Assembly: GCF_000622325.1 (NCBI RefSeq)
Contig: NZ_JASE01000002.1
Span: 62,001-126,000 of the forward strand
Direction: 5' to 3'
DNA length: 64,000 nucleotides
Source of the DNA: Sulfitobacter geojensis
GTDB lineage: Bacteria > Pseudomonadota > Alphaproteobacteria > Rhodobacterales > Rhodobacteraceae
Below, piece by piece: positions 1 to 64,000 of this stretch (the stretch's first letter is position 1; each line of letters begins with the position of its first letter). The notes beneath the pieces were generated by a model that searched no databases, was not told the origin of the DNA, and saw only the letters and a program-made list of their open reading frames with translations. A program made the position numbers and the translations under genes.

Positions 1-655
1 CCTTCATTGTCTCGGGCGACGCGGCGACATCCCGTTCACCCGCAATAAAAGCCGTCGGCATATTCAGCTCACCGAGATGACGCAAATAGTCGAGCCCCAT
101 CAAGGCATGAGCACAGCCGCGATAGCCGTCTTCGGTTGTTTGCAAAAACCCCTGCTTCAACAAATCTTCGGCCTCAGGGCGGGTTGCTCGAGTGTCATCA
201 CTCAACCACGACCCGACGGTGCCTTGCCATACGGCTTCGATGCCCCCCTCATCCAATTTGTCCAGACGATTATGCCAACTTTGAACGAACATTGGCGGTG
301 CATCCGCTCGCGCCGCACAGCAGACAATCCGCTCAACCCGTTGCGGTGCCGCTACCCCCAAACCAAGTGCCGTCATGCCGCCGAGTGACAACCCCACAAT
401 GGTCGCTTTTTCCACCTCGTGAGTCTCCAGAACAGCCAAGGCATCGGCAACAAGGTCATCAAACACATACGGCCCCTGCCCTATGGGGCTTTGGCCATGA
501 CCGCGCGTGTCGCAGCGGATCAAACGGTATCTGCGCTCCAAGAATGCGATTTGGTCATCCCACATGGACTGAGTCGCCCCCAAGCTGTTCAAAAGCAATA
601 GTGCCGGTGCGTCTCTAGGCCCTGAAATGGTTGAATATAGCTTGACGTCATTCAT
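1..655 (-). CDS. alpha/beta hydrolase, 3-oxoadipate enol-lactonase-like (partial)
   Basis: Reading leftwards from an ATG at 655, the frame stays open to the window edge, so the C-terminus is missing. About 218 residues are visible. The N-terminal part has the alpha/beta-hydrolase pattern: an oxyanion region near residues 20-30, a DTRGHG segment near 49-54 and a nucleophile elbow GLSLGG with the serine near residue 90. This resembles the PcaD enol-lactonase group, which opens lactones in aromatic ring cleavage pathways. That name is family resemblance only; the substrate is unknown. The gene shares strand with the LysR gene and lies beside an oxidative catabolic cluster. The catalytic acid and histidine lie partly outside the window. 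Confidence 0.75.
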   Translation of the reverse strand, partial: MNDVKLYSTISGPRDAPALLLLNSLGATQSMWDDQIAFLERRYRLIRCDTRGHGQSPIGQGPYVFDDLVADALAVLETHEVEKATIVGLSLGGMTALGLGVAAPQRVERIVCCAARADAPPMFVQSWHNRLDKLDEGGIEAVWQGTVGSWLSDDTRATRPEAEDLLKQGFLQTTEDGYRGCAHALMGLDYLRHLGELNMPTAFIAGERDVAASPETMK

Positions 656-837
656 GTGAGAACTGCCTTTGGTGGACGACGCCATGCGCCGAAAATGAAC
701 ATTATGTCGCGTACGAGTCGGCCCAGTGCGGTCGCTCCACGTGTCACGACACACGCTACTGGCAAGTAGCCCAACAGGGGTAACGATTATAAATTCGGCC
801 CGATATCAAGAAACCTGATAGCCTACGCGGATGGTAG

Positions 838-1755
838 TTAGCCTTGACTGACGGGCACGATTTCCAAAGTGGAGTTCAGTTCTTCTTGAAGAATGTTGGC
901 AAACTCCTGTGCCGCTTGGGACAGTGGTTTAGACCGTGGCTCAATGCGTAAGTAGTCCACATAAAGTGGCGGATCGCCAAGCGGCACAACACGCCGCCGA
1001 CTTCCGTCGAGGTCAGACACACATAAGATGCCCGGCAAAATTGCGACCCATTCAGAGCGCGCCACCAAATCAAGCGTGGCATACATCGTATCTATTTCGA
1101 GGATTTCGCGCACCTCAATGTCGTTTTGCACCAAATAATCCTCGATCTGCTTTCGCCGGATATTCGACCACCCCGGCACGACCAGCCGTTGAGGCGGTAG
1201 GGACTTTAGCCTCAAGGCCTTTGTGTTCGGCAGATCGCGGTCGGCCGAACATACAAAACATTCCTGATCGCGCCCCATGTTGGTTCCGGCCAAGAAACGG
1301 TCGCGGTCGAAGTTGGGCACAACGGCGAAATCCAATTTCCCGGCGGATACGGACTCGGCCAATTCCCCCGAATAGGCCTCAGACACCGAAACCCTGACAT
1401 CGCTGAATTCTTCGGAAAAGCGTAGCAGAACATTTGTCAGAACCGAACGCGTGAACGTCGGCATCAAGCCCACATGGACATTGCCGACAACTGCTTTGGA
1501 AAGCGACCGCAATCGGTCTTCGGCACGGTTCGCTGCGGCGATAACCTGAACGGCTTCGTCATAGAACAGACGTCCTGATTCCGTTGGTGTCACCCCCGAG
1601 GAACTACGCGTGAACAACGGGACATTGAAGCGCTTTTCAATCTGGGACACATGCGTCGACAGACCGGATTGCGTCGCATTGACACGTCCCGCAGCAGCAG
1701 AAAACGACCCTTCTTCGTAGACCGCAACAAAGTAGCGTAGTTGTTGGAGTTTCAT
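838..1755 (-). CDS. LysR-family transcriptional regulator
   Basis: The 305-residue protein has the standard LysR length. Residues 1-60 form the winged HTH, opening with MKLQQLRYFVAV and containing the recognition helix around ATQSGLSTHVSQIE. The remainder is a periplasmic-binding-like effector domain. It is transcribed away from the beta-keto acid cleavage gene, with a 147-bp AT-rich intergenic stretch between them. That is the usual position for a LysR protein controlling the divergent gene and itself. The effector is not predictable. Start chosen at the ATG preceding the canonical LysR N-terminus. Confidence 0.88.
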   Translation of the reverse strand: MKLQQLRYFVAVYEEGSFSAAAGRVNATQSGLSTHVSQIEKRFNVPLFTRSSSGVTPTESGRLFYDEAVQVIAAANRAEDRLRSLSKAVVGNVHVGLMPTFTRSVLTNVLLRFSEEFSDVRVSVSEAYSGELAESVSAGKLDFAVVPNFDRDRFLAGTNMGRDQECFVCSADRDLPNTKALRLKSLPPQRLVVPGWSNIRRKQIEDYLVQNDIEVREILEIDTMYATLDLVARSEWVAILPGILCVSDLDGSRRRVVPLGDPPLYVDYLRIEPRSKPLSQAAQEFANILQEELNSTLEIVPVSQG

Positions 1756-1902
1756 GGACCATCCATCAGGTTATGCTATAGGAAACATACATTAATATAA
1801 GTAGGTTTGAACCCAACAGTTGTAGTATCACTCTCGCGAACATCCGCGTCGATGTAAGTCAACAGCGGCGCAATCGCATATATATAAGATTGGACCCTTG
1901 TT

Positions 1903-2691
1903 ATGAGATGCCTGCCAAGATTGATGGTCGCTCCGAATGGCGCAAGACGCAGTCAATCGGATCACCCTGCCCTCCCCGTCACCGATGCCGAAATCCTCGC
2001 AACAGCGATATCGTGCCAAGAAGCCGGAGCAGATGGGATTCATGTCCACATTCGCGATGTCGAGGGGCGGCATGAACTTGATACGGGTCACTATCGCGCT
2101 GTGCTGGATCAACTCTGTGACACGGTTCCGGACATGTATGTGCAAGTCACTTCAGAAGCCGCCGGTCGCTATAGCGGCGCCGAGCAACGCACGATTATGC
2201 AGGTCCTTCAACCCGCATATGTGTCGGTGGCCTTGCGAGAAATGGTCCGTGAACCGCAAGATTGGGCTCAAGCGCAGGAGTTCTACGAATGGGCCACGTC
2301 CTCAGGCGTAGAAATTCAACATATCCTTTACTCCCCCGAAGACGTGCAGTGGTTTGTCCGAGCAATCCATGAACAGCGCATCCCGGGCACACACCACCTC
2401 ATCCTGCTTGTGCAGGGAACATATGCGCATGGCTCGCAGGGTCGGGCCTATCTGGAGGACTATCTGACCGAACTTGGCAAGGCAGACGGCATGTCCTTTG
2501 ACTGGATGCTATGTGCGTTCGGTCAGCAAGAAACAGAAAGCCTTGCGCGTGCGGCCCAACTTGGCGGCAAGGCACGTGTCGGCTTCGAGAACTCGCTATG
2601 GAACATGGACGGGACACTGGCGAAGAATAATGCCGAACGCGTTCGCGAAGTTGATACCGCCATAAAGCGAGCCGTTCAAAAGACCATCTAA
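1903..2691 (+). CDS. beta-keto acid cleavage enzyme (BKACE, DUF849 family)
   Basis: The protein has 262 residues with the VAPNGAR motif at the N-terminus, a metal-binding HVH near residue 48, a QVTSEA segment and GFENSLW near the C-terminus, where the glutamate is expected to bind zinc. BKACE enzymes condense a beta-keto acid with acetyl-CoA and cleave it to acetoacetate and a new acyl-CoA; the founding member is 3-keto-5-aminohexanoate cleavage enzyme. The protein is at the short end of the family. No clear Shine-Dalgarno precedes the ATG. Divergence from a LysR gene and neighbouring monooxygenase and hydrolase genes suggest a degradation pathway ending in CoA thioesters; the substrate is unknown. 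Confidence 0.85.
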   Translation: MRCLPRLMVAPNGARRSQSDHPALPVTDAEILATAISCQEAGADGIHVHIRDVEGRHELDTGHYRAVLDQLCDTVPDMYVQVTSEAAGRYSGAEQRTIMQVLQPAYVSVALREMVREPQDWAQAQEFYEWATSSGVEIQHILYSPEDVQWFVRAIHEQRIPGTHHLILLVQGTYAHGSQGRAYLEDYLTELGKADGMSFDWMLCAFGQQETESLARAAQLGGKARVGFENSLWNMDGTLAKNNAERVREVDTAIKRAVQKTI

Positions 2692-2702
2692 CGCGTCGCT
2701 GG

Positions 2703-3638
2703 TCAGATCAACGACTGAAGCACGGTGGTAAAGCTTTCCAACTGAGTCTCACTGAACTTGCCAAAGGCCTCTTCGGCATGGGCTCCTGCGACGTCCCAAC
2801 AGCGCCTTGCCTTGGCATGTCCAGCTTCGGTCATTTCATAAACACTACCATTGTAGCGAATGAAGTCCCTGTCCGACAGGCCGCGCAGCGCGTCGTCGAC
2901 CTCATCAATCGGGACGTTTAACTGCGTGATCAATTGTTCCGCCTTCAGTGCAGGCAAATCTGTCATGATCAACAATGCACGGGCTTCGACGACATTGAGG
3001 CCCAGCGTCTGAATCTTGGGTTGATAGCGGGCTTGATAGGCTTGAACGGCACGCATCATTAAAAAGAACTTGTGGTTCTCTACTTTGCCATCCGACGGCG
3101 CGTGCAACGGATCTGCCTCGGCACATTTAGACGTCTCAGGGTGGCCAAAGATCATTGAATAGGAGCCTTGATGAAAGCATAGCGGCGCACGCCCGAAATC
3201 ATCAAATGCCACCACTTTGCCGATAAATATCCAATGATCCCCTCCGTCCAGTTTGTCGTAGGTCTCACATTGGAAACGCCCTGAGCAGCCCGAAAACAAG
3301 GGCGCACCGCCAATGCCGGCTTCCCACGGGACACCAGCAAACTTGTCCACCTGCTGACGGGCAAAATGATTTGATAGGTCCATTTGTTCACTCGCAAGAA
3401 TGTTGACTGCAAAATGCGGCGACGATTCAAAGATGGCGTTGCTTTTTGCCTCCTTCATGCTGCTCCACAGTATCAGCGGCGGGTCCATCGACAGCGAATT
3501 GAAGCTGTTGGCGGTGACTCCAACCTTTTCTCCATTGGGCCCGCATGCGGTAATAATGGTTACTCCGGTGGCAAAATTACCCAGCGCTCTGCGAAACGCG
3601 CGAAGATCGACTTTGGTTTCGGCAACGGGATTGGGCAC
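2703..3638 (-). CDS. two-domain flavin reductase with MarR-like C-terminal domain
   Basis: The 311-residue protein has a flavin reductase FMN-binding fold in residues about 10-165, with TGVTIITA and GVTANSFNSLSMDPP motifs. A roughly 130-residue C-terminal domain is related to MarR winged helices. The same two-domain layout is known for the C1 reductase of Acinetobacter p-hydroxyphenylacetate hydroxylase, in which the MarR-like part senses the aromatic substrate. The reductase would supply reduced flavin to a partner monooxygenase, and a luciferase-like monooxygenase lies 103 bp upstream on the same strand. The gene ends 12 bp from the convergent BKACE gene. Substrate control of flavin reduction is inferred from domain layout. 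Confidence 0.82.
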   Translation of the reverse strand: MPNPVAETKVDLRAFRRALGNFATGVTIITACGPNGEKVGVTANSFNSLSMDPPLILWSSMKEAKSNAIFESSPHFAVNILASEQMDLSNHFARQQVDKFAGVPWEAGIGGAPLFSGCSGRFQCETYDKLDGGDHWIFIGKVVAFDDFGRAPLCFHQGSYSMIFGHPETSKCAEADPLHAPSDGKVENHKFFLMMRAVQAYQARYQPKIQTLGLNVVEARALLIMTDLPALKAEQLITQLNVPIDEVDDALRGLSDRDFIRYNGSVYEMTEAGHAKARRCWDVAGAHAEEAFGKFSETQLESFTTVLQSLI

Positions 3639-3741
3639 GGCTCAACCTCCTAGTGTTAGCATGGTTATCTTAGTCTCAAGAAAGACGAGTGAACTGCGAA
3701 CCGACCGTGTCTTGGCCGAGACGCCCGCTCTTGGTTCAGTT

Positions 3742-4845
3742 CTACAAATATGCAGGTTCGGATTTTGTGGCCTCGTCCAAGATCGGCATCACCTTTTCTG
3801 CCATCAGGATCATGCTTTCTCGGCCAAGCTCGTAATCGGTCCAGTCATGGCCTGCGTAGACTAGATGGTTGAACGTCCCCGTTGTTTCGCGAAGCTCTAA
3901 CACCTGATCCGCCACCGATTGCGGATCGCCGTGGATCACCAAACGGTCCAGCACATAATCAAGCGTTACCTCTTCGTCTGGCATGGCCTGATCTTCTTTG
4001 AACAGGTTCAACCGTCCACCTTTGCGTAACTTTGTTAGCAACTGCGAATAATACAGCACGTAGGGGCTACCCGGATCACGTGCATAGGAGCGCGCTGTTT
4101 GCTCATCCCGTGCAACGCAGATGTTCTTCGCCACGCGCCATTCGTCATAAGAGGCCAGTTTTCCCGCCTGTTTGCAGCCCTCGGCGTAATTGGGCCAATG
4201 TGTCGCCGCCCATTTGGGCAACAAGAAGTTCGCCGAGATCGGTTGCCATCCCCGCGCAGCCATTGCCGTCACCCCCTTGGAAAACGGGGCAACGACTGTG
4301 CCGATAATGGGGGGATGCGGATCTTGGTAAGGTTTCATTATGTCACCCTGACCAATCTCTCGCATCATTGTGTTTTGTGTGGACACTTCATAGTAGTCAC
4401 CCTTGAGATTATATGGGGCTTCTCCCGCCCAGATATCGAGCACCATGTTAATACACTCAAGAAACATTGCGTTCCGGTCTCTATTGAGATTCCCGAAAAT
4501 CTCCGCATCGGACATCAAACCACCTGGTGAAATGCCAAAGTTCAAACGCCCTTCCAACATATGGTCCAGCATCGCAATTTCGGCAGCGACCCGCGCAGGA
4601 TGGGAATTAGGCAAATTGACAGTGCCAGTCCCCAGTCGAATGTTCTTGGTTTCGTAAGCAAGGCTGGCCAGAAACGCGACAGTCGACGTAATGATCTCGG
4701 CTTGATCGGTGGTATGCTCTCCGCAATACGCCTCGGCAAATCCCAGTGAGTCGGCCAACAAGAACGCTTCGCGGTCTTCAGCAAGACTTTTCGAAAACGG
4801 CTTGCCAATCGGATGAATGGGCATCGTGAAAAATGATAGTTGCAT
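3742..4845 (-). CDS. luciferase-like (LLM class) flavin-dependent monooxygenase
   Basis: The ATG at 4845 is chosen because AAGGAG lies just upstream; the longer frame to 4866 would put that site inside the gene. The 367-residue product has the bacterial luciferase TIM-barrel pattern: MQLSFFTMP at the N-terminus, YCGEHTTDQAE, RLGTGTVNLP, HPARVAAE and LNFGISPGG. Enzymes of this class use reduced FMN from a separate reductase to insert oxygen. The reductase gene directly downstream fits a two-component system. Neighbouring BKACE and hydrolase genes point to catabolism of an unknown terpenoid, aromatic or heteroatom compound. No membrane or signal segments are seen. Confidence 0.86.
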   Translation of the reverse strand: MQLSFFTMPIHPIGKPFSKSLAEDREAFLLADSLGFAEAYCGEHTTDQAEIITSTVAFLASLAYETKNIRLGTGTVNLPNSHPARVAAEIAMLDHMLEGRLNFGISPGGLMSDAEIFGNLNRDRNAMFLECINMVLDIWAGEAPYNLKGDYYEVSTQNTMMREIGQGDIMKPYQDPHPPIIGTVVAPFSKGVTAMAARGWQPISANFLLPKWAATHWPNYAEGCKQAGKLASYDEWRVAKNICVARDEQTARSYARDPGSPYVLYYSQLLTKLRKGGRLNLFKEDQAMPDEEVTLDYVLDRLVIHGDPQSVADQVLELRETTGTFNHLVYAGHDWTDYELGRESMILMAEKVMPILDEATKSEPAYL

Positions 4846-4992
4846 TGGTCGCTCCTTCGTTCCCACCTACCTTGTCGAACCACCAAATCAATTTGAACTG
4901 ATAGTTTAAGATGCTTTCTATCCGATTTTCTGATATGAAAAATCACCGTGGCCGGTTCAACAGCAGTGAGTTATTGTGAGACGAATACGAAC
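4846..4992. other. intergenic stretch between monooxygenase and IS6
   Basis: This is the AT-rich upstream region of the monooxygenase gene, cut by the left terminal repeat of the IS6 element. No complete promoter can be assigned and no gene is visible. Confidence 0.5.
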
Positions 4993-5813
4993 GGGACTGT
5001 TGCGTTAATCCGCTGACGGCAAGCATATGCCTAGATAGTTCGGTTGGTCATGCCGCTGCGGCGAACAGTCCGCTGATGAATTCGATCTCTCCGCTGACGC
5101 CGGGTTGTTTGTGATGGATGTGGCCGCGTTTGATGGTTCGGATTGTTTCGATGCCGCTGAGGGTCGCTTTGGCCGTTCGGAGCGACCGGAAACTTTGGCG
5201 ATACCCGAGGAGGCGCTTCATGGCAGCGTGGTCGCTCTCTACCAGATTGTTTCGCCACTTTTGATCGATGTGCCGGATGCTGTCGAAGTGTGGATCGTAG
5301 CGGTGGTTGATCTCGCGGATGACGCGCCGATAGGCGCGCGCTTTATCGGTGCAGATGGTCACAGGCCGATGCAGGCGTACACGTTCAATCGCCTTTTTCA
5401 GAAAGGCTTTGGCCGCCTTCGCATCTCGGCGCGCGGTGAGGCGAAAATCGATCATCTGACCATTTGCATCGACCGCACGCCAGAGATAACGCCATTTGCC
5501 GCCCACACGGATGTAAGTTTCGTCCACGTGCCAATCGACGCTGGCGCGGCGCAGATGCTTTTCGGTGCGCTTGGTCAATTCGGGGCCGAACTTCTGAACC
5601 CAGCGATAAATGGTCGACCGGTCAACGGTGACTTCGCGCTCTGCCAGGAGATCGACCACATCCTGATAGGATAATGGGTAACGCAGGTACCAACGCACAG
5701 CACACAAGATGATCTCACGCGGAAAGCGATGATGCTTGAACGGGGATTTACGCAGCATGTCTAACCTCAAAAGCGCGAAAGTGGCCAAGCCAACCGATTA
5801 ATGCAACAGTCCC
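4993..5813 (-). mobile_element. IS6-family insertion sequence (821 bp)
   Basis: The element is bounded by 18-bp terminal inverted repeats at 4993-5010 and 5796-5813. They begin GGGACTGTTGCG or GGGACTGTTGCA and differ at one base. It holds a single transposase gene. The eight bases outside each end, ATACGAAC and GCTGGATC, do not match, so the usual 8-bp target duplication is absent. It sits exactly between the catabolic cargo and the plasmid backbone. Confidence 0.92.
5048..5758 (-). CDS. IS6-family transposase
   Basis: The ATG at 5758 gives the usual IS6 N-terminus MLRKSPFKHHRFP; an upstream in-frame ATG at 5788 lies close to the terminal repeat and is not favoured. The 236-residue protein has an N-terminal zinc/HTH part with SYQDVVDLLAER and a DDE catalytic core: the first aspartate in HVDETY near residue 79, TDKARAY in the middle and the glutamate in NLVESDHAAMKR. 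IS6 transposases move by replicative transposition and form cointegrates, which explains rearranged junctions. The gene appears intact. Confidence 0.93.
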   Translation of the reverse strand: MLRKSPFKHHRFPREIILCAVRWYLRYPLSYQDVVDLLAEREVTVDRSTIYRWVQKFGPELTKRTEKHLRRASVDWHVDETYIRVGGKWRYLWRAVDANGQMIDFRLTARRDAKAAKAFLKKAIERVRLHRPVTICTDKARAYRRVIREINHRYDPHFDSIRHIDQKWRNNLVESDHAAMKRLLGYRQSFRSLRTAKATLSGIETIRTIKRGHIHHKQPGVSGEIEFISGLFAAAA

Positions 5814-5834
5814 GCTGGATCTGATCACAACGGT

Positions 5835-6902
5835 CTAGTCCTTGATCCGCCACATCCTGAATCGTCCTTGTTGCGTCACTTCTCGGATCAGGCCTCTCTC
5901 TTCCATCCAGGCGAGGTTCCTTTGAACCGCCGCGCGACTTGCGCCTGTTAATGCCTCCGCCATCGGGGCTGACACCAAAGGCCACTCTGTCAACGCCGAA
6001 CGAAGAGCCGCCGGAGTTCGCCCCGAAAGCTGAGACATGACTCCTTCCGCCCGAGCACTCCATGTCTCGGCATCGTCTAGATGCCGTATCGCCGTCAGAA
6101 TTGCGCTGTTCATCCCATCCAACCAGCGAGCCAAACGTTCGGTCGGCGAGCCCGAGACACGCAACCCCCCTGCCCCGCCCATGGCGAGCGGTGCAAATAC
6201 AGCACCCCTTCCATCGCTGACAGCGATCCTGGACGCGGTGACGGCGGCTTCCATCTGGCCGCCGTGCTGTCCGAGGCCGGCCAGGTTCCAGAGATGAAAG
6301 CCCATGCAAGCCCGCGTGATTGGGTGGAGCTCGGCTGCTGCAGCCATTATGTCCAACCATCCGCCCGCGCGATCTTCGAAACGCTCAGCGCCGCCTGCAA
6401 TGTTCTCGGGATCGCGGCGATCCAGGAGGGCGGCCAAGTCAGCCTTCGGTCCAGGACCGCCTGTCAGGCGCCGAACAGCCCAGCCAACTCTTGCCAGGGC
6501 ATTTGGGTTATCCTGTGCACCTGACAGCCGCATCGATATCCAAAGCGCCAGACGATCAGAACTCACCCGATCCCCTGCGAACCAGCTAAGGTCCGCCGCC
6601 TCGATCAAAGCGAGGCGATGCCGCCAGCCTTCCGGGCCACGCAGCAACCGGTCGTCCAGAGCACCCAAGCGTCCAGCAACCCGTGCCAGTCGCGCAGCGT
6701 GAACGCCTTCTGCCTTTGCCCAGTCTTCGATGACGGCAGTGTCCGGCGGTTCCGCTCGCGGCCCGGGAGGCAAATCATATGGTTCTTCTTCGAATGGTCC
6801 TGGCAGAAACCAGAGATCCTCTTCGAGAGCCTCTTCATCCTCCTCGATGGTGAAGAGGGGGTTATTGAAATCATCAGTTAAAGCGGATGCTTGGGTCTTC
6901 AT
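5835..6902 (-). CDS. plasmid HTH protein, DUF1612/RHE_PE00001-like
   Basis: The 355-residue protein has an acidic N-terminus rich in E and D (residues 15-45) and a helical middle. A C-terminal winged HTH of about 60 residues contains APMAEALTGASRAAVQRN and MEERGLIREV. The layout resembles the RHE_PE00001/DUF1612 proteins found next to repABC replicons in Rhizobiales and Rhodobacterales; this assignment is from memory of the family and is moderate. The role is unknown, but the HTH and the dyad abutting its start codon point to an autoregulated DNA-binding protein. It ends 22 bp from the IS6 right end and appears intact. Confidence 0.6.
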   Translation of the reverse strand: MKTQASALTDDFNNPLFTIEEDEEALEEDLWFLPGPFEEEPYDLPPGPRAEPPDTAVIEDWAKAEGVHAARLARVAGRLGALDDRLLRGPEGWRHRLALIEAADLSWFAGDRVSSDRLALWISMRLSGAQDNPNALARVGWAVRRLTGGPGPKADLAALLDRRDPENIAGGAERFEDRAGGWLDIMAAAAELHPITRACMGFHLWNLAGLGQHGGQMEAAVTASRIAVSDGRGAVFAPLAMGGAGGLRVSGSPTERLARWLDGMNSAILTAIRHLDDAETWSARAEGVMSQLSGRTPAALRSALTEWPLVSAPMAEALTGASRAAVQRNLAWMEERGLIREVTQQGRFRMWRIKD

Positions 6903-6930
6903 ATGTGCAAAATACTGTTCTTTTGCACAT
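6903..6930. promoter_or_regulatory. perfect 10-bp-arm dyad, likely operator
   Basis: Arms ATGTGCAAAA (6903-6912) and TTTTGCACAT (6921-6930) are exact reverse complements separated by 8 bases. The dyad touches the start codon of the HTH gene that is read leftwards from 6902. This is the position of an autorepressor site. Confidence 0.6.
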
Positions 6931-7073
6931 TACCCAAGTGATTTTGTGGCGGTTGCCTTCGCTCTTTATATAGTATGCGCGCGCGACTGCCGGTGAAACC
7001 TCTCAGATCGCGCTCAGCGCAAGGAAACCAAGGGTTTTTGGACGAGCGCGACGAGAGAGCACCTGCTTGCATT

Positions 7074-7126
7074 CGTTTACAAACGGTCGTTTAGTAATGG
7101 TACCTTAAATTGCAAACGGCCCGTTT
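7074..7126. promoter_or_regulatory. repeated CGTTT/AAACG arms before resolvase (operator or res site)
   Basis: The stretch 7074-7092 reads CGTTT, AC, AAACG, GT, CGTTT, giving overlapping palindromes. A second palindrome, AAACGG-C-CCGTTT, lies at 7114-7126, two bases before the resolvase ATG. Paired palindromes ahead of a resolvase gene are the usual place for its recombination site and autoregulatory operator. The sequence does not resemble the classical Tn3 res consensus. Confidence 0.5.
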
Positions 7127-7128
7127 TC

Positions 7129-8037
7129 ATGCCCCTGATAGGCTACGCCCGCGTTTCCACAGAGGATCAGACCCCCCTGCCCCAGTCTGAGGCCCTGCAA
7201 ACTGCGGGATGCGTCGAAATCCATGAAGAGCACGCCTCCGGTGGCAATCGCGCCCGGCCGGTGCTTGCCCGTGTGCTGGAGCGCATTGGCAAGGGCGACA
7301 CGCTGGTTGTCGTGCGGATCGACCGGCTTGCGCGGTCTCTTTCGCACCTTCTCGAGGTAATCGAGCGTCTGGAGACAAAGGGTGCCTTCTTCCGCTCGCT
7401 CCAGGACCCGATCGACACGTCCTCCCCCCAAGGCAAGTTCACGTTGCAGGTTCTCGGCGCCGCGGCCGAGTTCGAGCGCGCGCTGATACGTGAGCGTACC
7501 AAGGCGGGCCTTGCCTCTGCGCGCGCCAAGGGTCGCGTTGGTGGCAATCCTGGGCTTCGCACCAAGGACCCCGCCGCGCTGCGCAAGGTGCGGCTGGCAC
7601 GACAGGACGGCTACATGGCGCGCCTGAACGAAACCGCGCAGGATTGGGTGCCACATGTGCGCCGCTTGCGCCCCGATATGGCATGGGAAGACATCCTGCG
7701 GTTTATCAATGGCCCCCTACCCCACAGCCGCCATTGGACGCAAAGCCGCCTGCTCCGCGCCGTGAAAGCATATGTGCGGGACGGGTTTCTGCCCGCTGAA
7801 GTGCTTGGACGCGCTGGACGTCGCGAAACCGACGATCGCCTGCCTGCGATTGTTGCGGCCATCAAAGGTTCGGACCCGGATATCACGCTACAGGCGATCT
7901 GCGACCGGTTGGAAGCCATGCGTGAGCGGACTCCACGGGGACGTACAAGCTGGCAACCGTCATCCGTCAGGATGCTGTTGGAACGGGCGGAGCGACTTGG
8001 CCTCATGCCGTACGAATCGAGCCAAAATCAGATGTAG
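7129..8037 (+). CDS. serine recombinase / resolvase
   Basis: The 302-residue protein starts MPLIGYARVSTEDQ, placing the catalytic serine at residue 10. It carries the resolvase motifs VVRIDRLARS and AEFERALIRERTKAGL in the first 140 residues. The C-terminal half, residues 150-302, is longer than in Tn3 TnpR and probably holds more than one DNA-binding unit. It likely resolves plasmid multimers. No Shine-Dalgarno is visible because a palindrome ends two bases before the ATG, so translation may be leaderless. It lies upstream of repABC on the same strand. It could also belong to a lost transposon. Confidence 0.85.
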   Translation: MPLIGYARVSTEDQTPLPQSEALQTAGCVEIHEEHASGGNRARPVLARVLERIGKGDTLVVVRIDRLARSLSHLLEVIERLETKGAFFRSLQDPIDTSSPQGKFTLQVLGAAAEFERALIRERTKAGLASARAKGRVGGNPGLRTKDPAALRKVRLARQDGYMARLNETAQDWVPHVRRLRPDMAWEDILRFINGPLPHSRHWTQSRLLRAVKAYVRDGFLPAEVLGRAGRRETDDRLPAIVAAIKGSDPDITLQAICDRLEAMRERTPRGRTSWQPSSVRMLLERAERLGLMPYESSQNQM

Positions 8038-8211
8038 CTTCTGACCCGAATCCAAAAAATTTCACCGGGAGAAAACTCCGCAGGAGGCAGAAAGTGCCAT
8101 TAGTTGCTTGGGGTTAGCTGCTAATGTGCCAACTCAACAGAGTAGCGGCTCGATTTGGTTAGATCTGCATTTAATATATCTATATCAATGACTTGCTGAG
8201 TTTTTTACACG

Positions 8212-8237
8212 ACAACACTTATAGGTGTTGTGGATAA
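8212..8237. promoter_or_regulatory. palindrome overlapping a consensus DnaA box
   Basis: ACAACAC (8212-8218) and GTGTTGT (8225-8231) form a dyad with a 6-base spacer. TGTGGATAA at 8229-8237 is the reverse complement of the perfect DnaA box TTATCCACA. Such a box ahead of repA could mark host-dependent origin function or repA control. Confidence 0.55.
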
Positions 8238-8291
8238 CTTTCACACTACATTTAGATTCTTCTTGCCGGACTCACTGGATCGTGGCATTCC

Positions 8292-8338
8292 CATTCTGAC
8301 GGCAAAACGCGTCAGACACGCTGTACACCGTCAGAATG
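8292..8338. promoter_or_regulatory. inverted repeat and CGTCAG iterations upstream of repA
   Basis: An exact 11-bp inverted repeat, CATTCTGACGG at 8292-8302 and CCGTCAGAATG at 8328-8338, encloses a further CGTCAG at 8310-8315 that also pairs with CTGACG at 8296-8301. It lies 40 bp before the repA start, where repABC plasmids are autoregulated by RepA with RepB. Confidence 0.6.
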
Positions 8339-8378
8339 ACTAAGAGCCTCAACAGAGGCCGAGAGTAGGCGGCAGGAC

Positions 8379-9578
8379 ATGGATGATCGTAACATTGGAT
8401 ACACGCAAGGCATAGGCTCTTCCGATATCGGAGCATTTGCCGACAATCTGGCTGAGTCTTTGGATCGCCAGATGAAGATCGCTTTCGAACCCGAAGAACG
8501 AAAGTCCCTACGTCGCTTCAGTTCCACCGAAGTCGCCGGCCTCCTGCGCGTAAGCACATCTAACCTGCGCAACCGGCACAAGGACGGCAGCTTCCCGGAA
8601 GTGCATACAGACAACCGCGGACACCGGTTCTACACAGCCCAAGAGATTGATGAGTTGCGCGATGTTCTTGGACGCACTGGAAAGAACGCAGAAAGCTACC
8701 GCCCAGGTCGACGTGATGGCGATCGTCTCCAGGTGATATCCGTCGTCAACTTCAAAGGCGGCTCATCAAAGACTACTGCAACGATTCATCTTGCGCAAAG
8801 GTATGCCTTGCGCGGTTACCGCGTGCTGGTCCTAGACCTCGATCCGCAAGCAAGTTTGACCACGTTTTTCGGCTTTCGGCCCGAGCTTGAGTTCGCCGAT
8901 GGCGGCACAATCTATGATGCTTTGAGATATGAGGACCAAGTTCCTCTCTCGAACGTCATCCAAAAGACCTACTTCCATAAGCTCGACATGGTGCCCGCCG
9001 GTTTGATGCTCTCGGAGTACGAAACCGAGACCGCAAACGCTCTCGCCCGTCGCGTACAGCCCATCTTTGCAGAGCGCCTCGCCTTGGCGCTTGAAGAGGT
9101 TGAGGCAAACTACGACATCGTCCTGATCGACTGCCCGCCTCAGCTTGGGTTTCTAACCCTAACTGCGCTGGCAGCCTCGACGGGGCTTTTGGTTACCGTG
9201 GTACCTGGCATGCTTGACATCGCATCCATGAGCCAATTCCTGAAGCTTGCTTCAGAAACGGTCAAGGCCGTGGAGGAAGCCATCGGTCGGCGTGTCACAT
9301 GGGATTTTGTCAAGTTCCTGATTACCAGATATGAACCGTCGGACGGTCCGCAGACCCAAATGGCAGGCTACCTGAGATCAATTCTGGCAGGTCAGGTCAT
9401 GACAGAGCCAATGCTGAAGTCTACGGCGATCTCCGACGCGGGGATGACCCAGCAGACCGTCTACGAAGTCGATCCAAGCCAATTCATCAGAAAGACAATT
9501 GATCGCGCCCTGACCAGCGTGAATGGCGTTGGCGATGAGCTAGAGCAGACGATCCAAATGGCATGGGGGCGTCGCTGA
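8379..9578 (+). CDS. repA: RepA, ParA-type partition ATPase of repABC
   Basis: The 399-residue protein has the RepA layout. An N-terminal MerR-like HTH is seen at about residues 45-90 (FSSTEVAGLLRVST...NLRNRHKDG). A ParA ATPase follows with the deviant Walker A FKGGSSKTT at about 125-133, LDLDPQASLT and VLIDCPPQLG. RepA moves plasmid copies apart by ATP-driven patterning on the nucleoid and represses its own operon. It overlaps repB by one base (TGATG), indicating translational coupling. The HTH-bearing N-terminus and operon order identify RepA rather than a generic ParA. Confidence 0.95.
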   Translation: MDDRNIGYTQGIGSSDIGAFADNLAESLDRQMKIAFEPEERKSLRRFSSTEVAGLLRVSTSNLRNRHKDGSFPEVHTDNRGHRFYTAQEIDELRDVLGRTGKNAESYRPGRRDGDRLQVISVVNFKGGSSKTTATIHLAQRYALRGYRVLVLDLDPQASLTTFFGFRPELEFADGGTIYDALRYEDQVPLSNVIQKTYFHKLDMVPAGLMLSEYETETANALARRVQPIFAERLALALEEVEANYDIVLIDCPPQLGFLTLTALAASTGLLVTVVPGMLDIASMSQFLKLASETVKAVEEAIGRRVTWDFVKFLITRYEPSDGPQTQMAGYLRSILAGQVMTEPMLKSTAISDAGMTQQTVYEVDPSQFIRKTIDRALTSVNGVGDELEQTIQMAWGRR

Positions 9579-10546
9579 TGGCCCGAAACATCTTCAACCA
9601 GCCTCCAAGGAATGAGACGGAGAGCGGAGCCCCCTCCCCTACCCCGCCAAAAGCGGCAAAGCTGCCGGGATCTGTTGGAGGATTGCGCGACTCTTTGCGC
9701 GAGATCACAGCAAACTCGATTCGCGATTTCGAACCCGATCAGATTGACATGGATGGGCTGCGCGATCGGTTGGTGCTGGAAGATTCCAGTATCGATGAGT
9801 TGGCCGAGAGCATTCGCAAGCATGGCCAACAAGTGCCCATCATGGTCCGTCCATCAGCCCAACCGGACAGATACCGCATCATCTACGGCCGCCGCAGGCT
9901 TGCGGCGATCCGTAAGGTCGGTGGAACGGTCAAGGCAATTGTTCGAACCTTGGACGATGACGCATCTCTGATCGCTCAAGGCCAGGAGAACAACCTCAGG
10001 CTTGATCCGTCTTTTATAGAAAAGTCTCTTTTTATCAAAGAGATGCAAGAATCCGGGTACAAACCCGGTGTCATTCAGGATGCTCTAGGCCTGACCCGGC
10101 AAGGCGTATCCAACCACAGGGTCGTCATAGAACAACTGCCAGACGGTCTTGTTCAACTCATCGGGCCAGCACATGGGATCGGACGACGGCAGTGGGGTGA
10201 TCTAGCTGCCTTATCGGTGAAGGTAGATTTGGTGGACATCGCCAAAGAGGCGCTCGCCGCCCTGCCCGACGACACTCCTAGTTCCGAAAAGTTCCAAGCG
10301 GTCTATTCGGCTTGCTCGAGAAAAGCACGTAGCGACAAGAAGCCGCCCAATCGTGGGCTGACTTCGGTCATCAATGATGAGAACGGCAGTTCATTGGGCA
10401 CGCTGACAATCGATGAGAAGGCGATCGCTCTCAAGGTCACCAAGAAGGACAATCCAGAATTCGGCCAATGGCTCGAAGAGCACGCGGAAGCTACGCTTTT
10501 GCAACTCTTCGTACAGTGGCGGAATGAGAGAGGCTCTGGGTCCTAA
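9578..10546 (+). CDS. repB: RepB, ParB-type centromere-binding protein
   Basis: The ATG at 9578 overlaps the repA stop and gives the typical MARNIFNQPP start, so it is preferred over the in-frame ATG at 9563. The 322-residue protein has a ParB/Spo0J N-terminal domain (IDELAESIRKHGQQ, YRIIYGRRRLAA, NLRLDPSFIEK) and a HTH near DALGLTRQGVSNH. A C-terminal dimerisation part follows. RepB binds parS sites and couples them to RepA; probable sites are the two palindromes just after repC. It is the middle gene of the repABC operon. Confidence 0.95.
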   Translation: MARNIFNQPPRNETESGAPSPTPPKAAKLPGSVGGLRDSLREITANSIRDFEPDQIDMDGLRDRLVLEDSSIDELAESIRKHGQQVPIMVRPSAQPDRYRIIYGRRRLAAIRKVGGTVKAIVRTLDDDASLIAQGQENNLRLDPSFIEKSLFIKEMQESGYKPGVIQDALGLTRQGVSNHRVVIEQLPDGLVQLIGPAHGIGRRQWGDLAALSVKVDLVDIAKEALAALPDDTPSSEKFQAVYSACSRKARSDKKPPNRGLTSVINDENGSSLGTLTIDEKAIALKVTKKDNPEFGQWLEEHAEATLLQLFVQWRNERGSGS

Positions 10547-10784
10547 CCCAGGCCACACAGAGCAACACGAGCAGAGGAGAAAAGCGAAGACCCGAAAGAA
10601 AAGAGCCCCCCAAAGTTTCCCCTGGAGAGCCCTCATCATCTGATTAGCATCTTTGATGTAGCAACCTCCAGCATACCGGTCAAGAGTCACCGATTCGGTG
10701 GACTGATATTTTTTGCCTTTTTCCGCGAAAATTCGAGGAAAGAGACGGGGAAGTTGTGGGCCGAACGGTCGTCGTGAACAAGCC
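10547..10784 (-). ncRNA. candidate location of repABC counter-transcribed RNA
   Basis: In repABC plasmids the repB-repC gap encodes a small antisense RNA that limits repC expression. On the minus strand TTGACC at about 10678-10683 is followed 17 bases later by TACATC, a weak promoter pair that would direct an RNA towards repB across the GC-rich segment around 10598-10632. This fits the family architecture, but no clear terminator hairpin could be drawn, so exact ends are not given. Confidence 0.4.
10688..10713 (+). terminator. attenuator-like hairpin in the repC leader
   Basis: CACCGA and TCGGTG (10688-10700) form a perfect 6-bp stem around a single T, extended by weaker flanks. A run of T follows at about 10709-10714. 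It lies about 70 bp before the repC start. Antisense-controlled attenuation of repC is known in this replicon family, and this hairpin is a candidate for it. Confidence 0.45.
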
Positions 10785-11840
10785 ATGGCATTTACAAAAC
10801 TCTCGATCGAAGCCGCAGGTGCTGATGCAACCCGCGGCTCATTTCCCCCATCTGAAACCGACGTCTGGACCATCTTCAGAGCCCTGAGAGATGCACGCAG
10901 CGTGTTTGGTCTACGTCCTGGCCACATACAGACACTTCAAGCAATGCTCAGTTTTCTGAAACCTGGCCATGGCGAAACAGTTTTTGCGTCTAACAATTCA
11001 CTTTGCCAGCGCGTTGGCGGAATCGACGAACGGACACTCCGGAGGCACATCAACCGCTTCGTTGAACTCGGATTCATCAAGCGCAATGACAGCTCGAACC
11101 GAAAGCGCTACCGCGTTCGCTCATCCGGCGGGGAGTGCATCAGTTATGGATTGTCTCTCACCCCCCTGCTCCAACGTGCGAGCGAGCTTATAGCCATCGC
11201 GCAAGAGATGGAGAATAACCGGCGAGATCGGATATTTGTCCGCAAACAGATCCTTACGAAGCTCGCCCATTTGGAAGAGCACGATCCCAGCAACGCATTC
11301 ATCGACCACGCACGGAAAGCTCTACGCAGAAAGCTTAGCCTCCCCGAATACCACGCTCTGCTCGCCAATACAGATGCAGAATGCCAGAGTTTGGCTACCC
11401 CGGATGACCCGCCTGAAACTATGGAATTGCCCGCCAATGACGGACAAACTGTCCGGCATCAATCTAAGTCTGAAGAAGAAAAAAAAGATTTAGATAGCAA
11501 CATAGGCGATGAAGTCCTGAAACCAGACTTGCTGACCTCAGTCTGCGATCAAGCGACATCGTTCTCCACAGAGAGACTTAGAAACTGGTTTGACATTGAA
11601 AACCATGCTCGAACACTTGCACCCATGATGGGCATTCACCCAGAAACTTTTGAGAAAGCCAAGAATGCTGTAGGAGCTCAGAAAGCGTCATGCGCGATCT
11701 TCATCATGCTACAGCTTGGAAAACGCATCAGGAACTTTGGAGCGTATTTTCACAGTATCACCTTGGGCCAACGTCAAAACCAGTTTGATCCAGTGGCTTT
11801 GATCAAACGTATATCCAAAACTGCTGTGCAAACCGCCTAG
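10785..11840 (+). CDS. repC: RepC replication initiator
   Basis: The ATG at 10785 (MAFTKLSIEAAG) is chosen by comparison with RepC N-termini; an in-frame ATG at 10713 would overlap the leader signals. The 351-residue protein has a winged-helix N-terminal half with ASNNSLCQRVGGIDERTLRRH and IKRNDSSNRKRYR. An acidic linker lies around residues 225-265, and the conserved C-terminal half ends near RNFGAYFHSIT. RepC opens the origin, which in this family lies inside repC itself. It is last in the repABC operon. Confidence 0.95.
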   Translation: MAFTKLSIEAAGADATRGSFPPSETDVWTIFRALRDARSVFGLRPGHIQTLQAMLSFLKPGHGETVFASNNSLCQRVGGIDERTLRRHINRFVELGFIKRNDSSNRKRYRVRSSGGECISYGLSLTPLLQRASELIAIAQEMENNRRDRIFVRKQILTKLAHLEEHDPSNAFIDHARKALRRKLSLPEYHALLANTDAECQSLATPDDPPETMELPANDGQTVRHQSKSEEEKKDLDSNIGDEVLKPDLLTSVCDQATSFSTERLRNWFDIENHARTLAPMMGIHPETFEKAKNAVGAQKASCAIFIMLQLGKRIRNFGAYFHSITLGQRQNQFDPVALIKRISKTAVQTA

Positions 11841-11841
11841 T

Positions 11842-11857
11842 GTCCACCGCGGTGGAC
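11842..11857. promoter_or_regulatory. parS-like palindrome, copy 1
   Basis: GTCCACCGCGGTGGAC is a perfect 16-bp palindrome one base after the repC stop codon. It recurs exactly at 11918-11933. Repeated palindromes beside repABC are the centromeres bound by RepB. Confidence 0.8.
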
Positions 11858-11917
11858 GTCTGACTGGCAACTAGTCCAATGACGCGCGGTCATTCCGCGT
11901 TCCTCTGACCGGCCGAT

Positions 11918-11933
11918 GTCCACCGCGGTGGAC
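11918..11933. promoter_or_regulatory. parS-like palindrome, copy 2
   Basis: This is a second exact copy of the 16-bp palindrome, 76 bp from the first and extended by one matching base on each side (11917 T, 11934 A). An imperfect palindrome ATGAC...GTCAT lies between the copies, near 11879-11893. Confidence 0.8.
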
Positions 11934-11957
11934 AGATCCGGCACTAAGTCTCACAAC

Positions 11958-12470
11958 TCACATGCGTGCCAGCCGCTCCTCGTCATCCACCACTTCCAAA
12001 GAACCTTTATTGTCAGTCCAGGCCCACAGGACGATGTTGAGGTCCGATGACGACGTACCCTTCGCAAAACTCTTGATTAGAAGCCCCGCAAACCGATCTG
12101 CTATGAGGGCGCGTGCTAACTCCTGTGTCGGCACCAATTGGCCATCCAGCATTTTCATGCGCCATGCAGGGTCGGCAAGCATCGCCTCGGTCGCGCCATA
12201 CCGATCAAGTCCGTCCTGATCGCGAGTATCGAAAATAGGCCCAAGGTCGGCCTTGTAGGACACCAGGATTGTGGGTTGCAGGCTGCCGACCTGGTTGGCT
12301 TCTCTAAGAGCGGTCGCGGGATCCAGCGTGGTGTAGAGGGCAGGGGTGCCCTTGGCGTTAAAGCGCCCTCCATAGAGTTCAGCGCCTCGTCCGGACAGAG
12401 GTTTACGCGCATAGACCGGGTTCAGGGCGCGATAGAGTGGCCCTGTGTAGCGCCCATCTTTCAGCGGCAT
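11958..12470 (-). CDS. RES-domain toxin
   Basis: The 170-residue protein is a RES-family toxin. It has an early arginine in LYRAL, a second arginine in YGGRFNAKGTPALYT near residues 34-48, and a serine/asparagine-rich segment in the C-terminal half. RES toxins degrade NAD+ and stop growth. The start ATG overlaps the antitoxin stop (ATGA), typical of an antitoxin-first operon. The pair lies next to the parS-like sites and probably enforces plasmid retention. Confidence 0.88.
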   Translation of the reverse strand: MPLKDGRYTGPLYRALNPVYARKPLSGRGAELYGGRFNAKGTPALYTTLDPATALREANQVGSLQPTILVSYKADLGPIFDTRDQDGLDRYGATEAMLADPAWRMKMLDGQLVPTQELARALIADRFAGLLIKSFAKGTSSSDLNIVLWAWTDNKGSLEVVDDEERLARM

Positions 12471-12820
12471 CAGGCAAAGACGCCCGCATCGACCGCATCG
12501 ATGTATTCCAGAACTTGCTGAGCTTTGCCTTCCTGCACCAGCTGCATGGCTGTCCGGCCATCAAAGCCGGGCAGGGGCTCTGACCGGTACCATGCATAGG
12601 CCATCAGTTCCGAGCCGAAGCGGGGTTCGACTTTGTTGAGTACTTCTACCAGTTCGCGCAGGCGGCGCTGTGTCTTGTCAGACCCGATCCGCGCCCGCCG
12701 TTGCAAGGCATCTTTACCGAGGCCAACCGTCAAGGCGATCTCTTCTGCCGATGTGCGTAACACTGCCGCGATCTTTCGCGGCTCGAACTGTCCGCCTTCA
12801 GAGAAGTGTGCAATGTGCAT
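12470..12820 (-). CDS. Xre/MbcA-type antitoxin (DUF2384)
   Basis: The ATG at 12820 is preferred because AAGGA lies about 10 bases upstream; the frame could extend to 12862. The roughly 116-residue protein has an Xre-like N-terminal HTH (RKIAAVLRTSAEEIALTVGL) and a C-terminal toxin-binding domain (YRSEPLPGFDGRTAMQLV), the signature of antitoxins paired with RES toxins. It neutralises the toxin by covering its active site and represses the operon. Confidence 0.88.
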   Translation of the reverse strand: MHIAHFSEGGQFEPRKIAAVLRTSAEEIALTVGLGKDALQRRARIGSDKTQRRLRELVEVLNKVEPRFGSELMAYAWYRSEPLPGFDGRTAMQLVQEGKAQQVLEYIDAVDAGVFA

Positions 12821-12892
12821 GTTTTGACATCCTTCAGCCAGTCTGACGGCATATAGCGACAATATTGCTGAATTACAAGCTTCGAGTAGGGC

Positions 12893-12980
12893 ATGCGGAG
12901 ATTGCCGCCTGTATTCTCCGCAGATTTTGCGGCAGTTATTGTTGTCTTGACGAGATTATGCGGTATAATCTCCGCAAGGA
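12893..12980 (+). promoter_or_regulatory. repeated TCTCCGCA operator/promoter region of fic
   Basis: TCTCCGCA occurs at 12915-12922 and 12970-12977, with its reverse complement at 12894-12901. ATTAT and ATAAT flank a GCGGT core at about 12955-12969. A TATAAT at 12964-12969 is a good -10 box, but the TTGACG at 12947-12952 is only 11 bases away and cannot be its -35. The repeats suggest a repressor-covered promoter. Confidence 0.5.
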
Positions 12981-12991
12981 ATGCGCAAAAT

Positions 12992-14086
12992 ATGACCTAC
13001 ATTCACGAAATCACTGACTGGCCGCAGTTTTCTTGGGACAAGGCCAAGCTGTCTTCACAACTTGCCGCTGTCCGCCACCGACAAGGCAAGCTCTTGGGAC
13101 GCATGGAAGGCCTTGGCTTTGATCTTCGCAATGAGGCGATGTTGCGAACTCTCACCAGTGATGTCGTCAAGAGCAGCGAGATCGAAGGCGAGACGCTCGA
13201 CAAAGATCAGGTTCGGTCGTCTATCGCAAAACGGCTGGGGCTCGAAATCGGCGGGCTGATCCCGTCTGATCGCCATGTCGATGGGGTCGTCGAGATGATG
13301 CTGGACGCGACGCAAGCGTATGACCAACCCCTGGACGCAGAGCGATTATTCGGCTGGCATGCCGCCCTTTTCCCAACCGGGCGAAGCGGAATGACCCGGA
13401 TCACCGTGGGGCAGTGGCGGATCGGCCCTATGGAGGTTGTTTCAGGACCTATGGGTCGTGAACGCGTGCATTTTGAGGCGCCGGGAGCAGCACGGCTTGA
13501 TACAGAGATGGGGCGGTTTCTGACCTGGTTCAATCAGGTCCCTGACACGGATCCAGTTGTTCATGCCGCAATTGCACATCTGTGGTTCGTCACGATCCAC
13601 CCCTTCGACGATGGCAACGGGCGCATTGCGCGTGCGATCGCGGATATGGCGTTGGCTCGATCCGAACGCAGTTCACAGCGGTTTTACAGCATGTCGACCC
13701 AAATCCGGCAGGAGCGGAGCGCCTATTATGATATGCTCGAGACGACGCAGAAGGGCGGGCTTGATGTCACGACTTGGCTCATTTGGTTCCTGAATTGCCT
13801 CGACCGCGCATTTGATGGCGCAGAGATCATTTTGGAGGCTGTGTTTCAAAAGGCGCGGTTCTGGGAGAAATACGCAACGGCCAACATCAACGACCGCCAG
13901 CGGGACATGCTTAACCGCCTCCTCGATGGGTTCGAAGGAAAACTCACGACGTCGAAATATGCGAAGATAGAGAAGTGTTCGCAGGACACCGCATATCGCG
14001 ACGTCCTCGACCTGATCGACTTGGGAGCACTTGAGAAAGATGACGCTGGTGGACGTAGTACCAGCTATTCGCTGTCAGCGAAGTGA
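12992..14086 (+). CDS. Fic-family protein (DUF4172 N-terminus)
   Basis: The ATG at 12992 gives MTYIHEITDWPQFSWD, the standard start for DUF4172-Fic proteins, and AAGGA lies 11 bases upstream. The 364-residue product has the catalytic motif HPFDDGNGRIAR with the histidine near residue 203. An upstream inhibitory helix motif SSEIEGE lies near residues 61-67, so it is a self-inhibited class II Fic enzyme. A C-terminal winged HTH contains EKCSQDTAYRDVLDLIDLG. Fic enzymes transfer AMP or related groups to proteins. The HTH and the operator-like repeats upstream suggest it also regulates itself. It diverges from the RES-Xre pair. Confidence 0.9.
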   Translation: MTYIHEITDWPQFSWDKAKLSSQLAAVRHRQGKLLGRMEGLGFDLRNEAMLRTLTSDVVKSSEIEGETLDKDQVRSSIAKRLGLEIGGLIPSDRHVDGVVEMMLDATQAYDQPLDAERLFGWHAALFPTGRSGMTRITVGQWRIGPMEVVSGPMGRERVHFEAPGAARLDTEMGRFLTWFNQVPDTDPVVHAAIAHLWFVTIHPFDDGNGRIARAIADMALARSERSSQRFYSMSTQIRQERSAYYDMLETTQKGGLDVTTWLIWFLNCLDRAFDGAEIILEAVFQKARFWEKYATANINDRQRDMLNRLLDGFEGKLTTSKYAKIEKCSQDTAYRDVLDLIDLGALEKDDAGGRSTSYSLSAK

Positions 14087-14432
14087 CGAGGCTTGTCGCA
14101 TCCGGTGCTCAGGACAAGCACCGCTAGGATATGTCAGACAGTCACCAGAGAAGATTGCCGATCTGAGGCTTGCTATAATTCATTGATATGAATTGTAAAA
14201 ATAGGACTTTTAGGTGTGGTCTTACCGATATTCGTTGCCGATCCGGAATTTCTGCGTGCAATGAAGAAAACTGGGGCTGTGCCGACCCCTGAAGTTCTTT
14301 TCCCGGGCTGGTGGGGCCTGGAAAAGTGAAAGTACCCTTCGGGTTTTGCGACTGACGGATGAGGGCCTTTGGGGTCCCTCAGACGGGTCCGGGCCGGGTT
14401 CCGGTCTGTCTTTCCTGATGAAGGGCATTCCC
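14087..14432. other. noncoding leader between fic and the 109-residue ORF
   Basis: No supported gene is seen in these 346 bases. The second part has small GC-rich hairpins, for example ACCC-ttc-GGGT near 14335. They could be terminators or a leader. Confidence 0.4.
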
Positions 14433-14762
14433 ATGCAAACAGGTGTCTTGCGCGTGCTGCGCGCGACCGCCGCCTCCTGGTGGCGGCACAAGGAACTGCG
14501 CCGAACTGGCCAGCTGAAACTGGCACGGCGGCTCGAACGCGAGACCGTGTTGCGCGTTCTCGTCCATCTCAGGCGGGCGGCGACATTTCCGAACGCCCAT
14601 GTGATCTGCGGCGATGGCGGGACATTCATCCATTTGGGTTGGACCACAGTGTCGACCTTCGCGCCGATCGAGCGCTTTCCCTTGGCCGCTCTTGCGGTCG
14701 CACGTGGCACGCCGTTCGACCCGTCACCGATGTCATCGCTTTCGCGAACCTCCCCCGCGTAA
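14433..14762 (+). CDS. hypothetical arginine-rich protein
   Basis: This 109-residue frame starts at an ATG 6-8 bases after GAAGGG. The first 50 residues are rich in R, K and L with a helical pattern (VLRATAASWWRHKELRRTGQ). A second part contains HVICGDGGTFIHLGW. No family was recognised. The gene lies on the same strand ahead of ardC and its codon use fits the neighbours, but expression is unproven. Confidence 0.4.
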   Translation: MQTGVLRVLRATAASWWRHKELRRTGQLKLARRLERETVLRVLVHLRRAATFPNAHVICGDGGTFIHLGWTTVSTFAPIERFPLAALAVARGTPFDPSPMSSLSRTSPA

Positions 14763-14932
14763 CACGGGGAGGATCGGTCAATCCTGAGCCATGGGTTTCT
14801 GGCAGGTCCGTCTCGCTGACCACTTACATTAACATGGTCGAAAAGCTCGGGGCCACGATCGCGAGCGATCCACGCACCAGTCGCTCAACCTGATCCCCAA
14901 TTATTTCACCAACACTCGAAAGGAGGCCAGCC

Positions 14933-15871
14933 ATGGCCCGTTCCCGCACGCCCAAATTCGATGCCTCCGAGGTCATCACAAACGAAATCATCCGCATCAT
15001 CGAGCGCGGCGTCCTGCCGTGGCGCAAGCCATGGACCGCAGGTGGCAGCTCTCGTCCACTGCGCGTGGGCGGAGAACCCTACCAGGGAGTGAACAACTTC
15101 CTGCTGACTATGCGCACCGTGATGGCGGGCCATAGCTCACCTTTCTGGATGACGCTGCCGCAAGCCAATGCGTTGGACGCAAAGGTTCGCAAGGGCGAGA
15201 AGTCCTCTGTCGTCGTTTACTACGGTCAAAGCCGGAGGGACGCCGGCGATGAGGATGACCGCAGCGACGGGGATGATCGCTCCGAGGAGGCCCGCGTCTT
15301 CCGCTTCCAGAAATCCTACCGCGTGTTCAACGCCTGCCAGATCGAGGGCTTGCCCGACAGTTTCTACCCCGACCCGGAGCCAGCGCCCGAGTATCCGCCG
15401 TCCGAGCCCATCCCGCACATGCAGGCGTTTTTCGATGCCATCGACATCACGACCGTCTTCACAGGAACAGAAGCGTACTATTTGCCGCCCGTGGACAAGG
15501 TCTACATGCCGTCCATCACGCGGTTCCAGGACCCGCGCAACTTCTACGGGGTCTGGGCCCATGAGCTGGCCCATGCCACGAAAGCCCCCCATCGACTGAA
15601 CCGTGATTTCGGGTTCTCGAAGTTTGGCAACACGTCCTATGCGCGCGAGGAGATCGTCGCGGAATTGACCTCGGTGTTCCTGGGGCAGACACTCGGCTTC
15701 ACGGCGCATACGCTCGAGATGAATGCTGCCTACCTCCACAACTGGTTGCGCGTCCTTCGGTCGGACAAGGGCGCGATCTTCCGCCACGCCGCCGATGCGC
15801 AGCGCGCCTGTGACTACCTGATCGCCAGATCGGAGGCGGGCAGGGTAGGGGAGGGCGCTCGGGCCGCTTGA
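14933..15871 (+). CDS. ardC: ArdC-like antirestriction / ssDNA-binding protein
   Basis: The 312-residue protein has the ArdC layout. An N-terminal ssDNA-binding domain (DUF1738 type) has PWRKPW near residue 30 and GVNNFLL. A zincin-like metallopeptidase domain has HELAH near residue 210 and EEIVAELTS about 25 residues later. ArdC coats incoming single-stranded DNA and protects it from restriction during conjugation. GGAGG precedes the ATG. It is the first of several plasmid-establishment genes read in the same direction. Confidence 0.9.
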   Translation: MARSRTPKFDASEVITNEIIRIIERGVLPWRKPWTAGGSSRPLRVGGEPYQGVNNFLLTMRTVMAGHSSPFWMTLPQANALDAKVRKGEKSSVVVYYGQSRRDAGDEDDRSDGDDRSEEARVFRFQKSYRVFNACQIEGLPDSFYPDPEPAPEYPPSEPIPHMQAFFDAIDITTVFTGTEAYYLPPVDKVYMPSITRFQDPRNFYGVWAHELAHATKAPHRLNRDFGFSKFGNTSYAREEIVAELTSVFLGQTLGFTAHTLEMNAAYLHNWLRVLRSDKGAIFRHAADAQRACDYLIARSEAGRVGEGARAA

Positions 15872-15917
15872 TTGCTCTGTTCTGCAGGAGCGCCTAACCC
15901 CTGTATGGGGCCTGTGG

Positions 15918-16558
15918 CTACACGTCGCTGCGTCGTACTAGCGCTAGGGCACATCCGAGGATGATGAGCAGGCCACCGCAGGTCCGGTCCAGCCACAGCG
16001 CGCCACGGTTACTCAGAAATTGTACCGCCTTTGCTCCTAGTCCAGCATAAATGGCCATCACAGCCACATCGACGGCGATAAAGACGAGTGCGAGCCGGGC
16101 ATATTGCATCAACAATGGTTCTGACGGGTTTAGGAACTGGGGCAGGAACGCGGTGAAAAACAGGTAGCCCTTGGGGTTCGTCACGGCGACCAGAAAACTC
16201 TTGCGAAACAGCGTCAGCCTGCGCGGGGATGCGCCCTTGCCTTGCCCGTTCTTTTGCCCGGGAACCGGCCCCATTTCCCCCGCGGACCGCAACATCTGAA
16301 CGCCAAGCCACACTAGATAGGCGACGCCTGCCCATTTCACGACGTTGAACAGAACCGCTGATGTGGCAAGAACGGCGCCCAACCCTAGACCGGCCGCGGC
16401 GATAAGGACCCCGTCGGAAAGGGCGGCGCCCATGATGCGGAAATTGCAGAGCCAATTCCAAACCGGGATCCGTTGGACAGGGCCAAAAGAACCGTCGGCC
16501 CGGGCGTCACCACGACCACCACGGCCAGCAAGGCGAAAGTCAAAAGCGAGATGTCCAT
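15918..16558 (-). pseudogene. LysE-family exporter, frameshifted
   Basis: The N-terminal part, from the ATG at 16558 (MDISLLTFALLAVVVVVTPG), and the C-terminal part, beginning RIMGAALSDGV, are in different frames. The break lies at about 16440-16446. A single missing base there would restore a typical roughly 213-residue LysE/RhtB amino-acid exporter with six membrane helices. The start overlaps the stop of the upstream DUF1772-like gene (TGATG), so it was the last gene of a three-gene membrane operon. Either a real mutation or a sequencing error explains the break. Confidence 0.85.
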
Positions 16559-17079
16559 CAGTCTGTCTCCGGGGTAAGGGCAAAAATGGCAAGGCCGGTC
16601 AGAAGCAGGGCAAAGCCACTGACAAGGGTTCTGAGCGTATTCCAGAATTGCCAGGGCGTGGAATAGACCTGCCATATGTCGGCAGCCGCGGCGCTGTCTG
16701 CCGGGACGGTTACTTGCGCCAGCGCTTCATTCATCGGCACGTTAACCATGGCAGTGACCAGCAGCGCCCCTGCGACGTAGATCACTGCACCTGCCAAAAA
16801 CAGGGCGGCTGCCCTGCACCTGTTCTGCCGGGCCGCGATGGCGGCGGTCAGAGCCAGAATGACGGGTGTCAGGAAGAACGCCGGAAAGAAGACGGGGTTG
16901 CGGACGGAGGCGTTCATCGCCTGCATCGCCGGGATGGCGACCCGGGGGTCGGCGGCATCGAGACCCCACATCGTCGAGCAGACCCAGGCATAGAAGAACC
17001 CGAAAATGGCGCCCATGCTCAGAAGCGAGAGCATCGACATCGGGACAAGAAGTCGGGCCATCAGGCCGGTCCGTCGCAT
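16558..17079 (-). CDS. DUF1772-like (anthrone oxygenase-like) membrane protein
   Basis: The 173-residue protein has four predicted membrane segments (about 10-35, 65-82, 90-110 and 145-167). The polar motif RNPVFFPAF between the first two is typical of DUF1772 proteins. The family includes small anthrone oxygenase-like proteins, but most members have no proven activity. It overlaps the upstream membrane gene by 19 bases and the LysE pseudogene by one or two, so the three are one operon under the divergent TetR. Confidence 0.65.
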   Translation of the reverse strand: MRRTGLMARLLVPMSMLSLLSMGAIFGFFYAWVCSTMWGLDAADPRVAIPAMQAMNASVRNPVFFPAFFLTPVILALTAAIAARQNRCRAAALFLAGAVIYVAGALLVTAMVNVPMNEALAQVTVPADSAAAADIWQVYSTPWQFWNTLRTLVSGFALLLTGLAIFALTPETD

Positions 17080-17468
17080 GGTGTGGCGGTCTTGTCCGTG
17101 CCATCTTCATGACGGGATGCACTCAGAACGCGGGCAAAGATCACGATCGCCGCGAGTTGGCCAAGGATCACGGCAGGCCAGATCAGGGCAAACTGCGCAT
17201 CGAAGTATTTCTGCGGCCCGAATGAGACCAGGGCCATTAGCGCCGCCATCACGCTCAGCCCGCGCCCGGTGGCGCTTGATAGCGGCTGCACGATCATCGC
17301 GGAGAGGGCGACGGACACCGAGGCGCCGAGAAAGGGGGCGATGCCGAACAGCGGCGTCGCCACAGGCGGGTGTGGCCTGATACCGGCATATAGCGCCGAT
17401 AGCATTATAGATTGCAGCAGGATCAAGGTTGTGAGCGCGGCCAGGGCCTGACGGTCATGATGGGTCAT
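17061..17468 (-). CDS. four-helix membrane protein of unknown function
   Basis: The ATG at 17468 follows GGAG by 7 bases; an ATG at 17480 is possible. The roughly 135-residue product has four hydrophobic segments (residues about 10-28, 38-60, 70-85 and 95-117) and a polar charged tail. No family was recognised. It is first in the operon facing the TetR gene, with the twin CGTAA/TTACG operators just upstream, so its expression is expected to be TetR-controlled. Confidence 0.65.
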   Translation of the reverse strand: MTHHDRQALAALTTLILLQSIMLSALYAGIRPHPPVATPLFGIAPFLGASVSVALSAMIVQPLSSATGRGLSVMAALMALVSFGPQKYFDAQFALIWPAVILGQLAAIVIFARVLSASRHEDGTDKTATPCDGPA

Positions 17469-17483
17469 GTCTTTCTCCAAAAG

Positions 17484-17499
17484 CGTAATTTAAGTTACG
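17484..17499. promoter_or_regulatory. TetR operator, copy 1
   Basis: CGTAA-6 bases-TTACG forms a palindrome between the divergent tetR and membrane-operon starts. An identical pair of arms follows at 17512-17527. Confidence 0.7.
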
Positions 17500-17511
17500 G
17501 TTGCGCATATC

Positions 17512-17527
17512 CGTAATAGCAGTTACG
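17512..17527. promoter_or_regulatory. TetR operator, copy 2
   Basis: This second CGTAA-6 bases-TTACG palindrome has its centre 28 bp from the first, so two repressor dimers could sit in a regular array over both promoters. Confidence 0.7.
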
Positions 17528-17554
17528 TTTGCTGTCAACACGCAGGAGACGAAA

Positions 17555-18151
17555 ATGCGCGAAGAAAAAAGATCGCTGCGGCGACAGCAGATCGAAGACG
17601 CCGCCTATGCAGTGCTGGAAGCAAAGGGCTACGGAGGCACGTCGATACTGGGCATCGCGAAACAGGCGCGGGCCTCGAACGAGACGCTCTACAACTGGTA
17701 TGGTGACAAGCGGGGCCTGTTTCAGGCGCTCGTCACGCGCAATGCGGAAGAGGTGAAAATGCACCTGGAAACCGAACTGGAGACCGATCACGACGCGATT
17801 TCCATTCTTGGCACGCTTGGACCTAAATTGCTGAACCTGCTCACCGGCGACAGGGCCGTTGCACTGAATCGTGCAGCGGCGGCGGATAGCAGTGGAGAAT
17901 TGGGCGCGACCCTTTCAAAGGCCGGGCGGGAGGCGGTTTTCCCACTGCTCGAGCGGGTGCTTCTGCGCGCCCGGGATGAAGGGACGCTCATCTTCGACGA
18001 TACCGGAGAGGCCGTGGCGCTTTATCTCGATTTGCTGATAGGCGACCAGCAGATCAGGCGCGTCATCGGCCGTCTTCCGCAGCCATCAAAAACCTTTTGT
18101 CAGGCGCGGTCCGAGCGGGCTGTCAGGCTCCTCCGCCAACTTCTCGGCTAA
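17555..18151 (+). CDS. TetR-family repressor
   Basis: The ATG at 17555 has AGGAG 6-7 bases upstream; the longer frame to 17501 would run through the operator. The 198-residue protein has the TetR HTH in residues about 8-55 (RRQQIEDAAYAVLEAKGY, ETLYNWYGDKRGLFQALV) and a C-terminal ligand domain. It faces the three-gene membrane operon across two identical palindromes and most likely represses both sides. The ligand is unknown; an exporter in the operon suggests that a small toxic or amino compound is sensed. Confidence 0.88.
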   Translation: MREEKRSLRRQQIEDAAYAVLEAKGYGGTSILGIAKQARASNETLYNWYGDKRGLFQALVTRNAEEVKMHLETELETDHDAISILGTLGPKLLNLLTGDRAVALNRAAAADSSGELGATLSKAGREAVFPLLERVLLRARDEGTLIFDDTGEAVALYLDLLIGDQQIRRVIGRLPQPSKTFCQARSERAVRLLRQLLG

Positions 18152-18179
18152 ATTCAAAACTACCAAAGGAATTCAAAAC

Positions 18180-18482
18180 ATGACGACCCTTCTCGCGCCC
18201 AATGCTTGCAAGACCATGACCGATCTCCGCGCGCAAATAGACGCGATCGATGTAGACCTCATTGGCCTGCTGGTCACCAGAAGCCGCTATATCGACCGCG
18301 CCGTGGATCTCAAGAAGATCGAAGGCTTGCCGGCGCGCACAACGGATCGGGTGGCTGAGGTGCTCGACAAGGTCAGCTCAACCGCGTTCGAACAGGGCCT
18401 GGATCCGAACCTCGCACGCAAGCTTTGGGCCGAACTGATCGAATGGTCGATTCAACGGGAAGTAAGGGAGCTTGGGGAATAG
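18180..18482 (+). CDS. chorismate mutase (AroQ fold), short
   Basis: The 100-residue protein matches the AroQ chorismate mutase domain: LRAQIDAIDVDLIGLLVTRSRYIDR near residues 16-45, with the active-site arginine and lysine in the LVTRS and VDLKK segments, then WAELIEW near the end. It would turn chorismate into prephenate; the related isochorismate pyruvate lyases share the fold. It follows tetR by 28 bp on the same strand. A core aromatic amino acid enzyme on a plasmid is unusual and probably came with the tetR block. Confidence 0.8.
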   Translation: MTTLLAPNACKTMTDLRAQIDAIDVDLIGLLVTRSRYIDRAVDLKKIEGLPARTTDRVAEVLDKVSSTAFEQGLDPNLARKLWAELIEWSIQREVRELGE

Positions 18483-18525
18483 TGCGATTCCGCAAGACAA
18501 AGGGCGCAGTTGGTGGGGCGGACCT

Positions 18526-18930
18526 ATGAAGTTTATTCGCAATATCAGAGCCGCCGGGAAATTTCACAGGGCGGCGAATTCAATGCAGGCAGGAGATTAC
18601 TCGGCCGTTCTGGACCGCCTGGACGGGTTCCAAGCGCAACCATATTTCTTGGCTAAGGCGGAACTTTTTCGTGCAATGGCGCGGCATCGGCAGGACAGGT
18701 TTGCGGAAGCGGTTCACCACTATGACATCTTCCTGACGAACCATCTCGCGGACATGCCGCCAAAGGACCGTGTCTATGTGGAAGAGTACGCGAAATTTTT
18801 CAGAAGTCGTGCTCAAGCGAAGATTGATCCGTCAACGCCATTGTATTCATCGCTTGAAGAATTGAGAAAGCTTGCAGAAAACGCGCCGTTTCTCACCCGC
18901 GCCGAGTTTACGGCACTTGACGGTAAATAG
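18526..18930 (+). CDS. hypothetical TPR-like helical protein
   Basis: The ATG at 18526 (MKFIRNIRAAGKF) is preferred; the frame opens at 18472 inside the end of the chorismate mutase gene. The roughly 134-residue product is alpha-helical with a tetratricopeptide-like pattern (YFLAKAELFRAMARHRQDRFAEAVHHYDIFL). It has no signal peptide or membrane helix. No family was recognised. It lies 43 bp after the chorismate mutase gene. Confidence 0.55.
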   Translation: MKFIRNIRAAGKFHRAANSMQAGDYSAVLDRLDGFQAQPYFLAKAELFRAMARHRQDRFAEAVHHYDIFLTNHLADMPPKDRVYVEEYAKFFRSRAQAKIDPSTPLYSSLEELRKLAENAPFLTRAEFTALDGK

Positions 18931-19020
18931 GGACGAAGCGCGCGAACCATGGGGGGAGAGTCTTTTGGCGGCTTGCGGCCTCCTCGATGTCATCCTCCGA
19001 ATCTGACAGCACTGTGTGCA

Positions 19021-19650
19021 TCAGGATTCGCTCTCGTACAGGGGTGGAGCTGTTAACCTGAGGATTATCTGGTAAAGATAGTGCAACGCCACGGGCAACA
19101 GCGAGAGGGTTAGCACGCTGCTGTTCAGAGGCGCTTCAACCGCCAAGAGCGTTTCGTTGGTTGCGATGATCAATATGGCGATCAAAGCGTTGAGCTTGAG
19201 CAAGTGGCGGCGAAGCATTGGGGATACCCTTGCCTTATCGGACACGGGGACAGTGTGGTTCAGAACGTCCCGGTTACCCCAGACACCAAACGCCATCGTC
19301 AGTGCGTACCAACCGCAATAAATGCTAACCAACCGCTGGCAAAGCCAGGGCTCGGACCACCAGACCTGAACCGAAAGGACCGCGAAACTGGCGGCAATCG
19401 CCCAACTGGTGGCTTGGCGTGCGCGCCCAAATACGTGGCGTTGGCGCCGAATAGTAACTGGCAGAACCGCCCAAAGATGTGCTGCCTGTGCAAGCACCGC
19501 TGCCCAGACAAAGGCTTCGGAGTCCGGCAGGCCCACGGCCTTAAGAGTGGTCCAGATGCCGGCAAGAACCGCCGGCATAAGCAATCGCCCCGGTGAGGGT
19601 GGCGGCATATTCCGAAAAAGGAGTGATATGAACGGGAAAACGTAGCGCAT
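19021..19650 (-). CDS. hypothetical polytopic membrane protein
   Basis: Start taken at the ATG at 19650 (MRYVFPFISLLFRN); an ATG at 19707 is also in frame. The roughly 209-residue product has five or six hydrophobic segments with polar loops rich in R. No family was recognised. It is read against the surrounding genes and stands alone. The last residues, YESES, are acidic. Function unknown. Confidence 0.5.
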   Translation of the reverse strand: MRYVFPFISLLFRNMPPPSPGRLLMPAVLAGIWTTLKAVGLPDSEAFVWAAVLAQAAHLWAVLPVTIRRQRHVFGRARQATSWAIAASFAVLSVQVWWSEPWLCQRLVSIYCGWYALTMAFGVWGNRDVLNHTVPVSDKARVSPMLRRHLLKLNALIAILIIATNETLLAVEAPLNSSVLTLSLLPVALHYLYQIILRLTAPPLYESES

Positions 19651-19868
19651 TGGATTACCGGAAACCGCGTTAGCAAACTTATGCGGCAAGATTTTGGCGG
19701 TGGCCAAAATGTCAGGGTTTGTGGGTTTGGTTTCTAACGGGATTTCGAGTAGCTTGAGTAAGAAGCGGGCATTTGATGAGCCAGACGCGAATTAACGTAG
19801 TCCAACAGTTGCCGACCGTAGGTCTGTTTGGCTGAGGGTGTTTCGCTCCCTGACATCTCCACCAATCT

Positions 19869-19888
19869 GAAAAGTTAAAGCGGGCTTT
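19869..19888. repeat. conserved leader element, copy 1
   Basis: CTGAAAAG, two variable bases, then AAAGCGGGCTTT lies 35 bases before the DUF3768 start. The same element precedes the genes at 26903 and 31287. Confidence 0.6.
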
Positions 19889-19923
19889 GGGAAGGGTGTT
19901 TCAACTTCTCAAAGGAGATCCCT

Positions 19924-20313
19924 ATGTCCATGAATGTTCAACCCCAGCCAGACCGTGCAGATCCGAGTGTGATCGCGGCGCAGAACGATGCGTTTCGCAA
20001 GCTTGCGTGCCTTGGAGTGCCGCCCGCGCGGCCCATCCAGAGCCGCATGCATGTCACCCGCGCGCTTATGGAGGCCGGTGACGGCTTCATGGCCGAGGCG
20101 GTGAAGGCAACCGGTGCGTTCGATACATTCGAGCCTGAGAATGATCCCGAGGGATGGCACGATTTCGGGGCGGTCGAGATCCGGGGTGAGACCGTGTTCT
20201 GGAAACTGGATTTGTACGAAGCGGGTTCGGAGTTTCGCTACGGGGCTGAGACCCCAGACAATCCCGCCACCACCATGCGTGTGCTGACCATCATGATGGC
20301 GCGCGACTGGTAG
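19924..20313 (+). CDS. DUF3768 protein
   Basis: The 129-residue soluble protein has the DUF3768 pattern: LNDAFR-like NDAFRKLAC near residue 22, ALMEAGDGF, FDTFEPENDP and WHDFGAVEI...FWKLDLYEAG. It ends TTMRVLTIMMARDW. The family is common on alphaproteobacterial conjugative plasmids and has no known activity. AAGGAG precedes the ATG. It begins the long conserved module that continues with the ParB-like gene, but an IS110 element now separates the two. Confidence 0.8.
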   Translation: MSMNVQPQPDRADPSVIAAQNDAFRKLACLGVPPARPIQSRMHVTRALMEAGDGFMAEAVKATGAFDTFEPENDPEGWHDFGAVEIRGETVFWKLDLYEAGSEFRYGAETPDNPATTMRVLTIMMARDW

Positions 20314-20316
20314 GCG

Positions 20317-20366
20317 GGGGGCAGCCTCAAGACCTATTTCTGAGCCTCCTAAGGCCCGCTGCCCCC
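20317..20366 (+). terminator. long-loop hairpin after DUF3768
   Basis: GGGGGCAGC (20317-20325) and GCTGCCCCC (20358-20366) are exact complements around a 32-base loop, just after the DUF3768 stop. There is no strong T-run, so termination is uncertain. Confidence 0.4.
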
Positions 20367-20529
20367 TCAAAAGGCAAAGATGCCGTAATGGGGCTGTCGG
20401 CGAATCGGACATGTTTCGCTTGTTTGTCAGAATGATGTGGAGTGCCGTTGCCCTTGATGCGCCTGCAGCGCGTCTACGAGGTCGTATGTTTCCATGCGCC
20501 TCAATTCCTAAGAATAGAAGGGCAACGAC

Positions 20530-21561
20530 ATGAATGTATTTATCGGACTGGATGTATCTCTGGCAAGCACGGCGATTTGTGTGCTGGGGCCGCAGGGGAT
20601 TATTGTTGAAGAATTGCAGGCGGAGAGCGAGCCTGAAGCCCTGGTGCGCGCGATCGTCGCCCTGCCATATTCGATCGACACGATCGGTCTCGAAGCTGGA
20701 CCTCTGTCCCAATGGCTGAGCAAGGGGATGGAAGAGGCAGGGTTTGACGTGGTCATGATGGAAACACGGTTGGTGAAGGCCGCCTTGAAGGCCATGCCGA
20801 TCAAAACAGACCGGCGCGATGCTCAGGGCATTGCGCGCTTGCTTCAATTGGGGTGGTACAGACCCGTGCACCGCAAATCCGTGTCCTCCCAGGAAATCCG
20901 TGCGTTGCTGGCTGCAAGAAAATCAGTTCAACAGGCGATCATCAACCTTGAGCTTTCCATGCGGGGTGTTTTGCGGAACTTCGGCTTGAAGCTGGGGCAT
21001 GTCACCCGGATCAGGTACGAGGCCCGGGTAAGGGAACTGGTTGAGCAGAATGAAATCCTGTCCACGTCGACGGAGGCTCTTCTGCGCGCGCGTTCGCAGT
21101 TGCGTGCCGAGTTGGCCGAATTGGATGCGAAGATCGCGGGTCTGGCAAAACACGACAACGTTTGTCGTCTGATGATGACGATGCCGGGTGTCGGTCCGAT
21201 CGTCGCCCTGACGGTCAAATCTGCGATTGATGATCCAGCCCGCTTTGCACGGTCGAAGGATGTTGGTCCGTGGGCAGGGCTGACGCCAAGGCGCACGCAA
21301 TCCGGAGAGATGGACATCGTTGGGCAGATCACCCGAGCTGGCGACCGAGGCCTTCGTACAGCCTTATATCAAGCGGCAATGATCCTGATGCACCGTGGGT
21401 CACCAAACTGGCTCCAGGCCTGGGCACTCAGAGTGGCTCATAGGCGTGGATCGAAACGGGCCTTGATTGCACTCGCTCGGCGCATTGGCGTTATTTTGCA
21501 CCGTATGTGGCGGGACGGCACACCATTCCGCTATGCGCAGAGCTCCCTGGCAACAGTCTGA
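20530..21561 (+). CDS. IS110-family transposase (first copy)
   Basis: The 343-residue DEDD recombinase has MNVFIGLDVSLAST at the N-terminus, KTDRRDAQGIARL near residue 97-110 and a C-terminal Tnp20 domain with MMTMPGVGPIVALT and AGLTPRRTQSGEMD. A catalytic serine is expected in the Tnp20 part. IS110 elements use a structured bridge RNA from a noncoding end to choose donor and target. AAGGGC precedes the ATG. The gene is intact and interrupts the DUF3768 to ParB-like operon. Element ends were not resolved. Confidence 0.92.
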   Translation: MNVFIGLDVSLASTAICVLGPQGIIVEELQAESEPEALVRAIVALPYSIDTIGLEAGPLSQWLSKGMEEAGFDVVMMETRLVKAALKAMPIKTDRRDAQGIARLLQLGWYRPVHRKSVSSQEIRALLAARKSVQQAIINLELSMRGVLRNFGLKLGHVTRIRYEARVRELVEQNEILSTSTEALLRARSQLRAELAELDAKIAGLAKHDNVCRLMMTMPGVGPIVALTVKSAIDDPARFARSKDVGPWAGLTPRRTQSGEMDIVGQITRAGDRGLRTALYQAAMILMHRGSPNWLQAWALRVAHRRGSKRALIALARRIGVILHRMWRDGTPFRYAQSSLATV

Positions 21562-21860
21562 GAAAAACACTTCCTGAACTCGATTAGACGGAGGAACGCA
21601 CTGCACCTGACGACAGGTACGACGAGGTCCCCTGCCGGGACGAGGTTCCTGGAGATGCCGGAGGCCCGCAAGTTATCGGCAAGCGCTGAATACGCGGGAA
21701 AGATGGGCACCCAGGGATCAGATTTGGACCAGGCATAGAGTGGCGGCTTTGAGGCTGACTACGGACGGAAGAGCGAAGCCCGGCCGGGGGGTGTCCTTCA
21801 GTCCTGACGTGCGGTTGCAGTGAAAAAGAAAAAGTAAGCTTCTGATTTTGTGTCCTAAAC
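21562..21860 (+). ncRNA. IS110 3-prime noncoding segment, possible bridge RNA region
   Basis: About 300 bases after the transposase lack a credible gene and are rich in short inverted repeats, for example CACCTGACGACAGGTAC near 21602. In one IS110 subgroup (IS1111) the bridge RNA comes from the end downstream of the transposase; the length and structure here fit that. The 5-prime end before the gene, about 150 bases, is the alternative source. Confidence 0.4.
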
Positions 21861-21916
21861 CCGGTGAAGAAAGAGATCTTCGCCGGAGTTATTGACTTGC
21901 CCGAAACCCTTGACAG

Positions 21917-21947
21917 AGGCCCGCCCCATTACGGAAGCGGGCCTTTT
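21917..21947 (+). terminator. Rho-independent terminator upstream of the ParB-like gene
   Basis: AGGCCCGC (21917-21924) pairs exactly with GCGGGCCT (21937-21944) around a 12-base loop and is followed by TTTT. It stops transcripts coming from the IS110 side, or is the remnant of the conserved leader element seen upstream of sister genes. Confidence 0.7.
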
Positions 21948-22028
21948 GTCCTTTTGATCTCCGAAGCCGGGGATTGGTCACGCGTTTGAACGCGCCGGCC
22001 GCAGCATAACTACCGAGAAGGACATCCC

Positions 22029-24011
22029 ATGACCACAAGCTTCAAACCCGTATCCGTCGCTATTGGCGATCTGACTGCCCACCCCGCCAATGTGCGCAGC
22101 AACGCGCCGGAAACCTACGACCCCGAGAACATCGCCCATCTGAAAGCCAGCATCGCTGTTCTGGGTCTCCTGCAGCCGCTCCTGGTCCAGAAGCTCGACG
22201 GCAAATACGCTGTCCTCGCCGGTGGCCGACGCCATGCAGCCCTGAAGGAGCTGGTCGCCGACAAGGCCGCGAAGGGGTTCACCGCGAAGACCAAGGTCGA
22301 CTGCCGCCTTGTGCCGGAGAAGTGCGACGTCACCACGGCGCTGTCGCTCGCCGAGAACATCACCCAGGCACCGATGAACGCAATCGACGAGTTCGAGGCT
22401 TTCGCGCGGATGATGGAGGTCGATGGCCAGACGCCTGAGACCATCGCAATGACTTTCGGCACGACCGTTGCCGCCGTGAAAGGCCGGTTGCGCTACGGGC
22501 TGATCCACCCCGATATCCGCGCCGCGGCCCGGGCGAAGACGATCACGCTCGACACGATGAAGGCCTTTGCCGAGCACCCGAGCCAGGAGGTTCAGCGCGA
22601 GGTCTACGAGGCGCTCACCAAGGAAGACAGCTATCTGCAGGCCTATACCGTCCGGCAAGCGCTCAAATCCCGCGGCGTGCAGGTCAGCGACGATATCGGA
22701 GCCTTCGTGCGCGCGGACTACGAGGCCCTCGGCGGTGCTGTCGCGGCTGACCTTCTGGAAGAGCATTCCGTGCTCGAGGATGCAGCACTGGTCGAGACCA
22801 TCTTGCTCGAGAAGCTCGGTGCCGCTGCCGAAGAGGCCCGTATGAGGCTGGGCTTCGCCTGGGCCGATGCGATGGTGCGCTATGATTACGCGACCATGGC
22901 CGACTATGGCCGCGTCTATCCCGGCCCGATCGTGCCGGATGCATCCGCCCAGAAGCGCATCGATGAGATCACTGCCGAGCTTGATAAACTGCAGCTCCAG
23001 ATGGAGGATGAGGGGCTCGAGGACGGTGCCTACAATGCCCTTTACGAGCGCGTGGACGCTCTGGAAGAGGAAGCCCGCGATCTGCAGGAGGCTTACAGCA
23101 CCGAGGACCTCGCGCGGTCCGGGGTGATCGCGTCGTGGCAGGGTGGGCAGATCACGCTCCATGTTGGTCTCGTCCGCCCGGAAGACACCGTGAAAGAGGA
23201 GGGCGCGCGCGGCTCTTCGGCTAGCCCGACCGGGGAAGAGGCCCCGGACGCCGGCGAAATCACCTATCCAGCCTCACTGGCCGAGGACCTCAAGACCGAG
23301 CGGGCCATGGCCCTTGGCGCCGCGATGGCGCTGCATCCGGAAGCCACGCTCGATCTGACGCTCTTCAAGCTGGTGAGCGACGTTCTGGCCAGCGGCATGA
23401 GTGTCACGCAGGCGATCAAGATCGATGCCCGCAAGGAATACCGCAACCACGCCAAGATGGACGAGATTGACGAGACCTCCCTCGCGCAGGTGGCCGCGGC
23501 GCATGATGTGCTGGACCTCTCGTGGCTCGATGATACCCGCCCGCCCGCCGATCAGTTCGCGGCGTTTCGCGCGCTCGAAGCAGGGGAGAAGGCCAAGCTC
23601 GTCGCCTATGCCACGGCCAGCACCACGCAGTCCTGCTTCGCGCGGGACCGCCAGCGCGACAGCCTGATGCATGCGTTCGAGATCGAGATCATGCCCGATA
23701 TCCGCGCGCATTGGACGCCGAACGCGGCGCTCTTCAATCGCTTCAAAAAGGCATGGCTCCTGAAGATCCTCGGCGAGGATCTGGGTCTGGCCCAGGAGGC
23801 GGTGACGCTGGCCTCGTCGAGCAAGAAGGAGATCGTCGCCTTCTGCGACAAGCTCTTTGCAGAGCCGTTCGCCACACTCACGGACGCGCAGCGCGCTGCC
23901 GTAGCCGCCTGGTGTCCGCCGATGATGCAGACCGCCGGTGTCGTCTGTGATGAGGCGGAGCCCGCCTCGGAATCTCCCGAGCCTGACAGCGAGGTCGCGC
24001 AAGCGGCCTGA
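22029..24011 (+). CDS. ParB-like nuclease-domain protein, large
   Basis: The 660-residue protein has a ParB/Srx N-terminal domain in residues about 5-120 (VAIGDLTAHPANVRSN, YAVLAGGRRHAAL, LSLAENITQAPMNAIDEF) and a ParB HTH region (ETIAMTFGTTVAAVKGRL). A long helical C-terminus with a coiled-coil stretch (ITAELDKLQLQMEDEGLED) follows. It is not part of repABC and has no ParA partner nearby, so partition is unlikely. Such orphan ParB-like proteins are standard on Rhodobacterales conjugative plasmids, and some relatives act as nucleases or ardB-linked establishment factors. It is the first gene after the IS110 element. Confidence 0.85.
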   Translation: MTTSFKPVSVAIGDLTAHPANVRSNAPETYDPENIAHLKASIAVLGLLQPLLVQKLDGKYAVLAGGRRHAALKELVADKAAKGFTAKTKVDCRLVPEKCDVTTALSLAENITQAPMNAIDEFEAFARMMEVDGQTPETIAMTFGTTVAAVKGRLRYGLIHPDIRAAARAKTITLDTMKAFAEHPSQEVQREVYEALTKEDSYLQAYTVRQALKSRGVQVSDDIGAFVRADYEALGGAVAADLLEEHSVLEDAALVETILLEKLGAAAEEARMRLGFAWADAMVRYDYATMADYGRVYPGPIVPDASAQKRIDEITAELDKLQLQMEDEGLEDGAYNALYERVDALEEEARDLQEAYSTEDLARSGVIASWQGGQITLHVGLVRPEDTVKEEGARGSSASPTGEEAPDAGEITYPASLAEDLKTERAMALGAAMALHPEATLDLTLFKLVSDVLASGMSVTQAIKIDARKEYRNHAKMDEIDETSLAQVAAAHDVLDLSWLDDTRPPADQFAAFRALEAGEKAKLVAYATASTTQSCFARDRQRDSLMHAFEIEIMPDIRAHWTPNAALFNRFKKAWLLKILGEDLGLAQEAVTLASSSKKEIVAFCDKLFAEPFATLTDAQRAAVAAWCPPMMQTAGVVCDEAEPASESPEPDSEVAQAA

Positions 24012-24083
24012 GTCCTCACGCGACCCGCGCGAGGCATTTCCCGCGCGGGTCGACCCTCCCACACCCAACCGAAAGACATCCCC

Positions 24084-24677
24084 ATGGCTATTCTCAAGTT
24101 CTCTGCGTCCGCTGTTGCGGCACAGATCGCCCATGCGCGCGCCTGCAAGACCTTCCTGCCCAACTGGAACGGGCCCGTGGACAGGCCCGCCCTGATCCTG
24201 ATCGTCGGCAATGGTGTGCATCTGCGCTCAAACGGCATCGATGGCACGACCACCCGTATCGTCACCACCGAACAGGCAGATCCCTCCTTCGCCTTCGCCG
24301 ACGGCATGAACCCGTTTCGGGATACCGACTGGATGGCGCAGCGCCGCATGGCGTTTCGCGATCTGACCGGCCAGTTCTACACCGACATCCTGGATGACGT
24401 GCAGGTGCTCATCGACCGGGGGCGGGGGGCGATCCGGCTCGCCACCGATGGCCACAGCATCCGCGTCTTCGTACGCCGGGCCTCGGATTATCTCATCGGC
24501 GGGACCTACGAGGTGCCCTCGGGCCTCGGCGGCACCTTCCGGGTCATCCTCAAGGATGCCTGCGATACCTTCGCGATCGTGCAGAACTGCGGCAATTGCG
24601 AGGATTTCGACGCCATGCAGCCCTACCGCGTGCCGCTCGATGCGCTGATGGAAATCGATGACCGGAGGGCGGCGTAA
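24084..24677 (+). CDS. DUF3085-like plasmid protein
   Basis: The 197-residue protein contains GNGVHLRSNG near residues 46-55, FAFADGMNPFRDTDWM, and a C-terminal half with GGTYEVPSGLGGTFRV and CGNCEDFDAMQPYRVP. The first part resembles DUF3085, a small plasmid family; this match is from memory and tentative. No signal peptide or membrane helix is seen. It follows the ParB-like gene by 72 bp on the same strand and is expected to share its transcript. Function unknown. Confidence 0.6.
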   Translation: MAILKFSASAVAAQIAHARACKTFLPNWNGPVDRPALILIVGNGVHLRSNGIDGTTTRIVTTEQADPSFAFADGMNPFRDTDWMAQRRMAFRDLTGQFYTDILDDVQVLIDRGRGAIRLATDGHSIRVFVRRASDYLIGGTYEVPSGLGGTFRVILKDACDTFAIVQNCGNCEDFDAMQPYRVPLDALMEIDDRRAA

Positions 24678-24779
24678 CGCGCCCTTTCTCAAACAAGCAT
24701 CGCCAATACCCTGCCAGGCCTGCGGCCCTCTCGGGACATTGACGACAACAATTTCCCCAATGAGAGAAAGGACTCTGAG

Positions 24780-25433
24780 ATGGGATGGCTCTTCTATACC
24801 GATCGCCGCGTCCAGACCTACGCGGATGAGAAAGCGGAGATTGCCCGGCTCTGCACCTTCGAGAGCGACAGGCGCAAGACGGAACTGGTCAAAGCCTGCA
24901 AGGTGGGTTCGACTTGGTACGCGGCGGCAAAGGTCACAAGTATCGATGGCTCGCCGGTCGAGGACACGACCTGTGTGACCGATGCGGATGGCTCCATCAC
25001 GTTCGGTGCTGTCTTCCTCACCCGATACGATGACGGCTGCTGGGGCTACAAGGACATGGAGGAAAGTGCTGGCCCGAACGAGTCTCGTGCTCCCCTTGGG
25101 CTGATCGAGCTCCTCTCCGACCTGAAAGACCCGGACAGCTATGCTCATGCCTGGCGCCAGCGCTGCCAGGACTGGGCTGCGATCCCGGACTACGAGGAAG
25201 GCGACAAGATCAGGCTCGCAGCACCTGTGACGCTCACCGATGGCAGTACCTGCCAGATTGTCACCGCGACCCACTACACGCGCGGGCGGCAAAAGCGCCG
25301 CTGCTACCGCATCGAGGAAACTGGTGGGCTCGTACGCCTGTCGAAGGCCTCGCTTGCGGGTTCGGAGCTGCTCAGCTCCGCGAAAGGTGCGGCTAGCCCG
25401 GTGCTGGCGGAGTTCCTGGCGGGGCGAAATTAG
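24780..25433 (+). CDS. DUF6927-like plasmid protein
   Basis: The 217-residue protein starts MGWLFYTDRRVQTYADEKAEI, a conserved opening of plasmid proteins I associate with DUF6927. A middle part contains TRYDDGCWGYKDMEES, conserved in proteins from the same plasmid module, and a basic C-terminus includes TRGRQKRRCYRI. It is soluble. It is the third gene of the module after the IS110 element. Function unknown. Confidence 0.6.
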   Translation: MGWLFYTDRRVQTYADEKAEIARLCTFESDRRKTELVKACKVGSTWYAAAKVTSIDGSPVEDTTCVTDADGSITFGAVFLTRYDDGCWGYKDMEESAGPNESRAPLGLIELLSDLKDPDSYAHAWRQRCQDWAAIPDYEEGDKIRLAAPVTLTDGSTCQIVTATHYTRGRQKRRCYRIEETGGLVRLSKASLAGSELLSSAKGAASPVLAEFLAGRN

Positions 25434-25490
25434 GTCCTGCGCCGGACGGTTCATCGACCTGCCCGGCGACAGCAGATGCTGCGGCTTGTC

Positions 25491-25519
25491 TTGACAAGGC
25501 AATGCAAATGCATTACCTA
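25491..25519 (+). promoter_or_regulatory. prlF-yhaV promoter with embedded palindromic operator
   Basis: TTGACA at 25491-25496 and TACCTA at 25514-25519 are 17 bases apart. The spacer holds AATGCA-AA-TGCATT (25501-25514), which is extended to GGCAATGCA/TGCATTACC with one mismatch. An operator between the two boxes fits autorepression by the antitoxin. Confidence 0.65.
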
Positions 25520-25557
25520 TCGCGGGCAGCAAAGAACCTTTTCTTCAGGAGACTGCC

Positions 25558-25884
25558 ATGACAGCCCTCGCACAAGATGTCTCGAAACTCACGGATCGGT
25601 ATCAGACGACCGTGCCGGCGGGTGTGCGCAAACAGCTCAAGCTGGGCAAGGGCGACCAGATTCGTTACTGCACCGAGCCGAGTGGCAGGGTCTATATCGA
25701 GCCCGTGCGCAGCGACGAGGAAGATCCCGTGCTCGGAGCCTTTCTCGATTTTGTCGAGGCCGATATCAAGGCGCATCCGGACCGCATTCGGGCGTTCGAT
25801 GGGGCTTTGCATGACCGTCTTGCAGCACTGGTCGGAGACGTTGACGTCGATCTCGATGCGCCGCTATCGCTCGAGGATGAATGA
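25558..25884 (+). CDS. prlF: PrlF (SohA)-family antitoxin
   Basis: The 108-residue protein has an AbrB/SpoVT-like swapped-hairpin DNA-binding domain (KLTDRYQTTVPAGVRKQL, GDQIRYCTEPSGRVYIEPV) and an acidic C-terminus (DVDVDLDAPLSLEDE) that binds the toxin. It overlaps yhaV by four bases (ATGA). PrlF neutralises the YhaV ribonuclease and represses the operon. Start supported by AGGAG upstream. Confidence 0.9.
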   Translation: MTALAQDVSKLTDRYQTTVPAGVRKQLKLGKGDQIRYCTEPSGRVYIEPVRSDEEDPVLGAFLDFVEADIKAHPDRIRAFDGALHDRLAALVGDVDVDLDAPLSLEDE

Positions 25885-26399
25885 GCGGCGATAGCGTGCC
25901 CGCAGGGGCGCCCCTTGTCGTAAACGGATGGTCGATTTATGCGCATCCGCTCTTTCTGGATCAGCTCGAAGGGCTGACCCTGGAGGTCGAGGCGCGTAAG
26001 GCACGCGATCCTAAGACCTGGCGCAAGAAAAACCCGACGAAACGGCTGGCCGCCATCTTCAAGCTGGTCACCGAGGCCATACCGGCAGATCCGGGTGCCG
26101 CCGCCTTCCGGCAAGGCGGCACACTCGGCGATCACCGCAAGCACTGGTTCCGGGCGAAATTCTTCCAGCAGTATCGGCTGTTCTACCGGTTCAACAGCGA
26201 TGCGAAGGTCATCGTGCTGGCTTGGGTGAACGACGACAAGACCCTGCGCGCCTACGGCAGCAAGACGGATGCCTATGCGACGTTCAAAGGGATGCTGGAA
26301 GATGGAAATCCACCTGACAATTTCGACGCGCTCTTGAAAGAAGCTGCGGCGGCGGGCAAGCGGTTCGAAACTTCCCTTGAAGCGGTGCCCGATCGGTAA
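25881..26399 (+). CDS. yhaV: YhaV-family ribonuclease toxin
   Basis: The 172-residue protein has the YhaV pattern: NGWSIYAHPLFLDQLE, KNPTKRLAAIFKLV, the basic segment LGDHRKHWFRAKFFQQYRLFYR and ILAW-like VLAWVNDDKTLRAYGSKTDAY. It is a RelE-type ribosome-associated RNase. It overlaps the antitoxin start-to-stop, and sits between the DUF and methylase/helicase genes of the conserved module, where it would punish loss of the plasmid. Confidence 0.9.
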   Translation: MSGDSVPAGAPLVVNGWSIYAHPLFLDQLEGLTLEVEARKARDPKTWRKKNPTKRLAAIFKLVTEAIPADPGAAAFRQGGTLGDHRKHWFRAKFFQQYRLFYRFNSDAKVIVLAWVNDDKTLRAYGSKTDAYATFKGMLEDGNPPDNFDALLKEAAAAGKRFETSLEAVPDR

Positions 26400-26493
26400 G
26401 TGGGCCAGCTTGCTGTGACCCTTTGGCATTATCGTTTACGACGCCCCGCTGGAAGATGTAGCATCGGCTGATAATACGGTCGGAGAAAGCACA

Positions 26494-26658
26494 ATGATTG
26501 AGGCAGAAAAGGATAGGCAGCACCTCGGGCTAGAGGAGCAATGCGCGCCTGACCTGACGGGGCACCGTTTCCCAATTGCTGTGCACGTTGCAGACATGCC
26601 CGATGACCTCGACAAGCTGCTGGATATCGGGCTCGAGGAGCATTTCCGTGGCGGCTGA
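26494..26658 (+). CDS. small acidic protein of unknown function
   Basis: A 54-codon frame starts at an ATG preceded by GGAG at an 8-9-base distance. The product is rich in D and E, with PDDLDKLLDIGLEE at the C-terminal half. It ends after the start of the next small gene (GTG at 26648), giving an 11-base overlap, so the two are probably translated together. No family was recognised. Confidence 0.5.
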   Translation: MIEAEKDRQHLGLEEQCAPDLTGHRFPIAVHVADMPDDLDKLLDIGLEEHFRGG

Positions 26659-26800
26659 TGTCAATTCGTATGACGCCTGGTTTTGCGCGCAGGTACAGGC
26701 CGCGCTGGAGGAGGAATGCACGGGAACATCTCAGGTTCAGGTGATGCAGGCCGCACAGGCATTGATTGATGCGAAACGGGAGGTCGAACCCAAGTCCTGA
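26648..26800 (+). CDS. small antitoxin-like protein (RelB/StbD-type), orphan
   Basis: A GTG start 7 bases after GAGGAG gives a 50-residue product with SYDAWFCAQVQAALEEE near the N-terminus and VMQAAQALIDAKREV. The YDAWF...VQAAL pattern is typical of short plasmid stability antitoxins whose partner is a ParE/RelE toxin. No toxin gene follows; the next gene is the methylase/helicase. It may be a remnant, an anti-addiction protein or a pair with the small acidic protein upstream. It fits none of the frames longer than 60 residues. Confidence 0.45.
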   Translation: MAADVNSYDAWFCAQVQAALEEECTGTSQVQVMQAAQALIDAKREVEPKS

Positions 26801-26841
26801 CTAAGCCTTGGAGGTCAGCGCGGTCGGACCCCCGTCACCCT

Positions 26842-26861
26842 GAAAAGCGAAAGCGGGCTTT
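26842..26861. repeat. conserved leader element, copy 2
   Basis: CTGAAAAG, CG, AAAGCGGGCTTT followed by TTTGTCC lies 41 bases before the methylase/helicase start. AAAAGC and GCTTTT can pair as a terminator-like hairpin. Confidence 0.6.
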
Positions 26862-26902
26862 TTGTCCTTTGGAACTCAGACCCTGATCCAAAGGAAACCC
26901 CC

Positions 26903-29900
26903 ATGTCCAAGCCCAAACCGGCAAATCCGGCTCTCTCAATCTCCGACACTGACCTCGCCTCTGCCCTCGTGCAGATCGGTGCGGAGGTCGACCACCAACC
27001 CCTGCGCAGTTCAGCGCTGGCGCGCATCATGCGCGAGACGTTTCATGGCAGCGATGCCGGCGGTGCCTGGGACTGGCGCATGGCATATGACCTTATGCAG
27101 GCCGCGGCTGTCCAGGTGCTGCTGCGTGGGGACGGCGCGGCAGGTGACATCGCCGCTGCAAAGCTGCTTGCCTCGCGGCTCCTGACGGAAACCCGCCGCT
27201 CCGAGCAGCAGATCCGGCTGCAGCAGTTTTCCACGCCGCTGCCATTTGCAGCGCTGGTCGTGCGGGCGGCGGCGATCCGCAAGCGCGAGACTGTGCTGGA
27301 GCCCTCGGCTGGCACCGGTGCCCTGGCTGCTTTCGCCGCACGGGCCGGTGCGACGCTTCTGCTCAATGAAATCGAACCCTTTCGCCAGCGCCTCCTGCGC
27401 GCGGTTTTCGGCGGCGAGGTGACGGGCCATGACGGCGAGCATATCGACGATCTGCTGCAGTCGCCGGTTCTACCCGACGTCGTGGTGATGAATCCGCCCT
27501 TCGCCTCCTCGGTCGATCGGTCGCGTGACAAGCACATCGCCGCCAAACATCTCGTCGCGGCTGCAAAGCGTCTGGCACCTGGCGGGCGGCTGGTGGCGAT
27601 CATGCCGCCGAGGTTCACGCCCGAACGCGATGCCGCGCATTGGTCACGCGCCTGCGGTCTCCTGACGCCGCGTTTGGCGTTGACGATGCCGGGGCAGGTC
27701 TACCGCAAGCTCGGCACCTCTGTGGAAACCCAGCTCATGATCTTCGACAAGATGCAGGAGGATGGCGAGATGATCCGCGCAAATGTCCGGGATCTGGATG
27801 AAGCCTTGGCATATGTCGACGCCGTGGCCGCGACCCGGACCGAGATGCGCCCCGTCCAACGGGTCGCGACGATCCCTCACAGGCGGCCGACCGTTCTATC
27901 CTCTGCTCCGCGCAAGACCGCCGCTGCGCCTGTCGCCGCCTCCAAGCCTCGGGCCAATGCCGTCCGCCCGCTAACTTTCACGAGTCTTGATATCCCGCGC
28001 GACAACACGCCCATCTCGGACATCTATGCGCGCTACCGTCCGCAGCGGGTCGAGATCGCGGGTGCGCAAGAACATCCTACGCCGCTCGTCGAGAGCATCG
28101 CCATGGCCTCGGTTGCCCCGCCCATGCCCTCAAACACGGGCAGTGATGACTTGCGCCTGCCCGCCCGGTTGATCGAGGAGGGACATCTCTCCGAGGCGCA
28201 GCTGGAAACCATCATCATGGCGCATGATGCCTATGGGCGCGACCTGCCCGGTCGGTTCACCATCGATGACGACCAGACCAAGCTGACGCGCGCCGATGAT
28301 GATCCAAACGCACGGGCCTATCGTCTCGGGTATTTCCTCGGCGACGGCACCGGTTGCGGCAAGGGCCGCGAATGCGCGGGGCTCATTCTCGTGAACTGGC
28401 TGGCCGGACGCAGAAAGGCGATCTGGGTCTCCAAATCCGCCACGCTCATCGAGGACGCGATCCGCGACTGGACCGATCTTGGCGGCTCGCCCGCCGACAT
28501 CCAGCCGCTCTCCAAATGGAAACCGGACCAGCCCGTCCCGATGGACGACGGCATCCTTTTTGTCACCTACGCCACGCTGCGGTCCGCGGGCAAATGCGGC
28601 ACCACGCGACTGCGCCAGATCCTCGACTGGATGGGCGCAGACTTTGAAGGCGTCCTCGCTTTTGATGAGGCCCATGCCATGCAGAACGCGGCCGGGTCCG
28701 AGCAGGGCAGGGGGGTCAAACCCTCCCAGCAGGGCCTTGCTGGCCTGCGGCTGCAACTGGCAGCACCCCGCGCCCGCGTCTTCTACATCTCGGCCACGGG
28801 TGCCACGAGCGTGCACAACCTCGCCTATGCCGCGCGGCTGGGGCTCTGGGGGCAGGGCCCCGAATATCCCTTCCCGAGCCGCGAGAGCTTTGTGTCGGCG
28901 ATGGAAGCCGGCGGTGTCGCCGCCATGGAGGTGGTCGCCCGCGATCTCAAGACGCTCGGGCTCTACACGGCCCGCGCCCTCAGCTTCGACGGCGTGGAGT
29001 ATGACGTGCTCGAACACGCGCTCACTCCGGCACAGATCGAGGTCTATGACGCCTACGCTGAAGCGTTTCAGACGATCCACCACAATCTCGAGGCTGCACT
29101 GACTGCGACTGGCGTCAACGATGCCTCGGGCGAGACCAATGCCTCGGCCGCACGCGCCTCGGCCAAGTCCCGCTTCGAAAGCACGAAGCAGCGCTTCTTC
29201 AACCACCTCCTGATGGGCATAAAAGCCCCGACCATCATCCGCGCGATCAAAAAAGATCTGGCGGCGGGCAAGGCTTGCGTCATCCAAGTTGTCTCGACGG
29301 GTGAGAGCCTGTTGAAGCGTCGGCTTGAGACGATGGACCCGGAGGATGAACTCGTTGAGGGAGCCTTGACGCCGCGCGACTATGTTCTGGGCTACCTCGA
29401 ACAGGCTTTCCCGATCCATGCCCAAAAGCTCGTGGAGATCGACGGCAACATGGTGGCGGAACCTTTGCGGGATGAGACCGGCGCGCTCGTTGTCTCGCGC
29501 GAGGCGCTCGCCCTGCGCGATGCGGCCATGATGGAGTTGATGACGCTGGCCCCGATCCCCTCGGCGCTCGACCAGATCCTCTGGGCCTTTGGCGACGAGG
29601 CCGTGGCAGAAGTCACGGGGCGGTCCATCCGGCCCCTCAAGGCCGAGGATGGTCATCTCTTCATCGAGAAGCGCGCCGCCAGCAGCAATTCATCCGAAAC
29701 CCAAGCCTTCATGGACGGCGAAAAGGATATCCTTATCTTCTCCGATGCGGGCGGTACGGGCCGGTCCTATCATGCGGCGCAAACGGCGAAGAATCAGAAA
29801 CGGCGGCGGCACTACCTGCTGGAGCCCGGCTGGCGCGCTGATGCGGCCATCCAGGGGCTCGGCCGCACGCATCGCTCTGCCCAGGTCAGCGCGCCTTTCT

Positions 29901-31165
29901 TCCGGGTCTGCACCTCGGATGTGCATGGCGAAAAGCGTTTCACCTCGACGATTGCCAAACGCCTCGACCAGTTGGGGGCCTTGACCAAGGGCCAGCGCGA
30001 GACCGGTTCGCAAGGCATGTTCCGCGAGGAGGACAATCTGGAAAGCCCGATCGCGCGGGCCGCGCTGCGTGGGTATTTCGCCGATCTTGCCGCCGGGCGC
30101 GCCGAGGCGATGAGCTACGAGAGCTTCACCGACTGGACGGCCCTGCGGCTGATCGACAAGGACGGGGTGCTCCTTGAGGAGCTTCCCCCGATCCAGCGGT
30201 TTCTCAACCGGGTTCTGGCCCTTCCCATCCACATGCAGAACGCGCTCTTTGCGGAGTTCATGCGCCGGATTGCCGATCAGACGGAACGGGCGCGCGCTGC
30301 GGGCACACTCGATCTCGGCGTCGAAACCCTGGGCGGCGAAAAGATCGAGCAGGTCTCCACGGAGGATCTCTGGACCTGCCCGAAATCCGGCGCCGTGACG
30401 CGGATCATCGGGCTGGAGGTGACCGACCCGGTCCACGTCCTCGGTGCCGAAGAGGCCCTCTCACGCAATCCCGACAAGCTGCCGATGGTCAATCGCGCCT
30501 CCGGTCGCGCGGCGCTCATCTCTGCGCGGCCCATGCAGATGTATGACGAGGACATTGTCACCCTGATGCGCAAGGCGGTGCGGCCCAATGGGTCCAGCTA
30601 TCTCGAGGAGACGCGGTTTGAGGCTTCAGCCTGGGAAAAGATCGGGAGGGCAGAGTTCACCCGGCTCTGGGATGACGAAGCCGCGTCCTTGCCAAAAACC
30701 AGCATGACGAAGCTCTACCTGCTGACCGGGCTGTTGCTGCCGATTTGGAAGGACATTCCGACCACAAATGAACGCATCTACCGGGTCACGCCCGACGGGG
30801 CGACCGCGATGATCGGGCGCACGCTGAGCGAGGAAGGGGCGGCAGCGTTGCGCGCCCGCTTCCTCGTCTCCAATCCGCAAACGCCACAGGAGATGTTGAC
30901 CGCCGCCCTCGGCACCACCGCACCTGTTGAGCTGGGCCGGGGTCTGACCCTGACCCGTCGCCGCGTCGCAGGCGAGATGCGCCTTGAGCTAAGCGGTGCG
31001 GATCGGGGCATGATTGAGGGTCTCAAGGCCATGGGGTGTTTCACCGAGATCATCGCCTTCCAGCTGCGGGTGTTCCTGCCGCATGGGGACGGGATCGACA
31101 CGGTCAGCATTCTGGCCCGGATCGTGGGGCAGGAAGCCGCCATGACGTCAGACCAAGCCGCCTGA
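26903..31165 (+). CDS. strawberry-notch-like methyltransferase-helicase (DarB-like)
   Basis: This 1420-residue protein has two parts. Residues about 85-300 form an adenine methyltransferase with LEPSAGTGALAAF and the catalytic NPPF. From about residue 430 there is an SF2 helicase of the strawberry-notch type: GYFLGDGTGCGKGRECAG (Walker A), LAFDEAHAMQNA (DEAH), SATGATSVHNLAYAARLG and a second RecA lobe with FSDAGGTGRSYHA and GLGRTHRSAQ. The layout recalls the phage P1 DarB antirestriction protein, which modifies incoming DNA. On the plasmid it probably protects transferred DNA against restriction, together with ArdC. AAGGAAA precedes the ATG. It appears intact. Confidence 0.85.
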   Translation: MSKPKPANPALSISDTDLASALVQIGAEVDHQPLRSSALARIMRETFHGSDAGGAWDWRMAYDLMQAAAVQVLLRGDGAAGDIAAAKLLASRLLTETRRSEQQIRLQQFSTPLPFAALVVRAAAIRKRETVLEPSAGTGALAAFAARAGATLLLNEIEPFRQRLLRAVFGGEVTGHDGEHIDDLLQSPVLPDVVVMNPPFASSVDRSRDKHIAAKHLVAAAKRLAPGGRLVAIMPPRFTPERDAAHWSRACGLLTPRLALTMPGQVYRKLGTSVETQLMIFDKMQEDGEMIRANVRDLDEALAYVDAVAATRTEMRPVQRVATIPHRRPTVLSSAPRKTAAAPVAASKPRANAVRPLTFTSLDIPRDNTPISDIYARYRPQRVEIAGAQEHPTPLVESIAMASVAPPMPSNTGSDDLRLPARLIEEGHLSEAQLETIIMAHDAYGRDLPGRFTIDDDQTKLTRADDDPNARAYRLGYFLGDGTGCGKGRECAGLILVNWLAGRRKAIWVSKSATLIEDAIRDWTDLGGSPADIQPLSKWKPDQPVPMDDGILFVTYATLRSAGKCGTTRLRQILDWMGADFEGVLAFDEAHAMQNAAGSEQGRGVKPSQQGLAGLRLQLAAPRARVFYISATGATSVHNLAYAARLGLWGQGPEYPFPSRESFVSAMEAGGVAAMEVVARDLKTLGLYTARALSFDGVEYDVLEHALTPAQIEVYDAYAEAFQTIHHNLEAALTATGVNDASGETNASAARASAKSRFESTKQRFFNHLLMGIKAPTIIRAIKKDLAAGKACVIQVVSTGESLLKRRLETMDPEDELVEGALTPRDYVLGYLEQAFPIHAQKLVEIDGNMVAEPLRDETGALVVSREALALRDAAMMELMTLAPIPSALDQILWAFGDEAVAEVTGRSIRPLKAEDGHLFIEKRAASSNSSETQAFMDGEKDILIFSDAGGTGRSYHAAQTAKNQKRRRHYLLEPGWRADAAIQGLGRTHRSAQVSAPFFRVCTSDVHGEKRFTSTIAKRLDQLGALTKGQRETGSQGMFREEDNLESPIARAALRGYFADLAAGRAEAMSYESFTDWTALRLIDKDGVLLEELPPIQRFLNRVLALPIHMQNALFAEFMRRIADQTERARAAGTLDLGVETLGGEKIEQVSTEDLWTCPKSGAVTRIIGLEVTDPVHVLGAEEALSRNPDKLPMVNRASGRAALISARPMQMYDEDIVTLMRKAVRPNGSSYLEETRFEASAWEKIGRAEFTRLWDDEAASLPKTSMTKLYLLTGLLLPIWKDIPTTNERIYRVTPDGATAMIGRTLSEEGAAALRARFLVSNPQTPQEMLTAALGTTAPVELGRGLTLTRRRVAGEMRLELSGADRGMIEGLKAMGCFTEIIAFQLRVFLPHGDGIDTVSILARIVGQEAAMTSDQAA

Positions 31166-31183
31166 AAAGCCAAAGCGGGCTTT
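31162..31183. repeat. conserved leader element, copy 3
   Basis: CTGAAAAG, CC, AAAGCGGGCTTT begins on the stop codon of the methylase/helicase gene and lies 103 bases before the next start. AAAGCC and GGCTTT pair exactly. Confidence 0.6.
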
Positions 31184-31286
31184 GGGTCGGGCGTCGCGGA
31201 TCGGGATTTGGCCGGTCTGCGCTTTCCGGGCGCGCGCTGACCAATGCGACGCCTGGCCCCCCAACTTCTGATAAGAGGACAGACCC

Positions 31287-31673
31287 ATGACCAATCCCCA
31301 GATCGACTATGCCGCAATGGCGGCTCAGTGGCGCGCCGAGCACGAAACCACCCTGAAAGCAACCCGAGCGGAACTGATCGTGCAATTGCGCGCGCTTGGC
31401 ATCAACGAGGTCACCGCCGAATACGAAGGCTATGGCGACTCCGGCAATGTCGAGGACGTGACTGTGCAGCCTGCGGAGGTCCAACTGCCGGAAGCGCTTG
31501 TCACCGCCGTGGGCGATTTCGCCTGGTCACTCGCCTATCACCATCATCCGGGGTTCGAGAACAACGAGGGCGGCTACGGCACGCTGACCTGGGACATTGC
31601 AGCAGACAGCATCACCCTCGATCACGCCGACCGCTACGTTGAATGCTCGCACAGCTATGACGAGGGGCTTTGA
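31287..31673 (+). CDS. DUF6878-like plasmid protein
   Basis: The 128-residue acidic protein starts MTNPQIDYAAMAAQW and contains VTAEYEGYGDSGNVEDV near residue 40, SLAYHHHPGFENNEGGYG near 75-92 and LDHADRYVECSHSYDEG at the end. This resembles DUF6878, recalled from plasmid annotations. AGAGGAC precedes the ATG. It is one base from the next gene and belongs to the same transcript. Function unknown. Confidence 0.65.
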   Translation: MTNPQIDYAAMAAQWRAEHETTLKATRAELIVQLRALGINEVTAEYEGYGDSGNVEDVTVQPAEVQLPEALVTAVGDFAWSLAYHHHPGFENNEGGYGTLTWDIAADSITLDHADRYVECSHSYDEGL

Positions 31674-31674
31674 T

Positions 31675-31906
31675 ATGGCTCACCCGCTTCATCATGCTGA
31701 AAGCTCTGCCGGCAAATTCGGCGGGGTGCCGTCTGACTATCAGTCCATACATGACTGGTTCGATGCCTCGAAAGAACACCTCGCCCTCTTCACGCACCGA
31801 GCCATGCGCCACCACGCTCAAGGCCTGTTCGAGGCGGAACGGGTTTTCGGCCTGACCCTGACCAATAGCGCGGGTCGGGACATTCCCGTGCGCTGGATCG
31901 GCGAGC
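31675..31906 (+). pseudogene. DUF6915-like gene truncated by IS3
   Basis: The first 77 codons (MAHPLHHAESSAGKFGG, DWFDASKEHLALFTHRA, ERVFGLTLTNSAGRDIPVRW) match the N-terminal half of DUF6915 plasmid proteins. At 31907 the reading frame enters the terminal repeat of the IS3 element and runs on in IS sequence to 31995. The missing C-terminal part is not found on the other side of the insertion, where IS66 lies, so sequence was also lost. It follows the DUF6878-like gene directly. Confidence 0.7.
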
Positions 31907-31944
31907 TGGACCTGTCGCGTTTTCGTGCCGCCCCAAGTGCTCGT

Positions 31945-32802
31945 TTAAGCCGCTTTTCTTTCGAATGCGACGGGGCTTTTCCAGCCCAGTGCTGAGTGGC
32001 GGCGACGCGGATTATAGAGGCCATTGATGTATTCGAAGATGGCCATCTCAGCCTTCCGCCGCGTCTCCCAAGGATGCCGCCAGATCAGTTCAGCCTTGAT
32101 GGTTTTGAAGAACGTCTCAACCGCCGCATTGTCATAACAATTTCCTTTGCCGCTCATGGAAACCTTGAAGCCATGCTGGCGCAGGATCTTCTGATAATCG
32201 TGAGAGCAGTATTGCGACCCGCGATCCGTATGATGGATGCAGTCTTTGGGTGGTTGCCGGAACGCGATGGCCATCTTCAACGCGCGGATCGCCAGGTCAC
32301 GCTTCATGCGATTGCTGACCGCCCAGCCAATGACACGACGTGAATGCAGGTACAGGATCACCGCAAGATAAAGCCAGACCTCTCGGGTCCAAACATAACT
32401 GATGTCGCCCGCCCATTTCTGGTTCGGTTGGTCAGCCACAAAATCCCGATCCAGCAGGTTTGGCGCAATATTTAACTTGTGATCGCTGTCGGTGGTCACC
32501 TTGTGTTTGCGGGTTCTGACAACGGATATGCCGTTTCCGCGCATCAAACGGCCCACACAGCGATGACCGACGTTCAGCCCGATCTCCTTCAACTCTTCGG
32601 TCATTCGAGGTCTGCCGTAGCTGCCAAGACTGAGACGCGATTGCTCTTTGATATGTGCCAGCGTCACCAGATCAGACCGCTGTCCACGGCTTGCAGGTCG
32701 GCTGCGGAAGGCACGTAAGCCGTGCGGACTGACAGCCATTACACGACACATCAGATCAATGGAAAACGCAGATCGGTGTTCTTCGATGAACTTAAACCTC
32801 AC
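31945..32802 (-). CDS. IS3-family transposase orfB
   Basis: The 285-residue frame is the catalytic part of an IS3 transposase. It has an N-terminal HTH_21 region (IEEHRSAFSIDLMCRVMAVS) and a DDE integrase core with WAGDISYVWTR, HHTDRGSQY and the glutamate in NAAVETFFKTIK, ending NGLYNPRRRHSALGW. It normally needs a -1 frameshift from orfA, but the IS110 insertion now separates the two, so full-length OrfAB cannot be made here. Confidence 0.92.
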   Translation of the reverse strand: MRFKFIEEHRSAFSIDLMCRVMAVSPHGLRAFRSRPASRGQRSDLVTLAHIKEQSRLSLGSYGRPRMTEELKEIGLNVGHRCVGRLMRGNGISVVRTRKHKVTTDSDHKLNIAPNLLDRDFVADQPNQKWAGDISYVWTREVWLYLAVILYLHSRRVIGWAVSNRMKRDLAIRALKMAIAFRQPPKDCIHHTDRGSQYCSHDYQKILRQHGFKVSMSGKGNCYDNAAVETFFKTIKAELIWRHPWETRRKAEMAIFEYINGLYNPRRRHSALGWKSPVAFERKAA

Positions 32803-32835
32803 GGCTTTTGGCTCGCAAAGAACACCGTGGCCTTC

Positions 32836-34194
32836 CTAAGAAACAGCCATGTCAGCCTCCGGTGGTAACTCTTGCAAATCATAGCCAAACGACTTGGCGC
32901 GACGTTTGAGATTGCCGAGTACGCGATTGCGGTATCGTTCCTCATAATGCGATGCGCCGGGGTCTTTGTAGGTCATGCCGTGTCGGAGGGTGTTGTAGAA
33001 CAGGACGGCGATTTTGCGCGCTGTTGCGGTGACTGCTTTGGCCTTGCCCGCGCGTGCTGCCAATCTGCGGTAGAAGGCACCAAGGGCGGTATCGCTACGC
33101 CCGATTGTGACAGCGGCCAAACGCAACAGTGCTGCGGCGCGACTTGATGACCGTCGCGTCCGAGATGACAGTACCTTTCCCCCAGATATCTTGTTGCCCG
33201 GTGCCAAACACAGCCAGGACGTGAAGTGTTTGGCGCTTGGCCATGCGCGCAGGTCAGTGCCACATTCGCCAACCAGTTTGAGCGACAATGAAGGCCCCAT
33301 CCCATGGATTTCAGTCAGATCAACGCCGAGAACACCGAACAGTGCAGCCCGTACATCAAATGACGGCGTGCTGACTTGCTTGGTCTTTGTGCGCGGGCGT
33401 GGCAGTCGACTGGGATCATGTTCGGTATCTGCACCCAATGCCGCAAGCGTCGCCTCAAGATGGTGATCACATTCCAGCATCTTGGCTTGATAGAAGTCAT
33501 AGAGTTCGAGCGACTGGGTCAGCCCGAAGATGTGTTCGGGGCGATCATTCCCATTGAGCGCTGCTTTGATTGTCTCTGTTGAAGCCTTGCAACGCACGTC
33601 GCGATACCCGGCTAACACGTCCAAATCACGTTCGCCCGCGACAATCGCACGGATGATCTTCATCCCTGTAATGCCCGTGATGTCAGACACAACATGATGC
33701 AGTTGGAGGTTCATTTCCATCAGGGCCTTCTGCATGTGCTGGATATGAGCTGCAGCGTATTCAACTAACCGTTCTCGCTGCCGCAGATACGCCCGCAGAG
33801 TGGCGATCTCGGAAGATGGTCGGAAGCTGCCACGCAACAACCCATAAGAATGCAGTTGCCGCAGCCAACTGGCGTCACTGACGTCGGTCTTACGACCCGG
33901 CACGTTCTTGGCGTAACGTGCATTCACCAGAATGACCTCAAAGCCGTGCTGTTCGAGGATCTCGTAGGCTGGGATCCAATACACGCCAGTGGATTCCATG
34001 GCGACACTCGTGACACCGTGCGATTTGAACCAGTCAGCCAAATTATGCAGGTCATGGGTGAAGGTGCCAAACGCACGTACTGGCGAATCCGTCACATCAG
34101 GATTTACCGCGGCCATGTGTTCGCGTGAACCTATATCAACCGCAGCAGCGCCAATGTTCACGGCCTCAATCAGCTGGGTCTTTTGCTTTGCCAT
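32836..34194 (-). CDS. IS110-family transposase (second copy)
   Basis: The ATG at 34194 (MAKQKTQLIEAVNIG) is preferred over 34215. The 452-residue protein is longer than usual for IS110. It has the DEDD RuvC-like part (AAAVDIGSREHMAAV, ESTGVYWIP, RKTDVSDASWLRQL) and a Tnp20 part (IHGMGPSLSLKL, WLCLAPGNKISGGK). An extra C-terminal tail (YRNRVLGNLKRRAKSFG) is present. It appears intact. It belongs to a different lineage from the copies at 20530 and 60232. Confidence 0.92.
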   Translation of the reverse strand: MAKQKTQLIEAVNIGAAAVDIGSREHMAAVNPDVTDSPVRAFGTFTHDLHNLADWFKSHGVTSVAMESTGVYWIPAYEILEQHGFEVILVNARYAKNVPGRKTDVSDASWLRQLHSYGLLRGSFRPSSEIATLRAYLRQRERLVEYAAAHIQHMQKALMEMNLQLHHVVSDITGITGMKIIRAIVAGERDLDVLAGYRDVRCKASTETIKAALNGNDRPEHIFGLTQSLELYDFYQAKMLECDHHLEATLAALGADTEHDPSRLPRPRTKTKQVSTPSFDVRAALFGVLGVDLTEIHGMGPSLSLKLVGECGTDLRAWPSAKHFTSWLCLAPGNKISGGKVLSSRTRRSSSRAAALLRLAAVTIGRSDTALGAFYRRLAARAGKAKAVTATARKIAVLFYNTLRHGMTYKDPGASHYEERYRNRVLGNLKRRAKSFGYDLQELPPEADMAVS

Positions 34195-34434
34195 CTTCCA
34201 TCCTCCTGTTGGCAACAGAAGGGCGTGGGCTATGCAAATCCGTCATCTTCCTAACCGGGATCACCGCAGGGCGGCGTCACCACTCTCAAGTTCGCATCAA
34301 CCCATGGACCACGTTTTTTAACGGGGTTCTGTCCTTACACAGACCACCAATAAGCGAACGGCCGCTGCCCTTCATGGGGCGACCATAGCACAGGCTGTTT
34401 CTACCGCGCACAGGCGGGCTCCGATCCGGAACGG
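34195..34434 (-). ncRNA. IS110 left-end noncoding segment, possible bridge RNA
   Basis: These 240 bases lie between the IS110 left end and its transposase start and hold no gene. IS110-group bridge RNAs are made from this position. No structure was computed. Confidence 0.4.
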
Positions 34435-34676
34435 TTTTTTAACACTTCCCTTTCCTCCTTGAGAATGCGGTTCTCACGCCGAAGCCGGTCATTCTCTCGG
34501 GCAAGGCTCAAATCCTCCTTCGATATCATATCCGTATCTCGGTGGGCTGTGATCCATTTGTTCAGCGTCGACATCCCGACGCCTAGATCATCCGCCACCT
34601 GTTTGCGCGTAAGCCCGCTGGTCAGCGCGATCCGCACTGCATCTTGGCGAAATTCGTCCGTCCGTTTCAGTCCCAT
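34401..34676 (-). pseudogene. IS3-family orfA, 3-prime end replaced by IS110
   Basis: Residues 1-81 (MGLKRTDEFRQDAVRIALTSG, a HTH, and the leucine-zipper part RENDRLRRENRILKEEREVL) are IS3 OrfA. At the run AAAAAA (34435-34440) the IS110 element begins, and the last residues (NRSGSEPACAR) come from it. The lost frame would have continued as LKKAT into orfB by -1 slippage. Confidence 0.9.
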
Positions 34677-34720
34677 AGTCAGTCTCCTTTGCTGCAGTAA
34701 ATGCTATCAAAGGAGCGGCA

Positions 34721-35647
34721 TCAAACCGCGACAGGTCCAATCTGCAGGATGCCGCTGAAGCCCTTCAAGATATTGTCCGCGTGCTGGCCGGATCGACCGG
34801 GCGCATAGGTAAAGGCCACGCCGGGCGGATCATCACCGCCCCAGGACCTGTCATCGCGGGCAAGAGCCCAGAAGTACCCGGTTTTGGTGCGTTTGCGCCC
34901 TGGTGCCAGAACCGGCGCAGGCGTTTCATCCATAAAGAGCTTGGTGGAGCCCTTCAGATCGGCCATCAGGGCATCATAAACTGGGGTCAACTCAAACGCT
35001 GACTTGCCAACCCATGCGGCCAAAGTCGAGCGATCCAGATCAATGCCTTGTCGGCTGTAGATTTGCGCCTGGCGATAGAGCGGCAAGTGATCCGCGTATT
35101 TTGATACAATCACATGCGCCAGCGTGGCCTCGGTTGGCATGCCGCCCGCGATGATGTGGGCGGGAGCTGAGGCTTGGACGATCCCGCCCTCACAGGACCG
35201 GCAGGCATATTTGGGGCGACGCGTGACAATCACCCGGAACTGGGCCGGGATGATGTCTAGTCGCTCGCTGACATCTTCGCCAATCACATGACGTTCGGTT
35301 CCGCACGGGCATGACAGCTCTGGCTCGATGACCACTTCAACCCGTTCCAGATGCTTGGGCAGTGACCCCCGGTTGGTCTGGCGCGGCTTTGGGGGCCGCA
35401 CGGGCGCAGTGCGCTCGTCCGCGTCGATCTCGGCTTCCACCTGCGCGATGGCGGTCTCGATATCCTCGAGTTCCAGTTCATACTGGGCCGGATCAATCTT
35501 CTCGGATTTGGCTCCAAACAGCGCCTTCTTGAAGGAGGCAACCAGCGCCTCAAGCCGCGCATTCTGATCCTGCTGCGCACGGATGATCGCCTTCAGTTCG
35601 GCAATGTCATCGGGCAATTTGTCAGGCACGGTCATGCCCGATGTCAT
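34721..35647 (-). pseudogene. tnpC: IS66-family TnpC, C-terminally truncated
   Basis: From the ATG at 35647 the frame gives about 308 residues instead of the usual roughly 510. It has the leucine-zipper N-terminus (IIRAQQDQNARLEALVASFKK), the zinc-finger part with CPCGTERH and CRSCEGG, and the start of the DDE core (FMDETPAPVLAPG). The end at ILKGFSGILQ passes into the IS3 terminal repeat, and the last few residues are IS3-derived. The C-terminal half is missing from the window. Confidence 0.9.
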
Positions 35648-35690
35648 ACCAAAACAAGGGTGGAATGACCCGCGCAAACGCCCCTGTGAG

Positions 35691-36044
35691 TCACTCCGCC
35701 GCAGCTGGGGCTGCCACCTCCAAGGGGCGCACGCGTCGCCAATCCAACCCTGCAAACAGCGCCTCGAACTGGGCCGGTTCCAGACGCATCACCCCGTTCT
35801 TAACGGCTGGCCATGTGAAGCTGTTATCTTCCAGCCGCTTGTACGCCATCACCAGCCCGCTGCCGTCCCAGTAGATCAGCTTCAGCCGATCCGCCCGCTT
35901 GGCCCGGAACACATAGACTGACCCATCAAACGGCTTCTGGCGCAACTGGCTCTGCACCAGAGCCGCCAGCCCGTCATGGCCTTTACGGAAGTCCACCGGA
36001 TCGCTGGCCACAAAAATCCGGACCTTGTGGGATGGCGTGATCAC
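35691..36044 (-). CDS. tnpB: IS66 accessory protein TnpB (Orf2)
   Basis: The 117-residue protein has the IS66 Orf2 pattern VASDPVDFRKGHDGLAALV, FVFRAKR-like YVFRAKRADRLKLIYWDGSG and FTWPAV. It is an accessory protein needed for IS66 transposition. It overlaps tnpA by four bases. Confidence 0.93.
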   Translation of the reverse strand: MITPSHKVRIFVASDPVDFRKGHDGLAALVQSQLRQKPFDGSVYVFRAKRADRLKLIYWDGSGLVMAYKRLEDNSFTWPAVKNGVMRLEPAQFEALFAGLDWRRVRPLEVAAPAAAE

Positions 36045-36442
36045 GTCGCCAAAGCCCGCGCGATCTCGCCGATCCGCGCCGCTGGCGTAGCCGCATCAAG
36101 ACGAACAGTGACATCGCCTTTGATCACATCAAGCATGCTGGAGGATGCCGTGGGAACAGGCTGGGCGACAGACGCAGGCGTCTCAACCTCAACAGGCACA
36201 AAGTCCATGCCGTCCAAGATGGGCAAAACCAGCTTGCCCTGCCGCGCCATCCGCCGCCAATCAGAAACCGTGCTGGGGATCAGCTCATACCGTTTAGCGA
36301 CCGCGTTGACAGTCTCGCCCTCAATCAACGTCTCCGCAACAATCCGTGCCTTCAACTCCGGAGGCCAATCCCGCTTGCCATCCGAACGCCGCGGCAACCT
36401 TGCCAGAAACTCGCTTGTAGCTCCCATCGAGAAACTCCCCAC
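36041..36442 (-). CDS. tnpA: IS66 accessory protein TnpA (Orf1)
   Basis: The 133-residue protein has an N-terminal HTH of the Tnp IS3/IS66 type (ELKARIVAETLIEGETVNAVAKRY, STVSDWRRMARQG) and a proline-rich linker. It is first in the IS66 operon, close to the terminal repeat. The start may instead be an internal ATG six codons later (MGATSEFLARL). Confidence 0.9.
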   Translation of the reverse strand: MGSFSMGATSEFLARLPRRSDGKRDWPPELKARIVAETLIEGETVNAVAKRYELIPSTVSDWRRMARQGKLVLPILDGMDFVPVEVETPASVAQPVPTASSSMLDVIKGDVTVRLDAATPAARIGEIARALAT

Positions 36443-36511
36443 AATTCAAAGAAGCCTCTGAATCGCAGATCAAGCGTCATGCCGTAAGTGTGGGAGCAGC
36501 GCACCGCTTAC

Positions 36512-36784
36512 CCAACATTGACCAAAACCTAACTGCTGATAAACAATAAAGGCGGGTCAAATCTCGGTGACAATACCGGGTCAGTTCTCAATGACATTCA
36601 ACAGCCACCCGCTCTTTATCGCGAACTTGCGAAGCGTCGACGGGACGATGAGACATGAACCTAGACGCAAATACCCATTTTCAGATAGCGGACTTTCGTT
36701 GCCCTACAGAAACCAGGTAGATAAGGACTATGAGTTGTTGCGTAGTTGGTTCTCCTTCCTAAAATGAACTGGAGAGGAAAGATC
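36512..36784. other. intergenic stretch after IS66
   Basis: No gene is supported here. The stretch is less GC-rich than the backbone, as is the metal island that follows, and marks the border of a separately acquired block. Confidence 0.4.
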
Positions 36785-37201
36785 ATGTTGCCTGAGCAGT
36801 TTTCCGGTGGGTGCTCGTGTGGAGCAGTCCGATACAAATCCGAAGGTGTTGCCCGCTACATGGGTAACTGCCATTGCCGCGATTGCCAGCAGGCCACTGG
36901 AAGTGCCTATTTTCCAGCTGTGCTAGTGAAACAGACTGATTTCAGGCTTGAGAAAGGTGAACCAAAGTGGTTCGAGCGCCAAGCTGATCGCGGCCATGCA
37001 ATGCTTCGCGGTTTCTGCTCTGAATGTGGATCACCGCTGTTTCTGATCAACAAGGCAAGCGAAGGAGCAATGATCTTGTTCGCGGGAAGTTTGGATGATC
37101 CGAGTTGGTACCAGCCAAGCCGTGACATTTACGTGAAGAGCGCACAGCCTTGGGATCAAATGGACCCCAGTCTCCCGAAAGCTGATGGAATGCCTGCCTA
37201 G
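36785..37201 (+). CDS. GFA-family zinc-binding protein
   Basis: The ATG at 36785 follows AGAGGAAAG; upstream in-frame starts lack such a site. The roughly 138-residue protein has the GFA zinc-cysteine pattern: GGCSCGAVRY near residue 8, NCHCRDCQ near 30 and FCSECGSPL near 78. The family is named for glutathione-dependent formaldehyde activation, but most members have no proven activity. It stands alone at the left of the metal island. Confidence 0.85.
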   Translation: MLPEQFSGGCSCGAVRYKSEGVARYMGNCHCRDCQQATGSAYFPAVLVKQTDFRLEKGEPKWFERQADRGHAMLRGFCSECGSPLFLINKASEGAMILFAGSLDDPSWYQPSRDIYVKSAQPWDQMDPSLPKADGMPA

Positions 37202-37262
37202 CTTTTTAGCGTTGTTACATTTTTGGTGTCAGTCGCAATCCGACTTTGGCTCGTTGCGTACC

Positions 37263-37814
37263 TCAGAAGAACCTCCCCACACGTGACGCGTACTGTTCAA
37301 ACGCGCTTCCGTACTGATCTTTGAGCCATGGCTCCTCGGAAAACGGTACGGCAATAAGCACTGCTATTCCAGCCAATCCGACTACCATTGCCCACAGCGC
37401 CGCTGACAAGATCATCCAGCCACCGACGATACCAATGTCAGCCATATACTGCGGGTTCCGAGAGTAGCGATACATGCCTTCGGTGCGCAGGGTGCCTTTG
37501 GCTCCACCTGTCTGCGGCACCCCGAAATGTGAGACTTCCATCCATACCACAATGTTGCCGATCAGGATGAGCGGCAGGCCGACGCCAAACCGCACCCAAC
37601 TTGGAATGGCAAGATCACCCCAGCCCCAGACCCCAAGCAGTATGAGAACCCCAAACAGCGTGAATGTGGGAATCCAGACAAGGAAAGGCGTGAGTGTGGT
37701 GTAGCGCTTGGGCGGCCATATCCGCCGCGCAGGAAAGGCAATCGACCAGAGGATCGCTGCAAGGGTCATAGCGGCAACCCCCAGACCCAGAAAAATCAGC
37801 AGACTATGCATCAT
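37263..37814 (-). CDS. isoprenylcysteine carboxyl methyltransferase-like membrane protein
   Basis: The 183-residue protein has five hydrophobic segments and the methyltransferase signature with RTEGMYRYSRNPQYM near residue 110 and FSEEPWLKDQYG near the end, as in the ICMT/PEMT group. Bacterial members act on unknown lipids or small molecules. The start overlaps the CDF exporter stop (ATGA), so both genes are one operon controlled by the MerR-type promoter at 38479-38509. Confidence 0.8.
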   Translation of the reverse strand: MMHSLLIFLGLGVAAMTLAAILWSIAFPARRIWPPKRYTTLTPFLVWIPTFTLFGVLILLGVWGWGDLAIPSWVRFGVGLPLILIGNIVVWMEVSHFGVPQTGGAKGTLRTEGMYRYSRNPQYMADIGIVGGWMILSAALWAMVVGLAGIAVLIAVPFSEEPWLKDQYGSAFEQYASRVGRFF

Positions 37815-38446
37815 ACCTCTGCGTGTTTGTGGTCGATCATTTCACGCCGCTCCGCGATGGCTTGGCGCACGATCTGGAACGCTGACGACAGAAATAGTCC
37901 TGCCATGATTGTTGCCACGATCAAATCTGGCCAGCCTGTTGCAGTGCCCCAGACGCCCAAGGCAGCGAACATGACAGCGACGTTGCCGATGGCGTCATTG
38001 CGCGAGCATAGCCAAACTGAACGGACGTTGGCGTCACCGTCTTTGTAGCGAACCAACAAAAATACACTGGCAAGGTTGGTGAGCAATGCCAGAAAGCCAA
38101 CTGCACCCATGATCTCGGCTGTGGGAACTCCGACATAAAATACGCGGTAGATAGTCGATCCGAAGACCCAAAGTCCCATCAACAAGAGGCTAAACCCCTT
38201 GAACAGCGCGGCATTGGTACGGGCGCGAAGAGAGGCACCAATGACGGCCAGAGAAATGCCATAGGTCATTGCATCACCCGCAAAGTCGAGAGCGTCGGCT
38301 TGCAACGCCTGTGACTTCGCCAAATGGCCAGCCGTCATTTCAACTGCGAACATCGTCGCGTTCAATGCAATGACGATCCAAAGCCTTCGCTTGTAATCGT
38401 CTGATACGCCGTCAAATTTGGTGTCGTGTCCGCAGCAACCTGACAT
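37811..38446 (-). CDS. CDF-family cation exporter
   Basis: The ATG at 38446 (MSGCCGHDTKFDGV) is preferred; one at 38464 is in frame. The roughly 211-residue protein has six membrane helices and the CDF metal site residues in QALQADALDFAGDAMTY (helix 2) and CSRNDAIGNVAVM (helix 5). It has a Cys/His N-terminus but lacks the long cytoplasmic C-terminal domain, so it belongs to the short group. It would export Zn, Cd, Co or a related metal. A MerR gene is divergent. Confidence 0.88.
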   Translation of the reverse strand: MSGCCGHDTKFDGVSDDYKRRLWIVIALNATMFAVEMTAGHLAKSQALQADALDFAGDAMTYGISLAVIGASLRARTNAALFKGFSLLLMGLWVFGSTIYRVFYVGVPTAEIMGAVGFLALLTNLASVFLLVRYKDGDANVRSVWLCSRNDAIGNVAVMFAALGVWGTATGWPDLIVATIMAGLFLSSAFQIVRQAIAERREMIDHKHAEV

Positions 38447-38478
38447 GGGTGAATCCTCTTTCATCTTACGTTGATGAT

Positions 38479-38509
38479 AGTGTAATGTCTCTAGTGACTA
38501 GAGGTTCAA
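38479..38509 (-). promoter_or_regulatory. MerR-type promoter of the CDF operon (19-bp spacer)
   Basis: On the minus strand TTGAAC (38504-38509) and TACACT (38479-38484) are separated by 19 bases, the long spacing that MerR regulators need. The spacer holds the perfect dyad CTCTAG-tga-CTAGAG at 38489-38503. Confidence 0.85.
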
Positions 38510-38520
38510 GAGGTTTCTTC

Positions 38521-38937
38521 ATGTTTTCTATCGGCGAGCTTTCAAAACGCACAAAGGTCAAGGTTCCAACCATTCGTTACTATGAAGAAATGGGACTTTT
38601 GGCAGAAGCCGAGCGCACGAGTGGCAACCAAAGACGCTACGATAAGGAAGGATTGGAACGACTGAGTTTCATTCGTCACGCTCGTGATCTGGGATTTTCG
38701 ATTGAGACGATATCATCGCTCATCGAGTTACAGGATCATCCAGACAGATCGTGCGAGGCCGCAACAGACATTGCTGTTTCGCAGCTTGCAGATGTTCGCG
38801 CGAAAATCAAACGGCTCAAGCTTTTGGAAAAGGAACTCACGCGAATTTCGAAGGGATGTGATGGGCACGGCGTTTCTGAAGACTGCTATGTCTTGGCGTC
38901 TCTGGCTGATCATGAACTTTGTGAGAGGGAGCACTGA
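38521..38937 (+). CDS. MerR-family metal-responsive regulator
   Basis: The ATG at 38521 gives MFSIGELSKRTKVKVPTIRYYE, the canonical MerR start; the longer frame to 38449 would cross the operator. The 138-residue protein has the HTH in residues 1-70, a dimerisation coiled coil (LADVRAKIKRLKLLEKEL) and cysteines in DRSCEAA, SKGCDGHG and EDCYV that could bind metal. The cysteine arrangement resembles Zn/Cd/Pb sensors. It twists the 19-bp promoter open when metal binds. Confidence 0.88.
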   Translation: MFSIGELSKRTKVKVPTIRYYEEMGLLAEAERTSGNQRRYDKEGLERLSFIRHARDLGFSIETISSLIELQDHPDRSCEAATDIAVSQLADVRAKIKRLKLLEKELTRISKGCDGHGVSEDCYVLASLADHELCEREH

Positions 38938-39043
38938 TATCGATAACCAGAATTACAGTTGCGGAAAAAGGGTGTTAGCCAACCTGCTAAGTCAGTCACT
39001 TGACTTACTGGTATTGGTAGTTGGTTATGGCAATAGTCGTAAG

Positions 39044-39424
39044 ATGAACACTGAAGAAATCCCTTCCTCTTGCTTCCAACGAACCGCCGCAGTGCTACAG
39101 GTGAACAGCCGCACAGTAAGACCGATGCGGGACTTTTTTGTAGAGCGGCTCGGATTTGAACTTGGTACGGAGATTGGGGCTGGTCCAAAATTTGTGACTT
39201 TGGACCGAGATGGTCAGACAATCATGCTTGCTTGTCATCGAACATTTGGATTCCGAAAACATGGGTGGGCGGCCTATTTCTGGGTAGAAAACATAGAAGC
39301 GCTGCATGACGAATTCGAGCGCCGAGGCGCAAAGCTCAAAAGCCCGATCACCGACAAGCCATACGGTTGCCGAGAGATTGTAGCTATGGCACCAGATGGC
39401 GAGAAATCGTATTCGGCGAGATAA
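39044..39424 (+). CDS. VOC-family (bleomycin resistance-like) protein, C-terminal frameshift
   Basis: The start ATG at 39044 gives MNTEEIPSSCFQRTAAVLQV. The roughly 126-residue protein has the paired beta-alpha-beta repeats of vicinal oxygen chelate proteins (VRPMRDFFVERLGFELG, GWAAYFWVENIEALHDEF). The frame ends DGEKSYSAR, whereas one base shifted it would read EIVFGEITG, the usual VOC end. So the last 10-15 residues are out of frame after about 39404. Function is unknown; relatives bind antibiotics or metals. It might be a pseudogene. Confidence 0.7.
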   Translation: MNTEEIPSSCFQRTAAVLQVNSRTVRPMRDFFVERLGFELGTEIGAGPKFVTLDRDGQTIMLACHRTFGFRKHGWAAYFWVENIEALHDEFERRGAKLKSPITDKPYGCREIVAMAPDGEKSYSAR

Positions 39425-39456
39425 CAGGTACCCAAGCAGATTAAGCCCGTGCATAC

Positions 39457-39684
39457 CTAAACACCGCAGCAGGACTTGCCTTCTTGGATTGGTGGACATG
39501 GAACCGTTGCGTAAGAACAGTAGACGCAGCAATCCCCCTCTAGCGGTTTCAAGACGGTCTGACATGACTTGCATTCATAAAACCACTGGCAGGCATCGGT
39601 CGGCATAGTCTCGGTTTCAACGTGCCCGCAAGATGGACAGGTGAGAGTCGATTGCAGCACTACTTTTGCGTCTTCTGTCGCCAT
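39457..39684 (-). CDS. cysteine-rich GDCC protein of the mer operon
   Basis: The 75-residue protein has CPSCGHVETE, CKSCQ and the strongly conserved GDCCVYCSYATVPCPP, with a terminal CC. Such GDCC proteins often follow merF or merT in alphaproteobacterial mercury operons; their role is not proven but metal binding is likely. The ATG at 39684 overlaps the merF frame by 25 bases, indicating coupled translation. It is the last gene of the operon here. Confidence 0.75.
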   Translation of the reverse strand: MATEDAKVVLQSTLTCPSCGHVETETMPTDACQWFYECKSCQTVLKPLEGDCCVYCSYATVPCPPIQEGKSCCGV

Positions 39685-39869
39685 ATCGCGTACCCCGTGA
39701 GTATGAGAAATCCTGCCAATATCGGCAGCAAGACAGCATCGCTGTAGACGACACCAAGTAAGCCCGTCAGACCAAGCGCGGTCAGCGCGACCGGCAGCAA
39801 CGGCGTGAAGCAACAGAGCGCGACCAAGATCGTGCCACCCACCCCGAGCGCCAGGAGTTTGTTCTTCAT
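39660..39869 (-). CDS. merF: MerF-like mercuric transporter
   Basis: The ATG at 39869 gives a 69-residue protein with two membrane helices and the metal-binding LCCFTP motif in the first, as in MerF. It imports Hg(II) for reduction. It overlaps merT by 4 bases and the GDCC gene by 25, so it is the middle gene of the operon. The second cysteine pair of classical MerF is not seen. Confidence 0.75.
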   Translation of the reverse strand: MKNKLLALGVGGTILVALCCFTPLLPVALTALGLTGLLGVVYSDAVLLPILAGFLILTGYAIWRQKTQK

Positions 39870-40246
39870 CGAGTCGATCTCCACAAATCCCACATAAAAC
39901 GTTGCGCTGACGCCTCCCAGAGCGGCGAAGACAGCGCGATCAAAAAGGCGATAGATGCAAGTGACGTCCAGATAATTGCAGACCGCCTGCGCGTTGAGCA
40001 TGGCTTGCGCCGCAGCACCCGATACCAAGCCCAAACGAGGGCAATCGCGACACCTGCAAGAATGAACCCTCGATAAGCGATGAATGGCCCAAGCATGGTG
40101 AGCCATGCACCGCCAAGGCCTAGTATCGAAAGGCCGATAGGCAAAACGCAACATGACGCCGACAACAGCGCTAAAAGCGCAGCGAAGGGCATCAATAGGC
40201 GGGCAGCGATGCCGGTGTCCGCCAAGGGTTGTTGATTTGCATTCAT
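39866..40246 (-). CDS. merT: MerT-like mercuric transport protein
   Basis: The ATG at 40246 (MNANQQ) is used; 40252 is also possible. The roughly 126-residue protein has three or four membrane helices with the Hg-binding pair ASCCVLPIGL near residue 33 and GLGGAWL. A single cysteine lies in the KPCST loop. MerT moves Hg(II) into the cytosol. It is first in the operon behind the MerR-type promoter, without a merP. Confidence 0.85.
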   Translation of the reverse strand: MNANQQPLADTGIAARLLMPFAALLALLSASCCVLPIGLSILGLGGAWLTMLGPFIAYRGFILAGVAIALVWAWYRVLRRKPCSTRRRSAIIWTSLASIAFLIALSSPLWEASAQRFMWDLWRSTR

Positions 40247-40258
40247 GTCCATTTTGCT

Positions 40259-40289
40259 TTTCTACTTCCTGTAGCCACTATAGGAGCAA
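40259..40289 (-). promoter_or_regulatory. mer promoter with 19-bp spacer
   Basis: On the minus strand TTGCTC (40284-40289) and TAGAAA (40259-40264) are 19 bases apart, with CCTATAG and CTACAGG forming the imperfect dyad between them. This is the classical MerR-Hg operator position. Confidence 0.85.
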
Positions 40290-40294
40290 GCGAA

Positions 40295-40708
40295 ATGTTC
40301 ACCATCGGCAAAGCGTCAGAACAAAGCGGCGTGAACATCGAAACGATCCGATACTATGAACGAGAGGGTGTTGTTCCGAAGCCGGGGCGCTCTGCAGGAG
40401 GGCGTCGGCTGTACTCGTCAGATGAAATCGCCAAACTCAGGTTCGTGCGCCGGTGTCGCGATTTGGGCTTCCCGATCTCGATTATTCAGACCTTTCTATC
40501 TCTGACCGAGCAGAGTGACCGATCCTGTGGCGAGGTAAAAGCAATGGCTGAGAACCATCTGAGTGAGATCACCGCCAAGATTGAGAACTTAGTGCGCCTC
40601 CAAGACGCGCTCTTGAGCCTTTCCAAGAACTGCGACGATGGCTCTGCGGCTTGTCCTATGTTGGACGCTTTGATGAAGGATGGCTTTGGCGGCAGCCTAC
40701 ACGAGTAA
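40295..40708 (+). CDS. merR: MerR, mercury-responsive regulator
   Basis: The ATG at 40295 gives MFTIGKASEQSGVNIETIRYYE, the canonical start. The 137-residue protein has the HTH, a long dimer helix and three cysteines in RSCGEV, KNCDDG and AACPML, the Hg(II)-binding set of MerR. It is divergent to merT and controls the operon through the 19-bp spacer promoter. It represses without Hg and activates with Hg. Confidence 0.92.
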   Translation: MFTIGKASEQSGVNIETIRYYEREGVVPKPGRSAGGRRLYSSDEIAKLRFVRRCRDLGFPISIIQTFLSLTEQSDRSCGEVKAMAENHLSEITAKIENLVRLQDALLSLSKNCDDGSAACPMLDALMKDGFGGSLHE

Positions 40709-40998
40709 AGCAGCCGTTAGCTTGAGTTTCGCGAACGGTATCTCTGTCCCACCATCTTTCATATTGGCGAAGCGTACGGCGAAAGTTCGGTCTTGGCTCA
40801 GGCACAATCGGGGCCTCTGATCGACCGGTATGGCGACATCAGCTGCGACATAGCGATGAACGCGCCGCGCGTGCGAACTAATGCTGCGTCAGCAACAGCC
40901 GCGCCTGCATAAGTCTGTTTTGTCCCGCGTGTTTTCTATTCAGGTCGAGCGCAGCGAAGGTCCGATCTCGGACTTATATGTTGAGGTCGGCTCTGAGC
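40709..40998. other. noncoding stretch after merR
   Basis: No supported gene or element is seen in these 290 bases. It borders the metal island and the ParE-ParD-like pair. Confidence 0.4.
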
Positions 40999-41331
40999 TT
41001 AGTCCGCGAACACCCGTCTTGCTGACGCCAGCCTTATCCAATCTTTGCCTCCGAAGGCGACAAGCGCAAGATAGATGACCTCAGTATCCATGTCCGGTTT
41101 GAATACGATGGTCAGTCGGTGACCTGCGCCGCCATGGCGCACAAGCCATCCGTCCAGCTTGCCGCTGAGGCGAGCACCGGATTTTGGGTTTTCGGCAATC
41201 TTATGGATAAGGGTATCGATTTCATCGAGCCTGCGGCTTGCTGCAGCAACGTCACCGTCAGTCACGTCGACAATATGATCAACGATACCGATAAGGTCCC
41301 GTTCGAAGAACGGATGCCTGACAAAACGCAT
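40999..41331 (-). CDS. ParE/RelE-family toxin
   Basis: The 110-residue protein has the ParE fold pattern: FERDLIGIVDHI at the N-terminus, HKIAENPKSGARLSG, and LTIVFKPD...YLALVAFGGKDW at the C-terminal end. It is probably a gyrase or ribosome-directed toxin. The start overlaps the antitoxin stop (TGATG). It lies on the backbone side of the metal island and adds a third addiction pair. Confidence 0.8.
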   Translation of the reverse strand: MRFVRHPFFERDLIGIVDHIVDVTDGDVAAASRRLDEIDTLIHKIAENPKSGARLSGKLDGWLVRHGGAGHRLTIVFKPDMDTEVIYLALVAFGGKDWIRLASARRVFAD

Positions 41332-41606
41332 CAGGTCTTTTGAGCCATCGCCGCAAGATGAGCCCGTGCACCTGCAGTGGCGTTGGAGGCTTCACCGACA
41401 GGTTCCCATTGGTCGAGTGGCAGAGTCAGGCGGCGTTCTAATTCTGCCTCAAACAAAGACCGTTCACGATCCCGCTCTGCCTTGGCCTTCGCCAATTCAC
41501 CCGAGACCGCCGCGCTCATGTTCGGGTACTCGCCCGCTTCGACCAGTTCCCGTGCGAAGGTGTAGGCCGTGTCGGTGAAACTGACTGATTGCTTTTGAAC
41601 GCTCAT
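41331..41606 (-). CDS. ParD-like antitoxin
   Basis: The 91-residue protein has a ribbon-helix-helix-like N-terminus (VSFTDTAYTFARELVEAGEYPNMSAAVSGEL) followed by a charged helix that binds the toxin. The first gene of the pair, it represses the operon and neutralises the ParE-like toxin. AAGGAG lies upstream of the ATG. Confidence 0.8.
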   Translation of the reverse strand: MSVQKQSVSFTDTAYTFARELVEAGEYPNMSAAVSGELAKAKAERDRERSLFEAELERRLTLPLDQWEPVGEASNATAGARAHLAAMAQKT

Positions 41607-42230
41607 GGCAAACTCCTTGGTGCTCCAATAGAATACCGATTCTTGCGATGTCTGGCAAGCTGATCGGGCTGACGTAGTGAGATGCGTCCATCACCTTAGG
41701 TCCTCCCCAGCTCGGTACGCCAAGTCGCAAGGGAGAACGGCCCTTCGGTCCGTCGCGCATTCGGCCATGCGGCCTCACCGCGGCGTCGTACCCAGGCCCC
41801 CGGTTTGCCCGCCTCGCGAGCACGTCCCTTCCTGGCCGCTCCGCCGGATTGCGCTCTGGTCTGTTTTGCGGGGCAAAACGATCCCGCCGCTTCATCCGTC
41901 TCCCATGTCCGGTCGGGCCGTTTGCCTGCTCGGGTCGGGCAAACCTACCGTCAAAACACACACACATGAGTGCGGAAGCATATCCTTCGGATGGCCCCCA
42001 AATCAGCCCGCGTCAAGGATCGCAAAACTTTTCGGCGCGGGCAGGGGCTGTGGCGTGGGGCGGTCCCGTGCGTGAGGGCGCGCATGTGTCGGGTGCAGCG
42101 CTCGGAAAACTTTTGCGCCCGGCAAGCCGGCGGCTACGCCGTCCCTGACCCGGACAGATTCGGCGAACCAGACATTCGGCCATGCCCCCACACTCACGTG
42201 GTGGTCGAACCCAATATCTGGAGAACAAAC
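41607..42230 (+). other. structured 5-prime region of the DUF2493 gene
   Basis: These 624 bases carry no convincing gene, although a frame runs open from 41970. Exact hairpins are GTTTTGC-3-GCAAAAC at 41863-41879 and GTTTGCC-11-GGCAAAC at 41920-41944. AAAACTTTT occurs at 42024-42032 and 42106-42114. This could be a noncoding RNA, a long leader or a transfer-related site. Confidence 0.45.
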
Positions 42231-43160
42231 ATGGCTTACGACACTGCAAACACCTACGAGACCATCGAGCTTTTCGGACTGACCGAGAAGGACGCGCAGC
42301 TGCCGATCCCCGAGGATCACGTCTTGACTGACCGCATCATCCGCGAAAGCTTCGAGGCTCTCCTCGGTCCGCTGCGTGGGACCGGGCTCGAAGCGGAAAT
42401 CGAACCGCTGGCCCATGGGCTCGCGACGATCCTCCAGCGCCGCAAGGTGGCGCTCGGCAAGGAGGTCGACCGCACCGCCGACAAGATCGGCGCGCTGGCA
42501 AAATCCCACGACGGATCGGAGATCGCTGAGACCGCGCTCGAAGAGGCGCAGGCGCGCTTTGTGCAGCTGCGCGAGATTGTCGGCGCCATCGAGGTGATGG
42601 GCGAGGCTGCGGCGGAATGCTACGAGATCGAAACGGGCCACGCCTTCATCCCGGCAGTGGGCTCGCGCGCGAGCGTCCGGGCGCAGGAGACCGGGGCGGT
42701 CTTCGAGGCGCGGCAGCTGCTGGAGCAGCACGACCGCGAGACCGCCGAGAAGTCGAAAGTCGAGGGGGTGCCCCTGATCGTCTCAGGCGCCACCGACTGG
42801 ACCGATGTCGATGTGATCTTCAACACGCTCGACAAGGTTCGCGAACGGATCAAGCAGAACCGCAACCAGGAGATATTCCTCTGCCACAAGGGTGGCAAGC
42901 ACGGGGCGGAGATGATTGCGGCTCGGTGGGCCCGGGCACGCGGGATAGCACAGGCGCGCTTTGATCCGCGCTGGTCCGCGCACGGGCGGGCGGCACCGTT
43001 CAAGTGCAATGACGAAATGCTGGACGACAAGTTCGCCGCGACGGGGGTTGTCCTCTTCGGCGGCAACGGGGTCGCGCTGAACCTCGGGCAGAAGGCGGAA
43101 GCGAAAGGCCTGACGGTCATGCGGGTTGCGGACCCGGCGAAGAAGACTGCGCAGGATTGA
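42231..43160 (+). CDS. DUF2493 (SLOG-like) plasmid protein
   Basis: The ATG at 42231 (MAYDTANTYETIELFGL) follows GGAGAAC; the upstream open frame is the leader. The 309-residue protein has a helical N-terminal half and a C-terminal DUF2493 domain of the SLOG superfamily (PLIVSGATDWTDVDVIFNTLD, IFLCHKGGKHGAEMIAARWARARG). SLOG domains bind nucleotide-derived ligands or nucleic acids. The gene is conserved ahead of mobilisation genes on similar plasmids. Its role is unknown. Confidence 0.8.
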   Translation: MAYDTANTYETIELFGLTEKDAQLPIPEDHVLTDRIIRESFEALLGPLRGTGLEAEIEPLAHGLATILQRRKVALGKEVDRTADKIGALAKSHDGSEIAETALEEAQARFVQLREIVGAIEVMGEAAAECYEIETGHAFIPAVGSRASVRAQETGAVFEARQLLEQHDRETAEKSKVEGVPLIVSGATDWTDVDVIFNTLDKVRERIKQNRNQEIFLCHKGGKHGAEMIAARWARARGIAQARFDPRWSAHGRAAPFKCNDEMLDDKFAATGVVLFGGNGVALNLGQKAEAKGLTVMRVADPAKKTAQD

Positions 43161-43696
43161 AGAGAGGGGGTCGCGCTTGGCGCGGCCCTTTCGTCATGTC
43201 TCATGGCGCGTGCGATCGGTCACGCGTGATCGGCAGTCTGCGGTGGCCAGCACCGTTATCCCTCTACCAAGTCCGTCAGAGTGCGGCCCATCCGCATCGG
43301 TGCGGGCTGGGGATGGTGCGCACATCGCACATCGTCAGCGGGGCAAGACGCGAGGGGTCGAGACGTCGCACATGAGGCTGAACACCTGCACGTCCCTCGG
43401 GGCGTGTTTCGGAACATCGCATCCACGCGGGCGGGCTCCGTCAGCACCCCGGCCAGGCGCGGCGGGACGCGGACGCGGATGGTGGCGTCGGCGTGATGGC
43501 AAGGGTCATCCGTGTCACTCCTTTTTGCTCATAGATGTGGATCGCACGGGGTCAGCCCAATCGTGCCCTCAGCTCACGCTTCGGCAAGCACAAATACGGC
43601 TTCCACGGCTAGCCGCGGACCCTCCGCATTTGCGCTTGCGACCGGGCCTCTTGCCCCCGTGCCGGGTGATCCCCATCGCAACAAGGAGTAACCCAA
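43161..43696. other. noncoding stretch between DUF2493 and the 68-residue gene
   Basis: No credible gene is seen in these 536 bases; frames present have irregular codon use. The end contains the Shine-Dalgarno AAGGAG of the next gene. Confidence 0.4.
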
Positions 43697-43903
43697 ATGA
43701 CCAACCATTACGTCGCCACCGTTCCCGTCAAGTTCACCGATACCGATGGCCAGGAGCGCACCCGTTTTCAGCGCGTGGGTGCGATGTTCCGCAACACTCG
43801 CAACGGGGACGGCTCGGAGTTCTTCAGCCTCAAGCTCGACTTCCCGGTCGCGGTCTCGGAGCTGGTGATGTTCCCACCGAGCGCGAAAGATCCCCAGGAC
43901 TAA
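43697..43903 (+). CDS. small conserved plasmid protein (68 residues)
   Basis: AAGGAG 7 bases before the ATG supports this short gene. The product, MTNHYVATVPVKFTDTDG at the start, contains RFQRVGAMFRNTRNGDGSEFFSLKLDFPVAV and ends in a short acidic tail. It looks like a single beta-rich domain. No named family was recognised. It stands between DUF2493 and mobC and ends in a strong hairpin. Confidence 0.7.
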   Translation: MTNHYVATVPVKFTDTDGQERTRFQRVGAMFRNTRNGDGSEFFSLKLDFPVAVSELVMFPPSAKDPQD

Positions 43904-43919
43904 ATCCTCTGACGAGGAT

Positions 43920-43949
43920 GGGCCGCCCAGGACGATCTTGGGGCGGCCC
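43920..43949 (+). terminator. GC-rich hairpin after the 68-residue gene
   Basis: GGGCCGCCC (43920-43928) and GGGCGGCCC (43941-43949) pair exactly around a 12-base loop. No T-run follows, so termination may be Rho-assisted. Confidence 0.5.
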
Positions 43950-44301
43950 GATCCCTGTTCCAGGGATGCTGGTCCTTGCGCGTTCAGCGGACGCACTCCC
44001 CCCGGAATGATCATGCCGCGACAGACCGGCCAGTCAGCCTCAAGGGGGCCATCCACAAAAACCTATCGGCCAGGGCCTCCCGGTTTTTGCGGCAGAGATT
44101 TAGGGGCCCAAATCTGGCCCTCCTTGACCCTGCCTTTCCGCCCTGTCGGTGGGGTTTGCGCCCGCCCGCGGTTCCGTCCGAACACATGCGTGTTCGGCCA
44201 GACCTTCGGGCGGTTTTGGGGAAGGGGACCCATTGGACAGGTGGGTCGCCCGGTGGTGAGGGCGGCAGAGCCGCGTCCCTGCGGGCCGCGGGGGAAGCGG
44301 A

Positions 44302-44386
44302 CACCAAGGCTGCCTGAGACTGAATGCGACGTTAGTATATAATTGACAGTCTGGTATATTATCGTAATGTAGGGGCAGCCTTGGTG
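44302..44386. other. candidate oriT / mob promoter region
   Basis: An exact 13-bp inverted repeat, CACCAAGGCTGCC at 44302-44314 and GGCAGCCTTGGTG at 44374-44386, frames 59 AT-rich bases with TTGACA near 44344. The rest of the mobilisation block follows. Inverted repeats of this size directly before mobC are the usual position of a transfer origin, and the AT-rich centre would also serve as promoter. Confidence 0.5.
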
Positions 44387-44420
44387 GAAGGTGGCAGGAA
44401 ATAGGGGGTCTTTCTTCCGC

Positions 44421-45014
44421 ATGTCCCGAACAAAACGCCTGACAGAGATCGAGAAGATGCAGATCGTCCGCGAGGCCGCGGAGGGTGTGTCGACGTCCGA
44501 GCTGGCTGAGCGTTTCGAGGTCACATCGCGAGCCGTGCGCTACGTCCTGAAAGCTGATGCCGAGCGCCAGGCCGATGCCGCGATCCCGGTCTCAGCAGTC
44601 AGTGTGAAGGTGACGGCCGCGGAGCTTGAAGCCCTCGACGCGGTGTTGGCGAAGGCGGGGATCGAGAGCCGGGCCGAGGGGCTGCGGCGGCTCATTCAGG
44701 CCGCAGGCGGGGTGTTCGTTCCGGACGCGCAGATGGCAGCAGAGATGGCGCGCTACCGCGCCTCGCTGCACGAGGTCGGCAATGGGGTCGCACAGATCGC
44801 CAAGCAGATGACGCAGGCCAACCGGATGGGGCAGGGGGCCGGTGGAGGGACGAGTGCCGAGTTCACCGAATTGCGCCTTGCGCAGATGCGCGGGCTGGCG
44901 CGGTTCATCCTGGATTCTGCTGACGAGATCGACCTGCTCCTGCGCCGCCGTCGGGACGCAATGCAGCTGCAGGCCACGGCCGCGCTGAGGGAGTTTGCCC
45001 ATGCGGCTGAATGA
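44421..45014 (+). CDS. mobC: MobC-like relaxosome protein
   Basis: The ATG at 44421 (MSRTKRLTEIEKMQ) is used, with a GTG at 44391 as the alternative. The roughly 197-residue protein has an N-terminal HTH (ELAERFEVTSRAVRYVLK) and a ribbon-helix-helix-like middle (VSVKVTAAELEALDAVLAKAG). A MobC domain contains LHEVGNGVAQIAKQMTQANRMG. It helps the relaxase recognise oriT and open DNA. It overlaps the relaxase start by 14 bases. Confidence 0.85.
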   Translation: MSRTKRLTEIEKMQIVREAAEGVSTSELAERFEVTSRAVRYVLKADAERQADAAIPVSAVSVKVTAAELEALDAVLAKAGIESRAEGLRRLIQAAGGVFVPDAQMAAEMARYRASLHEVGNGVAQIAKQMTQANRMGQGAGGGTSAEFTELRLAQMRGLARFILDSADEIDLLLRRRRDAMQLQATAALREFAHAAE

Positions 45015-47334
45015 TGCCGTCCATGCCGTCACGGGCGAGGTCTTCCGGGATGGCTGGAGCCGCGTCCGGGGCTCGATGCAGGGGCTGCATGTCGCCAAGC
45101 AGAGCCAGCTTGTGCGCGCGGCTGCAGGGCACCGGCCAGCGGTCTTCAAGGCGATCCGGGGCGGCGGCACGCATACCAAATCGCAGCTCGCAAACCAGCT
45201 CGATTACCTCACGACCAAGTCCACCCATATCGTGGACAGTAGCGGGTTCCTGGATGGGAAGGCGAAGCTCGAGGCGGGCGACATCAAGGATCTGACCGAG
45301 CGCTTTGCAAAGCGCTGGGATGCGGGCTTCAAGCCCAAGCTTGGGCAGACCACCCACATGCTAATGTCCTTCCCCATCGGCACGCGCGGGGAGGATGTGC
45401 GCGACATTGCGACGGATGTGGCGGAGCGGTTCTTCCAGACCGACGCGGGGCATTTCGACTACATCATCGCGGTGCATGAGGACCGCGATCACCCCCATGC
45501 GCATCTGGTGCTGAACCGTCGCTCGCAGGAAGGCGAGTTCTTCTTCTTGGGGCGCAACCATCGCTTCAACTATGACGACTTCCGCCTCGCCATGGTCGAG
45601 GAGGCCGAGAAGTATGGCGTGCGCCTGGAGGCCACGCGCCGGGTGGATCGCGGGGCTGTACATTACCCAGCCCGGACCAGCGAGGTCTACGCCGCGAAAG
45701 AAGAGGGTCGCGCGCCCCGCGAGCGCGAACGCGTGGGGCAGGACCTGACCCGGACGCTGGCGGAGATCGCCAACACCAGAACCGTCTACCATTCGCTTGC
45801 CGTGGAGGCCTCCCGGGAGGCCCGGGAAGACATCGCCGCGGCACTCTTCCGCGCGGGCGAGGTGCTGGCGCATGGCGGACAGGTGGACAGAACAGGAGAT
45901 GTGTATATGGCCGAGGATCAAAGCTTCGAGGATCTGAGAAGCCTCTATGCGGAAAAGCTCGCGCGGGTGCAGGGCATGATCGCCGAGAAGTCTGACGCAG
46001 AACGTCCCGTGCTGGAAAAGCGCCTCATCGAGATCCAGACGCAGGTCCAGCACATGCAGCCCTTGGGGCTGCGATCATCCACGCTGTCAGAGACCCCCTC
46101 GGAGGGCGGGATCTATTCCGAGGCCAATATCGACGCCAGCCAGCGCGAGCGTCTGGCAGAGCCCGATCTGAGATCGCGCATTGACGCGGCACTACGGGGC
46201 ACCGGGATCAGCACATCGGAAGTGGTGGCCCGGATCGAGACCGGGGCCTCGAGCGCCGCGCTGGAGCATCAATGGATCGCCAATGATCTCTCCAAGGTGG
46301 CCGAGGCGCGCGATCTGAACCTCGAACGCCGCGCCGATCTGGAACAGGCGCGAGACAGTCTCAACGATGTGCATGTCGCGCTCGGCACGCTCTTGGAACG
46401 GGAAAACGTGCTGCACCGGGATGGCGTCATGGAAGCGGAACCGATCAGCGAGCAGTTCCATTATCATGAGGGCGCGGTGCGGGCGATGGAAGGGACAATC
46501 CGTCAGGAGATGCGCGCAGAGGGCCTGACCGCGCAGCAGATCGAGGACCGGGACTGGGAGGTTGTCTCAAGGGCGGAGCGCCGGATCGAGACCGAGCAGC
46601 GCGCGTATCTCGAGGCACACCCGGACTTGCTCGCACGGCCTGGCGATGTGATCGACCGGTCTGAGCCTTACAGGGAGACCATCACCGATGCGGCCCGCGC
46701 CAGCGAGATCACCAGCGAGGTCGACCGCATCATGGAGGGACGCGACCTCCGCACGCCCGTTGCAGATGCTGTCACGGATGACTTACGAGCGCGCTATCCG
46801 GACATGCCGTCCCACCTCGCCCGTGGGCTTGGCGCGACCTATGCGGCAGTCGTCGAGATACGCGACACGGAGGCCATCAATCAGGTCCGCCGCGAAAACG
46901 AGTTGCGCGAGGGGCTTGGGGTTGGCACGCGCGACACACTCCTCGCAGCCCGCGGTGAAACTGCTTCGCAGTCTGACCGTGCCGACCGCCTTGCAGACGA
47001 GATTGCGCGTGTTCTGGACCATGAGCGGGCGGGGGAGTTGTCCGCGCCCTTCGAGACCGAGGCGGAGCGGGACGCCTTCCGCGACGAGATCGCGCGGGTA
47101 CTGGACGTTCGCCAACTCGACCGGCTCACATCTGGCGATGCCGATGCGCTGGAGAAGGTTCTCGAGGACCGCCTCGACCGGCTTTATGTCGCCAAGGTCT
47201 ACCTGCAATCGGATGCCGCGACGGCCAACACGGAGGCCTTGCGCCAGGTGGTCGATGATCTCGCCGACGCCGAATATGAAAAACACCGCACTGGCGATGT
47301 GGATGGCGAGACCGAGCGGGGACAGGTCCATTGA
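45001..47334 (+). CDS. VirD2/MobA-type relaxase
   Basis: The ATG at 45001 overlaps the mobC stop. The 777-residue protein has a relaxase domain in residues about 30-210: FKAIRGGGTHTKSQLANQLDYLTTK, then HEDRDHPHAHLVLNRR with the HxH-type metal site at about 164-168. A long helical C-terminus with coiled coils (ERRADLEQARDSLNDVHVAL) follows. It nicks oriT and leads the strand into the recipient. The C-terminus contains conserved repeats of acidic helices that may contact VirD4. It is followed by virD4 with an overlapping start. Confidence 0.9.
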   Translation: MRLNDAVHAVTGEVFRDGWSRVRGSMQGLHVAKQSQLVRAAAGHRPAVFKAIRGGGTHTKSQLANQLDYLTTKSTHIVDSSGFLDGKAKLEAGDIKDLTERFAKRWDAGFKPKLGQTTHMLMSFPIGTRGEDVRDIATDVAERFFQTDAGHFDYIIAVHEDRDHPHAHLVLNRRSQEGEFFFLGRNHRFNYDDFRLAMVEEAEKYGVRLEATRRVDRGAVHYPARTSEVYAAKEEGRAPRERERVGQDLTRTLAEIANTRTVYHSLAVEASREAREDIAAALFRAGEVLAHGGQVDRTGDVYMAEDQSFEDLRSLYAEKLARVQGMIAEKSDAERPVLEKRLIEIQTQVQHMQPLGLRSSTLSETPSEGGIYSEANIDASQRERLAEPDLRSRIDAALRGTGISTSEVVARIETGASSAALEHQWIANDLSKVAEARDLNLERRADLEQARDSLNDVHVALGTLLERENVLHRDGVMEAEPISEQFHYHEGAVRAMEGTIRQEMRAEGLTAQQIEDRDWEVVSRAERRIETEQRAYLEAHPDLLARPGDVIDRSEPYRETITDAARASEITSEVDRIMEGRDLRTPVADAVTDDLRARYPDMPSHLARGLGATYAAVVEIRDTEAINQVRRENELREGLGVGTRDTLLAARGETASQSDRADRLADEIARVLDHERAGELSAPFETEAERDAFRDEIARVLDVRQLDRLTSGDADALEKVLEDRLDRLYVAKVYLQSDAATANTEALRQVVDDLADAEYEKHRTGDVDGETERGQVH

Positions 47335-49343
47335 GCGCGCCCATGGGAAAAGCGCGGATCGCAACAGGGGCCTTTCTGGTAACGCTTGTGACCGGGGCCA
47401 TGGGCTATACCATCGCCTCGGCGGTGCTGACCTACCAGGATCTCGGCTTCGGGGCAGAGATCGACTTTGCCTATATCGCGCAGAACTATCTGGCGATCCT
47501 CGATCGCCGCCCGGAGGACGCGCAACTTATTCACCTGATCATCGGCAGCTTTGCCGCCGCCGGCCTGATGCTGAGCCTCGCCCTTTCAGGCTCGGCCCTC
47601 ACACGCTTCGGCCAGACCCATTGGCAGAGTGCGCGCGAGATGAAGTCCAATGGCTTCTTCGGGGCGCCCGGGACCGGGTTCATCCTCGGCAAGCTGGGGA
47701 CGCCGGGCTCCCGCGCCAATTACATTTGCTCGAAGGTTTTTCCGCATGCGCTGATCGTGGCCCCCACGGGCCGTGGCAAGACCACGGGCTTTGTCATTCC
47801 GAACCTGCTGGCCTGGCAAGGCTCCGCCGTGACGCTCGATGTGAAGGGCGAGTGTTTCGAGGCCACGGCCCGGCACCGCGCAGCCCAAGGCGACAAGGTC
47901 TATCGCTTTGCCCCCACAGATTGGGAGGGCAAGCGCACGCATCGCTACAACCCGCTCCTGCGCATCTATCAACTGAAAGACCCCGCACGCCAGCAGATGG
48001 AATTGCAGCTTCTCGCGACGCTCTTCCTGCAAAGTGACAGCGACCGGGTACAGGGCCTCCTCAAAGGCGGGATCGATCTCTTCGTGGCGGCAGGCCTGCT
48101 GGCCTTCCAGCGCAAGCGTCCGACCTTGGGCGAGATCTACCGCATCGCGGCCTCGGGCGGGAACAAGCAGAAGGAGTATTTCGCGCGGGGCCATGAGGTG
48201 GACAACCGGGCGGCCAAGCTGATCTTCACGCGGCTGGCCTCGACCAACAATGACACGCTGACCTCCTATGTCTCGCTCCTGATGACCTCGGGGCTCGACC
48301 AATGGCAGAACCCGGCCATCGATGAGGCGACGGCGGTGTCGGACTTTGATTTCCGGACGATCCGCAAGAAGCCCTTTTCGGTCTATCTCGTCGTCCAGCC
48401 GCTGATGGTGAAGCCGCTCGCGCCGCTGATCCGGCTGTTTTTCTCCGACCTGCTCTCGGCCATGCAGGAAAAGGACCCCGGGCCCGACGAGCCCTGGCCG
48501 GTGATGATCATGCTCGACGAGTTCAACCGTCTCGGTAAGATGCCCATCGTGGTCGAGAGCATCGAGACCCTGCGCACCTATCGCGGTCACCTGGCCGTGG
48601 TCACCCAAACCATTCCCGCCCTCGACGAAATCTATGGTGAAAATACGCGCCGTGCTTTGCAGGGCAACGCCGGCGTGAAACTCTACCTGACGCCATCTGA
48701 TGAAAAGACCGTCGAAGAGCTGAGTAAGGCGGTTGGCAAGACCACGAAGACCGTCGTCACGCGCTCTCAGTCCATCGGCAAAAACCCCTTTGAAGGCCGC
48801 AGCCAATCCACACGGACTGAAGAAAGCTCCTTGCTCCCTGAAGACGAGGCGCGCCGCCTACCGCTCGACGAGATCGTCATGGTCATCGATGCCCAGATGC
48901 CGGTCCGCGCGAAGCGGATCCAATATTTTGACGATCGGCTGTTCAAGGCGATCCACGCGGCACAGACGGGCGAGTTGCCGTTTCCGGAGCCGGGGGGAGG
49001 GGGACCGAAGGGCAATCTGCCGCTGAGTGTGCGCGCCATGCCGATGACGCCGCCTTCGGACGGAGCAGGCGGACCCGACGCCGACGTTGAGGCCGCACGC
49101 CAGGCTGCTGATGGCCAATCGTCAGGGCAAACCGATGTCACCCCAAAGAAGACTGCGCCTGTCGTTCAAGCCGTAATCGCCGAGGAACAGCGACAGATGG
49201 AAATGGATTTTGGGGGCCAGGTTGCGGATGCCGAGACAGTGGGCGTGGATGATGAGGCGCAGATGCGCTCTGCAGTCGATGGCTTGAACGACATGGAAGC
49301 GATGCTGCAGGAGGAGGGTGGCAAAAAGCCAATTCACCGGTAG
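47331..49343 (+). CDS. virD4: VirD4/TraG coupling protein
   Basis: A TTG at 47331 overlaps the relaxase stop (TTGA) and follows GGGGACAGG; the ATG at 47343 is the alternative. The 670-residue protein has two N-terminal membrane helices (residues about 10-32 and 65-85) and an ATPase domain with Walker A APTGRGKTTGF near 143 and Walker B VMIMLDEFNRLG near 390. An acidic C-terminus is rich in D, E and Q. It hands relaxase-bound DNA to the VirB channel. It is the last gene of the mob block here. Confidence 0.93.
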   Translation: MSAPMGKARIATGAFLVTLVTGAMGYTIASAVLTYQDLGFGAEIDFAYIAQNYLAILDRRPEDAQLIHLIIGSFAAAGLMLSLALSGSALTRFGQTHWQSAREMKSNGFFGAPGTGFILGKLGTPGSRANYICSKVFPHALIVAPTGRGKTTGFVIPNLLAWQGSAVTLDVKGECFEATARHRAAQGDKVYRFAPTDWEGKRTHRYNPLLRIYQLKDPARQQMELQLLATLFLQSDSDRVQGLLKGGIDLFVAAGLLAFQRKRPTLGEIYRIAASGGNKQKEYFARGHEVDNRAAKLIFTRLASTNNDTLTSYVSLLMTSGLDQWQNPAIDEATAVSDFDFRTIRKKPFSVYLVVQPLMVKPLAPLIRLFFSDLLSAMQEKDPGPDEPWPVMIMLDEFNRLGKMPIVVESIETLRTYRGHLAVVTQTIPALDEIYGENTRRALQGNAGVKLYLTPSDEKTVEELSKAVGKTTKTVVTRSQSIGKNPFEGRSQSTRTEESSLLPEDEARRLPLDEIVMVIDAQMPVRAKRIQYFDDRLFKAIHAAQTGELPFPEPGGGGPKGNLPLSVRAMPMTPPSDGAGGPDADVEAARQAADGQSSGQTDVTPKKTAPVVQAVIAEEQRQMEMDFGGQVADAETVGVDDEAQMRSAVDGLNDMEAMLQEEGGKKPIHR

Positions 49344-49620
49344 GGCGGTGGGCATGGTCTGACGGTCATAGAGGGCGGAAAGCGGTCTTCCGCTGTGCCG
49401 CATCGGAGGCCTAATACGTCAACTGAAACTGGACTTAGATGATCTTGCTCGGTTTTCTCTACAAATGTGTCCGTCGTCATATAAAGTTGGACATCAGAAA
49501 ATTCGTTTATAATGTCAAAGTCGATGCCGGCATAGTACAAACTGCTGAGAACACGGTTGAGGTGTTCTTTCAGGGAGCCAAGCACTCCTATGAGAAAATA
49601 GTAACCAGCGAGAACTAGAG
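49344..49620. other. AT-richer junction after virD4
   Basis: No supported gene is seen. An 83-codon minus-strand frame at 49334-49585 overlaps the virD4 end and has no recognisable features. Composition falls from about 68% to below 45% GC, marking the border to a cargo block. Confidence 0.4.
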
Positions 49621-50361
49621 CTATTCTGCGGTCAGAAAATTTGTAAGTTCCTGTACAATCAACTCCCGATCATTATCCAGAGTAGCCACGTGATAAGAAT
49701 TTTCGAGCCAGCAAAAGGTGATGGAACGAGAGGCAACTGCACCTTCGATCCGTTTGCCGTTCTCAGGACTGACGACATGATCCGTACGCGATTGTAGGAT
49801 CAACAAAGGTTTGTCGAGCAGTGGCAACATTTGCCCTGTTGCAGTCACCAAAACATACCGCTCTTGGGTAACGGCATTTGGAATGCGGTCATAGCAGGTC
49901 TCTTTGTAGCCGGGGTTTTTAATGTCCGAACCAATACCGGGTTGAAAATCGCCGGTGCAGCCATCAAAAAACGCCTTCATCTGCTGCGGTGAATAAAGGC
50001 CCGTTGACCCATTGATTGTGGCAACTCTATCAACAAGATCACCGCGCCGGATCGACAGGTTCAACGCGATCGTCCCGCCCAACGACAACCCTGCGACGCA
50101 AACGGTCGTGCACCGTGCGCTCAGCGCCTCCAACGCGTCCTCTGCAGATTTCAACCAATCGCGAAAACCGGTTTGGGCAAAATCCTCTGGCGTCGTCCCA
50201 TGCCCGGCAAGCAAGGGGGCCATCACCGTGGCACCGGACCGCGCGTGCAAACGGTGGCCCACATAGCGCACACTTTGCGGCGTGCTGGTAAAGCCATGCA
50301 GCAACAAGACACCGCAACTGGATCCTTCAAGAAGAAAAGGTGCTGTGCTGTCGTTTTCCAT
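49621..50361 (-). CDS. carboxylesterase, alpha/beta hydrolase
   Basis: The 246-residue protein has an alpha/beta-hydrolase core with LLLHGFTSTPQSV near residue 20, the nucleophile GLSLGGT near residue 93, an aspartate in LILQSRTDHVV and a histidine in NSYHVATLD, like the Est30 family. It cleaves short or medium ester chains in the cytosol. It is read towards the left beside a LysR gene and the TRAP operon, suggesting that an imported ester is hydrolysed. Confidence 0.88.
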   Translation of the reverse strand: MENDSTAPFLLEGSSCGVLLLHGFTSTPQSVRYVGHRLHARSGATVMAPLLAGHGTTPEDFAQTGFRDWLKSAEDALEALSARCTTVCVAGLSLGGTIALNLSIRRGDLVDRVATINGSTGLYSPQQMKAFFDGCTGDFQPGIGSDIKNPGYKETCYDRIPNAVTQERYVLVTATGQMLPLLDKPLLILQSRTDHVVSPENGKRIEGAVASRSITFCWLENSYHVATLDNDRELIVQELTNFLTAE

Positions 50362-50447
50362 ATGGCTTTCAATCCTGTCATTCGTCCGTTTGGTTCGAAA
50401 TCAAGTTTTGCAGGCCGAAAAACAAATAGAGATATACGATCAGCCGA

Positions 50448-51359
50448 TCACGGTTGGCGATCAGTCACGCGTGCCGGCGATGCATATTGCGCGCGAAACA
50501 TACGCAATAGGGACGTATCTGCCGCAGCGCTCCAGGCGATCGCAATCGAAAGTTCGGCATCGAGCTCCTCAAGCGGCATAATCCGCAGTGCACGAGGCAT
50601 CGACGACTCTGCTGTGATCGGATGGAAAGTATATCCACGCCCATCCGCGACGCGTTGCAGGATCACGTGAATATCCCATGCCTCGTCCTCGATGACTGGC
50701 GTGAACCCCGTTTTTTCAAATGCATCATCCAATAGCGCGCGATACGCCCGCCAATTTTCGCGAACCCCCATGATAAACGGCGCGGTGCGCAGTGCGTCCA
50801 GTGTCTTGTCAGCGGTGTCATGCGGCGCGACCAACCCGATGGGCGAGGTCCAGGCAACACGCTGCGAAATGACCGGATCACGCACAGTGTCATGCGCCAT
50901 CAAAAAACCCAGATCAATGGCACCGGTCTTGATGTTGCGCATCATGGTGTCGGTCGACATGACGTGCATTTCCACTTGAACGCCGGGATAAAGCGCCTGA
51001 AATGTTTCAAGCCCATCTGACAACTGAGTGGACGTGGCCAAGGCCGAGTAGCCAACAATGATATGCCCCCTATCGCCCACCCCATTGCGCCGCGACCCGC
51101 GAATTGTGCGTTCAAACTGGGCCACAATCTGACGCGCATCATCTAAGAACCGCTTGCCGTTTTCACTGATCTCAACGGTTTTGGTGCCTCGAACAAAGAT
51201 CTCAAACCCCAGGTCTTCTTCGGTATCGCGCACGGTTTTCGAAATAGCGGGCTGGGCGATGTTGAGCATTTCCGCCGCGGCCCGAAAGCCCCCCGCATCC
51301 GCAACGGCCAGCGCATAGCGCAGATGCCGGATTCCAAGGCTTGATGGTTTGTTCTGCAT
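50448..51359 (-). CDS. LysR-family regulator of the TRAP block
   Basis: The 303-residue protein has the LysR HTH (LRYALAVADAGGFRAAAEML, AQPAISKTVRDTEEDLG) and a substrate-binding C-terminal domain. It diverges from the TRAP operon and runs in the same direction as the esterase gene. A GATC-aacc-GATC dyad about 35 bases upstream of the start is a candidate operator. The effector is probably the TRAP substrate. Confidence 0.85.
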   Translation of the reverse strand: MQNKPSSLGIRHLRYALAVADAGGFRAAAEMLNIAQPAISKTVRDTEEDLGFEIFVRGTKTVEISENGKRFLDDARQIVAQFERTIRGSRRNGVGDRGHIIVGYSALATSTQLSDGLETFQALYPGVQVEMHVMSTDTMMRNIKTGAIDLGFLMAHDTVRDPVISQRVAWTSPIGLVAPHDTADKTLDALRTAPFIMGVRENWRAYRALLDDAFEKTGFTPVIEDEAWDIHVILQRVADGRGYTFHPITAESSMPRALRIMPLEELDAELSIAIAWSAAADTSLLRMFRAQYASPARVTDRQP

Positions 51360-51500
51360 GAATTGCCCCTCTCTGGCAGGAACCGATAACGAAATGCGAT
51401 CAACCGATCAAGCAATGGTATTTGCCTGTAGCTGCTGGGCAAGAAAAGAAAGAAGCCGGAGACATGTGCATGCAATTCGCGTGGCATGAAGGGGGGAAAG

Positions 51501-52013
51501 ATGGAAACGGCATTTCGACGCTTTACGCAAACACTGATGTACATAGGCGGCGCGGGTCTGCTTTTTATGATGCTGCATGTGACGCTGGATGTCGTATTAA
51601 AGGTCGCGTTCAATGCCCCCATCCAGGGCACGGTCGAGATTTCATCCTATTACTACATGGTTGGTATCGTCATGCTTCCCATGGCGCTTGTCGAATTAGA
51701 GGATGACCAAATCAGCGTTGATTTGTTGTTCAACCTCTTCCCGGCACCGCTTCAGAAAGTTTGTCTGCTGCTTACGCTGATGGCGACAGCCGCCGTTCTG
51801 GCTGTGATTGCATGGCGCACAGGGCAGGACGCCATCCGCGCCTTTCGTGTGGGCGAGGTGGTAATGGGCAGCCGAGAGATCATCGTCTGGCCCGCCCGTT
51901 GTATGCTGCCCCTTGGTTTCACGCTGGCTGCGATAGCCGCTTTACTGCGCGTGATCATGGTAATTCAAGGAAAAACCGTGACGCGAAACACCACTGACGA
52001 GGCCGCGGGATGA
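51501..52013 (+). CDS. dctQ: TRAP transporter small permease (DctQ)
   Basis: The ATG at 51501 follows GGGGGGAAAG. The roughly 170-residue protein has four membrane helices and the DctQ pattern (YMVGIVMLPMALVELEDDQISVDLLFN). It partners the large subunit encoded by the overlapping next gene (ATGA). Confidence 0.9.
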   Translation: METAFRRFTQTLMYIGGAGLLFMMLHVTLDVVLKVAFNAPIQGTVEISSYYYMVGIVMLPMALVELEDDQISVDLLFNLFPAPLQKVCLLLTLMATAAVLAVIAWRTGQDAIRAFRVGEVVMGSREIIVWPARCMLPLGFTLAAIAALLRVIMVIQGKTVTRNTTDEAAG

Positions 52014-53320
52014 GTGCACTTATGATTGGTTGGGCCGGTGTTGCCGCCCTGTTCGCGCTGCTTTCGATCCGCACGCCGATTGGTGTGGCACTGATGATTG
52101 TCTCAATTATTGGCATCACCGTAATGACAAATCTGACGGCGGCTTTTGGTATTATCAGCGCGTTGCCCTTCAGCTTTATCGGGGATTGGTCGCTGACGGC
52201 CATTCCGATGTTTCTCTTGATGGGTTTTATCGCCGCCAGTACCGGCCTGACGGCGGGCGCTTTTGATCTGTTGCGGATGCTGTTAGCGCGGGTGCCAGGT
52301 GGGTTGGCCTCGGCCAGTGTCGGGGCATGCGGTCTTTTCGCTGCTGCCTCGGGCTCGAGCATCGCCACGACCGCTGCCATGTCGCGCATCGCTGTGCCCG
52401 AAATGCTGCGGGCAAACTATCACCCTTCATTGGCTACAGGAGTGGTGGCCGCATCCGGCACATTGGGCTCACTCATCCCGCCGTCCATCCTTATGGTGCT
52501 CTACGGGATTTTTACTGAGCAATCTATAGGCCAGCTTTTTATTGCGGGACTGATCCCAGGTGTTCTTTCCGCGCTGGTCTATATGGGTATGATCACGATG
52601 CGCTGCACGCTGAAACCATCGCTTGCACCGCCGGTAAAAAACCCTTTCGCATGGCCGAAATTCTGGACGCTTCTGCTATCCGTCTGGCCATTCCCGGTGC
52701 TGATCTTTGGTGTATTGGGGGGCATATTCGGCGGCTTTTTCACACCGACCGAAGCAGGCAGTGTCGGGGCGTTTTTGGCCCTGTCCATCGCCGCCTTCCG
52801 CCGCAGCCTGACACGCCAAGCCCTGGGCACAGCCATCCGCCAAACAGTGATCGCCACGTCGTCGATCTTCTTTCTTTCGATCGGTGCCATCATGTTCACC
52901 CGTTTCATGGGCCTGTCGGGTGTGCCGCGTGCGTTGGCTGACGGCATGCTGGCGGTGTCGGACAACCAGATCATCATCATCGTGATGATCGCGGTGCTGT
53001 TCGTCATCCTTGGCATGGTGATCGATTCAATCGGTTTGATGCTGCTGACCCTGCCCGTGCTGCTGCCGGTACTGGAAGCAGCGGATGTAAACCTGATCTG
53101 GTTCGGCATCATCACCATCAAACTGCTGGAGATCGGTCTGGTTACACCACCCGTGGGTCTGAACCTTTATGTCCTGCATGGCGCGCTGGCCGGGCGGGTA
53201 AAGCTTAGGGACATCATGTCCGGCACAACATGGTTCATCGCCATGGATCTATTGACCCTAATTCTGCTGATCGCTTTTCCCGCGATCAGCCTGTTCCTGC
53301 CGTCATTCATGACCAACTGA
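52010..53320 (+). CDS. dctM: TRAP transporter large permease (DctM)
   Basis: The 436-residue protein has about 12 membrane helices with DctM motifs (AIPMFLLMGFIAASTGL, GGFFTPTEAGSVGAF, PPVGLNLYVLHG). It moves the substrate delivered by DctP using a sodium gradient. It overlaps dctQ by four bases and lies 26 bases before dctP. Confidence 0.92.
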   Translation: MSALMIGWAGVAALFALLSIRTPIGVALMIVSIIGITVMTNLTAAFGIISALPFSFIGDWSLTAIPMFLLMGFIAASTGLTAGAFDLLRMLLARVPGGLASASVGACGLFAAASGSSIATTAAMSRIAVPEMLRANYHPSLATGVVAASGTLGSLIPPSILMVLYGIFTEQSIGQLFIAGLIPGVLSALVYMGMITMRCTLKPSLAPPVKNPFAWPKFWTLLLSVWPFPVLIFGVLGGIFGGFFTPTEAGSVGAFLALSIAAFRRSLTRQALGTAIRQTVIATSSIFFLSIGAIMFTRFMGLSGVPRALADGMLAVSDNQIIIIVMIAVLFVILGMVIDSIGLMLLTLPVLLPVLEAADVNLIWFGIITIKLLEIGLVTPPVGLNLYVLHGALAGRVKLRDIMSGTTWFIAMDLLTLILLIAFPAISLFLPSFMTN

Positions 53321-53346
53321 CAAAATTTCAACTGGAGGAGACGACC

Positions 53347-54468
53347 ATGAAAATATTTAAAACTCTCAGCGCGACGTTGCTTGGGCTGGCCATTGCCGCG
53401 CCTGCGGCAGCCGAAGAGTATAACGCAAACCATTTCTTCGCCGAGCGGCATTCGATGGTGCGCGGCCCCTATGTGGACTTTGCCAAACGTGTGGCCGAAC
53501 GCACCAATGGCGAGGTGACGTTCCGTGTGTTTTCCGCAGGCTCCTTGCTGCCGCCGGCTTCGTCCTTGCAGGGGGTGCGTGACGGTGTGGCACAGGTCAG
53601 CTATCATGCTGGCACCTACACCCCGGCCGAGTTGCCGATTGCCAACCTGATCGGCAACATGGCGTTCTACAATACCGATCCGATGGTCATGGCCTTTGCA
53701 TCGACCGAATTCGGCCTGACAAATCCTGCCGCCCTCGCAGAATGGGCTGACAATGGCGTAGTGTTCGGCGGTGGCTATTCAACGTCGCAGTATTTCATGA
53801 TGTGCAACACAGACGTTGAAACCCTAGCAGATGTAAAAGGCAAGCGGATGCGCATGGCCGGTGGCGCTTGGTCCCGCTTTGCCGAATTTGTCGGTGCCGT
53901 TCCGGTTTCGATCCCGTCAAGCGAGATGTACACTGGGCTTGACACAGGGTCGCTGGATTGCGCGGTTGCGGCTGCGGATGCCCTCGACAGCTTTAGTCTC
54001 AAGGACGTCGTCACCTCGATGAATACTCTCGCCATCGGCAACTACTACGCAGGGTTTGAATGGGGCTATAACGCAGGGTTTTGGCAGGGGCTGACCGCCG
54101 AACAGCGCCGCGTTCTGTTCGATGAAATGGCTTATGAGCTGGCGCAGCACCGCGTCGCGTTTGACGCCGATGTTGCCACAGCCGTCGCTTCGGCAAAAGA
54201 CGCCGGCATGACTGTTCTGGACCCTGACGCGGCCTTGCAGCAAGCGCTGGCCGATTTTGTCATCGCCGACGAAGCTGCGCTGATTGAAAACGCAACATCG
54301 CGCGGTGTGGAAAATCCCGATCAAGTTCTGACAGCCTTCAAAGCGGTCATCGACCGCTGGGAAGCGTTGCTGAAAGATGTTGATCGCACCGACACTGAAA
54401 CACTCGCCGCTTTGGCGCGCAGCGAAATCTATGATCGGCTCGATGCTGATACCTACGGCGTCAACTAA
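53347..54468 (+). CDS. dctP: TRAP transporter substrate-binding protein (DctP)
   Basis: The ATG at 53347 follows GGAGGAGACG. The 373-residue protein has a signal peptide of about 22 residues (MKIFKTLSATLLGLAIAAP, cut near AAA-EE) and the DctP fold with a conserved arginine region (DVKGKRMRMAGGAW) and ALDSFSLKDVV. The substrate is probably an organic acid; the two adjacent hydrolases point to an ester or its acid. Confidence 0.9.
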   Translation: MKIFKTLSATLLGLAIAAPAAAEEYNANHFFAERHSMVRGPYVDFAKRVAERTNGEVTFRVFSAGSLLPPASSLQGVRDGVAQVSYHAGTYTPAELPIANLIGNMAFYNTDPMVMAFASTEFGLTNPAALAEWADNGVVFGGGYSTSQYFMMCNTDVETLADVKGKRMRMAGGAWSRFAEFVGAVPVSIPSSEMYTGLDTGSLDCAVAAADALDSFSLKDVVTSMNTLAIGNYYAGFEWGYNAGFWQGLTAEQRRVLFDEMAYELAQHRVAFDADVATAVASAKDAGMTVLDPDAALQQALADFVIADEAALIENATSRGVENPDQVLTAFKAVIDRWEALLKDVDRTDTETLAALARSEIYDRLDADTYGVN

Positions 54469-54483
54469 TCGCCAAATTACTAA

Positions 54484-54504
54484 GGGGGCCATCGGCCCCC
54501 TTTT
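54484..54504 (+). terminator. Rho-independent terminator after dctP
   Basis: GGGGGCC (54484-54490) and GGCCCCC (54494-54500) pair around ATC, followed by TTTT. It closes the TRAP operon. Confidence 0.85.
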
Positions 54505-54531
54505 CAATATTACGGAAGGGAGGGACAGAAC

Positions 54532-56235
54532 ATGAAAACGAACTGGCGATTATTCGCTTTGGGTCTGGTGTTGTTATTTGTCGGATCAATCGCGGCTCAC
54601 TTGGTGCAAACGACAAACGGGGTCACCATTAAGGACGTCCGTTTTGTCGGTGCCAATGGCAATCTGCAAAGCGGACTACTCTACGTGCCCGAAGGCGTCA
54701 CAGCCGAAGCAAAAGCGCCGGCCATCTTGGCGGTACATGGCTATATCAACACGCGCGAGGTCCAATCCGGCTTTGCCATTGAATATTCGCGTCGCGGTTA
54801 TGTAGTTCTGTCTATCGACCAAACTGGTCATGGCTACTCCGAGGGGGCCGCATTTTCGGCCGGTTTTGGAGGACCCGCAGCGCTGCAATATCTGCGCAGT
54901 CTCGATATTGTTGATGTCGATAACATCGGCATGGAAGGCCACTCAATGGGCGGCTGGACGGTGTTGGCGGCGGCAGCCACCTATCCCGATGATTACAAAT
55001 CCATCGTCCTCGAAGGATCCAGCGTCGGCGCGCCCTTTGCAGCCGAAGGCACCGCAGACTGGCCACGCAACGTGTCGGTCGTGTTTTCTGCATACGACGA
55101 ATTTTCAAGCCTCATGTGGGGCGTGGATAAGGCCGATGATGTAGAAAAAAGCCCAAAATTGATGGCGTTTTTCAGTTCTGAAACGCCCGTCGAGGAAGGC
55201 AAGATCTATGGCGACCTAGCCACGGGCAACGCGCGCATCCTGTGGCAGCCACCTGTGACACACCCCGGTGATCACCTGTCACGAGCGGCTATTGGGCATT
55301 CGGTGGATTGGTTTGCGCAAACACTGAACGGCGCACGCCCGTTGCCTGCCGACAACCAAATCTGGTTCTACAAAGAGTTTGCCACGCTAATCGGATTGTT
55401 AGGCTTCGTGGTGCTGATCTTGGGCACGTTGAACGGATTACTGTCCCTGCCCTGGCTGCGCGACCTGAAAGCGACACCAGTAGATGCTGCGCATACGACG
55501 CGCGGTGCAAAGTGGTGGGGAATATTTCTGTTCAGCGCGCTGTTCCCGGTGGCGAATTATTATCCGCTCTTCAACTTCGCTGAAACTTTGTTTCCGGCCT
55601 CAGCATTGCTACCGCAGACCATCACGTCACAGGCTGCGTTTTGGGCCGTCATCAACGGTGCCGTCGCAGGGCTTGTCGGGCTCGTGATCCGCACGCAGCC
55701 GGTCGTCTTCCCGATCAACATCGCCCGGTCACTGGTGCTGGCGGGGGCTGCGGTATTTGTGGGCTACCTTTCGGCTGTAATTGTCGATTTCTTCCTCAAG
55801 GTTGATTTTCGCTTCTGGTTCGTTGGTGTCAAATTGCTGACCGCTGAACGATTTGTGACTGCGCTGGTCTATCTCGTGCCCTTTACAATCTACTTCGTTC
55901 TGGCGATGCGCGCTTTGCATGGGGGTCTGTCTGTTGCGGGGCAAAGCCTGCGCGCAACCTACACCTTGAATGCGCTGGCGCTGATGGGTGGGTTTCTAGT
56001 GTTCTTAATCTTGCAATACGCCGCGCTGTTTTCCAACGGCATACTGCTGACACCATCCGAGCCATTGAACACCATCGTCATGTTTCAGTTTGTGCCACTG
56101 CTGCTGACCGCGGCGATTATCAGCACGTTCCTCTATCAAAGAACCGCAAGCTATCTGCCCGGTGCCTTCGTGAACGCGCTGCTGGTCACATGGTTCGTGG
56201 TTGCAGGGCAAGCCACACAATACGCTGCTGGATAA
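54532..56235 (+). CDS. membrane-anchored alpha/beta hydrolase
   Basis: The 567-residue protein has an N-terminal anchor (residues about 8-28). A periplasmic or cytosolic alpha/beta-hydrolase domain of about 250 residues has AVHGYINTREV, IDQTGHGYSEG, a nucleophile in GMEGHSMGGWT near residue 140 and a histidine in THPGDHLS. About seven C-terminal membrane helices follow. The hydrolase-plus-membrane layout is unusual. It has its own promoter region after the dctP terminator and AGGGAGG before the ATG. Substrate unknown; it may act on the compound the TRAP system takes up. Confidence 0.75.
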   Translation: MKTNWRLFALGLVLLFVGSIAAHLVQTTNGVTIKDVRFVGANGNLQSGLLYVPEGVTAEAKAPAILAVHGYINTREVQSGFAIEYSRRGYVVLSIDQTGHGYSEGAAFSAGFGGPAALQYLRSLDIVDVDNIGMEGHSMGGWTVLAAAATYPDDYKSIVLEGSSVGAPFAAEGTADWPRNVSVVFSAYDEFSSLMWGVDKADDVEKSPKLMAFFSSETPVEEGKIYGDLATGNARILWQPPVTHPGDHLSRAAIGHSVDWFAQTLNGARPLPADNQIWFYKEFATLIGLLGFVVLILGTLNGLLSLPWLRDLKATPVDAAHTTRGAKWWGIFLFSALFPVANYYPLFNFAETLFPASALLPQTITSQAAFWAVINGAVAGLVGLVIRTQPVVFPINIARSLVLAGAAVFVGYLSAVIVDFFLKVDFRFWFVGVKLLTAERFVTALVYLVPFTIYFVLAMRALHGGLSVAGQSLRATYTLNALALMGGFLVFLILQYAALFSNGILLTPSEPLNTIVMFQFVPLLLTAAIISTFLYQRTASYLPGAFVNALLVTWFVVAGQATQYAAG

Positions 56236-56243
56236 CGACCAGT

Positions 56244-56279
56244 GAGCCCGTCGCACAAGCTTTGCCGCGCGACGGGCTC
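56244..56279 (+). terminator. hairpin after the membrane hydrolase
   Basis: GAGCCCGTCGC and GCGACGGGCTC pair exactly around a 14-base loop; the following AATTAAA is a weak tail, so termination is probable but not proven. Confidence 0.6.
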
Positions 56280-56517
56280 AATTAAAGCGCCTCAAGGCCT
56301 ACGCCAGTATTGTTTCTCGGGCCAGTTCCGATGGCATCCCCCACTAGGTTCCTCGCACCATTCAGTTACGCCTAAAAGAGATTGAGATTCTTCGGAAAGA
56401 CGCAGATCAATTTGACAAGATTACGATTGGTAGCCACTAGAAAGTTCGTAGTCATGGTCGTATTATTGCCAACGCAATGGTACGCAACTCTCTGCAACAC
56501 CTGCAAGGAACTCGTTA

Positions 56518-56700
56518 ATGGAATACTGGAATATTACTATCAAAGCGCCAACGGCAGACACAACCGCCCCCAGGCTATCCGAGCAATCGATCGCGGAAGT
56601 TCAAAAGGCGTTGGCAGGGCAACAACTTCTCAATAATGAGGTGTGCGTCATTCTGTACGGTCAATCTCAGAGAAGCATTAGTGGCCTCCAACCGAGATAA
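56518..56700 (+). CDS. possible small protein next to gajB-like gene
   Basis: A 60-codon frame starts at an ATG about 9 bases after AAGGAA and ends 6 bases from the convergent helicase gene. The product (MEYWNITIKAPTADTTAPRL, EVQKALAGQQ) is not recognised. Codon use does not settle whether it is real. Confidence 0.3.
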   Translation: MEYWNITIKAPTADTTAPRLSEQSIAEVQKALAGQQLLNNEVCVILYGQSQRSISGLQPR

Positions 56701-56705
56701 GCGGG

Positions 56706-58130
56706 TTACGGCAGGGTTGGACTACGCGAGAAGACCGATACGGATCTCGCCCCCCTAGTCAGCGCGACATACAGGTGCTCTTTCGACATCGCGTTACCTG
56801 GTCGATCCGCATCCAAGATTACAACGTGATCAGCCTCCAGTCCTTTCAGGAGAAGAGTTGAGCCTACAGCTTTTGGCGGAATTACCCTACCTGCGTGACG
56901 GCGTTGTTCGCGAAGACCGGCGATAGCTGCTGAAAGACTACCGCCCGGGGCCGTCATTGCGATTTGGAGTGCCTGGACCATTATGTTGAAGGCACTTTGT
57001 CGATAGACTCGTCTGTCACGGTCGCCTGCCATCGCTTTCAGAAATTGCACGGCCTCGAGGTATCCGCCCCCTTGAACCAGTGAGATGGCAGCAACCTCAG
57101 GGGCGTTTGGAGGTGTGCGATTACGATTTCCTAGGATCGACTGAACGCGCCCATTGAGTTTATCGCCATACACGTTCGTCATGACCTTGATAAGGAATCC
57201 AATGCAGGCATCCAGGAGTTCTTGACCTGATTTTCCGTCCATTTGGTTTGCATCGCCTACGACATCACGGAGATCTACTGGCTCGACAACTCCAACTCCC
57301 TTTGCGCGGCTCGCGAAATTGTGTCGCGAGGCCGCTTGCATGGAGTCGCCAATTATCAGGATCGTCTCATGAGGGTTGGTTTTGGCTACATCGTATTGCA
57401 AAGCTATCTGGGCTGCTGCGTTGGCGTTTTGATCCGCGCCGAGAGGATGCCACGCGACGCGCGAGGGAAGAGTGCGAAGATCAATCGTGTGTCCAGCTTC
57501 CAATGCCCCGCGACTGGCAAGAAGCCATGCTCCAAGATCGTTGGCGCCAGCGTTGTTCCAGCGCCAGGGGATGTCCAACCGCCCGAGTTCAGGAAAGGTT
57601 GGGACCACTTGTGTCGTCCAGTCCGGAAGCGGGTCGCCACCAAACCCAAAGATTGCTTGCATCGGATCACCGAACACAACCGTTGGAATTGCGTTCGCGA
57701 GGCCAGAAGTGATCAGGTGTTGGCTCACCGAACAGTCTTGGTACTCATCGACCAAGACCCGCGAATACGTTGCGGCAATCTCTGAATTGATGGCCCCAGA
57801 TGCACATAACCCACCAACCGCGTTTTGCACTGCGGTGTAGTTGGGCGCATTTTCCGGATCATGCAGGTATCCTGCTCGCTCCGGAAACATGGAGATAATT
57901 GTCAGTGCCCAGCCCGCAATCGTATTGAGCCTGTAGTTGGACGCTGGCACGCCATCTCGATGCAACCTCTGCCTTAGCGCGGCAACGCCAGCGGTGGTGT
58001 GGGTAAGGACCAGGACCGGCTTACCTTCTGCCTGAACAATGGTCTTTGCGATCAACTCGGTCTTGCCGCATCCTGCGGGAGCTATGACATGCCCGCGTTG
58101 CGCCTGAAGTATGTCGGGTACGCCAACCAC
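56706..58130 (-). CDS. UvrD-like helicase, Gabija GajB-like
   Basis: The 474-residue SF1 helicase has Walker A APAGCGKTELIAK at residues 17-29, VLTHTTAGVAALR (Ia), VDEYQDCSVSQ (II), VFGDPMQAIFGFGG (III), and near the end LLKGLEADHVVILDADRPG and LYVALTRGARSVSVF (V, VI). The size is close to GajB of the Gabija system. It starts 6 bp after the OLD nuclease stop. In Gabija the helicase associates with the nuclease and is stimulated by DNA ends produced during phage infection. Confidence 0.82.
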   Translation of the reverse strand: MVGVPDILQAQRGHVIAPAGCGKTELIAKTIVQAEGKPVLVLTHTTAGVAALRQRLHRDGVPASNYRLNTIAGWALTIISMFPERAGYLHDPENAPNYTAVQNAVGGLCASGAINSEIAATYSRVLVDEYQDCSVSQHLITSGLANAIPTVVFGDPMQAIFGFGGDPLPDWTTQVVPTFPELGRLDIPWRWNNAGANDLGAWLLASRGALEAGHTIDLRTLPSRVAWHPLGADQNANAAAQIALQYDVAKTNPHETILIIGDSMQAASRHNFASRAKGVGVVEPVDLRDVVGDANQMDGKSGQELLDACIGFLIKVMTNVYGDKLNGRVQSILGNRNRTPPNAPEVAAISLVQGGGYLEAVQFLKAMAGDRDRRVYRQSAFNIMVQALQIAMTAPGGSLSAAIAGLREQRRHAGRVIPPKAVGSTLLLKGLEADHVVILDADRPGNAMSKEHLYVALTRGARSVSVFSRSPTLP

Positions 58131-58136
58131 CTGAGT

Positions 58137-59921
58137 TTACACACCGACAGGGGAATTCGCTGGCTGCGCTGTCGGCGATGTGCTGATCCATTGCCAAAGC
58201 GAATTCAGGGGTGCCGCGAAAATTGCATCTGTATTTTGCCAAGCCGGGGCAATGACTTCCCTCAACGCCCGTTCAGCAGGCTCAATGTCTTTGAACCATT
58301 TGCCATCGCCAGCGCATTGCCCCAACACAGGTCGCATTACATCGACAAAGTGATCTCGGCATTGCTGTAGATTGTATTGACCGTTGCTCGCGTGACGGAT
58401 TTTTCCATCAATGGAGTCTTCAGATCGCCATGCGCAGGCAATTGAAAGAAGCCCTGGTATCTGCGCCGCGGGCACTGATGCGAAGATTGCAGCTTCGGTG
58501 GAATACCCATCTTGCCACCGGAACACAGAAATGCCGTAGGCTGCCAATTCCGCATATCTCGCGGCATCGTAGGCGACATCGGAGTCCATGAACAAAGCGG
58601 TTCGATAACCCATACGCGCAAAGATTTTAGCACGTTCCGTCATAGTTGAGCCGCCACCATCGGCCCAGTGGCAACCGTTTGCTAGCAAACTCCTCTGATC
58701 AAGGCTTTGCCGCCACAAATCCAACCCTCGGATTACGCCAATCTCTGTCTTCCCCTCACAAACAATGACACTCGGTGCGAGAAAGGCGTCTGCGCACGCC
58801 CTCAGCGTCTTCTGAGCGTCTTCAGATTCCCCAAGTGGGAACACAGCATTGGAAGTCGTCTTTGTTGCAGGCTGAATGAGTTCACCGTTATTAACCACGG
58901 CGGGTGTAGTGGTGCGCGTCGCCCGCACTGCATGTAACTGAATTGACGATAGCTCACGCAATACAACTGGCGAGTGTGTTGTCAAAAAGACTTGCTGCGA
59001 AGCATCGTTTGATTTTGCACCGAGCGAATCAAGCAAGCGTATAATCCGGTAGGGTTCCAAGCCAAACTCTGCTTCGTCAATGATCGAGATACTTGATTGA
59101 CCTGCGACCTTTTGAAGTCCTGCGACGAGCAAGCGCATGGAACCGGAACCAAGATTCTTGAGCGGAACCTGATCTTCGTCGTGAAGGGCAATTGCACCCC
59201 CTGAAAACGTTACCCCTTTTACGTCCAATAGGGCATTCACCTGCTCAACGGGGATTCCCATGTTGTTGGCGATGGTTCTGGAGGTCGCAAGCACTTCATC
59301 GACGCCATCACATCCCTGCTCTGCAAAAGCCTGCCGGGCTTGTCTGGATGCAGCCGCCAAAGCGGCTGACGCCTGTGTCTTGTCGGAAGAGAGCTTCCCG
59401 AGCACGGATCGCGGGCCCAGAGCCATATGGTGTGATGCCACGGTGCCGAGCCGTGTTGGCGCAACTAGCTGCCGATGCTTCCATTGAAGGTTCCGCTCAC
59501 GGCCCTCGGCTGATGGGCCTTCAGAAAACAGCAACCATTGCGGCTCCAAATCGTTCCTTACAATCAACCGAACAGTCAACACCGTTTCCAGCGCTGCGGA
59601 TGTCTCGTTGTGAATAGCCCCGGTCTGCGGGTCCCAACCTCGCAGAAAGTGGCCGTATGCCTCTAGGTTTAGCAACTCATCGGGAAGAGCTCCCAGTGTC
59701 ACATCGATCACAATTGGCTCACCAACCAGGCATCTGTGGAAGTCAGCATCGGTAAAGACAATGCTCTGTCTAGTCCCCACGGTGAGTTCTATTGCATCGA
59801 GAATGGTCGATTTTCCGCCGTCTCCCGGCCCAATCAAGCAATTGATGCCTGGGTTCGGCCACCACTTTAGTGCCTTGATGCCTCGAAAATTGGAGATCGA
59901 AATTTCTCGGATGACAGTCAT
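58137..59921 (-). CDS. OLD-family ATPase/TOPRIM nuclease, Gabija GajA-like
   Basis: The 594-residue protein has an ABC ATPase part (ISISNFRGI, Walker A GPGDGGKSTIL at 31-41, IIDEAEFGLEPYR as Walker B, TTHSPVVLREL) and a C-terminal TOPRIM nuclease (VIVCEGKTEIGVI, DGGGS, LFMDSDVAYD). GajA of Gabija has the same layout and length and nicks DNA when nucleotide levels fall. It precedes a UvrD-like helicase in the same operon, which is the Gabija arrangement. Name by architecture; other OLD-plus-helicase systems remain possible. Confidence 0.82.
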   Translation of the reverse strand: MTVIREISISNFRGIKALKWWPNPGINCLIGPGDGGKSTILDAIELTVGTRQSIVFTDADFHRCLVGEPIVIDVTLGALPDELLNLEAYGHFLRGWDPQTGAIHNETSAALETVLTVRLIVRNDLEPQWLLFSEGPSAEGRERNLQWKHRQLVAPTRLGTVASHHMALGPRSVLGKLSSDKTQASAALAAASRQARQAFAEQGCDGVDEVLATSRTIANNMGIPVEQVNALLDVKGVTFSGGAIALHDEDQVPLKNLGSGSMRLLVAGLQKVAGQSSISIIDEAEFGLEPYRIIRLLDSLGAKSNDASQQVFLTTHSPVVLRELSSIQLHAVRATRTTTPAVVNNGELIQPATKTTSNAVFPLGESEDAQKTLRACADAFLAPSVIVCEGKTEIGVIRGLDLWRQSLDQRSLLANGCHWADGGGSTMTERAKIFARMGYRTALFMDSDVAYDAARYAELAAYGISVFRWQDGYSTEAAIFASVPAAQIPGLLSIACAWRSEDSIDGKIRHASNGQYNLQQCRDHFVDVMRPVLGQCAGDGKWFKDIEPAERALREVIAPAWQNTDAIFAAPLNSLWQWISTSPTAQPANSPVGV

Positions 59922-60231
59922 AATTCACCTCTAACATACTGGGACAGTAGCATGTTTACCTCTTGCCCTAAAGTTGTGTTTGGATGCCCTTTTGCAAGCG
60001 ATTCAGTCCATAGGAATGAAGCGGTTGTTGGATAGTCGGGGTCGAAGGGCCGCTTCGTACCGCCGAGCAGAAGTTTGGCAGTTTTTTGGGAATGCAGCCG
60101 CAGCGAAAGTCCGGAATGACGAGCCGCAGTGCAGCGGCGAGAGATTTCTCCCGAGGTCCGGTAATGGGATGTACCGGCTGCTTCACCCAGCAGGTTAGGC
60201 TTTGCCTACTTCTGCACACAGGAGAAGTAGC
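59922..60231. other. upstream region between GajA-like gene and IS110
   Basis: It holds the promoter side of the nuclease gene and the left noncoding end of the IS110 element. The structured part from about 59990 to 60200 is a candidate bridge RNA; the hairpin at 60206-60230 is listed separately. Confidence 0.45.
60206..60230 (+). promoter_or_regulatory. hairpin covering the transposase ribosome-binding site
   Basis: CTACTTCT (60206-60213) and AGAAGTAG (60223-60230) pair exactly. AGGAG at 60220-60224, the ribosome site for the ATG at 60232, lies partly inside the stem. This would limit transposase translation. Confidence 0.65.
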
Positions 60232-61290
60232 ATGGCGAAGGACTCAATTGATGAGCTGATGTCGATTGGCATCGATATTGGCAAAGACACATTCCACATC
60301 GTGGCATTCGACCCCGACGGGCAATTGGTGATGCGCAAGCAGATCAAACGATTGGCGCTTGTTGCGACGTTTGAGAAACTGCCCCGTTGCGTGGTCGGCA
60401 TGGAGGCGTGCCTCAGCGCTCATTTTGTCAGCCGAACGCTCCGCAAGATGGGCTTCGAACCGCGGATCATTCCCGCGATCTACGTGAAGCCGTTCACCAA
60501 AGGACAGAAGAATGACTACAACGACGCGGAGGCGATAGCTGAAGCAGCATTGCGACCCAATCTGCCGGTTGTCCCCGAGAAGAGCCAAGAACAGCTCGAC
60601 TTGCAGGCGCTACATCGCGTTCGGTCACGGCTCGTGTCGCGACGCACGGCGACGATCAACCAGATCCGCGCATTCCTGATCGAACAGGGCATTACGGTTC
60701 GCAAAGGTTTGCGGGCTCTGAAGAACTCATTCGAGACGATCCTGGAAGAGCGAAAGGATGAGATATCGCCGCGCATGCGGACCATCCTGATTGGGCTTTA
60801 CGGTGATTGGCTCTGGCTTGATGATCGGATCGAAACCGTCTCCAAAGAGATTGAGTTGATCAGTCGAACCGAAGAGAACTGCGTAAATGTCATGACTATT
60901 CCCGGCATTGGCCCGATGATTTCGACGGCGATGGTTGCTGCCATTGGCACGGGGGAGGCGTTTGGCCGAGGCCGCGACTTCGCCGCTTGGGTTGGGCTTG
61001 TGCCTCGACAGTTCAGCACAGGCGGGCGAACGGTCCTTGGGCGCATCACCAAACGGGGCAGTCGATACTTGCGGATGCTCTTCGTTCAGGCCGCAAAAGT
61101 CATTCTGATGCGCACAAATAGATGGCCAGACTTCAGCTTTGGGGATTGGCTCGCCAAAGCGGCGGAACGGATGAATCGCAACAAACTGGCGGTCGCTCTG
61201 GCCAACAAGCTGGCGCGCATGGCTTGGAGTATCTTGCGGAATAAGACGGCGTTCGACGCCAACAGAGACGAGATTGCCATCGGCGTCTAA
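60232..61290 (+). CDS. IS110-family transposase (third copy)
   Basis: The ATG at 60232 (MAKDSIDELMSIG) is used; the frame opens at 60202 inside the hairpin. The 352-residue protein has the DEDD part (IGIDIGKDTFHI, GMEACLSAHFVSR, KNDYNDAEAIAEA) and a Tnp20 part with MTIPGIGPMISTA and AAWVGLVPRQFSTGG. It is a different lineage from the other two copies. Element ends were not resolved. It lies between the Gabija-like operon and virB6. Confidence 0.92.
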   Translation: MAKDSIDELMSIGIDIGKDTFHIVAFDPDGQLVMRKQIKRLALVATFEKLPRCVVGMEACLSAHFVSRTLRKMGFEPRIIPAIYVKPFTKGQKNDYNDAEAIAEAALRPNLPVVPEKSQEQLDLQALHRVRSRLVSRRTATINQIRAFLIEQGITVRKGLRALKNSFETILEERKDEISPRMRTILIGLYGDWLWLDDRIETVSKEIELISRTEENCVNVMTIPGIGPMISTAMVAAIGTGEAFGRGRDFAAWVGLVPRQFSTGGRTVLGRITKRGSRYLRMLFVQAAKVILMRTNRWPDFSFGDWLAKAAERMNRNKLAVALANKLARMAWSILRNKTAFDANRDEIAIGV

Positions 61291-61535
61291 TACACCGAGG
61301 CAATCCAAAGGAGTTCGCGACTGAAAGAAAGCATGGAACGGAACGATTACGCCCCCAGAGTCTGACGGCCCAAACGGTCATCATGGACCTTGCCGGTAAT
61401 GAGATCACGGCGCGTGCGTAACCCCAACAAGGCCACGACCCGCGTGTCGATCAGTAGGCCGGATACATATGAGCGACTTCCGAGAACATGCGAGAAATCA
61501 TTTGCGAACAGCAGCCGGTACATACATTTGGGCCG

Positions 61536-62612
61536 TCACCGTCGGCCAAGTCGACCCAGTCTCGCCAGCTGCGCCAGCATTTTTGACCCCGAGTCTGCGG
61601 ATCCTGTGCCTCCTGCGGAACCCGTCTGCCCCATGCCTTGCCTCACGGGCATCTGCTGCACGCCGAAGAACTGCCGCGCCCTGAGGGCTGCGTATTCTGC
61701 GCCACTTGCGCCTCCGATCAGGTAGCGATTGTAGGCCTGCTGGCTGCCCACGGCGGCGCGGGCAAAGCTGTAGCCGCCGCCGAGACCACCGGAGAGGGCG
61801 GGCATCATAATATTTCCGGAGATCGCGCGGACGATGAAGGGCGTGGCAATGATGAAGCCCTTGGCCATGAGCACCATCATGAAGAAGGGAATGAGCGCGC
61901 CGATGTTTGAGGCTCCCTCCGGGTCGCCGAGTTCGCCGATGAGGGCAGAGGAGACGCCCGTGATTGTCGCGAACACACCGGCCACGACTATGGGGTAGAG
62001 CGCGAAGGAGACCAGCGCCGACAGCCAGCGCGCGAAGTAGTCCTTGGTGACCTCGAAGAGGGTCAGGAAAATCATCACCGGTGCGATCCCGATCAGAAGT
62101 GCGATCATCAGGCGGGATGCCACGAGGATGAAGGCGGCCAGCCCGCCGAGGATCGAGAGCAAGAGGACCCCGACAATGTCGAGCATGGCCCCTGCCATCC
62201 AGTTCAGCTCGGACCCAGCGGCGTTGAGATAGTCCCCTAGTTCCGCGATTAGCCGGTCAAACTCTTCTGCGAAAGTGCCAGAAGGGCCGGGAGTTCCACC
62301 ACCAACGGAAGCAACCAGCGCACCCGCAATGCTGTCGATCCCGGCCAGGATGGCGGAGGAGAGGGCGTTGAACTGCACCCAGTTGGTTGCAAATATCCCG
62401 ATGAGCCCGATCTTGACCGCGAGCCAGAATGCCGTGCGTCCGTCCATCGCCTTGTACTGGTAGATCATGTTCAGGAAAACGAGAACCACCACCAGCGTTG
62501 TTCCCAGCACCAGAAGCGTGCCAACCGTTGCCGCAACCGATCCGAACTGGGTTTCTGCGGCGGTGTCGAGATAGCCCTGGGAGGTTTCAACGAAATAGGT
62601 GACGACGCTCAT
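61536..62612 (-). CDS. virB6: VirB6 family inner-membrane channel protein
   Basis: The 358-residue protein has seven or eight membrane helices and the VirB6 pattern (AVKIGLIGIFATNWVQFN, LIGIAPVMIFLTLFEVTKDYFARWLSALVSFAL). The C-terminal 70 residues are polar and glycine-rich. VirB6 forms part of the inner-membrane channel of the type IV secretion system. It is read to the left after three shorter genes and virB11. The IS110 element lies just downstream, so whether the operon once continued is unclear. Confidence 0.88.
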   Translation of the reverse strand: MSVVTYFVETSQGYLDTAAETQFGSVAATVGTLLVLGTTLVVVLVFLNMIYQYKAMDGRTAFWLAVKIGLIGIFATNWVQFNALSSAILAGIDSIAGALVASVGGGTPGPSGTFAEEFDRLIAELGDYLNAAGSELNWMAGAMLDIVGVLLLSILGGLAAFILVASRLMIALLIGIAPVMIFLTLFEVTKDYFARWLSALVSFALYPIVVAGVFATITGVSSALIGELGDPEGASNIGALIPFFMMVLMAKGFIIATPFIVRAISGNIMMPALSGGLGGGYSFARAAVGSQQAYNRYLIGGASGAEYAALRARQFFGVQQMPVRQGMGQTGSAGGTGSADSGSKMLAQLARLGRLGRR

Positions 62613-62624
62613 CGGGGATCAGCC

Positions 62625-63044
62625 TTACCAATTGCCCGCGGCTTCGCAGATGGCCTTGGCGGCAGGGCGGGCGGCGTTGGCGCGGCGGTTGTAGGCGTCC
62701 GAGGCCTGCAGCATCTCCCATCGTTCGCCACTCGCGTGGACCTCGCGAAACATCGCCTCGGCATCGTCCCAGGACGGGAACCGGATCTCGCAATTGCAGC
62801 TGCCAGTCTCGACGATGCGCTCAAGGTTTTGGGCACGGTAGATGTCTTGGACCAGCACGCGCTGATAGGCTTGGCGCAGGGGGATTTCTTGCATCCAGCT
62901 GAGTTCAGCGGGGCGGTCCGGACAGACATCGAAGCGGCGCTCCAAGGTAGGGACTAGGTCGCGCTCGGCGAACGCGGGGGTGAACGTCAGGCTGAGGCCG
63001 AGGGCGAGCGCAGCCAGGGCGAGGCGAAACCGCGTCACTCTCAT
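62625..63044 (-). CDS. secreted protein of the T4SS operon
   Basis: The 139-residue protein starts with a signal peptide (RFRLALAALALGLSLTFTP, cut near AFA-ER) and has four cysteines, among them CPDRP and SCNCEIRF, likely forming disulfides in the periplasm. No family name was recognised. It sits between DUF4177 and virB6 with a four-base overlap upstream, so it is translated with the T4SS genes and may be an entry or stabilising factor. Confidence 0.7.
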   Translation of the reverse strand: MRVTRFRLALAALALGLSLTFTPAFAERDLVPTLERRFDVCPDRPAELSWMQEIPLRQAYQRVLVQDIYRAQNLERIVETGSCNCEIRFPSWDDAEAMFREVHASGERWEMLQASDAYNRRANAARPAAKAICEAAGNW

Positions 63045-63235
63045 GCCGCGGTTCCAACTGTTGTCGTTTCGCGCTTCAGAAACACTGTGTGCCCGACATT
63101 GGCGAATTCCGAGGAGCTGATCGACACCACCTCCCAGCCTTCTGCACCTTTGGCATTCAGGCTGGCCTGCATGTCGGAAAGGCCGGTCTTACGAGTCATG
63201 GGAAAGGACAAGATATCGTATTCAAAGGTCTTCAT
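63041..63235 (-). CDS. DUF4177 small protein
   Basis: The 64-residue protein has the DUF4177 pattern: MKTFEYDILSFP at the start, LNAKGAEGWEVVSIS and a terminal VFLKRE. It overlaps both neighbours by four bases (ATGA). Its location inside the VirB operon is conserved only by context here; role unknown. Confidence 0.75.
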   Translation of the reverse strand: MKTFEYDILSFPMTRKTGLSDMQASLNAKGAEGWEVVSISSSEFANVGHTVFLKRETTTVGTAA

Positions 63236-64000
63236 GGGGAAGCTCCAATCTCAGTTGCGCCGGGCAGGTAGAATTCGGTGATGCCGCGTTTGCCGTCATG
63301 GCGACCGGCCTGGATGATCACATCGATGGAATTTTCGATGTACTGGATCATGTCGGCATAGGTCATCGGGATTTCGGTCTTGAGTGCCGCGATCGCGAGC
63401 CGCTGCACGGCGAGTTGCGGGGTTTCGGCATGCAGTGTGGTCATGGACCCGCCATGGCCGGTGTTGATGGCTTCCAGGAAGGTCATGGCCTCCTTGCCGC
63501 GCACCTCGCCCAGGATGATCCGGTCGGGGCGCATGCGCAGCGTGGCGGTGAGAAGCACATCTGCGGTCTGGAATTCCGCGTCGCGATTGGCGATGAGGGT
63601 CACGGCATTGGGCTGGGTCGGCAGAAGCTCGGCGGCTTCTTCGATGGTGACGATGCGTTCCTCGGCCGGCACATGGGCGAGGATCTTGCGCGCGGCCACG
63701 GTCTTGCCGGTGGAGGTGCCGCCCGAGACGATCATGTTGAGCTTGTTCTCGACGCAGAAGGCGAGCGCATCATCGATCAAACCCGCGGCCACCACTGCGC
63801 GCAAGGCGCGCTTTTTTTCGACGCGCAGGTCTTCGAGCTTGCGTTCTTTGCCATAGAGAAAGTCGAGCGCGATACCCTCGAGCGGCAGGCTTGAGAAGAA
63901 CCGCAGGCTTATCGACATGGCCGAGAGCACGGCGGGCGGGGTGATGACTTGTGCGCGGATCGGGCGCCCCTTGTAGGTAATCGATACCGAGACGATGGGG
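63232..64000 (-). CDS. virB11: VirB11 ATPase (partial, runs off the right edge)
   Basis: The visible 256 residues cover the second half of VirB11: the linker (ISLRFFSSLPLEG), Walker A GGTSTGKTVAARKIL, VTIEEAAEL, the Asp box LRMRPDRIILGEVRG and the histidine box INTGHGGSMTTLHA. VirB11 is the hexameric traffic ATPase that drives pilus assembly and DNA transfer. The start is outside the window; the internal ATG at 63930 is not the true start because coding similarity continues to 64000. Confidence 0.93.
   Translation of the reverse strand, partial: PIVSVSITYKGRPIRAQVITPPAVLSAMSISLRFFSSLPLEGIALDFLYGKERKLEDLRVEKKRALRAVVAAGLIDDALAFCVENKLNMIVSGGTSTGKTVAARKILAHVPAEERIVTIEEAAELLPTQPNAVTLIANRDAEFQTADVLLTATLRMRPDRIILGEVRGKEAMTFLEAINTGHGGSMTTLHAETPQLAVQRLAIAALKTEIPMTYADMIQYIENSIDVIIQAGRHDGKRGITEFYLPGATEIGASP

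Follow-up and report, generated by a model that had tools for sequence, protein, structure and literature searches.

A module of genes in the window (the whole 64,000-nucleotide stretch of Sulfitobacter geojensis DNA analysed here), on a plasmid from a marine bacterium, is probably a leading-region establishment island of a roseobacter RepABC/MOBP/MPF-T conjugative plasmid family and, as read from its sequence, probably aids survival of the plasmid in a new host. We favour this reading because gene order is kept among relatives, the genes are under purifying selection, a ParB-like gene is linked to a methylase-helicase gene, a nick motif is present and the backbone genes share a strand.

Gene content and layout of the module

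The module opens with a gene for the antirestriction protein ArdC (14933–15871, +). Its product has a single-stranded DNA-binding ArdcN domain and a zincin domain (MPTase-PolyVal) with an HExxH motif (HELAH at residue 210), and it matches the R388 ArdC structures 6i89 and 6sna at 3e-53. Homology to R388 ArdC runs almost end to end, covering the DNA-binding and zincin domains (PMC7213743). The ArdC gene of the original prediction is thus present. Pfam or homology also confirmed DUF3768 (19924–20313, +), the ParB-like protein, DUF6927 (24780–25433, +), the 1420-residue protein, DUF6878 (31287–31673, +; acidic, with 22 D+E and 5 K+R) and DUF6915 (31675–31995, +). The named families therefore stood, but a PrlF antitoxin and YhaV toxin pair recognised by Pfam (25558–26399, +) had been overlooked. 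Two small open reading frames of 54 and 50 residues (26494–26800, +), known from relatives, are under weak purifying selection.

The ParB-like protein (22029–24011, +) contains ParB_N and HTH domains, and its profile matches structures of Spo0J, Noc and ParB and, more weakly, KorB. It is rightly called an orphan: no parA lies next to it, the neighbours in the annotation of relatives being the DUF3768 and DUF3085-like genes. The protein encoded at 24084–24677 (+; dN/dS 0.033) has no Pfam match of its own and is modelled with a Tudor/KOW-like C-terminal barrel. Since 3 of the 120 homologues listed for it carry PF11284/DUF3085, 'DUF3085-like' is a fair label. DUF3085 is reported as the family most strongly enriched in broad-host-range plasmids of Enterobacterales (PMC12826799).

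Although the genes are present as described, they do not form the single unbroken run that had been proposed. Some 4 kb of cargo (LysE, anthrone-oxygenase-like, TetR and chorismate mutase genes; 15918–19707) lies between ArdC and DUF3768, at the place held by DUF6330 in most relatives, whose annotation has no such cargo there. An IS110-family transposase gene identified by Pfam (20530–21561, +) splits the module further. The last module gene, DUF6915, adjoins an IS3-type transposase gene and, judged from where homology stops (31905), is truncated by the insertion sequence. By tblastn, DUF6330, hyp3, DUF736, hyp4 and the rhomboid gene of relatives had no match in the window.

Conservation and linkage

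In relatives the block is unbroken, running from repABC through ArdC, DUF6330, DUF3768, ParB-like, DUF3085-like, DUF6927 and PrlF/YhaV to the methylase/strawberry-notch helicase, DUF6878, DUF6915, DUF736, DUF2493, oriT and relaxase. In PLSDB, 73 plasmids carry at least 80% of the 21.9–32.0 kb region in a single place, and 231 carry some of it. Mean dN/dS against eight relatives was 0.03–0.17 in 10 of the 12 genes from ArdC to the truncated DUF6915, the exceptions being the tiny hyp1 (0.55; seven relatives) and hyp2 (0.38). Because it is spread in this way and has low dN/dS, the module is more than a chance assembly.

We sampled 100 genomes of the family, keeping 22 near-full-length helicases from 46 rows. 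The ParB-like gene shared a contig with the helicase in 21 of the 22 and lay upstream in 20; ArdC was found on 13 helicase contigs and a relaxase on 15. All of these genes were on the helicase strand (21/21 for ParB-like), although such counts come mostly from homologous plasmids and are non-independent. Three of the 15 relaxase contigs would have to be circular for the relaxase to lie downstream. Among 190 genomes sampled across the class, 14 had the helicase (E <= 1e-50), 18 the ParB-like protein (E <= 1e-40) and 13 both (Fisher 2.6e-15). Linkage between the ParB-like gene and the methylase-helicase gene extends across Alphaproteobacteria, and the pairing was seen in both MOBP and MOBQ plasmids.

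This linkage bears on an alternative, in which the block is a maintenance and regulation backbone with a KorB/Noc-type regulator and a PrlF/YhaV addiction pair, its adjacency to oriT being mere backbone synteny. Such a role would fit the structural matches of the ParB-like protein, the presence of a toxin–antitoxin pair and selection on genes of established plasmids. Nevertheless, we consider it unlikely: the replicon already has its own RepA/RepB, the ParB-like gene is tied to the methylase-helicase in both mobility classes and across the class, and we know of no maintenance role for ArdC or for an adenine methylase-helicase.

The methylase-helicase

The 1420-residue protein (26903–31165, +) is an adenine methylase fused to a strawberry-notch helicase, with Pfam matches to an NPPF methylase, AAA_34 and Helicase_C_4. 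Methylase motifs lie at residues 133 (EPSAGTG) and 197 (NPPF), helicase motifs at 480 (GDGTGCGKGR), 588 (DEAH), 630 (SATGAT) and 985 (GLGRTHR), and the catalytic columns are invariant or almost so across 10 sequences. Phage P1 DarB likewise carries an adenine methylase at its N-terminus, ahead of a helicase-like ATPase, so the proposed DarB-like layout holds in its domain order. It does not extend to the helicase type, since DarB (2255 residues) matches SNF2/Helicase_C and no strawberry-notch domain in Pfam. The match between the two methylases is weak, with only 153 residues aligning usefully (24% identity, E 0.002).

In a PADLOC scan, residues 103–287 of the methylase part resembled mad2 (E 1.8e-14). 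This might suggest that the protein and its neighbours, instead of protecting their own plasmid, form a defence or exclusion system that acts on phages or competing plasmids. We regard this as highly improbable: among the 10 module proteins scanned, the only other match was to the ParB-like protein (E 0.019 at best), and Pfam and homology identified no DNA nuclease in the conserved block.

In Dinoroseobacter shibae pDSHI01 the methylase-helicase gene is naturally split by a recombinase element, yet plasmids named pDSHI01 and pDSHI03 were transferred by conjugation from D. shibae into Phaeobacter inhibens (PMC4886583). The protein is therefore probably dispensable.

A candidate nick motif probably places the module on the leading side

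Downstream of the module lie a DUF2493 (YspA/SLOG) backbone gene (42231–43157, +), a MobC-like HTH relaxosome accessory gene (44457–45014, +), a MOBP relaxase gene (45001–47334, +) and a gene for a VirD4-type coupling protein (47343–49343, +). Just upstream of mobC, on the relaxase strand, is a VirD2/MOBP-like nick motif, TGGCAGGAAAT (44392–44402, +); the candidate minus-strand cut would separate 44395 from 44394. It occurs once in the 64 kb, against 0.05 matches expected, and its core, TTCCTG, departs from the MOBP core ATCCTG at a single base. Compared with the MOBP nick sequence (C/T)ATCCTG(C/T), the window has TTTCCTGC and four of the fragments (L031, L033, L039 and L040) have TATCCTGC. 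Upstream of relaxases, 24 fragments were compared: 16, including some that belong to relaxases at 28–58% identity, contain the motif, always on the relaxase strand (16/16, mostly homologous and thus non-independent plasmids). It was missing from the other eight and from Thioclava pLX01 (L010, MOBP), where mobC and the relaxase gene lie within the stretch; one locus (L009) has it with one mismatch and another (L017) has a copy inside a helicase gene. The inverted repeat that one would expect 5' of the nick was not detected on the cut strand; on the opposite side of the motif there is a perfect 13-bp repeat.

Given the strand of the motif, which is that of the relaxase gene, and its place close before mobC, the opposite strand would be cut and the module would enter first. 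The arrangement is the same in a topology control, an IncP plasmid whose oriT sequence is that of RP4. Judged from the polarity of the motif, the module thus probably lies on the leading side of oriT, as had been predicted. Backbone and cargo genes were assigned and counted by hand from the annotation tables of seven relatives: 126 of 126 backbone coding sequences point towards oriT, as against 23 of 48 cargo ones, in plasmids that are mostly homologous and hence non-independent. Given the candidate nick, we infer that the module genes would be templated by the transferred strand.

A conserved hairpin precedes the probable first leading gene

The identified gene nearest to the inferred nick on the leading side encodes a 68-residue protein (43697–43903, +; dN/dS 0.006), weakly DUF736-like and below the Pfam cut-off. 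Directly before it is a 192-nt structured element (43505–43696, +), whose core hairpin (43584–43639, +) has a covarying stem and could be an Frpo-like promoter or an RNA leader. This hairpin, 755–810 nt from the inferred nick, is conserved at a fixed distance before the 68-residue gene and elsewhere stands before SSB or DUF736 genes; no SSB gene is annotated in the stretches of eight near relatives. Strong copies were confined, among the sequences examined, to the family of the window's plasmid, and similar hairpins also occur on large, apparently chromosomal contigs. Control of the first gene's early expression is the most likely role of the hairpin.

Frpo promoters work on single-stranded DNA. 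We tentatively suggest, while holding it rather doubtful, that the hairpin is the founder of an alphaproteobacterial promoter family that fires on single-stranded conjugative DNA and, in the recipient, drives the first gene, be it SSB or the 68-residue DUF736-like gene; if so, small DUF736-like proteins would be counterparts of SSB in function during zygotic induction. A distinct possibility, though short of probable, is that the hairpin acts within the mRNA of these genes, as an RNA leader controlling translation. The fixed distance to the start codon, the plus-strand RNA fold (z -4.5), whose outer stem contains the ribosome-binding region, and the apparently chromosomal copies would suit a leader, as would the lack of any -35/-10 in the hairpin by a simple sigma-70 scan, whose sole match in 43158–44500 was at 44314–44343. 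Against this, the T-strand DNA fold is more extreme (z -7.1), the inferred nick is near, and the recurring targets include SSB, beside which Frpo has been described (PMC11541004).

A model for establishment

In the establishment model that we favour, the relaxase would cut the minus strand at the nick motif, and the T-strand would bring in the hairpin and 68-residue gene, then DUF2493, the methylase-helicase, the toxin–antitoxin pair, ParB-like and ArdC. The hairpin would switch early expression of the first gene; ArdC may shield the incoming DNA from type I restriction, while the methylase-helicase would translocate on, and methylate, the new duplex. The ParB-like protein, of CTPase type, might bind plasmid DNA and act there as a regulator or by spreading, and PrlF/YhaV may stabilise the newly arrived plasmid. 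The ParB-like protein and the toxin–antitoxin pair could instead serve maintenance.

If this is right, roseobacter plasmids gain a defined leading region, in which a candidate nick site is joined by anti-defence candidates conserved as a set (DUF3085-like, DUF6878, DUF6927 and DUF3768) and by a candidate early-expression switch open to testing in tractable strains of the laboratory.

Comparison with known systems

The original prediction called the system undescribed, which holds for the gene set. However, plasmid-borne adenine methylases coupled to strawberry-notch ATPases, and ArdC, have already been discussed (PMC5512222). The proteins described there, on plasmids and phages, have the same domain pair as ours (methylase motifs and both strawberry-notch Pfam domains); the relevant passages of that paper mention neither a leading-region position nor a ParB-like partner.

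The hairpin may resemble Frpo/ssi single-stranded DNA promoters (PMC11541004, PMC12826799) in lying in the inferred T-strand before the first leading gene and, elsewhere, before SSB. It differs in having no recognised -35/-10, the likeness drawn here being one of fold and position.

Leading-region anti-defence islands have been shown in enterobacteria, Gram-positives and an insect metagenome, and one contains darB (PMC11541004). In common with them, the module has, on the leading side, an antirestriction gene, a methylase, a toxin–antitoxin pair and uncharacterised genes, all templated by the (here inferred) T-strand, with the relaxase lagging. The main text of that paper does not use the words ArdC, helicase, DUF or Alphaproteobacteria, and the gene set and hairpin found here differ. 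The module thus represents an already familiar type of island, whose gene set is new and whose regulatory element may be new too.

A conserved gene block on a RepABC plasmid

The window covers positions 62001-126000 on a contig of 193,669 bases in a 4.2-Mb genome. Its near relatives in PLSDB are RepABC plasmids of roseobacters, of MOBP/MPF-T type. Pfam searches upheld the gene assignments of the original prediction for ArdC (14933-15871), DUF3768 (from 19924), the ParB-like protein (22029-24011), DUF6927 (from 24780), the 1420-residue methylase-helicase (26903-31165), DUF6878 (from 31287) and DUF6915 (homology ending at 31905; Pfam and tblastn). The DUF3085-like gene at 24084 had no Pfam match of its own, but DUF3085 appeared in 3 of 120 listed homologues. 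A PrlF/YhaV pair (25558-26399; Pfam) had been overlooked in that first, sequence-only reading. The genes proposed to form one run are all present downstream of repABC (8379-11840), but the run is interrupted by about 4 kb of cargo and one IS110 transposase; beyond 31.9 kb lie IS3-, IS110- and IS66-type genes, the IS66 assignment being made by hand from the gene listing. When genes of two Roseovarius plasmids were used as tblastn queries, DUF6330, hyp3, DUF736, hyp4 and rhomboid gave no match in the window, and the ORF preceding ArdC was readable only across two frames.

The repC-ArdC gap, which varies among relatives, here holds a RES/Xre toxin-antitoxin pair (11958-12862, minus strand) and a Fic protein that is SoFic-like in PADLOC (12893-14086, plus strand). 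Gabija genes GajA and GajB (56706-59921, minus strand; PADLOC E 2e-213 and 2e-171) lie past VirD4 as seen from oriT, and the source genome has a second ArdC-N domain gene (G000:C5:3018905-3019264).

Eight near relatives (Roseovarius, Sulfitobacter, Celeribacter, Paracoccus, Thioclava and Phaeobacter plasmids) share a recurring order: repABC, ArdC, DUF6330, DUF3768, ParB-like, DUF3085-like, DUF6927, PrlF/YhaV, methylase-helicase, DUF6878, DUF6915, DUF736, variable genes, DUF2493, a 68-aa gene, MobC, relaxase and VirD4. Single plasmids have some genes replaced or unannotated (no annotated DUF6927 in L022, no annotated ArdC in L024), and the stretch L019 stops short of the relaxase and is without DUF6330. 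At least 80% of 21.9-32.0 kb was held in one place by 73 PLSDB records, and some of it by 231. Measured against six to eight relatives, mean dN/dS was 0.03-0.17 for ten of the 12 module genes; the two others, tiny ORFs, gave 0.38-0.55, the relaxase 0.11 and VirD4 0.08. The 68-aa gene gave 0.006, at a mean identity of 99.8% over seven relatives; its product (43697-43903) is identical to the copy on a Roseovarius AK1035 plasmid.

Linkage and natural interruption of the methylase-helicase

A sample of 100 genomes from the family yielded 46 methylase-helicase rows, from which 22 near-full-length copies were kept and 24 fragments or weak rows left out. Of these 22, 21 shared their contig with a ParB-like gene, which was always on the same strand and in 20 cases upstream. 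ArdC (13/22) and a relaxase (15/22) were likewise invariably on the same strand, the relaxase lying downstream in 12 of 15 and in the other three only given a circular contig. Among 190 genomes of the class, the helicase occurred in 14, the ParB-like gene in 18 and both in 13 (Fisher test, 2.6e-15), and each of the 12 full-length helicases had a ParB-like gene no more than 15 kb upstream on its own strand (by hand). The pair also occurs in annotated Sphingobium, Methylocystis, Caulobacter, Agrobacterium and Rhizobium plasmids with MOBP or MOBQ relaxases. One Sphingobium helicase lies upstream of its ParB-like gene, reversing the order, and in Thioclava pLX01, Nostoc and Azospirillum the helicase had no annotated ParB-like neighbour within the stretch examined. 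Within about 24 kb of Sphingobium pCHQ1 (L011:1913-26136) there are two ParB-like genes as well as two strawberry-notch proteins.

In the annotated sequence of Dinoroseobacter shibae strain DSM 112351, pDSHI01 has three tyrosine recombinases along with a helicase gene interrupting its methylase-helicase. In another genome, where one contig matches pDSHI01 in position and one the 126-kb plasmid of D. shibae, the gene is split on both, and recombinase-trio elements cut it on two further plasmids; breakpoints fall at about residues 722-829. The elements in L052, L053 and L054 lie around the linker of the two helicase lobes, and in L052 and L054 both halves remain open frames. Transfer of pDSHI01 and pDSHI03 into P. 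inhibens has been obtained in the laboratory (PMC4886583). For plasmids of this name, the split gene and the laboratory transfer suggest that the methylase-helicase is probably not essential.

The module lies on the predicted leading side

The motif TGGCAGGAWAT occurs once in the window (44392-44402; 0.05 expected), just upstream of MobC. On a plasmid with a 58%-identical relaxase, an 18-bp block around it was the sole blastn match to the region (E 0.03). Of 24 fragments from upstream of relaxases (28-96% identical), 16 contained it, in each case on the relaxase strand; it was not found in the other eight or in Thioclava pLX01. The L009 copy is mismatched at one position, and in L017 a copy falls inside a gene. 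The MOBP nick core is ATCCTG, with the consensus (C/T)ATCCTG(C/T) (PMC3772185), which four distant fragments match exactly; the S. geojensis plasmid reads TTCCTG. Since the motif complements the VirD2/RP4 nick region, and since an IncP plasmid carrying the RP4 sequence is nicked on the strand opposite traJ/traI, the same topology as predicted here, the transferred strand (T-strand) would start at 44394 and head to lower coordinates. No inverted repeat was found 5' of the putative nick; a perfect 13-bp inverted repeat lies on its other side. This repeat (44302-44386) flanks a TTGACAG...TATATTAT sequence ahead of MobC, possibly a regulated promoter.

From this start the 68-aa gene lies at 0.5 kb, the methylase-helicase at 13.2 kb and ArdC at 28.5 kb. 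By hand count in seven relatives, the predicted T-strand templates 126/126 backbone genes and 23/48 cargo genes. The proposed leading-region position thus agrees with the predicted polarity, which would place the module on the side entering first.

A conserved hairpin precedes the 68-aa gene

Between DUF2493 and the 68-aa gene sits a 192-nt element (43505-43696) with a hairpin core (43584-43639). In Celeribacter pP73B, similarity upstream of the 68-aa gene begins near the edge of this element, and 168 PLSDB records, 149 of them typed conjugative, contain the element whole or in part. Across 20 distinct copies, from which the structure had itself been derived, its 20 pairs held in 96.5% of cells, and slid controls all dropped to 24-46% paired. 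Seven pairs had changes on both sides, a number reached by none of 500 shuffles. A covariance model matched 53 of 340 family genomes, with 73 rows in all (one row being the reverse strand of another); it gave one match in the S. geojensis genome, and matches in 3 of 190 class genomes including S. geojensis, the remaining two weak. Where a relaxase match was present on the contig as well (19 copies, 17 contigs), 18 copies shared its strand. A weak match on a Methylocystis plasmid (L013:7430-7492; E 0.001), 69 nt before a hypothetical gene, is a possible relative outside the family.

Two readings are about equally weighed. The hairpin may be a promoter acting on single-stranded DNA, which fits its fold as T-strand DNA (z -7.1 against shuffles), its position and its occurrence ahead of SSB genes. 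In Phaeobacter piscinae pP13_g it stands 55 nt ahead of an SSB gene, with DUF3768 and a ParB-like gene 3-4 kb away, and on a Roseobacter denitrificans plasmid 49 nt ahead of a DUF736 gene. A search of the hairpin for a sigma-70-like site found none. Equally, it may be an RNA leader (z -4.5 as plus-strand RNA), which fits the fixed start-codon distance and the copies on large contigs. Of 28 distinct cores identified by pattern matching, 27 had a start codon 51-54 nt downstream, in each case that of a small 68-aa-type gene (66-73 aa; by hand). Of 27 family rows under 70 bits, 20 were fetched: two stand 51 nt ahead of 68-aa-type genes, four stand 54-57 nt ahead of SSB genes (one counted from an inner Met), and a scripted search found neither gene type at the usual distance for 14. 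Several of the latter (L135, L137, L141, L147, L148 and similar) are on large, apparently chromosomal contigs. Among the open-licence literature matches listed, none described the hairpin in either role.

Comparison with known systems

A leading-region establishment island is the account we favour for the module, and the presence of ArdC and a methylase suggests an anti-restriction function. In profile comparison the ParB-like protein matched structures of Spo0J, Noc and ParB with E values as low as 3e-23, and a ParB-like nuclease far less well (E 2e-5). Methylase and helicase motifs were kept in ten sequences, one cyanobacterial, with 36-93% identity to the S. geojensis protein. The supposed likeness to P1 DarB was confined to similarity in the methylase part (24% over 153 residues, E 0.002), and no close full-length relative was found in the phage collection, where five records each covered 14-20% of the query. 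ArdC matches the solved R388 protein across nearly its whole length, and R388 ArdC is reported to be required when recipients possess HsdRMS (PMC7213743).
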